A stretch of DNA of 64,000 bases. Origin: Ridgeia piscesae. Lineage: Eukaryota; Annelida; Polychaeta; Sabellida; Siboglinidae. Positions 1 to 64,000 of the stretch are shown here, in pieces. The notes beneath the pieces are model-generated. The model did not search any database. It had not been told where the DNA came from and saw only the letters and a program-made list of their open reading frames with translations. Each line of letters begins with the position of its first letter. Within the stretch, counting starts at the first letter, position 1. The translations under genes were made by a program, and so were the position numbers. The stretch covers positions 230,001-294,000 of the forward strand of contig JAODUO010000883.1 in assembly GCA_025642075.2 (NCBI GenBank). The letters are read 5' to 3'.

Positions 1-1470
1 TATAGTAATAATTGAGCCCTTGATGGTTTGGGGCCTGGGAGGACAATTTACCATCATCGATCGTTAATCAACCCTGCATAGGGTCTATAGTATAAGCTCT
101 ATTTACACTTCGGCGTGCATGCATAAATTATACATGTAGGCCCTATATACATACATATGTTTTAGTCGTACACATAAAATAATGTCGTTAGTCTTACTAC
201 TCACATGCGGTGAAATGACACGCGATATTTTCGCTTGCCCAACAGGCGAAACATTGCACGCGTCGTTAATGTTGGAGTTTGGCGCGGGCCTGTAAAAAGC
301 TGCTGGTTTATTTATAGCGTCCGTCGCTGCTCAGCGTTCATGGCTGAAGCTAGTCTGTAGGTGCTCCGTGCCATATGCCAGCTTATTATTTCAACCTGTT
401 TGTTCCGTTTATACGCAGTATCTGTAACACTGGCACAACATGCGAGGACGAAAGGGGTTCTTCTCACTCTTCACGAGTTTGCCAGAACACCAGGAGGTAA
501 GGTGGCGTTTGTTATTCGTTTGTTGTCGGCAGACATAATCCAACGGGCACGTGGCACGGTCCTTGGCGGCCTTTTCGTCCCGCGGCACTGACATTCGCCT
601 TATCAACGGCACCCTGCTGGCGTGCTTTCAAGTGGCCGAATGCATGTGTAAATGATGTTTACAAATAAACCATGCAATCGTCGATACTTAGATGACAAGC
701 ACAGTTCACCAACATTTTGTAAATAATGGCTATTGCCGTTTTGAGGCCGAAAGCCAGGCGATCATAAACACGTCAATCATTGTCATTTCCCACCACTTCT
801 CTCGGGAATTCCTCTACTAGAATTCATGGAAACTTATACTGTCGTGTATCACTTAGATGAGTCTTTTATTTCTCACGAAGAACGATTATTGTCAGTTTAG
901 GTTGTCAGTAATTTGTAACGTACTGGGGCAGCTGTATTGTATGACCTAATTTCGCCAGCCTCCCGTGACCTCAACCGACGTCACCGGCTCGGGTCACGGC
1001 CCTGGATAAAGTAGGCGACACGTTCCGTTTCCACGGAAACCATAAAACCAACCCAAAGGTCGCGTGACAGTAGATATTATGTACTATGAATTAACATACT
1101 TTTTATAAGTGATATAGGTCAAGCCCCCAGTGCTCTTGGTTTGTCCTTGGTTGTTTTTTATTTATTAACTAGTGTAACTATACATTTCTGAATCTAGGCT
1201 TTAGCACATCTTTCAAAAATAAAGGTCCCAGCCCCAGGTGTCATGGGTCAGTATTGAGAATCATAAACTAAACATGTTTTTAGTCAGGACACCAATATAA
1301 GAACATCAGCATGAAAGTATAATTTAATTGTGGAATGTATATAAATTATTAAACGTTTTGCATAAAACCACTCTGAATGATGTACATAGACATGGGTGGA
1401 AGATGGTAATTCATTAGCTATATACATAAATTGTTATACAGATTTTAAGTATATCTCTTCAGATGCACCA
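1..1470. other. No gene recognised; locally CpG-richer segment at about 230-620
   Basis: No exon found. Around 230-620 CpG is more frequent than in the surrounding AT-rich sequence, and CAGGAG|GTAAGG at about 490-500 is a good donor. This could be a promoter and untranslated first exon of the SLC6 gene, but nothing confirms it. Confidence 0.2.
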
Positions 1471-1471
1471 T

Positions 1472-1775
1472 AGCTTTATGCAGAGACCCGTCAACCCGTC
1501 ATTTGGATGGGTAAAAACCGTTGTGGACAGTAGAAATATGGGTGGATAGGTGGTGGACGGGTAAAAATGAAGGAGCAAAAAAGGTGTTCTAAAACCATAG
1601 ATATTGTCAGTTATGTCTTAGAAGTGAGTATAAATGGTGTCACACATGTGTTTGTGTCCATTTCAGGTCATCAGAATTTTTTTTTAAGTTTGTAAACTGG
1701 CTTAACAGTTAACATCCAAGTCTCAACCAAAACATGTGTGACTGGCAATAATTTGGTCCTGCATAAAGCCCTGGG
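1472..1775 (+). mobile_element. MITE-like dispersed repeat, family P, copy 1
   Basis: It starts with CTTTATGCAGAGACCCGTC and ends with a near-inverted TGCATAAAGCCC. It contains the signature ATTTGGATGGGTAAAA...GTGGACGGGTAAAAATGAAGGAGC. Related copies lie at 9.28, 13.9, 14.25, 21.35 and 40.7 kb. Confidence 0.6.
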
Positions 1776-1826
1776 ATGCACTAACAGATTGTTTGTTTTC
1801 TTGGACTGGTTTTACTCACTCATCTA

Positions 1827-2043
1827 TCTCATAACTGGAAATTGTAGTTTTTAAACAGTTTACTACAAACTTATGTATGTGTTTTGCAATCACAGACAAT
1901 TTGTAGACATGTGATATACTATTTTATGTTCTTTATTATCTCATAACTGGAAATTGTAGTTTTTAAACAGTTTACTACAAACTTATGTATGTGTTTTGCA
2001 ATCACAGACAATTTGTAGACATGTGATATATAATTTTATATTC
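1827..2043. repeat. Two-copy 112-bp direct tandem duplication
   Basis: A segment starting TCTCATAACTGGAAATTG occurs at 1,827 and again at 1,939, nearly identical throughout. This is a young single duplication. Confidence 0.9.
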
Positions 2044-4127
2044 TGTATTAAGTAAGTCAAATCTGCTCATTCAAGCGTCACCTTTGTTACATGTAAAAAT
2101 GTGCAGTTGTTTAAGATTTGGTGCATTCCAAGCCTTGCCTTGCATGCAGCCATTGAGGCAGGGTCTTGAACGTGTCAGGTGTCTTAGTAATGGTAGATGT
2201 GAAGACCAGGGTCTCAGTATTGTCAAAAATACTATGCACTGATAATTTCAGCCATCTCATTATGACGTGTGATAATATAATAAAAATGTGTTGGTAAAAA
2301 ATTGCTCTAGCGTGAAATACTAGTTAATGCTAGGTGTATTTCAGAGGGAAATGACTGAATTAAAAAATTGCCAAGTTTTTAAAATCCTAGATGTTGGATC
2401 ATTAAGTGTCCAGAATAAATGTTTTTGAGTAACGTTGATTGTGTTCTTTCATCAACCACGGTGGCAAACAAATCAGAATTTGGCATGAATTTGCATATAG
2501 GAAATGGCCTGCATCAATGCTGCGAGCACACGTGGAAGTTTGGATAAATAGCAGCCACGGAAGCTGAATGGATCATTATGATATGCTGCGTGGCATTCCA
2601 TCTACCAGGGATTAATCCTTCATCTACATGTCCAGAGCATAAAAGCAATTTCCCCCAAAATAGACTCAAAATGTCTGATGGTACATTTCCTTATTGCACC
2701 AGGAGAGGACGGGATTTCATGGATGGTTTTCTACTGCATGTCCATGGTCACCATTTCGAAGTGTTTCGTGTTTAAAAACAAATAGAACTTATTATATAGA
2801 GGCTCGTATACTTTCTGGCATGACCTTGACCTTGACTGATTTGCACTGTTCTGCCCTTGGGTCTGTTTTTACACCATTTTGAATAAAAACAGACAGAAAT
2901 TGCATATAAATGAATATGCCAAGGAATATGAAATCTACTGTGAGACGGTACCGCTTCGGTCATCTAGAGCATTGCTGCACAAATTAACTTTATGCCAGTT
3001 TTTCCAAGGACACACATGGCTGTCCTAAACTAGGCCATAGTGCACCCTGTTATCCAGCATGTCTGTTTTGTCTGACAGATAGCATCTGTGTAATTTGATC
3101 GCCATCTTCCTGTCAATTTATGCATCACACTAGTGTTGCTGTGACATGTTTCACAGTTCACACTGTCATTTTATTTTCCCACAGTTGCGGGTTACGCTAC
3201 GTACTACTAGTGGCTATGAACACAACTAGACAGTCTGACTAAGTAGGTACTCCAAACTCAAAACTGTCGTCACGCCTATGCAGTCAACACTGTGGATTGA
3301 CTTACTTGTGCATTGTTCTACCATCATCCATTCGCTTCATGTACATTGCTGTATAATAAAACAATATACCTATAACAGTCTGATGTATTGTCTTTGCATC
3401 TGTATGCGTTCTATTACTGGTGATGATGGATAAGTAATTTTAATTATTTTTTGGAGTGATGTACTGTCCGTTCCTCTGCTCGGCTGCTGTATAAGTTGTC
3501 CGCGTGTTTCTTGAATGAGTGACGTTTTGAAACAGCTGGTGATTCACATTAAATACATCTTCCAATGACATAAAACAAGAGATTCCAAGCCTCATTGTGA
3601 TTGTAAACTTGGCATCGTAAATACCGTGAAACTGGCAAAGAAACTTGTTTAAAAAGTATCGAATGAGTTTTCAGCAAGATAAAATTAAAATATCAAACCC
3701 ATCTCTTATCATATTATAGATAAGACTTTTCTTTGTCCGAATTTTATATGAAATAGTACTTAGATTAAATTCCGCCACGCGAATCACCAGACTGAAGAAA
3801 TGTCCTGTAGGCAAAAATTCGTTCGACGCAGCACTTGTCATGATGAGCACTGAGCGCCCGCCCCCGAACCGGCCCGGCGAACAAACATCGTTGAATTCGG
3901 CAGAATCTTCATTTGTACTTTGCATGAAGTATGTTGCCAGTAAATTTTAGGATATATATTTACTGCCAGTTGGTGTTTACTGCAGGAATATGTTTAGTAC
4001 AGTGAGAAATATTGAACTTATATGAGAGTGGTACATGTAAACAAATGCGATTTGTCTTTCGTTACGGTCCGGTCAGACTATATAAGATTTAGCTGTGGCA
4101 ATGTTCTGAAAGGAAATACATTATGAT

Positions 4128-4183
<56 letters not shown>

Positions 4184-6290
4184 TATTTTATATATGTGCA
4201 AGAAATTTATTGATGCATTGAATGATGATGACATTAAAAAAAAAAATTTGTGTGGTCACGTGATCCGAGTAAACATTCTGAGCCGGCAACTGAGCGTGGT
4301 TCGTTCATGTCATTCATTCATGAATGGTATGCTCACAGCAAACATAACTAGTCTAATCAGAATTGCACTGAACAATAATTGTGGTCTCAAAAGTTAAATC
4401 AAGGATTATTTATGCTTGCAAAAATGTGCTTCTCCGTTCTTAGCAGCCATGCAAGCTCATGTTTTCTGGAACTTGATAATTGAAGCTTGTCTTCGAATTG
4501 AGATGGGGGAAGAAAAGGCAAAAAGGGTTCCAGGGATGGGGTTCTTCCTCATGGCTTAAAATTTAAGTTAATAAAATAAATTAGTACTTATCCATATAGC
4601 TACAAACTAGATCATAATAAAATACTGTTGAGTTATTCTATCTATTGCTAGGCTCTATAAATCATACCCTTCAACTGAATGTTCTGATTCTATTTTATTT
4701 TAGGTTTTACAAAAGTAGTCAATACTGTCTGATATTTGTTTCAGTTTGTGTGAAAGGTTTATAATTAATGTGTAGTGGAACCTAGCTGCCAAGTATGGTT
4801 TTCATGTACACCACAATTTTAGTAAGAATTCAATTTATTTTTATTTCCCGTCGGTAGAGGACATTGCCAAAGTTGATGACCGCATCAATAGACCTTTCTG
4901 AGTAAAACTGTAAATATTCATGTTGATTTTACCTGTTACATGTTCCCAGTAATGGAAAGAGCTCCTTTCTCTCATTCCAATGATATATGATTCACCTTTC
5001 TAGCTTAACTAGGAGCATAGATTTGCTCGTTTTTATATATTTGAAATGGCATGTTGGAAAATAATGGCATAATAATTATAATTGGCCATTTTCAAGTTTA
5101 TATTTTTGTAAGTAGTTACTGGCCTTCCAATTTGCAAAAAATAGCCTTAAGGTAAATAGTATATAATTAATTGTTATAAGAGAAATTAATGTTAAATCAA
5201 TACTGTTTTTTTCTGTGACCTAGCTGCTCCAAAATGCAATTTCATCAATTTATGCCGAGGATGTAAAAAGCTGGAAAATAGTCAATGTTTAAAAAAATTA
5301 ATTTTCTTCTAATCAAGCCAAATAGATGAAATTTGCATCATTGTAATGAGAATAAAAAGTTCTGTATGATTATGATAGAATCCAGCATGAAGGTCTCATT
5401 TAAAAAATCAGTTTGGAGTACGTAGACTAAGGTAACTAATCCAGGGATGCCCAGGTCTATCACTAGAAATGGTAAACACCTTTCTGGGTGATTCCATTGT
5501 CTATTCTGTTGTTATTCTAACTGAAGATAATTATTATTAATGTAGTGATATGATGCAGATGTTTCACAAAGCTAAGAATATATTGTGATGCCTGCATGTG
5601 CTCATTATAAATTTTATAAATAATAGATAATTATAATAAAACAGAAATTGTGTAATTAATTCATATGATGGATAAATGCATTGAGGCTGAGGAAGGTCAG
5701 GAAAGCAGTCTATAGCTTGGATAGGACATTATATGAGCAGAACATTTAATTATGCATGTTCTGATTAAAGTGCTGTTTATTCATCATTGCAGAATGATTA
5801 ATTTTGTTGCAGCATGAGAGGCTGTCTGAACTATATTATCATTGTAAAAAGAAATGGGTCAGAGGCCCAGCTGCTCTAAGGGAGAATTCATGGAATAACT
5901 TCATTGACTTGGTATGACCTGGTGAGACTGGTACCCAGGGGTTACTGCAGGATAAACAATTTTGTTAGTTGCAAATTTTTAAACAGACACATGTATGTTA
6001 ACTCACATGTACACACAAACTACAAACACACTTGTGACACCATTTACAAAGCGTAAAATGGGTTTTATCCGTCCAAATGCCAGGTGACTACATACAGCTG
6101 TGCTGGTGTCCTACCCAAGCAAACAACACAGTGATGTTGTAATGTTACGTAATGTACTCCCTGTTATCATAGCACAGCTGTTTTCTTGAACTACCAATGT
6201 TCACATGTTGTTGTGTACGTGTTTATACATAGCTAACCTGGACTACAAAGATAACACAATTGTTACCTGGGTGAACAATGCAACAGACTC
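2044..6290. other. No gene recognised; AT-rich, one TA microsatellite
   Basis: I see no exon with splice sites, RNA gene or large repeat. A TA microsatellite occupies about 4,131-4,195. The rest is AT-rich unique-looking sequence. Confidence 0.6.
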
Positions 6291-6295
6291 ACAGC

Positions 6296-6750
6296 CTGTG
6301 TGTGCCAGCCTGTGTGTGCCAGCCTGTGTGTGCCAGCCTGTGTGTGCCAGCCTGTGTGTGCCAGCCTGTGTCGGCCAGCCTGTGTCGGCCAGCCTGTGTC
6401 GGCCAGCCTGTGTCGGCCAGCCTGTGTCGGCCAGCCTGTGTCGGCCAGCCTGTGTCGGCCAGCCTGTGTCGGCCAGCCTGTGTCGGCCAGCCTGTGTCGG
6501 CCAGCCTGTGTCGGCCAGCCTGTGTCGGCCAGCCTGTGTCGGCCAGCCTGTGTCGGCCAGCCTGTGTCGGCCAGCCTGTGTCGGCCAGCCTGTGTCGGCC
6601 AGCCTGTGTCGGCCAGCCTGTGTCGGCCAGCCTGTGTCGGCCAGCCTGTGTCGGCCAGCCTGTGTCGGCCAGCCTGTGTCGGCCAGCCTGTTTCGGCCAG
6701 CCTGTGTCGGCCAGCCTGTGTCGGCCAGCCTGTGTCGGCCAGCCTGTGTC
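6296..6750. repeat. 14-bp minisatellite (GCCTGTGTCGGCCA), about 32 units
   Basis: The first units read GCCTGTGTGTGCCA, then switch abruptly to GCCTGTGTCGGCCA for nearly all the rest, with one T variant near 6,690. All reading frames are open because of composition; I do not regard them as genes. Confidence 0.95.
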
Positions 6751-6830
6751 AGTATACAAAACAGATTTCTTATAACTGAACATTAGCAAGTATTGTTTTC
6801 TTAAACAAATAACATATTCAGTGGCAGTGT

Positions 6831-6832
<2 letters not shown>

Positions 6833-6895
<63 letters not shown>

Positions 6896-6931
6896 GGATA
6901 CTGTTCTTTGTTGAGCTTGTTAATTACAGGC

Positions 6932-6989
<58 letters not shown>

Positions 6990-7036
6990 ATTATGGATAC
7001 TGTTCTTTGTTGAGCTTGTTAATTACAGGCACAATA
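6833..7036. repeat. Duplicated (TA)n plus 46-bp flank
   Basis: Two TA tracts (about 6,833-6,892 and 6,937-6,987) are each followed by the same 46-bp segment starting TTATGGATACTGTTCTTTGT. This is a ~98-bp tandem duplication carrying its microsatellite. Confidence 0.9.
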
Positions 7037-7039
7037 TAT

Positions 7040-8870
7040 GAGGTGTCTAGCATGTGGACACAATTCCCAATGCTCTTATAAAGTGTTACGCCTGTATTAA
7101 GTCAAACATAGGTGAGAGACTTACTGCTCTATTTCTGGGAAGCATAGCCAGGCGTATGTGGACTAGTTCAATATTGTTGCAGTCATCAACACACAGATCC
7201 ACTGAACGACATGTGAATAGTGCAGTAAACAGACCCGTTGAGTTTCTTTGGCATATATCAGAGCTGACACTGACCAACTGAAGCATGTCTTCTACACAGT
7301 ATTTAGCATTTGATGTCTTTGGCACAGAGTTATGAGGCTGATGTCTTTGTGAGAGAACTGTGTCCGTCATTTAGTTCATAGTGCCTGTAACAGCTAGTGC
7401 ATCAAGTTCACGTTGTTAAATGCTAGAGTATTATGTTGCCAGGCCTGGCAGGGTCTGGCTGGTGACCCGTCTCTGCACAGAGCTTTGTTCAGTGGTTCTT
7501 AGTCAAAGGCAATACAGGGGTGTGTGTGTGGTTGACCACTATTCTAGGAGAAATTCCTCCCCTCCCATCTATTCTAGGCATCTTTGTTCCAGTTAAGATC
7601 CAGTCTTCCAACAAGTTTTATCGTATTTCCAGTTAATCATAATTTAATGTTAAAACAATTATTACTGAGTTTTTGGTTTTGTAATTGAGATTATTGTGTG
7701 GCCAGTGTAGACTAAGATTTGTGAATGCGTGTGTCCAGTAACTGCAGTATCTACAGGGACCTAATGCAGCCAAGGCATCCAGTGAGTGTTGTATTATAAA
7801 TACATACGCTGTACGACTGTCACGCTATCATCTCCACAGCATACTTGTTGACGAGTGTAGATTATCAGGTGTACTGAATGCATAATTACAGGTGTGGCTT
7901 GAAGTAAATGAACAATAACAATTCAGTTGGTGGACTGAAGTTTGGCTCGGGCTTCACGGCTATCTGACTGGACTTGTCAAGTAAAATAGGAAATGGTCAC
8001 AAGCAAGTGGCCTTGGAGGGAGGATGGGTTCAGCCCATGTTATCATAAATTAATAAATAAACAACTACCAAAGTAGTTTTATAACATACCTTATACTTTA
8101 TAATACATACCTTACACTAACATTTTTGAAATACATCAATATGACACACGAGACAGAAGTTGCTTATTTACATCAAGAAATAATAATGTTTTCGCATATA
8201 AATGTTTTAGATGCAGCATGATTAGATGTATTAACAATAGCCAAAATGATATTATTGACAAAGTCCATAGTCAGAGTCTATGTGGTTACTCCTGTTACAT
8301 AAAACAATATTTTCTCGCCACTTTGTATTGCATTCAGCTGTTCTGTACAAAATTGTTACATCTGCCGAAACCAAGCAGGTGTACGCGTGTAATTATTTAT
8401 TTATGTGTAAAGAATATATATCTTGTAAGCATGTAAAAATATGCCCATATCTAGAGATGTGCATATATCTGTATATGTTGTATGCCTAAGTAAAAATTGC
8501 CTATAATTATTTTATGTAAGTTTGAGTATACCAGTGTAAACATGTTTTAATATTATTTGTATTATTAATTGTAAACATATTCACGTTTTTTAGTATTGCA
8601 GCGGTGGCTCCCACGTTAGCGCTAGTGACATATTCAGTGTCTCACTGGGAGTCTCCCGGACCATTAATATTTGTTCGCCTTTAAATATGTATATTGATTG
8701 TGTTATGGTCAAAATAAATGATTCTGAGTTCCGAGTCCCCCAGTATATTTGGTGAGGGCTAGAAATGGGTTCAGCCAAGGCTACAGGGAGAGGGGGAGGG
8801 AGAAGGAGGAAGGACAGACGTGCAGTCAGTGTTGTACTGGCAGTCACTTCTCTGTCGTATGGCACTGACA
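7040..8870. other. No gene recognised
   Basis: Short chance reading frames only. No recognisable protein, RNA gene or repeat. Confidence 0.6.
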
Positions 8871-8874
8871 GCGT

Positions 8875-9245
8875 ACCAGGTAGCTTTATGTACCAGGTAG
8901 CTTTATGTACAGGTAGCTTTATGTACCAGGTAGCTTTATGTACCAGGTATCTTTGTGTACCAGGTAGCTTTATGTACCAGGTATCATGTACCCGGTAGCT
9001 TTATGTACCAGGTAGCTTTATGTACCAGGTAGCTTTATGTACCAGGTAGCTTTATGTACCAGGTAGCTTTATGTACCAGATAGCTTTATGTACCAGGTAG
9101 CTTTATGTACCAGGTAGCTTTATGTACCAGGTAGCTTTATGTACCAGGTAGCTTTATGTACCAGGTAGCTTTATGTACCAGGTAGCTTTATGTACCAGGT
9201 AGCTTTATGTACCAGGTAGCTTTATGTACCAGGTAGCTTTATGTA
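8875..9245. repeat. 17-bp minisatellite (TACCAGGTAGCTTTATG), about 22 units
   Basis: Nearly uniform units, with a few indel variants at the left end (8,905-8,995) and homogeneous on the right. No gene adjoins it. Confidence 0.95.
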
Positions 9246-9284
9246 GTGTCCTATCCACTCATTATGTTGATGTGTAAACCTGTT

Positions 9285-9705
9285 TTTGTCAGGTAGAAAT
9301 ATCACAGTATGTACAGTAGACAGGTAAAAGGAGCCAATCTTTAAAAATTATATCTATTGAAAATGGGTGTGACAAATGTGATCATAGGTTATTTCAGGTC
9401 ATAAGACACATAAAGAGATTTTTCCGTTTTTTTCAATTTTTCAATGCTAAAATGGGTATTTCAGTGCGACGCTGCTTGACAGAATTGAAGATGTCCCTGA
9501 GGCAAGATATCCTTGAGCGAGGCAGCGGGGAGTGTGACAAGGAGTTGATCAAGAATAGGTGGATATGGGACTGGTTATTTGCCCCATGTAAATTTTTCCT
9601 TTATTTTTCTCTCCCCCTGTCTCATCCCTGGTATGTCAGTTAGTATGCACGACCCTACCAAAAAATTTGTGTTTATCAAAAATATGATCCTGCATCAAGG
9701 CCTGT
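9285..9705 (+). mobile_element. Family P repeat, copy 2, with internal foreign segment
   Basis: It shares the GGTAAAAGGAGC and AAATGGGTGTGAC / ATTTCAGGTCATAAG motifs and a CCTGCATCAAGGCC end with copy 1. About 130 bp between 9,455 and 9,590 is absent from copy 1 and looks coding-like. Confidence 0.5.
9461..9555 (+). pseudogene. Candidate captured exon fragment inside a repeat
   Basis: TATTTCAG|TGCGACG looks like an acceptor. The following frame (RRCLTELKMSLRQDILERG, then ECDKELIKNRWIWDW) is open and protein-like, with AATAG|GTGGAT as a possible donor. The W-I-W-D-W end is suggestive, but I cannot name the family. Confidence 0.3.
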
Positions 9706-9709
9706 GCTT

Positions 9710-11150
9710 TGATATGTAAACCTCAGAAACTGCACCAGTGGAATGTCTCGTTTGGACGTTATAACTTATTAAGTGTCATGTGACTTGATCATGTCAAAAT
9801 TTTGATTTATATCTGATTTGTAAATCGTATATTTGGGAGAGCAAATAAGACGTGCTCTGTCGTTGCATGTTTGGCCACTCGCCAATCAAATGGACTCTTT
9901 CTTCGCATGTCTGGCTACTCGCTCGCTACCGTCCATAGTGTTGATTGTTATTTCACTTCCATCATAGTATTTACATTATAGATGACATTATCGCCACACT
10001 GCAACTGAAAGGTGACTGCAAATTTAGATGTAAGTAATCTAGTGGACAATGGTCATAAAATAGGATTGGGAAAAATCGCCATGAGATGCAACATTTAGTG
10101 TTCTGTATGAAGGAATTTAAAAATAAATATGTCAAATACAATGATTGTGAGCTCGCCTATCATTCCCACAAATCATCACCACGTCCGCAGGCATTGCAGG
10201 CATAACACCCAAGATGCTATATCAAGTATAAACTTTTGAAAAGCGAAAGAAGGAAGGAATCCTCTGAGGAAATGTGTGTTAGATTGAACAAGTCTTAAGG
10301 CGGGGGTAGTACCAGGAGCCAATGGCAACATTTTGTTTTTAAAACATCACAAGGTTCAAACAGTGTGACAGTGATCTTGGATGATTCTTCCGAGGATCTT
10401 TCAACATTTATGGGTTTTACAATTAATCATGATTCTTTTTTTTTTTGTATTTTGAAACATACGCAGTACAAAATGCTCGACAATTATGCTCCAAAGTAAG
10501 TTAAATCATACATACAATACACAGTGCAGTCGCACTGTTTTGTCTTTAGTTGTGGTGTGGTGTTTCAATACATCTACACATAAGATTAATTGGTTTGAGA
10601 TTGTACACTAAATTTGAAGGTGTATCACAAGAAAGCAGTCTGAAAATACACTAAGTTGCATCACAGACTGTATTTCTCCGGTTAGCCGTGCCGTGCCGTG
10701 CCGCATGCAAATGTTCCTCGGAAATGACTTGCCTCTTCTCACATGCCTGGAGTATAATATTATTTATAAAGGAGCGTATTTTGTAAGTTTGTACACACCA
10801 CCTTTGTATAAACCCGCATACATAACTAGAACATAAACAGCAGGACAGTTTCTCCTGCTCTGGGACGAGTGAGATGGATTGCCTCACTGTTGTGCTCACC
10901 CAAAATATGCCAAAACTGCCATTTCATAGCTATTTCCTGTGCCAATGCTCACTATTGACTGCACAAATACTGGTAATGCTACAAACACGTTACGTATGAA
11001 CTTGTAATTTCTTTCCCCAAAATTTGCCAGGCAGCAAGTTAATACACACATCATAATGTACCATTCATTGGTAAGCTAGTTTTTAAACTAGTTCTGGGGG
11101 CATGCCCCCTGACCCACATTGCATAGCATTGAGCCTACAGCACTTGCTCA
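9710..11150. other. No gene recognised
   Basis: No exon, RNA gene or tandem array recognised. Confidence 0.6.
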
Positions 11151-11157
11151 GTTCACA

Positions 11158-11250
11158 TACCACCTCCCCATACCACCTCCCCCATATCACCTCCCCCATA
11201 CCACCTCCCCCATACCACCTCCCCCATACCACCTCCCCCATACCACCCCC
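11158..11250. repeat. 15-bp CA/CT-rich repeat (CATACCACCTCCCCC), about 6 units
   Basis: A short pyrimidine-rich array on the plus strand with small length variants between units. Confidence 0.85.
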
Positions 11251-11384
11251 CACCATTTTACACCAGTTGGTGAATGGCACTAATACTGGTAGGCCCAACA
11301 TTAATTACTGCTATGACTGTACTCATGAATGACTCTTTATTAGATACTCCAATGCTCCTACTCATGAGCAGATGAGACTGTCAC

Positions 11385-11495
11385 TGCTATGACTGTCACT
11401 GCTGTGACTGTCACTGCTGTGACTGTCACTGCTGTGACTGTCACTGCTGTGACTGTCACTGCTGTGACTGTCACTGCTGTGACTGTCACTGCTAT
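11385..11495. repeat. 15-bp minisatellite (GACTGTCACTGCTGT), about 7-8 units
   Basis: Nearly perfect copies in non-coding DNA. Confidence 0.9.
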
Positions 11496-11499
11496 GAAG

Positions 11500-12781
11500 G
11501 TCATAGCCATAAACTGTTTAGCATGCAGATAAAATAATAATAGTTTATAGGATAATTACACGACACAAGTGAGGACGCTGTCAGATCACATTTCTTTCCT
11601 CACTTTGTAGCTTGTAATAAGTGACATCTTCTAACAGGCAACTCTATAAGCCAATAACAGCTTCAGAATTTTACTTAACATCAAGATGTAGTGGAAGTTT
11701 TATGTTTGCCACCAGTTATATTAAATCTTTTACGAACTCATTCATTCATCTATATTTAGCCTTTTATATCGTCTTCATCGGTCTGAAAACCCTTTATTTG
11801 TCAATTACTTTCGTACTGATATACATGTTAGAAGCTCGATGTACACATACTGGAGATACCTGTTGTACACATAATATTGTATTGTATTGTTTACCCTATT
11901 TTGTAATCATTATTTTAAACACTTATTCAATTTTATTTCATGACCTATTTATTAATTTTTATTACCCACTTATTTATTATTTTATGTGTACCCCATAATT
12001 GCATTAGTTTTTTTAAGTATTGTACTTTTTTATTTTTAAATTGTATTGTATTTTATGTATGTACATAATATTATGGACTATTTGTTCGAAATAACCATAC
12101 TACTACTATAAAAAGCTCTCTTAGTTTTTGCAAATGTGGACAATTTTGTATGTTGCAACATGACAAAACTACAGGGTGTCACTGTGGACTTGTACTCACT
12201 GACATCATAAAAACATGTGTCCTAAAAATAGAATTCCATGAAAACACCCTGTTGTTGTTGTTACACTGATAAATATAGTTTTGGACTCGATAAACTACCC
12301 AATCAAATGTTATGGATTTGTTTGTTTCTTACTTGCAATGTTTCAATAAGGCCAGCGGCTGTTGGCATAACAAAGAGTTGTTGACTCTCTTTGATCTGAG
12401 GACATGGAAGGAGGCAGATCTCATCACAAAAATATTCATGTTAAACATTTCGTACTTTTTTTATATAAAAATAGTATAAGGGCTAATTTCTACAAGAAAT
12501 ATACGTCACTTTCATGTATCCTCTGCCACCATCTGGATAGATTATACCTCACCTCCTCTTATTCAGTTGACACAAAATGTTGAATTTGTCATCAACTGAC
12601 ATTTTTATTCATACGTTCAAATAACAGTAATAGGAAAACAGGTAATATGGCTCATTAATCCATCATGGAAAAATGTATATAAATAGTTCTGTTTACAATA
12701 ATTATGATTGTCCATGATTTTATCCTAACAATAATCGATCACTTGTAAAAGGAGATTGCTTCTTTGCTTAAACACATAAAA
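11500..12781. other. No gene recognised upstream of SLC6 exon 1
   Basis: AT-rich sequence. No convincing core promoter or exon seen immediately upstream of 12,782. Confidence 0.5.
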
Positions 12782-12950
12782 ATGTTTCAGAACAAGACCA
12801 ATGATGTCATCAGACGTAGGCGGCGCCACTCTAGTGGGGACCGTGAGACGTGGAGTCGCAAAGTCGAGTACTTCTTTGCGGGACTCGGATATGCCGTGGG
12901 CCTCGGCAACATTTGGAGGTTCCCGTACCTGTGCTACAGGAATGGGGGAG
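12782..12950 (+). CDS. SLC6 exon 1 (N-terminus and TM1)
   Basis: It encodes a short Arg-rich N-tail (five Arg in a row, residues 11-15), then RETW and TM1 through RNGG. The donor is G|GTAAGT at 12,951, phase 1. The ATG at 12,782 is the only in-frame Met before TM1. However, the ATGTTTCAG it starts is itself a plausible acceptor ending at 12,790, in which case coding would begin at 12,791 from an upstream exon I could not find. Confidence 0.85.
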
Positions 12951-15900
12951 GTAAGTGCATGCATGGGACAGACCACGCAGACCACGCAATTATGTCAGTA
13001 GATGTGTTGAATGTTCCTTTGTCAGTAATGTTTTAAATCCATTGTTGGTTATAATGTATTATGTCGGTTCTATGTAGGCCTTTGGAAGATGCTTGGTACT
13101 GATGGTGCGGATAAAAATATTTGTAAAAATCAAAATAGTTCAAAATCATTTATTAAAATAATTCCTGATGCTCAAACAAAACAATATTTGATTTATTTCA
13201 ATTTTGGATTAACCGATTTCTAATGTTACGTATATAGTGTTGTGCAGTATTGTAACAGTCAGAGTGAAGCCATACGATTAAAGGACAGTGTATGGTCTAT
13301 GATAGTTGGCCATTAATATGCCAATTATTTATCTTTAGAGCTAGATATATCATATATTAGATTATATGATTAGAATATTATCATTTAAGTACCTAGAAGT
13401 ATTCATGATCACATTAATTAGGCTTAATTAATTAATTAAAGTTGTTTTAGCATGTTAATGACTGGTATGTCTCGATGGTAGTTCATCATGGCATACATGA
13501 TTCAAGCTTCAAGCTCTAGCTATTAATTCAGACGAGAGTCGAGAGAGTTGAGAGTCGACACCATGCAAAGACTGGCTTATGACTGATTTATTTGACATAC
13601 ATTTGTTGTGTCCGAGTCCATGACGGTGATAACTACATGCCAGTCACGGTGGTAGTGGTGTGACTGTCACGGTTTCGCTGTAATTGTAAAGCTGTTATTG
13701 CTGTCTGCCCTTTGTAACAGAGCACAGTGACAAGTCTTATCAGTTGTCACGTACGGGTGCATAATATGTATCTGTGATCTGCAGCAGGATTGTGTTGTGG
13801 TAGTTTGTGTAGCCATGTCTCTCGTAAACAAACCAGTAATTGAAGTAAAGTACACCAGAACATCTAGGTGTCATGTTTAATGAGACTGCTGGCTAAGGTA
13901 TTTAAAGAACCTGTCACTTGGACAGGGTAAAACCCGATGTGGACGGGTAGAAATATTACTGGACGGGTGGTGGACGGGGAACAAATGAAGGAGCATAAAA
14001 GGTTTTCTAAAACCACAGATATGCCTTGGAAATGGGGTAAATGAGAGGTGATAAAACACGTCTCAACCGGCCTGTATGTGTACGAGTTACCATCTTCGTG
14101 TCCATCAACAACATTTGTGACTGGCAGAAGTTTTATCCCTGCGGATAAGGAAGTCATTAGAGTCCCACAAAGTGAGGCTGGATGTAAGAGATGCACCAGT
14201 TATGTTCCTACTGATGCTGCTGGTGTTTACCTGATTAGAGAGCAACGCAGCTTTATGTAGGACAACAGTTTGGCCAGCCATTTTTTGTGGATCCGTTGAT
14301 GTTAACTTATATTCATACACGCCAGTGTTTCATGACCTGAAATAAATATATGTTGTGACATCCATTTACACCCTTTTTCAGAGTGTAAGTAGCTATATCT
14401 ATGATTTCTGAAGACTCAGTGTTGAAGTCCATTGACATTTCTGTCCGTCCACATCGGGTTTTACCCATCCAAATGATGGGTGGACGGGTCTCTGCATAAA
14501 GCTAGGGTTGGCCATTATAAATGTTTCCTTTCATTGGGGTCTTCACTAAGAATGCTTTTTAAATAAAAAATATTCCATATACATTGTAGACATTTCACAG
14601 TCGTTCCATTTGCTGTTGTTGAGTAAATCAGATATCACTTTATCATGAGATATCACTTTGATCTGTACACACTGCTATCAACTTCATGAGTTTGTGTAAT
14701 CACAGAAGGTAGTTTACAGATACCATGGTAGTTGTAATCACCATTTCATTGACATTAGTTTATCTCGTGCGTTTCTGCTAACATTTGGTGACTTGACCAA
14801 GCAGCTACATACGCTAACTAATAAAATAAGCGTGATATATGGACTTTGTTTTGACTCTTGTGATAGCAGAATTGTAGTTGCTGCTTGATGCAGAGTTAGT
14901 TTTTCTTGGCTTCCTGTTTACTGTGGGGTGAGGGTGTTTCTGTGCCGTACACATGTACTCACACTCACTCACACAGTGCAGATGTTCTACAGGAGTATAA
15001 ACAACAAACAACACCCTGAGGTCTTGGCTGCAGTTGTTTCAGGCCCACAAACCTTCTGCTAGATTGTAGGTCTACTGATGTTATCATTTGTAAGATCAAT
15101 CTACAACAAGTTATCAACCCATTTGGTGTACAAAAACATACAAGATATTACTCATGACATGTTATGAAGGTATTTATACATGTTTAGCCTGCACAGAAAT
15201 AGACTACAATGCAGCTCTCTGTGAGCGATTAAGCACAACACAACCTGTGTATATGTGTGGTTAAAATTAGTGCATCGCCAGTCACGAATAAAACCAGAGT
15301 ATTAAATGCCTACTGGGCAAACTGTGTAGTTTTATTGTTTGCTGTCTTTGGTAAACAGTCTTCTTGTGTTACCAACTGTATGATATCTCATACAGCAGTC
15401 AGTTTGTCTGTGATCAGTGACCAGCCTGCAGCCCCAGGGCAACGTCAACTCTGGTCTCGTTTAAACATTTCCATATCATGCAACACATCATTACACATGT
15501 CAGGTGGTATATAGCATCAAGTGTGTGCTTGACAGCATTTTTACAGATGTAATTTTTCTAGGACATGCATGTCAGTTGGTGACAGGAGAAGTTAAGATGG
15601 AGGCTGTGTGGTAATAGTAACTGATGTATTTGATGTGGATGTATGTTAATTATTTACTCCATTTTTATTTCTGCTGTCACCAGTTGACATGCGTGTCCTA
15701 GAACTATGACAGTTGGTCTGTCATGTGCTGGTCCCACTCAACTCAACTGTGAGTCTCCAACAATACATCTGTACAAATGCTCTCATGAAAATACTTAATG
15801 CTAGATACTATCTACATCTATCTGACATAAATAGTTTGCTCCAGGTGCCTTACTTATTGTGTTTGCTCCAGGTGCCTTCCTTGTGCCTTACTTCATCATC

Positions 15901-18900
15901 CTCATAGTCGTGGGTTTCCCGATGCTGCTACTGGAGATGGGCATTGGTCAGTTTGCGTCCCTGGGCCCTGTCACAATCTGGCGCATCAGTCCACTCTTCA
16001 AAGGTGAGTCGTCCTGCCTCGATATCTTGTCACATGCTCTCCTGCAGGTGTGGTTGATTAAAAAAATATTTAGAGAAATTTACGCTTTTGATGCCAATCT
16101 TGTTGGATCATCTGTATTCCTGGATGATACACAACTAACCCAAACAGACACAAATTATGACTATAAACCACAGGTGTGTCATTTGCACAGGTGTGTTCAA
16201 ATAAGTGTGTCGAGGTGTGTTAAGACAAAGGGTGCTGATCAGCAGAAGTGGATGAGTGCATGTGTATCAGGAAAAATAATAATTAGTGCAGAAACCGAGG
16301 AGTTTGAAGTCTCGTTAGACTGCTCACATGTCTTATGTCATGGTTTACTGGAATTAGTTTGCCTGTCTCTATCTGGTTGTGGAAGATGTTGACTTTTTTG
16401 AATCAGCATTTCCCATGACTACTGATCTGTCCTCTGTCAGACTTGATGTTAAATTTCATGATTTTCAACAATACATTTTTTAAACTGATCTATGCACATC
16501 CATTCTCTAGATGTCAGTATGTGATGTGTTCTAACGAAATCGTATGTCAAAAATAAAAAATTAAGATAGTCACACCATTGGAAAGAAGATATATTCAGCT
16601 TTCCAATGGTGTAAAAATCATGGACCTAGCACACACGTAGCCAGAGTTATTTGACACTGAATGTGCCTGGGGTAGAAAAGTTCAAACTGAGAAAAACACA
16701 CCTGAAGTTCGTGGTCGCGTAAGCACATGATCGTGTACGTTCTGTTTCTCCATTTGATGCTTTTGAAATAAACTCCCGAGTCATGGTTGTTGTCAAAGAT
16801 TGATTACTGAAACTTAGAACATAATCCATGTATTTAGCAAGGTTTTGTAGCAGTGACCTGATCGATCACGCTTATTGACAGAACTTTAGTGAGTGCGCAC
16901 TCCGCCAGTGTGCACAACTTTAGTGAGTGCACACTCTGCCTGCGTGCACAACTTTAGTGAGTGCACCCTCCGCCTGCGTGCACAACTTTAGTGAGTGCAC
17001 ACTCCGCCTGCATGCACAACTTTAGTGAGTGCACACTCCGCCTGCGTGCACAACTTTAGTGAGTGCACACACCGCCTGCGTGCACAACTTTAGTGAGTGC
17101 ACACTCCGCCTGCGTGCACAACTTTAGTGAGTGCACACTCTGCCTGCGTGCACAACTTTAGTGAGTGCACACTCTGCCTGCGTGCACAACTTTAGTGAGT
17201 GCACACTCCGTCTGCATGCACAACTTTAGTGAGTGCACACTCCGCCTGCGTGCACAACTTTAGTGAGTGCACACACCGCCTGCGTGCACAACTTTAGTGA
17301 GTGCACACACCGCCTGCGTGCACAACTTTAGTGAGTGCACACTCCGCCTGCGTGCACAACTTTAGTGAGTGCACACTCCGCCTGCGTGCACAACTTTAGT
17401 GAGTGCACACTCCGCCTGCGTGCACAACTTTAGTGAGTGCACACACCGCCTGCGTGCACAACTTTAGTGAGTGCACACACCGCCTGCGTGCACAACTTTA
17501 GTGAGTGCACACTCCGCCTGCGTGCACAACTTTAGTGAGTGCACACTCCGCCTGCGTGCACAACTTTAGTGAGTGCACACTCCGCCTGCGTGCACAACTT
17601 TAGTGAGTGCACACTCCGCCTGCGTGCACAACTTTAGTGAGTGCACACTCCGCCTGCGTGCACAACTTTAGTGAGTGCACACTCCGCCTGCGTGCACAAC
17701 TTTAGTGAGTGCACACTCCGCCTGCGTGCACAACTTTAGTGAGTGCACACTCCGCCTGCGTGCACAACTTTAGTGAGTGCACACTCTGCCTGCGTGCACA
17801 ACTTTAGTGAGTGCACACACCGCCTGGGTGCACAACTTTAGTGAGTGCACACACCGCCTGCGTGCACAACTTTAGTGAGTGCACACACCGCCTGCGTGCA
17901 CAACTTTAGTGAGTGCACACACCGCCTGCGTGCACAACTTTAGTGAGTGCACACTCCGCCTGCGTGCACAACTTTAGTGAGTGCACACTCCGCCTGCATG
18001 CACAACTTTAGTGAGTGCACACTCCGCCTGCGTGCACAACTTTAGTGAGTGCACACTCCGCCTGCGTGCACAACTTTAGTGAGTGCACACACCGCCTGCG
18101 TGCACAACTTTAGTGAGTGCAAGCACACCTCCTGCGTGCACAACTTTAGTGAGTGCACATGCCGCCTGCGTGCACAACTTTAGTGAGTGCACACCCCGCC
18201 TGCGTGCACAACTTTAGTGAGTGCACATGCCGCCTGCGTGCACAACTTTAGTGAGTGCACACTCCGCCTGGTGCACAACTTTAGTGAGTGCACACTCCGC
18301 CTGCGTGCACAACTTTAGTGAGTGCATACTCCGCCTGCATGCACAACTTTAGTGAGTGCACACTCCGCCTGCGTGCACAACTTTAGTGAGTGCACACTCC
18401 GCCTGCGTGCACAACTTTAGTGAGTGCACACTCCGCCTGCATGCACAACTTTAAGCCAGTCAGGGTCCTTCTATCATCCACGCCTCCATATCGGATGATG
18501 TTTGCTTACATATAGGCCTGTCTGATAAATGCTGCTATTGGCTAAAATTTACATCAGTGGGAATTCCACTGTGAGAAAGAGGACATTCTGAACTTTCTCA
18601 TAGAACCAATTAAATATGTCTGCCAAGTGTCGAGGGAAACCCAGGAGAATGCGACTTGAAGAAGTGCGATTTATCGGTTTTGTTTTACAAAATTCATGCA
18701 TGAAATGATATGTAGCCTTTTGAAAAAGGTTATAAGATGTACTAAATAGTAATACAAATGAGAAATAAGCATTGCCAATTGGCAGAAAAGATATATATAA
18801 AATTTTATTTTGATGATAAAAACTCAAATTCATTGATCATTTTCGTGCAATGTTTGTATGATGGTTTCTCGACACCAAGTTCACTGACATACCATACATG

Positions 18901-21900
18901 CATAGATGCCAATCTTTACTGATCGACACCTGTAAGACTCTGGACAAAAATCCATAAGAAATCCATAAGCAAGGACGGGGAACCGATGATTTTAAATTCA
19001 CGGTTACATACAAAAAAATAATTTTAACAAGAACAATTTTATTACAACAGCACCCACAATATACAAACCACAATGTTCACTTAACTCCCACAATATACAA
19101 CACCATCACCCACAACGTTCACTTAACACCCACAATATACAACACCATCACCCACAACGTTCACTTAACACCCACAATATACAACACCATCACCCACAAC
19201 GTTCACTTAACACCCACAATATACAACACCATCACCCACAACGTTCACTTAACACCCACAATATACAACACCATCACCCACAACGTTCACTTAACACCCA
19301 CAATATACAACACCATCACCCACAACGTTCACTTAACACCCGCAATATACAACACCATCACCCACAACGTTCACTTAACACCCACAATATACAACACCAT
19401 CACCCACAACGTTCACTTAACACCCGCAATATACAACACCATCACCCACAACGTTCACTTAACACCCGCAATATACAACACCATCACCCACAACGTTCAC
19501 TTAACACCCACAATATACAACACCATCACCCACAGCTTTTTCGTTGGAGGCTCCATATCCATACATGTTAAGTTTTGGAAATGCCAATGTGGGAGATTTA
19601 TACGTAAATCGGAGGGTCTCGGAGGGAAAACGGTATTTTATACGTAAATCGGAGGCTCTTGGAAAATGGGGCTATTATATGTAAATTCTGTTTTTAACCA
19701 TAAATGCAAAGAATATAATACAAAAAGGAATACATTCCACTGATTAAGATATTGACATAGATATTGTTATATGAATTAACTTACTCTGGAGCAAAAACAT
19801 TCTTGGAGCCATGAACAATATTCAATATTAACATATATGTTTTATTATCACTATATAATACCACAAATATAATAAATTCCCTGGTAATCTCATATAAAAA
19901 ATGATGTGTTGCTGTTTGGCCCTCGTGAATTAAAAAGAAGGCTTAGCCTTGGTGATAGAACAATAAATATTATAATGTTCAGTAATTTACTTCTTGTGTT
20001 CTAGGTATAGGCCTCAGCTTCTGATATGTATCATAGGTTGCAAAGAATCCATTGCATGAAAAGCAGCAGCATCTACATGATATTTTGTTACACAATTAAC
20101 ATAATCTTTACATGTAAAACTTGAATATGGAATTCATTTTCATGAGCTGGACTGAGCCATGGTGACACAGGCCCGACTGGAGATATTTAAATAAGCATGT
20201 TTTCGTCTGTTAAGGATGTTTTCCATTTACATGTCAAATGTATTCAAATAATAAAGCGCTTAGCAAAGGTACATACATTTACAAACATGCACATGTAATG
20301 TAGATGTATGGATGGACATTATTTGTATAGATGTAAACGGATTGCAGTTTATTCTACAAGACTGGAATGTACACAGTGGGCGATAATATGGTATCAAAGC
20401 GGCTCGCGGCATTTCTATAAAGCTGATAACCAATGTCAGCGACAGACAAGGTGTAGGTCTTGTACTTAGGTATTTATTAGACTGTTTTTAATGTTCAGTT
20501 ATCACAGTAAGACGTGATTTAAATAATTCCAATTCAGGTCATTGTTCAAATCGTTGTCCGCGCCTGCGAGCGCCCCGCGGTGTCTGTGAGCATTAGCTCA
20601 GTCTCAGATTCGATTGCAATTAGTTAACTGGCATTGCTATTCATTGTGAGGCGACTCTGAAAAACACTTGAGACAATACCCAGCCAGAAATAAACCAATT
20701 ATCCGCACCCAGTAAGGTAAATTACGTACAATTTGTTTGTTTTGGGTGAACTGAAAACCGGAAAGAGCCGGATGCTCCTAGTCCTGCAATTGTTTTCACT
20801 TATGTTTCGATGAAATTGGCGGAGATTGTTTGTCCCGCGCGGGAGATCGGGAGATTTTCTGTAATTGCGGGAGACTTAACATGTATGCATATCGGTCAAC
20901 TTTCGCATGTGATGTGAAATTACAGGTGCTTTCCCGCGGGTAGTGTCCGGAAAAAATAGTGCACCCTGGGATAGATCACGTGCGACTTTCATTAGTGCAC
21001 ATGTATCCGCTAGGTGGCAGCTCTCATCCAAATGAATACAACAAAATGGCCGTTTTCCGATTCACGAAAAGATAACGAAAAGCATGAAGGATTGCTTATT
21101 TAGATGATAACGACTCATGCAAAATTATTATATTAAAAAATAAATTAAAACCTGACAATATGTATTACCCGTAAGGAATTAGTCCTACGCCCGTAAGACC
21201 GCCAAATGCCAAAAAATCCGTAAGTCTTACGGGTGATCCGTAAGAGTTGGCATCTATGCATACATGTCACTAGAGGACGTCACATATACTAATGTGTGTG
21301 ATCAGGGAATTACAGAACCGCTTCTGAGGGTAACTAATTACTCATCGTGGATGAAGGTGAACCAACTGGCATTTGGATGGGTACAATTCAATTGTGTGTG
21401 GTTGGATGGGTAAACATTAAATTGTGGAGCAAAAGATTTAATTATTTCAGTTTTGTTGTTAATTGTGAATGGGTGTCACTCTTGTGTTAAGCGTGGCTCT
21501 GGACATCATAATTATACACGTTTAGAATGGCATCTGTCTACGCGTGGTCAAATGCACACACCTACCAGGACATGTTTAGATTAGCATACACAGAGGAAAA
21601 GAAGAAACTGTTCTCATAAGCAACTGTCTGTTATTAACCCTTTCATTGTGAGGCCAATGTTGGAACAGGGAAATAGATGTTGTGTTTGCATGACACTGAC
21701 GGGAACAATGTAATCAGAGACAGCGTAGAGCGGCTGATTAATCCAACGCTAAAACATTGTCTGGCAATATCTTCCCGCGAACTGACAGTGCGCGTCTGAT
21801 TGATGCAACTGTATCTAGTAAATACTGGTTGCCATTTCTCTGACTATCTTCATGTTGGTGCAGTCACGGGGTTAATTATACAGTTTACACTGTAATTGGA

Positions 21901-24900
21901 ATTGAAAATCCAGTTGCAGAATTGGAATTTGTGCTGTGCATTCCAAGGTAATTGGAATTGGTGAAAATGTAATTGGAATTTGTTTCAGTTATTTTTTAAT
22001 TACACATACAATTTTGCTTCTAAAAATGGAATTTGTTAAAATGTACATGATAGTGTATGGTAATGTTAGAAATTACATAATTAATTATAGTAATGGTGCT
22101 ATAAAATAAGTAATTTTCTTATTTGAGTATGTTTATAGAGAGTTCATAATGTTATTTTTAAATGTAATTAATAATTGGAATTTAATTTTTTAAGGTGGAA
22201 TTAATAATTTGTAATTGGAGTTGATAATTGGGGTAATGTATCTGATCCCAAGTCTAAATGCGTGTCCAATCACATGGTGAGTGAGGCCCTGTCTGACATA
22301 AAACATCAATCCATGATACACTGTACGCTTTCATGAATTGTTGGGTTATATGTTCTTATTATCACCCTAACAGCCTTCACAAAGGTTCTGATTTCTTCTT
22401 TACTCAGTACTTGTTGTGCCAGTGTGACAAATGGCTGTACAGGTAACAAATATGTTCGTCACATGAATTTCTGGGAGAGGAAAGCTGGCATTTATAAATG
22501 TTAATGTTATTTCCTTCCAGATGTTGATTATGTCATTGGTGTCTGGTTGTTGCAGAAGCACGCCTGCCTTGTTCTTAATGCTTTATGTAATAAAGCTGTG
22601 AGTCTGTGTAATGTTCCTGTCTACTTCTCGCAGTTGACTGTAAAATCTCTGTCTAATCACGTGTGCGGAATTCATGGAGGTTCTATCTCCTTGTAGACTG
22701 CCTGGGTAGACACAGTCTACTATATTTCAAGTCAGTGATCAGGCTTGTTTTCAGTGACTTGCACTGATCAATCATCTGGCACAGCTAGCGGTTGGTGTTG
22801 TGAGCTACTTACTAGGCTCGCTTGCTCCAGGCAGGAGATGCTGTCCCCACTCGTCTTTGATCAAAATGTCAGCTGCTTGGTAAACGATTGTTTGTGGATT
22901 GTGTTGAAAACTCGGTGCTAAATATTGGGGTAACACTGAGAGAGTGCTGCTGGACAGGTCAAATGGAACCAACCCATCATTTCTCTAAATCAGGTTAGTG
23001 TATCTATTTATCGTGCCTATTTTTCTTTCAGATTTGAAGCTACGTAAGATTGGATTCATATACATAAATGTTATTGCAGTTAAATTATATATTTTCATGG
23101 TGATAGTCAGCTGTACTTTACAGAGTCGCCCAGTTAACTGAAGACGTGGACAGCCTGTTACGCCCTACACGTGCATTGTCTGCGTCTGTTGCAGGTATTG
23201 GCTATGCCATTGTCATGATATACCTGACGTGTCTGTCTGTTGCAGGTATTGGCTATGCCATTATCATGATACACCTGACATGTCGGTCTGTTGCAGGTAT
23301 TGGCTATGCCATTGTCATGATACACCTGACATGTCTGTCTGTTGCAGGTATTGGCCATGCCATTGTCATGATACACCTGACGTGTCTGTCTGTTTCATGT
23401 ATTGGCTATGCCATTGTTGTGATACACCTGACGTGTTGGTCTGTTGCAGGTATTGGCCATGCCATTGTCATGATACACCTGACATGTCTGTCTGTCTATT
23501 GGCTATGCCATTGTCGTGATACACCTGACGTGTCTGTCTGTTGCAGGTATTGGCTATGCCATTGTCGTGATACACCTGACGTGTCTGTCTGTTGCAGGTA
23601 TTGGCCATGCCATTGTCGTGATACACCTGACGTGTCTGTCTGTTTCATGTATTGGCTATGCCATTGTCGTGATAGACCTGACGTGTTGGTCTGTTGCAGG
23701 TATTGGCTATGCCATTGTCGTGATACACCTGACGTGTTGGTCTGTTGCAGGTATTGGCTATGCCATTGTCGTGATACACCTGACGTGTTGGTCTGTTGCA
23801 GGTATTGGCTATGCCATTGTCTGATACACCTGACATGTCTGTCTGTCGTCTATTGGCTATGCCATTGTCATGATACACCTGACATGTCGGTCTGTTGCAG
23901 GTATTGGCTATGCCATTGTCGTGATCCTGCTACTCATGAACACGTACTACAACGTGCTCATCGCGTACGCTCTCTTCTACATGTTTGCGTCCATCACCAA
24001 TGAGTTGCCGTGGGCGCGCTGCAACAACCTGTGGAACACAGAGAACTGCATCGAGTCGCGATATGGTGAGATTGCTATGTGTAGTTGGAAGTATCTTCAG
24101 AGAAAACTGTGTATCAATACAGACTGCCTCCTGCGTACATTCTGAGGGGTGCCGTGGCGCAGTGGGTAGGGCAGCGCATCTCAATTAAGAGGACCAGTGT
24201 TCAGACCCTTTCGGTATGATTTTGTGGCTTGGAAGTTGATTTACTCTGTATTACTGTAAACTGATTAGGGCTGTAACATTCTAATGGAGTCGTTTAATAT
24301 AGGAAGGAATGCAGTTTTTTTTTGGATTTGACAATTCAATGCTTTAATACACAATTACATTTTATATCTAGTTTTATATAATAGGGCGTGCAAGTCTCCC
24401 GCGTGAAAACGAGGCTGGGGGCAGTTGGGGGCAGGAGGTCCATATACTCCATGTTAACATATAGGACTTTGTTTTGTTTTTGGTTGTAATAATCGAAATA
24501 GCATATTTCAGTTATATTGTCCGAAGGATTATTACAAGCAGAAGCAGTGGAACACTTTGCCGGTGACACTGATCACAGAAATCATGAATTTTAATTGATT
24601 ATTATGGTGGTTGCCATGGCAATAGCGGCGAGTACTTGTGTTTAGCGATCTTGACTAATAATGAAGAGTTCCAGTTTTCGCGCAGTACAACCCGTTTGGG
24701 CCAAACCTATACATGTGTTATGATTATTTGCATTTAGACAACTTGTCAGATATAAGTGCTTATCAAAATTACAATGTACAGCAATGTAAAATGCAAATTC
24801 CATAAAAAAGACACATACGGTCTAACATCGTGTCTATTATCTGCACTACGTAAATCGCCATGTGTCTATGATAGTGGGATAAACTCAATATTAAATCGGA

Positions 24901-27900
24901 CATTTAAGATAAGAAACATATAACAAGATATTTGTGATCTGATTTTCCTAGTATTCATCAGTCGGAAGCTACAACTGTCATCCATCGTTAGAATATTATT
25001 CTTGTGTCTAGTCCCCAATTAGTCTCGCTTAGTCCCCAATAAGCAGGCCCTATTATTAGTAATTACTTAATTACTAGGTCAACATCAATGTTTGCAGTTG
25101 TAAGCATGGATCACAGAAAGTTTTTAACAACTACAGAAATGTGAGTCCATTTAAAAAACATTTCTTTGGTTAAACAAAACGTGGCATTCAAATCATAAAT
25201 GCTCACTTGGGGAGTCATGTGAAAACTGTTTAAATGCATCTGTTTTGTGTGTAGATGGACCGTCAAACAAAAGTGGAGCAATAGACGCAAGCAATAATTC
25301 AACAAACTTACGTTTTCTCCTGAAGACACCGACAGAAGAGTTCTTTGAGTAAGTACAGTAGTCATTCTCTTACTCTTTATTCACTCTTATTGGTTACCCA
25401 TAAATTACTTAATTTCTGTTTTCTAAGGTCATAGGGGTGATCAACGTGAATCTGTTGTTTCTGGCACTATGTCCTTGTGCCATATGTTTTGTAGAAATTA
25501 TATGCGGTAAATGCTGTCTAAACTTGTTTTGTGTTTGTGGTAATAATCTGCTACAAGTGTTATCTGGCGTTGAGCAAGTAGGCTGTCTCTAAACATGTTT
25601 TGGGTTTGTCACCTGCAATTGACTGATTAGGTTCTCTCTAACCATGTTTTGTGTATGTAGGAACCGCCTTCTACACATGTCGTCTGGCATTGACTGGGTA
25701 GACTCTGACCGTGTCTTGTGTCTGTAGGAACCACCTTCTACACATGTCGTCTGGCTTTGACCGGGTAGACTCTGTCTGACCGTGTCTTGTGTCTGTAGGA
25801 ACCACCTTCTACACATGTCGTCTGGCTTTGACCGGGTAGACTCTGTCTGACCGTGTCTTGTGTCTGTAGGAACCACTTTCTACACGTGTCGTCTGGCATT
25901 GACCGGGTAGACTCTGTCTGACCGTGTCTTGTGTCTGTAGGAACCACCTTCTACACGTGTCGTCTGGCATTGACCAGGTAGACTCTGTCTGATCGTGTCT
26001 TGTGTCTGTAGGAACCACTTTCTACACATGTCGTCTGGCATTGACCAGGTAGACTCTGTCTGATCGTGTCTTGTGTCTGTAGGAACCACCTTCTACACAT
26101 GTCGTCTGGCATTGACCAGGTAGACTCTGTCTGACCGTGTCTTGTGTCTGTAGGAACCACCTTCTACACATGTCGTCTGGCTTTGACCGGGTAGACTCTG
26201 TCTGACCGTGTCTTGTGTCTGTAGGAACCACCTTCTACACATGTCGTCTGGCTTTGACCGGGTAGACTCTGTCTGACCGTGTCTTGTGTCTGTAGGAACC
26301 ACCTTCTACACATGTCGTCTGGCTTTGACCGGGTAGACTCTGTCTGACCGTGTCTTGTGTCTGTAGGAACCACCTTCTACACATGTCGTCTGGCTTTTAC
26401 CGGGTAGACTCTGTCTGACCGTGTCTTGTGTCTGTAGGAACCACCTTCTACACATGTCGTCTGGCTTTGACCGGGTAGACTCTGTCTGACCGTGTCTTGT
26501 GTCTGTAGGAACCACCTTCTACACATGTCGTCTGGCTTTGACCGGGTAGACTCTGTCTGACCGTGTCTTGTGTCTGTAGGAACCACCTTCTACACATGTC
26601 GTCTGGCTTTGACCAGGTAGACTCTGTCTGACCGTGTCTTGTGTCTGTAGGAACCACCTTCTACACATGTCGTCTGGCTTTGACCGGGTAGACTCTGTCT
26701 GACCGTGTCTTGTGTCTGTAGGAACCACCTTCTACACATGTCGTCTGGCTTTGACCGGGTAGACTCTGTCTGACCGTGTCTTGTGTCTGTAGGAACCACC
26801 TTCTACACATGTCGTCTGGCTTTGACCAGGTAGACTCTGTCTGACCGTGTCTTGTGTCTGTAGGAACCACCTTCTACACATGTCGTCTGGCTTTGACCGG
26901 GTAGACTCTGTCTGACCGTGTCTTGTGTCTGTAGGAACCACCTTCTACACATGTCGTCTGGCATTGACCAGGTAGACTCTGTCTGACCGTGTCTTGTGTC
27001 TGTGGGAACCACCTTCTACACATGTCGTCTGGCATTGACCAGGTAGACTCTGTCTGACCGTGTCTTGTGTCTGTGGGAACCACCTTCTACACATGTCGTC
27101 TGGCATTGACCAGGTAGACTCTGTCTGACCGTGTCTTGTGTCTGTAGGAACCACCTTCTACACATGTCGTCTGGCATTGACCAGGTAGACTCTGTCTGAC
27201 CGTGTCTTGTGTCTGTAGGAACCACCTTCTACACATGTCGTCTGGCATTGACAAGGTAGACTCTGTCTGACCGTGTCTTGTGTCTGTGGGAACCACCTTC
27301 TACACATGTCGTCTGGCATTGACCGGGTAGACTCTGTCTGACCGTGTCTTGTGTCTGTAGGAACCACCTTCTACACATGTCGTCTGGCTTTGACCGGGTA
27401 GACTCTGTCTGACCGTGTCTTGTGTCTGTAGGAACCACCTTCTACACATGTCGTCTGGCATTGACCAGGTAGACTCTGTCTGACCGTGTCTTGTGTCTGT
27501 GGGAACCACCTTCTACACATGTCGTCTGGCATTGACCAGGTAGACTCTGTCTGACCGTGTCTTGTGTCTGTGGGAACCACCTTCTACACATGTCGTCTGG
27601 CATTGACCAGGTAGACTCTGTCTGACCGTGTCTTGTGTCTGTAGGAACCACCTTCTACACATGTCGTCTGGCATTGACCAGGTAGACTCTGTCTGACCGT
27701 GTCTTGTGTCTGTAGGAACCACCTTCTACACATGTCGTCTGGCATTGACAAGGTAGACTCTGTCTGACCGTGTCTTGTGTCTGTAGGAACCACCTTCTAC
27801 ACATGTCGTCTGCCATTGACCAGGTAGACTCTGTCTGACCGCGTCTTGTGTCTGTAGGAACCACCTTCTACACGTGTCGTCTGGCATTGACCAGGTAGAC

Positions 27901-30900
27901 TCTGTCTGACCGTGTCTTGTGTCTGTAGGAACCACCTTCTACACATGTCGTCTGGCATTGACCAGGTAGACTCTGTCTGACCGTGTCTTGTGTCTGTAGG
28001 AACCACCTTCTACACATGTCGTCTGGCATTGACCAGGTCGGCTCCCTCCAGTGGCCTCTCATTGTGTGCCTGGGCGTCTCCTGGTTCACATGTTTCATGT
28101 GTCTCTACAAGGGCATCAAGTCCATGGGAAAGGTCAGTCTCCCACAAGGAATGTCTTCCCAATGTTTGCAAGTCTCTGAATATTTCTTTGTTTTGTTTAA
28201 TTGTTTGTTCTGCTGCTTGTTGTAGGTCTATGAACCTCTTGCTTCATGTTAGGACGCTGGTGATTAGTTAACATATTTCATTTAAAATAAGTAAAATAAG
28301 AAAGTAAAATAAGTGAATAATTAAAATCAAAATTAACGAATTAAAACAAGTTCCATTTAAACTAAAGACATCAGTTGGAAAGTGCACACAATTATAAACA
28401 TCCTTCCTGAGAAATATTAAAAAGATTGCATTCCTCTTCACTATGAGCGTTCCCTACAGATTCTGGAATACTGCCTACAATATTGCACCCACATTGGACA
28501 TAGTTTACAAATTACTATAACCTTATTGATCAGTCCCACTGTCTTATGAAACTGTCCACTTGTGGAAATATATTCTGAACCGGTCTGTTGTGCATGAATC
28601 ATGTATAGTGTTACTGACGTATCGGTGAGATGGTTTATTATTAGGTGCGCGCTACAGAGAACTGTACATTATATGTAAATCTGACTCTGTTTACACAATT
28701 TATGTTATGTTATTTAACATGGTTCCAGGCTGTCATCTTCACTACAATTTTCTCGTACGCCATTTTGGCCGTTCTGCTCATCCGCGGCGTGACACTGAAG
28801 GGATCAGCTGAAGGGATCATCTATTATCTCAAGCCAGACTTCACGAAACTGGCGAACCTGCAGGTGTGTTCAGCACTGAGTCATTTGACTTCAGACCATG
28901 TTTGATTTTCATTTAACACTTCCTTTATTGCCTGTCAGGTTTTTCCACTAGGGTATTCACAGTTTGCAGACATTAATTAGCCTTTATTCACACATGTGCT
29001 GTATAAAATTTGTTTACTATAGACAGCAGTGGATATGTTGTTACCTAGCAACCATGATGACATATCAGTATTTAAGCTGGGTTTTTCGTGATTTTTACCT
29101 CCATTCTAACGTATTTGCAAATTTGGAAGATATTGCTACAGTGATCAGCAGAGGGCTACGCATGACATGCAGATACGTCAAAATACAACATATAGCATAA
29201 AATTGTTTAGACACAAGTCACACAATTAAGATATGTCGTTGTGGATGTTAGGCAGCAATTTGTGCAGTAATTTCATCATAATAATAATGGCATATGGCGC
29301 AGAAACATGGGCACTCACCACCCAAGCAAAGAACAAGTTACCCGCAGTACAAACAAAGATGGAAAGGAGTATGTTAAACATCACATACCGGAGCAGAAAA
29401 ACAAACACCCGGGTAACAAAAAGACAAAGGTCACAGACGTGATTGAACAAGTCAGAAGACAAAGTGGATCTGGGCAGGGCATGTCAGCAGGATACGAGAT
29501 AACCAATGGACACTGTGTATCACCACCTGGAAACCCTACGAAAGGAAAAGACCTAGAGGAAGACCGGCGAGAGGGTGAAGAGACGAACTAGACGACTACT
29601 GAATGGGTACCATCTGACAGAGGATAGCGCAAGTTAGGCAGATGTGGAAGCAGCATCCTGAGGCCTTCGTCAAACCACGTGACACTATGGCTGCACAATG
29701 ATGATGACGAATGAATAATGTAACTTTTTATAGCACTGGTATCCGCCACGTGGTGGCGCTAATGGCACTTGTAGATTATTTTGTTCATCAAACACATAAA
29801 ACATCATGCGAAAACAATAATATTAATGCTAATAAAACGACATTTGAAAAACATTAATATAATTACCATTTGCTATAGAATTAATAAAAACTGTGACATA
29901 ATTATCAAAGTAAAGTTTCTAAATATGTAAGTACAATAAAAAAACAGCTGCTTGTAGGAAAATAATTTAAACATTTGTTTCATAAAATGTAAACACTGAA
30001 CAGAACATGTCCAGGAAAAGTGGCTGAGAAGTTGATATTGTGTTTGAATGCACGCAATTGCCAGAAGTGTAAAGAGTGGTAGATGGCCCTGCAAGGCCAT
30101 AGCTTGCAGCTCACTGCTAACATACTTAACTTCACCTTTATAAGCACTTGCTGTGATGCTGTGTTTCTGTTTATCAAGTACAGGTTATTTAACATTGTAC
30201 TATGACTGTGTTAGATATTTATTGATGCATGAACTCAATCAAGTGTTAATTACTTAAAAATCCATTATCAGTTCGATTACTTTTGCTCCTCGCGTTTGAG
30301 ACTAATTTCACGAAAAAGCAAACCTACGAAGTCTCCCCTGTGACATGCTAATTCGTTTATGCATATATGTGCCTTCGTTTTTATGAAATAAACAGAAAAC
30401 TCAGAAAAAAATAAAAAGCTTCGGTAGCGAATTGTAGAACCACACATCTGAGTTGTTGTGACATCCGGAAAGGACTGTAGCTTGAAAATCTTGCGTGATC
30501 GATCATTGTGTGCCTGGTGTGATCTTGGATTCTGCCCAGTTTAAACAAATGGCTCCAGCTGTAGCCAACGTGATCGGTTTTCTTCTGCTACCCGGTGTAA
30601 CGCTGATTGGTTTTTTATACAATAAAAAATAATTAATAGTTCTTTTATTAAGCAAACTGCGCTTATTACTTGACCTATTTATATAGAACGCTACTGGACA
30701 TGAAAGAAAAGGATTGGCCATGGGCAAAACGAAATGATTGGGAAGCTTTAATTAAATTATAAACCGAATATGTTAAAACTTGACTTTTTATCATTGTTTT
30801 GTTTTGACTGTGCAACCATTAAGGTTGTGTATTATCACTGATCTAGTAATAAAAAAGTAAAAAACATTATTTAACCTTGATATTTGACCTTGTGTCGTCA

Positions 30901-33900
30901 GGTGTGGGGGGAGGCATCAGCCCAGGCCCTTGCCTCCCTGTCCCTGGGCGGTGGTGGATGGATCACCCTGTCTAGCTACAACAAATTCAAGAACAGGTGT
31001 GACAGGTACGTGGAGTGTAGCTTCGTTCTTGTAATAAACCAGCGTCACTTTTTACAACAGTTTTCTGATCACTGAGTAATGTTTTTAATAATTGATACTG
31101 CGGACCGTTTCACTAGCATAAAGAGCCCTCCCAAAAAAATTCATCATTACATAAAATATGTTGTTAAATTTGAGGGTTTTTCAAAACACAAATCCATTGC
31201 TATGTTACTGAGGACACTATTTCCATGACACACCAGTGACAATGTCCCGCTGGTGCGTCGTGGTGTTGACACTTGACAGTTTCCAGGTATTCATGATCAC
31301 TGTTAATGATCACAATTATTTTCAAGTGCAAAGTCAGGTTTAAGAGAAGTGATCCCCTGGTATATACATATGTATAAATTAAGATAAATGCCTGAATCAT
31401 AAAATTCAAATGTTGGTTGTAACTAATATTGATGGTCTACAGATATTTCATATTAAATGTTTGTTGAAAGTATGTTTTTTCGTAGTTTCTTAGTTGTTTA
31501 ACCTGTTCTTTTGGGTATGTATGAACTGGATTGAAACAATAAAAATAATTCTACTTTTAGTTTTTCTTCTCTGTCTCAAGTTGATAGGCTTGACCAGTGG
31601 TCAGTGTGAACATCAATTACCGTGTTGTAGGGATGCCTGGCTGGTTGGACTGGGCAATGCACTGACCAGTCTGTTTGCTGGATTTGTCATCTTCAGTGTG
31701 TTGGGTCACATGGCCTACAAGAAGGACGTCCCAGTGGATAAGGTGACAGCGAGTGGTGAGGTCTACTTGTCTTGTGGGGTCAGACCAGTATTTGCGATGT
31801 GTTCTAACGAAATGAGTCGTATGCCAGCGAACTTTGCTTCAAGTTTTTTCCCCCCGATGATTTTGACTGTCACCAAAAACTTTAATATCTTTTCTGTCAA
31901 GTGGCAATGCTTATTTTTCTTTTATATTAATATTTAGTACATTTTATCACCTTTTTAGAAAGATTTAAATTTCACACATGAATTGGTAAAATAGTACCAA
32001 TAAATCGGATTTGTTTGAGTCTTATTCTTTGGGGTTTCCGTAGACACATAGCGGACATATTTGGTACTACAAGAATGCTCAGAGCGCCCTTTTTCGGAAT
32101 GCTTATCAAGAGAGGCCTATCTGTAAAGAAACCTAGCCCATTGCGGGAACATGGTTGGTAGCGGGCCCTCCTGATTGGGTTAAATCTGTGCAGGCAGCCA
32201 CAGTGCACACTCACTAACTGTAAATAAGCCTGGTTGATTGGGTCGCTGCTGCAAAACCTTGCTAAATACGCGGATTATATGGCAATAATCTCAAGCAAAC
32301 AGCACGATATATCTTCGACAACAAACATGACTTGGGAGTTTAATTCGAAAGGTTCAAATGGAGTAATATAAGCAAAACGACTGATTTTGGAACAACAACG
32401 TACTCGATCATGTGCTTACGTGACTGCGAACTTCATGTGGTTTTTTTTCAGTTTGGACTTTTGTACCCCAGGCACGTTCAGTGTCAAATAACTTTGGCTA
32501 TGCGTGAGCTAGATCCCTGATTTTTACACTGTTGGAAAGCTTAATAATATATGATCTTTCCAATGGTGAAACTAACAAATTTTTTTTTGAACATACGACT
32601 CAATCACATCACAGAACACATCACATTTAGTTGATGTTGTGACAGTGAGTGGTGAAGGACATGCCTTGTGGGGTCAGATCACTATTTCATTTAATTAGTG
32701 ACAGTGAGCTGTGACGTCTAAGAAAAGGCCACCACTATCAAATGATTGCAATGCAAACACACCAGGCTGTATTCCATAAAATGCGTCTGTTTAAACATCA
32801 CATCCTGGTCCTTATCGTGGTGGTCATGTGACATGTCTGTTGCAGGCCCGGGTCTGGCGTTTGTGGCATACCCCGAGGGCCTGGCACTGATTCCCTTCGC
32901 CCCATTCTGGGCTGTCTGCTTCTTCTTCATGATGTTTACCGTTGGTCTCGACAGTCTGGTGAGTGCAGCCAGAACTACTGAATGGCAGATACTGCAGAAC
33001 GATATTTTTACATCTGGGAACCATTAATTAGACAGAGAAATTAAGTTGCAATGTTTATAGTTTGGTTAGATTGTTTTATATATTCTGATCGAGTTTTATG
33101 TGGTTTTGTTGAATGGATAGTCAGTATATACAAGGTTTAACAAGTTTAACAAGGTTGCCATGTAGAGCCAAGCCCCAGACGGCAGTGAACAAGGAAGCCT
33201 TCGGCTTATCGAGAATTCACTAAAATATAATAATTTCTTATAAAATTATACAGGAATTAATATTAAAATTAAACAAAATAAAAATGCCACTAAAACTGCT
33301 ACTAATTAAAATACATGGTCTCTATAAATACATCAGTAAAATAAAAATTACATAAAATGTCCCACAATAATAACAATTTGTTATAATAATAAATAAATAA
33401 AAAAATATATATGACTAGATAATTAATTTGGAAATAAAATAATTGGTAAAAATAATAAAATATTCATCCTAGGTATAACACGCCCTTGCCAGATAACTGT
33501 AAATTTTATTTTTAAACATTTACACTGCTTGCATTGACACAGTTTATTCCAGTTATTTATTATTCTCTGGGAGAATGAATACTTTCTTGTCTCTACTTAT
33601 AATACGGCTTTACTAATGCTGCCTTATGTCCTCTTGTCATATTATCTTCTTTTAGTTTTAAGGAACATTTTGCTATCTATAACCTCATACCCATTCAATA
33701 TCTTAAAAACTTCTATCAGGTCACCTCTTAATCTTCTTGTCTCTAATGTGATTAATCCACATTCTAACAGGCGTCTTTCATAAGAGAAATGTTTAAGTTC
33801 AGGAATAAGCATAGTTGCCCTGTAGTGAAGTACAACTATGTACCTTTGTTAAACTAGTCATTCTGTGTGCTTCATATCTCGTATATCAGACTTTCATGGG

Positions 33901-36900
33901 TTTATATCCCTTTAAAGAAAACCAGTGCAGTATCTCATCATCAGGACTGATCAAAGTGCTTTACACTTTACACCCTGGAAGATCTGTTCAATCAAACACC
34001 ATTAATTTTTGACTTGTCAGAGAAGCATTGAGCCACGCTGCAATTAATGCACAAAGGCTGCTTGCACAAATGTCCACCAATGTCTATAGCCAGGTGAGTA
34101 AACTGGAGCAGTGTAGAGTGAAACAGCTTGCGCAAGGTTCCACACTGCAGCACGTGATTCGAACCTGGGTCTCGTAGTTAAGAGTCTGAAACTCTACCCC
34201 TGAGCCACTGCATTCTATAAGATGCTGATGAGATAAACAGTGCTCCCCCTCACTGTGTGTTGTAGTTTGGTCAGGTGGAGAGTTGATGAGATAAACAGTG
34301 CTGCCCCTCACTGTGTGTTGTAGTTTGGTCAGGTGGAGAGTTGATGAGATAAACAGTGCTGCCCCTCACTGTGTGTTGTAGTTTGGTCAGGTGGAGAGTT
34401 GATGAGATAAACAGTGCCGCCCCTCACAGTGTGTTGTAGTTTGGTCAGGTGGAGAGTTGAAGAGATAAACAGTGCTGCCCCCCACTGTGTGTTGTAGTTT
34501 GGTCAGGTGGAGAGTTGATGAGATAAACAGTGCTGCCCTCACTGTGTGTTGTAGTTTGGTCAGGTGGAGAGTTGATGAGATAAACAGTGCTGCCCCTCAC
34601 TGTGTGTTGTAGTTTGGTCAGGTGGAGAGTTGATGAGATAAACAGTGCTGCCCCTCACTGTGTGTTGTAGTTTGGTCAGGTGGAGAGTTGATGAGATAAA
34701 CAGTGCTGCCCCTCACTGTGTGTTGTAGTTTGGTCAGGTGGAGAGTTGATGAGATAAACAGTGCTGCCCCTCACTGTGTGTTGTAGTTTGGTCAGGTGGA
34801 GAGTTGATGAGATAAACAGTGCTGCCCTCACTGTGTGTTGTAGTTTGGTCAGGTGGAGAGTTGATGAGATAAACAGTGCTGCCCCTCACTGTGTGTTGTA
34901 GTTTGGTCAGGTGGAGAGTTGATGAGATAAACAGTGCTGCCCTCACTGTGTGTTGTAGTTTGGTCAGGTGGAGAGTTGATGAGATAAACAGTGCTGCCCC
35001 TCACTGTGTGTTGTAGTTTGGTCAGGTGGAGAGTTGATGAGATAAACAGTGCTGCCCTCACTGTGTGTTGTAGTTTGGTCAGGTGGAGAGTTGATGAGAT
35101 AAACAGTGCTGCCCTCACTGTGTGTTGTAGTTTGGTCAGGTGGAGAGTTGATGAGATAAACAGTGCTGCCCTCACTGTGTGTTGTAGTTTGGTCAGGTGG
35201 AGAGTTGATGAGATAACAGTGCCGCCCCTCACTGTGTGTTGTAGTTTGGTCAGGTGGAGAGTTGATGAGATAAACAGTGCTGCCCCTCACTGTGTGTTGT
35301 AGTTTGGTCAGGTGGAGAGTTGATGAGATAAACAGTGCTGCCCCTCACTGTGTGTTGTAGTTTGGTCAGGTGGAGAGTTGATGAGATAAACAGTGCTGCC
35401 CCTCACTGTGTGTTGTAGTTTGGTCAGGTGGAGAGTTGATGAGATAAACAGTGCTGCCCCTCACTGTGTGTTGTAGTTTGGTCAGGTGGAGAGTTGATGA
35501 GATAAACAGTGCTGCCCCTCACTGTGTGTTGTAGTTTGGTCAGGTGGAGAGTTGATGAGATAAACAGTGCTGCCCCTCACTGTGTGTTGTAGTTTGGTCA
35601 GGTGGAGAGTTGATGAGATAAACAGTGCTGCCCCTCACTGTGTGTTGTAGTTTGGTCAGGTGGAGAGTTGATGAGATAAACAGTGCTGCCCTCACTGTGT
35701 GTTGTAGTTTGGTCAGGTGGAGAGTTGATGAGATAAACAGTGCTGCCCCTCACTGTGTGTTGTAGTTTGGTCAGGTGGAGAGTTGATGAGATAAACAGTG
35801 CTGCCCCTCACTGTGTGTTGTAGTTTGGTCAGGTGGAGAGTTGATGAGATAAACAGTGCTGCCCTCACTGTGTGTTGTAGTTTGGTCAGGTGGAGAGTTG
35901 ATGAGATAAACAGTGCTGCCCCTCACTGTGTGTTGTAGTTTGGTCAGGTGGAGAGTTGATGAGATAAACAGTGCTGCCCCTCACTGTGTGTTGTAGTTTG
36001 GTCAGGTGGAGAGTTGATGAGATAAACAGTGCTGCCCTCACTGTGTGTTGTAGTTTGGTCAGGTGGAGAGTTGATGAGATAAACAGTGCTGCCCTCACTG
36101 TGTGTTGTAGTTTGGTCAGGTGGAGAGTTGATGAGATCAACAGTGCTGCCCCTCACTGTGTGTTGTAGTTTGGTCAGGTGGAGAGTTGATGAGATCAACA
36201 GTGCTGCCCCTCACTGTGTGTTGTAGTTTGGTCAGGTGGAGAGTTGATGAGATCAACAGTGCTGCCCCTCACTGTGTGTTGTAGTTTGGTCAGGTGGAGA
36301 GTTGATGAGATAAACAGTGCTGCCCCTCACTGTGTGTTGTAGTTTGGTCAGGTGGAGAGTTGATGAGATAAACAGTGCTGCCCCTCACTGTGTGTTGTAG
36401 TTTGGTCAAGTGGAGAGTTGATGAGATAAACAGTGCTGCCCCTCACTGTGTGTTGTAGTTTGGTCAGGTGGAGAGTTGATGAGATAAACAGTGCTGCCCC
36501 TCACTGTGTGTTGTAGTTTGGTCAGGTGGAGAGTTGATGAGATAAACAGTGCTGCCCCTCACTGTGTGTTGTAGTTTGGTCAGGTGGAGAGTTGATGAGA
36601 TAAACAGTGCTGCCCCTCACTGTGTGTTGTAGTTTGGTCAGGTGGAGAGTTGATGAGATAAACAGTGCTGCCCCTCACTGTGTGTTGTAGTTTGGTCAGG
36701 TGGAGAGTTGATGAGATAAACAGTGCTGCCCCTCACTGTGTGTTGTAGTTTGGTCAGGTGGAGAGTTGATGAGATAAACAGTGCTGCCCCTCACTGTGTG
36801 TTGTAGTTTGGTCAGGTGGAGAGTTGAAGAGATAAACAGTGCTGCCCTCACTGTGTGTTGTAGTTTGGTCAGGTGGAGAGTTGATGAGATAAACAGTGCT

Positions 36901-39900
36901 GCCCCTCACTGTGTGTTGTAGTTTGGTCAGGTGGAGAGTTGATGAGATAAACAGTGCTGCCCTCACTGTGTGTTGTAGTTTGGTCAGGTGGAGAGTTGAT
37001 GAGATAAACAGTGCTGCCCCCCACTGTGTGTTGTAGTTTGGTCAGGTAGAGAGTTGATGAGATAAACAGTGCTGCCCTCACTGTGTGTTGTAGTTTGGTC
37101 AGGTGGAGAGTTGATGAGATAAACAGTGCTGCCCCCACTGTGTGTTGTAGTTTGGTCAGGTGGAGAGTTGATGAGATAAACAGTGCTGCCCTCACTGTGT
37201 GTTGTAGTTTGGTCAGGTGGAGAGTTGATGAGATAAACAGTGCTGCCCCTCACTGTGTGTTGTAGTTTGGTCAGGTAGAGAGTTGATGAGATAAACAGTG
37301 CTGCCCCTCACTGTGTGTTGTAGTTTGGTCAGGTGTAGAGTTGATGAGATAAACAGTGCTGCCCTCACTGTGTGTTGTAGTTTGGTCAGGTGGAGAGTTG
37401 ATGAGATAAACAGTGCTGCCCTCACTGTGTGTTGTAGTTTGGTCAGGTGGAGAGTTGATGAGATAAACAGTGCTGCCCCTCACTGTGTGTTGTAGTTTGG
37501 TCAGGTGGAGAGTTGATGAGATAAACAGTGCTGCCCCTCACTGTGTGTTGTAGTTTGGTCAGGTGGAGAGTTGATGAGATAAACAGTGCTCCCCCTCACT
37601 GTGTGTTGTAGTTTGGTCAGGTGGAGAGTTGATGAGATAAACAGTGCTGCCCCTCACTGTGTGTTGTAGTTTGGTCAGGTGGAGAGTTGATGAGATAAAC
37701 AGTGCTGCCCTCACTGTGTGTTGTAGTTTGGTCAGGTGGAGAGTTGATGAGATAAACAGTGCTGCCCTCACTGTGTGTTGTAGTTTGGTCAGGTGGAGAG
37801 TTGATGAGATAAACAGTGCTGCCCCTCACTGTGTGTTGTAGTTTGGTCAGGTGGAGAGTTGATGAGATAAACAGTGCTGCCCCTCACTGTGTGTTGTAGT
37901 TTGGTCAGGTGGAGAGTTGATGAGATAAACAGTGCTGCCCCTCACTGTGTGTTGTAGTTTGGTCAGGTGGAGAGTTGATGAGATAAACAGTGCTGCCCTC
38001 ACTGTGTGTTGTAGTTTGGTCAGGTGGAGAGTTGATGAGATAAACAGTGCTGCCCTCACTGTGTGTTGTAGTTTGGTCAGGTGGAGAGTTGATGAGATAA
38101 ACAGTGCTGCCCTCACTGTGTGTTGTAGTTTGGTCAGGTGGAGAGTTGATGAGATAAACAGTGCTGCCCCTCACTGTGTGTTGTAGTTTGGTCAGGTGGA
38201 GAGTTGATGAGATAAACAGTGCTGCCCTCACTGTGTGTTGTAGTTTGGTCAGGTGGAGAGTTGATGAGATAAACAGTGCTGCCCTCACTGTGTGTTGTAG
38301 TTTGGTCAGGTGGAGAGTTGATGAGATAAAAAAGTGCTGCCCTCACTGTGTGTTGTAGTTTTGTCAGGGGGTAGAGTTGATGAGATAAACAGTGCTGCCC
38401 CTCACTGTGTGTTGTAGTTTGGTCAGGTGGAGAGCATTGCGTCTGGCATCATAGACGAGTACCCTGACTACCTGCGACCCCGCCGTAAGATGTTCACCCT
38501 CTTCCTGTGCTCTGTCATGTTCTTCATGGGCATGCCGCTAGTCACTGAGGTAAGATGTTGTCTACGCTTTGACAAGAACCTGTCTTGATAAAGGTAACAG
38601 GGAGATCACACTTCATGACATGAACCCAGCTGTCGGCTCTGTCAACTTACAACCCTGCATTAGCTATGGTTTTAATGGGGAACCAGTAAAATAAATAAAG
38701 GCTAAGTTCTTACATGGACTGTGTTGGTAGCATTCACCCATGCTGCAATTAATGCATAAAGGCTATTCATACACAAATATCCCCACTGTCTGTAGCCAGG
38801 TACTCACTCATACAGCTGAGTGACCTGCAGCAATGTAGAGTGAACAAACTTGTGCAAAGTTTGACATGGCATACAGGACTTGGATCCAGGCTCTCTTAGC
38901 TGAGAGTCCAAAGTTCTAGCCACTGTGCCACTGATGCTGGTTTCACCATGCATGACCACGGTAGTATTTACTCATCAAACAATTAAGACATTTGACAGTT
39001 TTGGCTACCATTTTTACGTGCACAATCTACATGGAAGAAACCACCTTTCTGGTACATGCTTCCTAGATGAGTGGACAGAAATCCCTGACACAGACATGAT
39101 GTCAACCACATAGTTGACTCTCCTACCAGCAGAGCTCATGTCAAACCCCAACCTTTGTCCAAAATATTTGTGTGTAAGGAAAACAAATCAAACCAGTACT
39201 CTGCCACAATCACTGAGAATTCATTCATAGATTTTAAAGGTGGAATCTGTACTTTAAATGAGTTGACCCTTTTCTCTCAATGAAATAGTCCTGTATCATG
39301 TGCTGTTGTTGCAGGGAGGGATGTACATGGTGACTCTCATTGACTGGTACATCCTCCTCTTCTCCTTCACCATTGTCTGTCTTTCCGAGATCATCGCCAT
39401 CGTCTATGTCTACGGTGAGTAGCTGTAATGTACACTAGAGCTCCTAGAAGTTGTACACTAGAACTCCTAGAAGTTGTACACTAGAACTCCTAGAAGTTGT
39501 ACACTAGAACTCCTACAAGTTGTACACTAGAACTCCTAGAAGTTGTACACTAGAATCCCTGAAGTTGTACACTAGATCCCAGAAGTTGTACACTAGAGCT
39601 CCTAGAAGTTGTAAAAAACCCCAGAATTCCCCCCTAGAAGTTGTACACTAGAACTCCTAGAAGTCGTACACTAGAACTCCTAGAAGTTGTACACAAGAGC
39701 TCCTAGAAGTTGTACACTAGAGCTCCTAGAAGTTGTACAGTAGAACTCCTAGAAGTTGAACACTAGAGCTCCTTAGAAGTTGTACACTAGAACTCCTAGA
39801 AGTTGAACACTAGAGCTCCTAGAAGTTGTACACTAGAACTCCTAGAAGTTGAACACTAGAGCTCTTAGAAGTTTTACGCTAGAGCTCCTAGAAGATGACC

Positions 39901-42709
39901 ACTAGAGCTCCTAGAAGTTGTACACTAGAACTCCTAGAAGTTGTACACAAGAGCTCCTAGAAGTTGTACAATAGAGCTCCTAGAAGTTGTACACTAGAGC
40001 TCCTAGAAGTTGTACACTAGAACTCCTAGAAGTTGTACACTAAAGCTCCTAGAAGTTGTACATGAGAACTAGAAGTTGTACACTAGAATTCCTAGAAGTT
40101 GTACACTAGAGCTCCTAGAAGTTGTACACTACACTTTTGGAAACTGCTGCACTTTCAAAATGGTTCCAGTTTGTTTTAAATCTGTGTTAAACTAATTCTA
40201 TAAAGCAGTTACCCCTCTGCTTCAAAATGTGACTGCAAGTAGTTGCAGGTTTAAAATGTCAATAAATTACCTTCATATTAGCCACTGACAACGACAGAGA
40301 AGTAGTCACAGCACTTTATCTCACACATTTACGTATAATCAGGCCATATTGTGGTACTTGTTCGTCTGTCACCAGGGATATGTGCAGAGACTGTTCACTG
40401 TTGTCTTCTTGGTGGCAGGTTATGAGAAGTTTGCCCACGACATGGAGATGATGCTGGGGAAGAAACCCAGCCTCTACTACATGGTGTCCTGGAGGGCTGT
40501 CACCCCCCTGTCTCTTGTGGTAGGTTAACTGTCACCCCCGTCTCTCGTGGTAGGTTCACTGTCACCCCCCCTGTCTCTCGTGGTAGGTTCACTGTCACCC
40601 CCTGTCTCTCGTGGTAGGTTCACTGTCACCCCCCCTGTCTCTCGTGGTAGGTTCACTGTCACCCCCCCTGTCTCTCGTGGTAGGTTCACCCCCACAGGGC
40701 TTTATGTGCGATAACGTTTTTGCCAGTCACGCATGTTTTGGTCGACACATGTCAACTCACACACACACGAGCCAGTTGAGATGTGTATTAGGACCTGAAA
40801 TAAACTACAAATATATGTGACATCCATTCCTAATTGGTTTACCCGTCCACCCCCCATCCTGTGATATATATATATACAAGTCCAAAATGGGTTTTACCCG
40901 TCCAAATGATGTGTGGGCAGGCCTCTACATAAAGCTATGATCCCCCATTTCTTGTGGAGGGTCCACCCCCGTGATTTACAGATTTGGTAAAACTAATTCC
41001 GACGATCCAGTTTTCAATTTGCATTTACCATAAAACGTAAATAATTCTAGCAGCGATGTATTTGGAGTGCTTTTCGACATTCTGTGTTTATAACGCTATA
41101 TGGTTATTGTAATTATTATGCACTTATTGTTCTGTCATTTCTGGGTAAAAATGTGAAATCATCACAGAAACACATGTAAACATATTGCACATAAAGATGT
41201 ACATTTTGGAAATTGTTTACATTAATTCATGGACAGTTTGTCTGTCGACTTTAATAAAACTATATACAAAATATTGAACAAACAAATGAGCTTGTTATAG
41301 TCAATTTTAAGCAGGTTTGTTTGTTCACAAATTCAGCTTAAAAAGAAACTACCAGGTAGTGAAGAAATGGCATCTCGGAGTCACCTTTAACATAACCACA
41401 TGTCACCGTCTCCGTCTCCCACAGGTTGTCATCATCCTCCTGGGCGCCTGCTATGTGCCTCCCTACTACGGGAGCTACACATTCCCCACCTACGCCAAGA
41501 CGATTGGGTGGTTCCTGGCCTTTGGTCCTGTCTCTCTCATCCCTCTCACCATGCTGTGGCAGTTCTGTCGCAGAGTCGGCAGTGTCCAGGTGGGTGCCGT
41601 ATACATGTCAACTTGACAGCAGGGAATAGTTATGACATGTGTTAGTGTTGTTTATTAATTTACATGTGCTCGAACATGTTGATGTAATTGTTATTAAATA
41701 TTTAGAATATTTTTAATAATATTCTGTAACGTTTTTTTGTTAGGGTTATGGAAATTTTATACTAGTTATTACTTTATATTATTACCAGGTAGTTAATTAT
41801 ATTTCACTTTTTTCCTTTGGAAATATTTTATTGTAATCCCAGTGAACTGCAAGTTGTGTAGTGTTTTATAATTCCTATATAATAACTAAATATTATTAAT
41901 CATTGGGAAAACTCATACCTCTTCACTGGAGCCTGGTGGTTACAAACACGTTACAATCCTGGACTTTGGGTTGAGAGTTAAAAACGTGCCCTGACAGTGG
42001 AGTGAGAACTCCTGGTGTGTGTCGATACCACACATTATTATAACTGAATGTGTTTGAAATGATATGCATTAACACCACAATAAGTGTAAATTAAGTCAAA
42101 TTTATGATGAAAAGTGCTAACAGTTTAACGAAAATACGAGTGTCTTGACAGCAGGACATGTTGAGTTGCCGTCTGTCACCAAGTGAGACCCTGAATGCTT
42201 TCTGACATACACACGACACACGACACCTGTTTCAGACCCTGAAGGACATGATTGATGACCCGGACACTCGGCGGGAAGTGGCTGCACGGATGACCAGCCC
42301 CACAATGGACTGGGGCCCCGCCCTGCCCGAGAACTTCCGCAAGTACTCAGTCGATCGCAACCTTCACACCGCCGTTGCCAACGTCGAGCTCGGTGACGAT
42401 GACGTCTTTGGCGGTGGCACCGAGCTGGCTGACCTACGACACGGCGACCCCGATGAGAAGGTTCACCTAGTGCACTTCAAGGACAAGGTCGATGTGGAGG
42501 GTGAACAAGGTCAAGGTGATACCAGCACAAAGGAGCAAGGTCAAGGTGATGCCAGCACAAAGGAGCAAGGTCAAGGTGACGCCAGCACAAAGGAGCAAGG
42601 TCAAGGTGATGTTGGGGGAAAGGAGAAAGGTCAAGGTGATGCAAAGGGTGAAGGTCAGGGAGACAAGGATGCTGTGCGGACTGCGAAGACAGGAGAAGGG
42701 GACAAATAG
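12782..42709 (+). CDS. SLC6-family Na+/Cl--dependent transporter, 14 coding exons (gene span)
   Basis: The predicted product is a 12-TM plasma-membrane symporter that uses Na+ and Cl- gradients to import an amino-acid-like substrate. Fourteen exons with GT-AG borders join to 713 codons plus stop with all phases consistent. TM1 (about residues 28-50) has Y-A-V-G-L-G-N then WRFP. Gly40 sits where monoamine carriers have Asp, so an amino-acid substrate is likelier. Cys141 and Cys150 match the EL2 disulfide, followed by three N-glycosylation sequons (Asn160, Asn169, Asn170). Gln284 and Ser288 in TM6 match Cl- ligands; Asp388-Ser389 in TM8 match the Na2 site. The [11 protein letters not shown] and CNN-WNT-NC segments look closest to glycine transporters, but TM6 is atypical, so the substrate is not assigned. 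The length fits the family (about 600-750). The C-terminal tail carries a repeat. The 5' end is the weak point: the ATG used overlaps a possible acceptor (TTTCAG), so upstream exons may exist. Confidence 0.9.
12951..13900. other. SLC6 intron 1, first part: nothing recognised
   Basis: Unique-looking AT-rich intronic sequence. Confidence 0.6.
13905..14510. mobile_element. Two family P copies head to head
   Basis: A forward copy (about 13,905-14,160, with GGGTAAAACCCGATGTGGAC) is followed by a reverse copy (about 14,240-14,510, ending GGTCTCTGCATAAAGC, the complement of copy 1's start). Together they form a large imperfect inverted repeat in intron 1. Confidence 0.6.
14511..15833. other. SLC6 intron 1, remainder: nothing recognised
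   Basis: No additional exon or repeat recognised. Confidence 0.6.
15834..15890 (+). repeat. 27-bp tandem duplication of the exon 2 acceptor
   Basis: GTTTGCTCCAGGTGCCTT occurs at 15,834 and 15,861; the second is the authentic acceptor and exon start. Using the upstream CAG would insert 9 in-frame codons without a stop. Confidence 0.85.
15872..16003 (+). CDS. SLC6 exon 2 (TM2)
   Basis: It encodes GAFLVPYFI... through EMGIGQFAS and WRISPLFKG, the SLC6 TM2 and following loop. Acceptor CTCCAG|GT, donor AAG|GTGAGT, phases 1 and 1. A second copy of the acceptor plus exon start lies 27 bp upstream. Confidence 0.93.
16521..18875 (+). mobile_element. TIR-bounded non-autonomous DNA element, copy A, with expanded 34-bp array
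   Basis: It starts GTGATGTGTTCTAACGAAAT and its right flank matches the inverted copy B (31.8-32.6 kb) along almost its whole length, to about 18,860. Copy B has one 34-bp segment where copy A has about 46. Without the array the element would be about 0.8 kb. No transposase seen. Confidence 0.7.
16885..18455 (+). repeat. 34-bp minisatellite (CACAACTTTAGTGAGTGCAC), about 46 units
   Basis: Homogeneous units differ mainly at CACTCCGCC / CACACCGCC / CATGCCGCC, with a more variable block near 18,115-18,275. It lies inside copy A of the TIR element. Confidence 0.95.
18885..21275. mobile_element. Candidate second inverted-repeat element
   Basis: The left end has CATACATGCATAGATGCCAA (18,893) then TGTAAGACT. 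The right end has the inverted TTGGCATCTATGCATACATG (21,244) preceded by AGTCTTACGGGTGATCC. The imperfect similarity extends roughly 60-80 bp. The interior carries a 42-bp array, and phrases such as GGGAGATCGGGAGATTTTCT. No transposase was recognised, so a long non-autonomous element is the best guess. Confidence 0.5.
19062..19533 (+). repeat. 42-bp minisatellite, about 11 units
   Basis: Units of the form CCCACAATATACAACACC then ATCACCCACAACGTTCACTT. They are very homogeneous, with only an A/G variant in CCCRCAATATAC. Confidence 0.95.
21350..21600 (+). mobile_element. Family P repeat, degenerate partial copy
   Basis: Shares CATTTGGATGGGTA, GGATGGGTAAACATTAAA, GGAGCAAAAG and GAATGGGTGTCAC with the better copies. 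Confidence 0.4.
21600..23186. other. SLC6 intron 2, end: degenerate AATTGGAATT-rich tract, otherwise nothing
   Basis: Between about 21,890 and 22,230 the motif AATTGGAATT/TAATTGGAATTG recurs irregularly many times. No exon is seen. Confidence 0.55.
23187..23930 (+). repeat. 51-bp array of exon 3 acceptor plus exon start, about 15 units
   Basis: Each unit contains CTGTTGCAG|GTATTGGC and runs on through the exon 3 start (GCCATTGTCGTGAT), then CACCTGACRTGT. The 15th unit is the authentic junction. About five units have lost the AG (TTTCATG or TCTATTGG variants). The unit equals 17 codons, but indels near 23,490, 23,819 and 23,845 break long-range frame. Confidence 0.93.
23901..24065 (+). CDS. 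SLC6 exon 3 (TM3 and start of extracellular loop 2)
   Basis: It encodes [18 protein letters not shown], then [15 protein letters not shown] with the two conserved EL2 cysteines. The acceptor TTGCAG|GT is the last of a 51-bp tandem array in which most units repeat this same acceptor and the first ~35 nt of the exon. Donor ATG|GTGAGA, phase 1. Confidence 0.92.
24143..24225 (+). mobile_element. tRNA-derived SINE-like sequence
   Basis: GTGGCGCAGTGGGTAGGGC resembles a pol III A box, and GTGTTCAGACCC about 35 nt later resembles a B box. It lies in intron 3 and lacks a cloverleaf 3' half, so a SINE head is likelier than a tRNA gene. Confidence 0.6.
24226..25254. other. SLC6 intron 3, remainder: nothing recognised
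   Basis: AT-rich intronic sequence without recognisable features. Confidence 0.55.
25255..25348 (+). CDS. SLC6 exon 4 (extracellular loop 2)
   Basis: This short hydrophilic exon encodes the glycosylated loop: N-K-S and N-N-S-T sequons, ending TEEFFE. Acceptor GTGTAG|AT, donor TTTGA|GTAAGT. Entering in phase 1 and leaving in phase 2 matches exons 3 and 5 exactly. Its acceptor is not duplicated. Confidence 0.88.
25490..28032 (+). repeat. 71-bp array of exon 5 acceptor plus exon start, about 33 units plus decayed copies
   Basis: Each unit holds TGTGTCTGTAG|GAACCACC and the next ~30 nt of exon 5, then GTAGACTCTGTCTGACCG. The last unit is exon 5 itself. Units between 25,490 and 25,660 are heavily diverged, those at 26,100-26,940 carry GGCTTTGACCGGG, and those nearer the exon carry GGCATTGACCAGG like the exon. 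Reading on from any upstream acceptor meets TGA within the unit. Confidence 0.95.
28000..28132 (+). CDS. SLC6 exon 5 (TM4)
   Basis: It encodes [18 protein letters not shown], then the TM4 core and KGIKSMGK. The acceptor CTGTAG|GAACC is the final copy of the 71-bp array upstream. The array repeats the first ~38 nt of this exon, then diverges at GACCAGGT. Donor AAG|GTCAGT, phase 0. Confidence 0.93.
28133..28728. other. SLC6 intron 5: nothing recognised
   Basis: Intronic sequence without arrays at either junction. Confidence 0.6.
28729..28863 (+). CDS. SLC6 exon 6 (TM5)
   Basis: It encodes [20 protein letters not shown], then [18 protein letters not shown], hallmark SLC6 TM5 and EL3. Acceptor TTCCAG, donor CAG|GTGTGT, both phase 0. 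Confidence 0.94.
29285..29710 (+). mobile_element. RTE/BovB-like LINE fragment (3' end of reverse-transcriptase ORF)
   Basis: The conceptual fragment [20 protein letters not shown], then [47 protein letters not shown] and [11 protein letters not shown] follows the C-terminal layout of RTE-type retrotransposon proteins. Frameshifts and stops break it. It ends in a TGATGATGA-like tail typical of these elements. It lies in SLC6 intron 6 and is inactive. Confidence 0.85.
29711..30901. other. SLC6 intron 6, remainder: nothing recognised
   Basis: AT-rich, no exon or array. Confidence 0.55.
30902..31005 (+). CDS. SLC6 exon 7 (TM6 substrate and Cl- site)
   Basis: It encodes [19 protein letters not shown], then LSSYNKFKN. 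Gln284 and Ser288 align with Cl- ligands of GABA transporters. The unwound-helix positions that are Phe in LeuT (253, 259) are Ala287 and Gly293 here. Acceptor CGTCAG, donor ACAG|GTACGT, phase 2. Confidence 0.92.
31631..31755 (+). CDS. SLC6 exon 8 (TM7)
   Basis: It encodes [18 protein letters not shown], then [16 protein letters not shown]. It carries the TM7 N-x-L-T-S motif, whose Ser is a usual Cl- ligand. Acceptor GTTGTAG, donor AGTG|GTGAGG, phase 1. The exon end and donor recur in diverged form at 32,640 and 32,698. Confidence 0.93.
31794..32624 (-). mobile_element. TIR element, copy B (inverted relative to copy A)
   Basis: It is bounded by GATGTGTTCTAACGAAATGA (left) and the inverted TCACATCACAGAACACATCA (right), both next to the GAGTCGTATG motif in terminal-repeat orientation. 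The reverse complement matches copy A on both sides of its array but has only one 34-bp-like segment, near 32,190-32,225. It inserted just after the exon 8 donor. Confidence 0.7.
32636..32725 (+). repeat. Diverged duplicates of exon 8 end plus donor
   Basis: GTGACAGTGAGTGGTGAAGG (32,639) and GTGACAGTGAGCTGTGACG (32,698) resemble the exon 8 end and donor GTGACAGCGAGTG|GTGAGG. The first copy also shares the following TTGTGGGGTCAGA. The TIR element lies between the authentic junction and these copies. Confidence 0.7.
32846..32958 (+). CDS. SLC6 exon 9 (EL4 and start of TM8)
   Basis: It encodes [18 protein letters not shown], then [13 protein letters not shown], with the Na2-site Asp-Ser near the end. 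Acceptor GTTGCAG|GC, donor CTG|GTGAGT, phase 0. Confidence 0.94.
33480..33800 (-). mobile_element. CR1/L2-like LINE 3' relic
   Basis: On the minus strand [20 protein letters not shown], then [12 protein letters not shown] and a broken NNWNKLCQ end give the conserved C-terminal signature ([16 protein letters not shown]) seen in CR1-type retrotransposons. Stops interrupt it. It lies in SLC6 intron 9. Confidence 0.8.
34033..34218 (-). mobile_element. tRNA-derived SINE, copy 1
   Basis: On the minus strand GTGGCTCAGGGGTAGAG resembles an A box and GGTTCGAATCACG a B box. The 3' part contains GCAGCGTGGC-like sequence. It is homologous over about 180 bp to the copy at 38,737 and abuts the start of the 58-bp array. 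Confidence 0.75.
34222..38435 (+). repeat. 58/57-bp array of exon 10 acceptor plus exon start, about 73 units
   Basis: Each unit contains TGTGTGTTGTAG|TTTGGTCAG and GTGGAGAG, exactly the exon 10 acceptor and its first ~17 nt, then TTGATGAGATAAACAGTGCT. Units alternate irregularly between CCCCTCACT (58) and CCCTCACT (57). Few other differences: a GATCAACAG block near 36,130-36,260, and degenerate units beside the exon. An upstream acceptor would hit TGA five codons later. Confidence 0.96.
38418..38549 (+). CDS. SLC6 exon 10 (end of TM8, IL4, TM9)
   Basis: It encodes [20 protein letters not shown], then [15 protein letters not shown]. The acceptor GTTGTAG|TTTGG ends the 58-bp array. The first ~17 nt of this exon (TTTGGTCAGGTGGAGAG) are part of every repeat unit. 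Donor GAG|GTAAGA, phase 0. Confidence 0.94.
38737..38937 (-). mobile_element. tRNA-derived SINE, copy 2
   Basis: Same family and orientation as the copy at 34,033 (shared GCTGCAATTAATGC, TAGCCAGGT, GCAATGTAGAGTGAA). The internal promoter is more diverged. It sits just after exon 10, so the two SINEs bracket the 58-bp array. Confidence 0.7.
39315..39414 (+). CDS. SLC6 exon 11 (TM10)
   Basis: It encodes [17 protein letters not shown], then [11 protein letters not shown]. Acceptor TTGCAG|GGAGG, donor TACG|GTGAGT, phase 1. A 23-bp array starts about 10 nt past the donor. Confidence 0.94.
39430..40130 (+). repeat. 23-bp array after exon 11 donor, about 30 units
   Basis: Units CTCCTAGAAGTTGTACACTA with AGA/GAG variants begin about 10 nt past the GTGAGT donor. 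The exon is not included. More heterogeneous than the other arrays, with a garbled block near 39,610. Confidence 0.93.
40419..40519 (+). CDS. SLC6 exon 12 (IL5 and start of TM11)
   Basis: It encodes [17 protein letters not shown], then [14 protein letters not shown]. Acceptor GTGGCAG|GT, donor GTG|GTAGGT, phase 0. The exon 3' end plus donor is tandemly repeated immediately downstream. Confidence 0.93.
40497..40690 (+). repeat. 32-33-bp array of exon 12 end plus donor, about 6 units
   Basis: TGTCACCCCCCTGTCTCTTG then TGGTAGGTT is the exon 12 end plus donor, repeated five to six times into the intron with C-run length variation. Confidence 0.92.
40695..40945 (-). mobile_element. Family P repeat, inverted copy
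   Basis: Contains ACCTGAAATAAAC, GTGACATCCATTCC, GGGTTTTACCCGTCCAAATG and an end CCTCTACATAAAGC, the reverse complement of the copy 1 layout. Confidence 0.55.
40946..41424. other. SLC6 intron 12, remainder: nothing recognised
   Basis: AT-rich; no array at the exon 13 acceptor. Confidence 0.55.
41425..41589 (+). CDS. SLC6 exon 13 (TM11 and TM12)
   Basis: It encodes [18 protein letters not shown], then [18 protein letters not shown] and [11 protein letters not shown]. Acceptor CCACAG, donor CAG|GTGGGT, phase 0 on both sides. Confidence 0.93.
41590..42235. other. SLC6 intron 13: nothing certain
   Basis: A stretch around 41,930-42,020 (GAGCCTGGTGGTTACAAAC) faintly resembles a decayed tRNA-SINE head. 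No junction repeat. Confidence 0.4.
42236..42709 (+). CDS. SLC6 exon 14 (cytoplasmic C-tail, stop)
   Basis: This 157-codon terminal exon encodes the cytosolic tail, with [16 protein letters not shown] and then an acidic stretch. From about 42,505 a 30-bp unit repeats four to five times, encoding [14 protein letters not shown] decapeptides rich in Gly, Gln, Asp and Lys. Such a tail is unusual for SLC6 carriers and looks like minisatellite growth inside coding sequence. Acceptor TTTCAG, stop TAG at 42,707-42,709. Confidence 0.92.
   Translation, partial: TLKDMIDDPDTRREVAARMTSPTMDWGPALPENFRKYSVDRNLHTAVANVELGDDDVFGGGTELADLRHGDPDEKVHLVHFKDKVDVEGEQGQGDTSTKEQGQGDASTKEQGQGDASTKEQGQGDVGGKEKGQGDAKGEGQGDKDAVRTAKTGEGDK
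42505..42690 (+). repeat. Coding 30-bp minisatellite in SLC6 C-tail
   Basis: Four to five imperfect 30-bp units (core AAGGTCAAGGTGAT) translate to GQGD-x-S/G-T/G-KEQ repeats. The later units decay to [12 protein letters not shown]. The period is a multiple of 3, so the frame is preserved. Confidence 0.85.
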
Positions 42710-44710
42710 ACTGTGTTTATTGGTAAATATCACGTACATTGCTCTGGTCAGTCTAGTGGACAGGAGTGACCAGTGCTTACTGGCAGCTGTGGTAGGCTGG
42801 ATGGTCAACAGATGCGAGCTTTGACTGTCGTCTGCTTTCTCGTCACTTTGTTGATGTACACGGTGCTTAAGATAAATGATATTACACCTCATGAGGAGAC
42901 AGCACAGCCTTGTGACAGGGCTGTGAGACTGCTGGTAACACATGGGTGACAGTTTAGCTTTTATTAGACACATTCTCCCGTCTCTACCCAAAACACAGCA
43001 GCTGTGGTTATGAAATCCGCTGTGTGCGGTCAAGGCGGTTTCAAATTGTCATTAATTACCTTGTGATGGAAAAACTCATCTTTATTGTTACATACGCAAT
43101 GGCAAAGAAATGTGTGTTTTATTATTAAGTTGAATGACAATACAAATGCTGCTGTGAATTTGATCAAATACTAGATCCGTACAGTTTTATTTCAACATTC
43201 ATGGCATAGGTCTTAGGTGATGGGAAGAAAAAAAGACTTGATAAGTTTGATTTGCGGATAGTCATGGTGAGGAATAGATGTGGTATGATATTAACTTGGC
43301 ATTCTTTCAAACATGTATCCGTGTCTTTGCAAACGATGTAGGTAGAATTGTGACACCTCGTGATATCACTATTTTAATTGTGTAATGTTTAAAGCTGCTT
43401 GTTTTACCTGCGTGGTGCAAGAGCACAGTCACAAGGTGGCCGTGATGGGGTTATGTCTTTTAAAAACTACATAATGTGTCGACTGTTTTATCTGAGAAAT
43501 CAGTATTTCCACATTAGTTGCCTCGTCAGACTTGGTTAGCAAGTCTTGTGTAGTTAGCTAGTTATGTAGTTAGTTAGTTCTCCAATGCTTGCACAAGTAA
43601 GCCACATATCAAGAGGCACACTGTGTTCCTAATGCACACTTTGATTATAGATATAAGTACTTGTTTGTAGCGAAAACGTGATTTATAGACTGTGTTTGAT
43701 ACATGTGTACAACTTGGTCTCTGCCGTTGTCTGTGGGGTCACAGGTCAGCACAGTCAGCAGTGTCTCCCAGTTGCATCCAGTCTTTCTAGATCTTGTGAA
43801 GTCATTTAAAAATACCAGCAGGTCGACACAGACAGATTTTGACATGCATTTTGATCATGGGTAATATTGAGATATCTGACCATGTCCCATGATTGTAATG
43901 AATTTGTTCTTTAAACATTTCTTGTACAAGCATACTGCCTATCCCATCAGCAAGTGCAGTTTCAGTCTATAGTAATGTATGAAATGCTTGTGAATGTGTT
44001 GTGCGACTATTGTGGCCGTGTTGACTCTGTCACCGACACTGATGCCCAAGTCTTGCGAGATGTTAACTATGTCTTGGTTTTAAGTCTGCTCATATTTTGC
44101 TTGTAGTGATAACTATACAAATGTAGTTGTAGTGAGATTTTATGACTCACTAAATGCACAAGGTTCCATTGTGTAGGGGGACGTTTATATTCATAATCTG
44201 AGCCAACAACATTTTACCAAGGCAACACATTTTTACCTACGGTCAGTCTGGAATTGTTACCATAACTGCTTCATGCCGACTTATAATAGCAGTAACTTAT
44301 TTTGTAACCATCATATTTTCTATGCGAGTGTAAGTAATAATGAAGTAACTGTAACTAATCAACACCTACTTCTGTTGTATTTGGATCAGGTAAATTTTTA
44401 TTTGTGACCTTAACTTTGATTGTGGATGTTATTTAACATCCAGTGCAATACGAGGCAGGATCAATTCATTTTATGTCTGGTACACATAAGTAGTTCTGAA
44501 GATAGTGTCGTTTTACGAGTTGTTTCACCTGCAATACTGACACCTGTCCATCGGTCAGTATATTTTCACAACCGGCAGTGCGTAACTGTCGTCACTCAAT
44601 GATGGCAGCTGTATGTGTTACACTGCCCTCTCTGTCAAGTCTATTTTTGCTAGTGTGCTGTACATTGAATAGTTGAGTATTGTCTAAATAATAAACGGAC
44701 GTAAAGAGCA
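42710..44710 (+). other. Probable 3' UTR of the SLC6 gene
   Basis: No exon or repeat array is seen between the stop codon and the AATAAA at 44,690. I read this as a ~2-kb 3' UTR, by inference from the absence of an earlier AATAAA. Transcript data would fix the end. Confidence 0.45.
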
Positions 44711-44735
44711 GTGGTGTGTGTGGTGTGGCGTGGCG
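44690..44735 (+). promoter_or_regulatory. Candidate poly(A) signal of SLC6 with GU-rich downstream element
   Basis: AATAAA at 44,690-44,695 is followed about 17 nt later by GTGGTGTGTGTGGTGTGG, a good GU-rich downstream element. Confidence 0.5.
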
Positions 44736-44772
44736 TGGCGTGGCGTGGCGTGGCGTGGCGTGGCGTGGCGTG
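44722..44772. repeat. GGCGT pentanucleotide microsatellite between convergent gene ends
   Basis: About nine units of GGCGT/GGTGT lie between the poly(A) signals of the two converging genes. Confidence 0.9.
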
Positions 44773-44964
44773 GTGTAGTTTATTAACAAAGTTGTGTCAG
44801 TGACCAACCTCACTGGCAGTATAGAAAGATTGACTTGGCGTAAATGTTCTGAAAAAGACTAGTTCAATGAGACCTCGTAAGATCCACAAACCACAATATA
44901 TACCGGGTACATACTAATTGGTTAACAGAACCCGGCTAAAATGCTGGAAACAACTAGAACTCGA

Positions 44965-45898
44965 GCATACTTGCACATCAAGGGGACTTTATTGAACAGA
45001 CATACAACACGACACCAACATCACCTAGCGTGGACAAATTGCATTTATATATATTTTGAATTGTTTATATACACATTGATAATTAACAGAACATTGAATA
45101 ACTTAATTGCCTAGGCGAAATATCACAGGAAACCCAGACGATGTCTGGAATTTAAGATACAATTTATACTTAATATAGCACACAATAAATACGCCTAATA
45201 CAGTTTGCAGTAGCTGCTGGAACATTCTGGCAATATATGCTACTGTCTTATTTCGTCCAGTCTGTAGGTGTGTCACTGAAATAGCAGCTGTCGACTCATG
45301 GAATGTTCCATCTTTCAAGACATTCATATCGCTAAAAGGTTAAATGTGTGTTAACACCGGGGATAACGCAGGAGGCAGACACGTGTGTTAACACCGGGGA
45401 TAATGCAGGAGGCAGACACGTGTGTTAACACCGGGTATAACATAAGACACCTAGGCAGTTGGTGGCATTTGGCACGACCCACACACACCAGAGCATAATC
45501 TAACTGGGATTCGCACTGGTCAGTAACCAATGGCGTCCAGTAGGAACTGCCAATGACACACTCAGTAATATTATTACGCTGTTCACTCTGTCAATGAGAT
45601 ATTTGTATCACGAAGCTTGAGCAAACCAATTTGGCAATCAAATGTTCACGTCATGAACCAGAATATTACCACTTAGAGTACGTCAAATGTATCTTACAGC
45701 ATCAGGTTAATTCTGAAACCGTGTTTGTACGTACCATATATGATAATACATAGATAGGAGAACAATCAGAAAATAGTTTCTGGTATAACAGTAAACTAAT
45801 AATAATTGTTCTGATGTTGATGCCAAATTAACCACCAATCTAGCAGCATAGCTGAACTGGTGTCTTGAGCTTGCTGAGTGACGTTCAGTTAACAAGTT
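44965..45898 (-). other. KIFAP3: Probable 3' UTR of KIFAP3
   Basis: The stretch runs from the stop codon to a minus-strand AATAAA near 44,990. It contains a short tandem (about 2.5 units of 44 bp, ACACGTGTGTTAACACCGGG, 45,344-45,440). No other coding sequence is seen. Confidence 0.45.
44988..44993 (-). promoter_or_regulatory. KIFAP3: Candidate KIFAP3 poly(A) signal
   Basis: TTTATT on the plus strand reads AATAAA on the minus strand, about 0.9 kb after the stop. Cleavage would fall near 44,970, leaving roughly 250 bp to the SLC6 3' end. Confidence 0.45.

Positions 45899-64000
<18,102 letters not shown>

Follow-up and report, generated by a model that had tools for sequence, protein, structure and literature searches.

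Tandem repeats whose unit includes a splice junction recur in two neighbouring genes of an annelid, exceeding chance expectation in post hoc tests, and probably originated at the DNA level, by tandem duplication followed by minisatellite expansion, which junctions would tolerate since the exon-proximal splice site stays usable. The window (the whole 64,000-nucleotide stretch that was analysed) contains two gene bodies, an SLC6-family transporter gene and a KIFAP3 gene, with a combined total of 22 introns and hence 44 junctions. At 12 of the 44 junctions (5/22 donors and 7/22 acceptors), the intron has further copies of the junction sequence on the same strand; these belong to 10 of the 22 introns, the two numbers differing because two introns have sets at both ends.

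Gene models and host

The two genes are as follows:

12782..42709, + strand: gene for an SLC6-family transporter of 713 aa, 14 coding exons, ORF intact, all introns GT-AG
45899..64000, - strand: gene for KIFAP3 (kinesin-associated protein 3), represented by its last 10 exons (505 aa) and continuing beyond the window

In searches of solved structures, with which protein searches agree, the best match of the SLC6 product is a proline transporter (E=1e-161), and the KIFAP3 product matches KIFAP3 chain 9w9h_C (E=2.4e-184). Both GT-AG models translate without interruption across every array, using the terminal splice sites. A possible upstream SLC6 exon at 440-496 reads MRGRKGFFSLFTSLPEHQE by hand, followed by GTAAGG, and could be spliced, with the frame kept, to an acceptor-like TTTCAG whose last base is 12790 (exon from 12791), replacing the ATG at 12782; the end that it would provide is not shared by the six relatives compared. 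The last SLC6 exon has an in-frame coding minisatellite (42506-42642, 30-bp unit, 4.6 copies). Frames at 29260-29690 and 33426-33848 look like non-LTR retroelement fragments, and a Pfam search of four retroelement-looking frames gave no match above the cut-off.

The host is an annelid, not a lancelet. In the KIFAP3 trees (43 and 24 of 120 listed proteins) the query groups with Capitella teleta and one further sequence (bootstrap 100, SH-aLRT 98 in the 24-protein tree), and Owenia, the other annelid of that tree, is placed elsewhere with nemerteans and Lingula. In the SLC6 tree (39 of 120 listed proteins, long two-domain SLC6 proteins being left out) the query groups with Capitella, Paralvinella and three further sequences (SH-aLRT 99), with Owenia next (100). 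A lancelet host was the first guess, junction-spanning repeats being known there, and was rejected: grouping KIFAP3 with Branchiostoma costs 54 log units (p-AU 6.7e-6). A molluscan placement of KIFAP3 is also disfavoured (p-AU 0.008).

Inventory of junction-spanning repeats

Arrays were taken from a merged TRF list of 34 entries with a period of at least 10, from which overlapping rows of one array and periods below 10 were omitted. TRF arrays of 6-73 copies overlap nine of the 12 amplified junctions; the other three cases (the exon 2 acceptor, the exon 8 donor and KIFAP3 donor 63910), which are weaker, were added by scanning all 44 junctions for nearby copies. The 12 cases are:

15830..15886, + strand: SLC6 exon 2 acceptor (junction 15872), one further copy, shift 27; weakest case
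23184..23925, + strand: SLC6 exon 3 acceptor array, 51-bp unit (26 intron + 25 exon), 15 copies, the last being the exon start at 23901
25633..28038, + strand: SLC6 exon 5 acceptor array, 71-bp unit (32 intron + 39 exon), 34 copies, exon start 28000
31743..32714, + strand: SLC6 exon 8 donor (junction 31755), 3 copies (31743, 32639, 32698), period 59
34226..38434, + strand: SLC6 exon 10 acceptor array, 58-bp unit (41 intron + 17 exon), 73 copies, all with AG, exon start 38418
40497..40689, + strand: SLC6 exon 12 donor array, 32-bp unit (23 exon + 9 intron), 7 copies, exon end 40519
53593..55527, - strand: KIFAP3 acceptor array (junction 53604), 75-bp unit (63 intron + 12 exon), 27 copies
55776..55946, - strand: KIFAP3 donor array (junction 55929), 29-bp unit (18 exon + 11 intron), 6 diverged copies
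57750..58456, - strand: KIFAP3 acceptor array (junction 57779), 51-bp unit (21 intron + 30 exon), 15 copies
59310..61917, - strand: KIFAP3 donor array (junction 61882), 66-bp unit (36 exon + 30 intron), 40 copies, all with GT
63349..63679, - strand: KIFAP3 acceptor array (junction 63356), 30-bp unit (22 intron + 8 exon), 11 copies
63843..63866, - strand: copy of KIFAP3 donor 63910, exact over 24/24 bp, shift 59

The six KIFAP3 coordinates and six SLC6 exon ends claimed in the first-pass annotation thus match the GT-AG models, nine of the 12 overlapping TRF arrays, and its estimate that roughly half of the 22 introns are affected is a fair one (10/22). The nine TRF arrays total 228 copies (15, 34, 73, 7, 27, 6, 15, 40 and 11). 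The arrays at 55776-55946 and 53593-55527 share one KIFAP3 intron.

The extra copy at the exon 2 acceptor, 27 bp upstream, has 22/30 ungapped identity, a score reached by 0.5-0.9% of control 30-mers, equivalent to 0.2-0.4 of 44 junctions by chance; the gapped scan is blind to this copy because it excludes the 40 bp adjoining the junction. The 24-bp copy at 63843-63866 is separated from its source donor (63910) by 35 bp of dissimilar sequence, and resembles the product of a templated (repair) insertion more closely than that of a complete tandem duplication.

Three further arrays lie close to a junction that their unit does not contain:

62279..63188, - strand: 36-bp unit, starting 6 bp from donor 63194
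39429..40131, + strand: 23-bp unit, starting 15 bp from the SLC6 exon 11 donor
46862..47038, - strand: 22-bp unit, ending 15 bp from KIFAP3 acceptor 46847

The possibility that these three arrays once contained their junction was considered and rejected, the similarity between unit and junction being not significant (P 0.89, 0.60 and 0.11).

Interrupted array at the exon 8 donor and an array within a dispersed element

The copies at the exon 8 donor have 19/30 identity ungapped and 42/51 in a gapped alignment across the junction, with 0/200 shuffles as good. Copies 2 and 3 are spaced 59 bp apart and copies 1 and 2 are spaced 896 bp apart, a surplus of 837 bp, inside which there is a dispersed element: 31876-32598 matches reversed 18806-16540 in pieces 73-75% identical, the two copies occupying different SLC6 introns. 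Short inverted ends (GATGTGTTCT / AGAACACATC) are readable by eye in the letters of the element, where the repeat tool, at its length limit, listed no inverted pair. The insertion apparently extends from about 31794 to 32628 (~837 bp), and the copies at the exon 8 donor formed a regular tandem array until the element inserted.

The other copy of the element holds an array of its own (16882-18453, 34-bp unit, 46 copies), and the matches that flank this array overlap on 37 bases of the element, approximately one unit. Thus, arrays have been born from other DNA too, beyond junctions.

Unit structure and decoy splice sites

In each of the nine TRF arrays, the unit includes the exon-intron boundary and the genuine boundary is a terminal copy. 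The offset of the unit from the junction is arbitrary (8-39 bases of exon and 9-63 of intron). Each of the six acceptor units includes 21 nt or more from the end of the intron, and each of the three donor units includes 9 nt or more from the start of the intron; therefore, the terminal copy has a full site. The first-pass annotation had described the arrays as always growing into the intron, which holds by definition and carries no information, because the copy joined to the exon is necessarily terminal and the others are intronic by definition. All nine unit consensuses consist of unspliced intron plus exon; the exon-exon (spliced) sequence expected of splicing-linked or RNA-templated copying is absent. 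The copies of an array differ from each other by substitutions and small indels.

AG or GT is kept in 215 of the 224 site-covering copies of the nine arrays, genuine ones counted. Among full decoys, AG is lost in 4/13 of the exon 3 array and replaced by GG in 5/33 of the exon 5 array, and the splice dinucleotide is lost in 1/5 of the array at donor 55929; no loss was found among full decoys of the other six arrays. The variability of the decoy dinucleotides over the nine arrays (0.045, compared with 0.054 for other neighbouring column pairs) is matched or undercut by 37% of random draws, so they are neither better nor worse kept than other positions, which is the outcome expected of homogenisation in the absence of selection. 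Two arrays depart from this: the splice dinucleotides vary more than 90% of pairs in the exon 3 array and more than 92% in the exon 5 array, and this loss of AG hints that some decoys are selected against; if some decoys are harmful, duplication may be not fully neutral.

The exon 5 units also have a donor-like CAG/GTAGAC ~37 bp past the acceptor, where the real exon reads CAG GTCGGC and lacks a donor-like end. With an acceptor and a donor-like end in each 71-bp consensus unit, 25633-28038 is a row of potential micro-exons. Arrays of this kind bear on how the spliceosome chooses one site among dozens of near-identical copies, and they are relevant to errors of exon annotation in genomes that have them and to the gain of introns by tandem duplication.

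Excess of arrays at junctions

The placement of arrays was compared with random seeding, for which each array (at least 3 copies, period at least 15, within the two gene spans, one exonic array excluded) was collapsed to one unit and seeds were drawn at random in the two genes, not wholly exonic, spanning being counted as at least 5 bases on each side of a junction. Nine of the 19 gene-internal arrays span a junction, versus 1.12 expected from uniform seeding (P=2.9e-7) and 1.75-2.5 from G+C-matched seeding (P 1.3e-5 to 2.3e-4), which bears out the earlier statement that random placement rarely hits junctions. All of these P values, and those that follow, are post hoc, from one window and two adjacent genes picked as striking.

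Part of the excess is compositional, since junctions (G+C 0.50 in 61-bp windows) and non-spanning intronic arrays (mean G+C 0.46, n=10; 0.49 with five arrays outside the genes) are both G+C-rich relative to the intron background of 0.37. One G+C weighting was based on 10 intronic rows and five of the eight rows outside the genes (45346, with 2.6 copies, was in; 1825, 11923 and 43549, with at most 2.5 copies, were out); weighting with three consistent row sets gave 1.75-2.39 expected (P 1.3e-5 to 1.7e-4). After G+C matching, a 3.6-5-fold junction excess is left. Variants of the test (copy-number cut-offs, overlap rule, the putative upstream SLC6 exon) gave P 3.4e-8 to 5e-6 with uniform seeding and P 1.3e-5 to 4.2e-4 with the G+C window. 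Each gene has an excess (SLC6 4/7 and KIFAP3 5/12 arrays spanning), that of KIFAP3 alone being weak after G+C matching (5/12 versus 1.9 expected, P=0.024). With arrays at most 15 bp from a junction included, a limit set post hoc, the count is 12/19 versus 2.95 expected with the G+C window (P=2.3e-6).

Origin of the arrays

According to the explanation favoured here, stretches of ~27-75 bp would be tandemly duplicated irrespective of reading frame or of any fixed offset from the junction, and would then expand and homogenise like other minisatellites; we infer such an expansion process behind the arrays. A duplication that covers a junction would be nearly neutral: the copy adjoining the body of the exon still has a complete site and presumably remains in use by exon definition, and the extra copies would be intronic decoys. 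Duplications within exons would be mostly purged unless in frame, so that the survivors derived from exons would mainly be junction arrays. The annelid genome would have a high birth rate of arrays, with somewhat G+C-rich seeds favoured. Tolerated duplication explains the arbitrary phase and offset of the units, the complete terminal sites, the array in the transposon-like element, and the maintenance of decoys at the level of other positions. Seeds other than splice sites are supported by the 46-copy array of 34-bp units in the dispersed element and by the in-frame 30-bp array at 42506-42642. G+C matching and the exon filter are insufficient to account for all of the data: tolerance leaves the 3.6-5-fold excess unexplained, and the three arrays at most 15 bp from junctions are not explained by tolerance of duplicated splice sites.

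These residues would be accommodated if junctions actively promoted duplication, with co-transcriptional structures or nicks (R-loops, U1/U2-bound nascent RNA, or paired single-strand breaks that are filled and joined) duplicating 30-75 bp. The excess that persists after G+C matching (P 1e-5 to 2e-4), the amplification of donors (5/22) as well as acceptors (7/22), the three additional arrays that start 6-15 bp from a junction, and the exact 24-bp copy 35 bp from its source, which may represent templated repair, all point in this direction; the excess itself is a post hoc observation on n=19 arrays. The first-pass annotation had proposed copying linked to splicing, R-loops, or slippage at pyrimidine tracts, none of which is supported by the tests made. 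The sense-strand G/C skews of the nine units (+0.12, -0.06, +0.36, -0.26, -0.19, -0.38, +0.28, -0.03 and +0.54) range from -0.38 to +0.54 and have no common sign, whereas a G-rich sense strand is expected of R-loop-driven duplication. The 12 amplified junctions do not differ clearly from the 32 others in G+C content (p 0.77), skew (p 0.68) or short-period simplicity (p 0.32), and the smallest p is that of 3-mer complexity, slightly lower at amplified junctions (0.64 versus 0.69, p=0.066). The idea that amplified junctions are simpler or G+C-richer was not supported when they were split by class either, the lowest p values being those of donors (0.11 and 0.12).

Nor are the arrays located away from junctions evidently seeded on cryptic splice sites: in 14 non-junction units there is no overall motif enrichment, with a mean shuffle P of 0.53 on the sense strand for 5' splice-site motifs (four units having 0.06-0.12) and a mean P of 0.70 for 3' splice-site motifs. 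This result and the arbitrary unit offset both weigh against a copier linked to junctions. Overall, there is no clear sign of a splicing-linked copier in these small tests, which may miss a modest effect, and a search of the open-licence literature for a duplication mechanism based on nicks or R-loops produced no match. Promotion of duplication by junctions is considered rather unlikely. Its more general form, that splice junctions are hotspots of short tandem duplication in two or more distantly related animal groups, cephalochordates and annelids among them, through co-transcriptional DNA damage and repair acting on ~30-75 bp, is an unlikely conjecture; if true, junction duplication would be a standing source of spare splice sites and new introns.

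Random placement of minisatellites with a chance cluster in this window, or errors of assembly, would fit with the choice of the window as unusual and with homopolymer-type indels resembling read errors (about 39606-39636), but is improbable given the departure from uniform seeding (P=2.9e-7), the excess in each gene, the substitutions and small indels that distinguish the copies, and the gene models that are intact across every array. Retention of copies by selection, as spare sites that buffer mutation or tune splicing, is very improbable: AG or GT is indeed kept in 215/224 copies, with no full-decoy loss in six of nine arrays, but the dinucleotides are no more constant than other pairs (37% of draws equally low or lower), and those of the exon 3 and exon 5 arrays exceed 90% and 92% of pairs in variability.

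Comparison with known systems

The first-pass annotation knew of no named system with these properties, but the same structures are named in the lancelet literature (PMC3087553, PMC3902484). Tandem repeats across exon-intron boundaries of lancelet globin genes were termed "mirages", with earlier work on Adh3 cited (PMC3087553), and PGBD5 was later added to the genes concerned, with TnC cited (PMC3902484). According to the available text of the former, Adh3 data and globin RT-PCR suggest that genes with mirages are spliced regularly, and mirages were proposed as a route to new introns (PMC3087553). As in the annelid, the lancelet cases described in the two papers (Adh3, the globins BflGb6 and BflGb9, TnC and PGBD5) have tandem boundary-spanning units at both 5' and 3' boundaries; their units are 10-160 bp long, and AG/GT signals are present in many, not all, repeats. 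It is fairly probable that the annelid arrays are minisatellites of the mirage type. They are larger, reaching 73 copies and 4.2 kb versus 3 units in one described BflGb6 haplotype and 6 in the other, and their density is 12/44 junctions of two adjacent genes. The remaining difference is one of host range, not of structure: the host here is an annelid, represented by DNA of one haplotype, and every mirage case named in the available text is from a cephalochordate.

Other systems are similar in part. In the cases of intron gain by tandem duplication that the available text of PMC4974935 covers (vertebrate ATP2A1, potato RdRp, fission yeast), DNA with splice signals is tandemly duplicated, as here; in the annelid, by contrast, existing junctions are copied into an existing intron. 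Human exon-intron boundary repeats in segmental duplications (PMC2812944) are variable internal minisatellites with ~30-bp units, some located at boundaries; as described in the available text, they modify gene structure, some with novel introns, whereas in the annelid genes the exon structure is intact. The minisatellites in intron 1 of earthworm metallothionein (PMC12783039) are annelid intronic arrays, as here, in whose available description units that contain a junction do not appear. The available text on cone-snail introns (PMC3862624) is not relevant to junction repeats. Among the matches listed in the open-licence literature, there was no annelid junction-spanning minisatellite, and for other junction-spanning repeats nothing useful by title.

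Junction-spanning minisatellites are thus known mainly from lancelets, and the annelid provides a second lineage in which attraction of duplication to junctions can be tested. Their presence at 12/44 junctions of two unrelated annelid genes suggests that they arise more widely, wherever the minisatellite birth rate of a genome is high.
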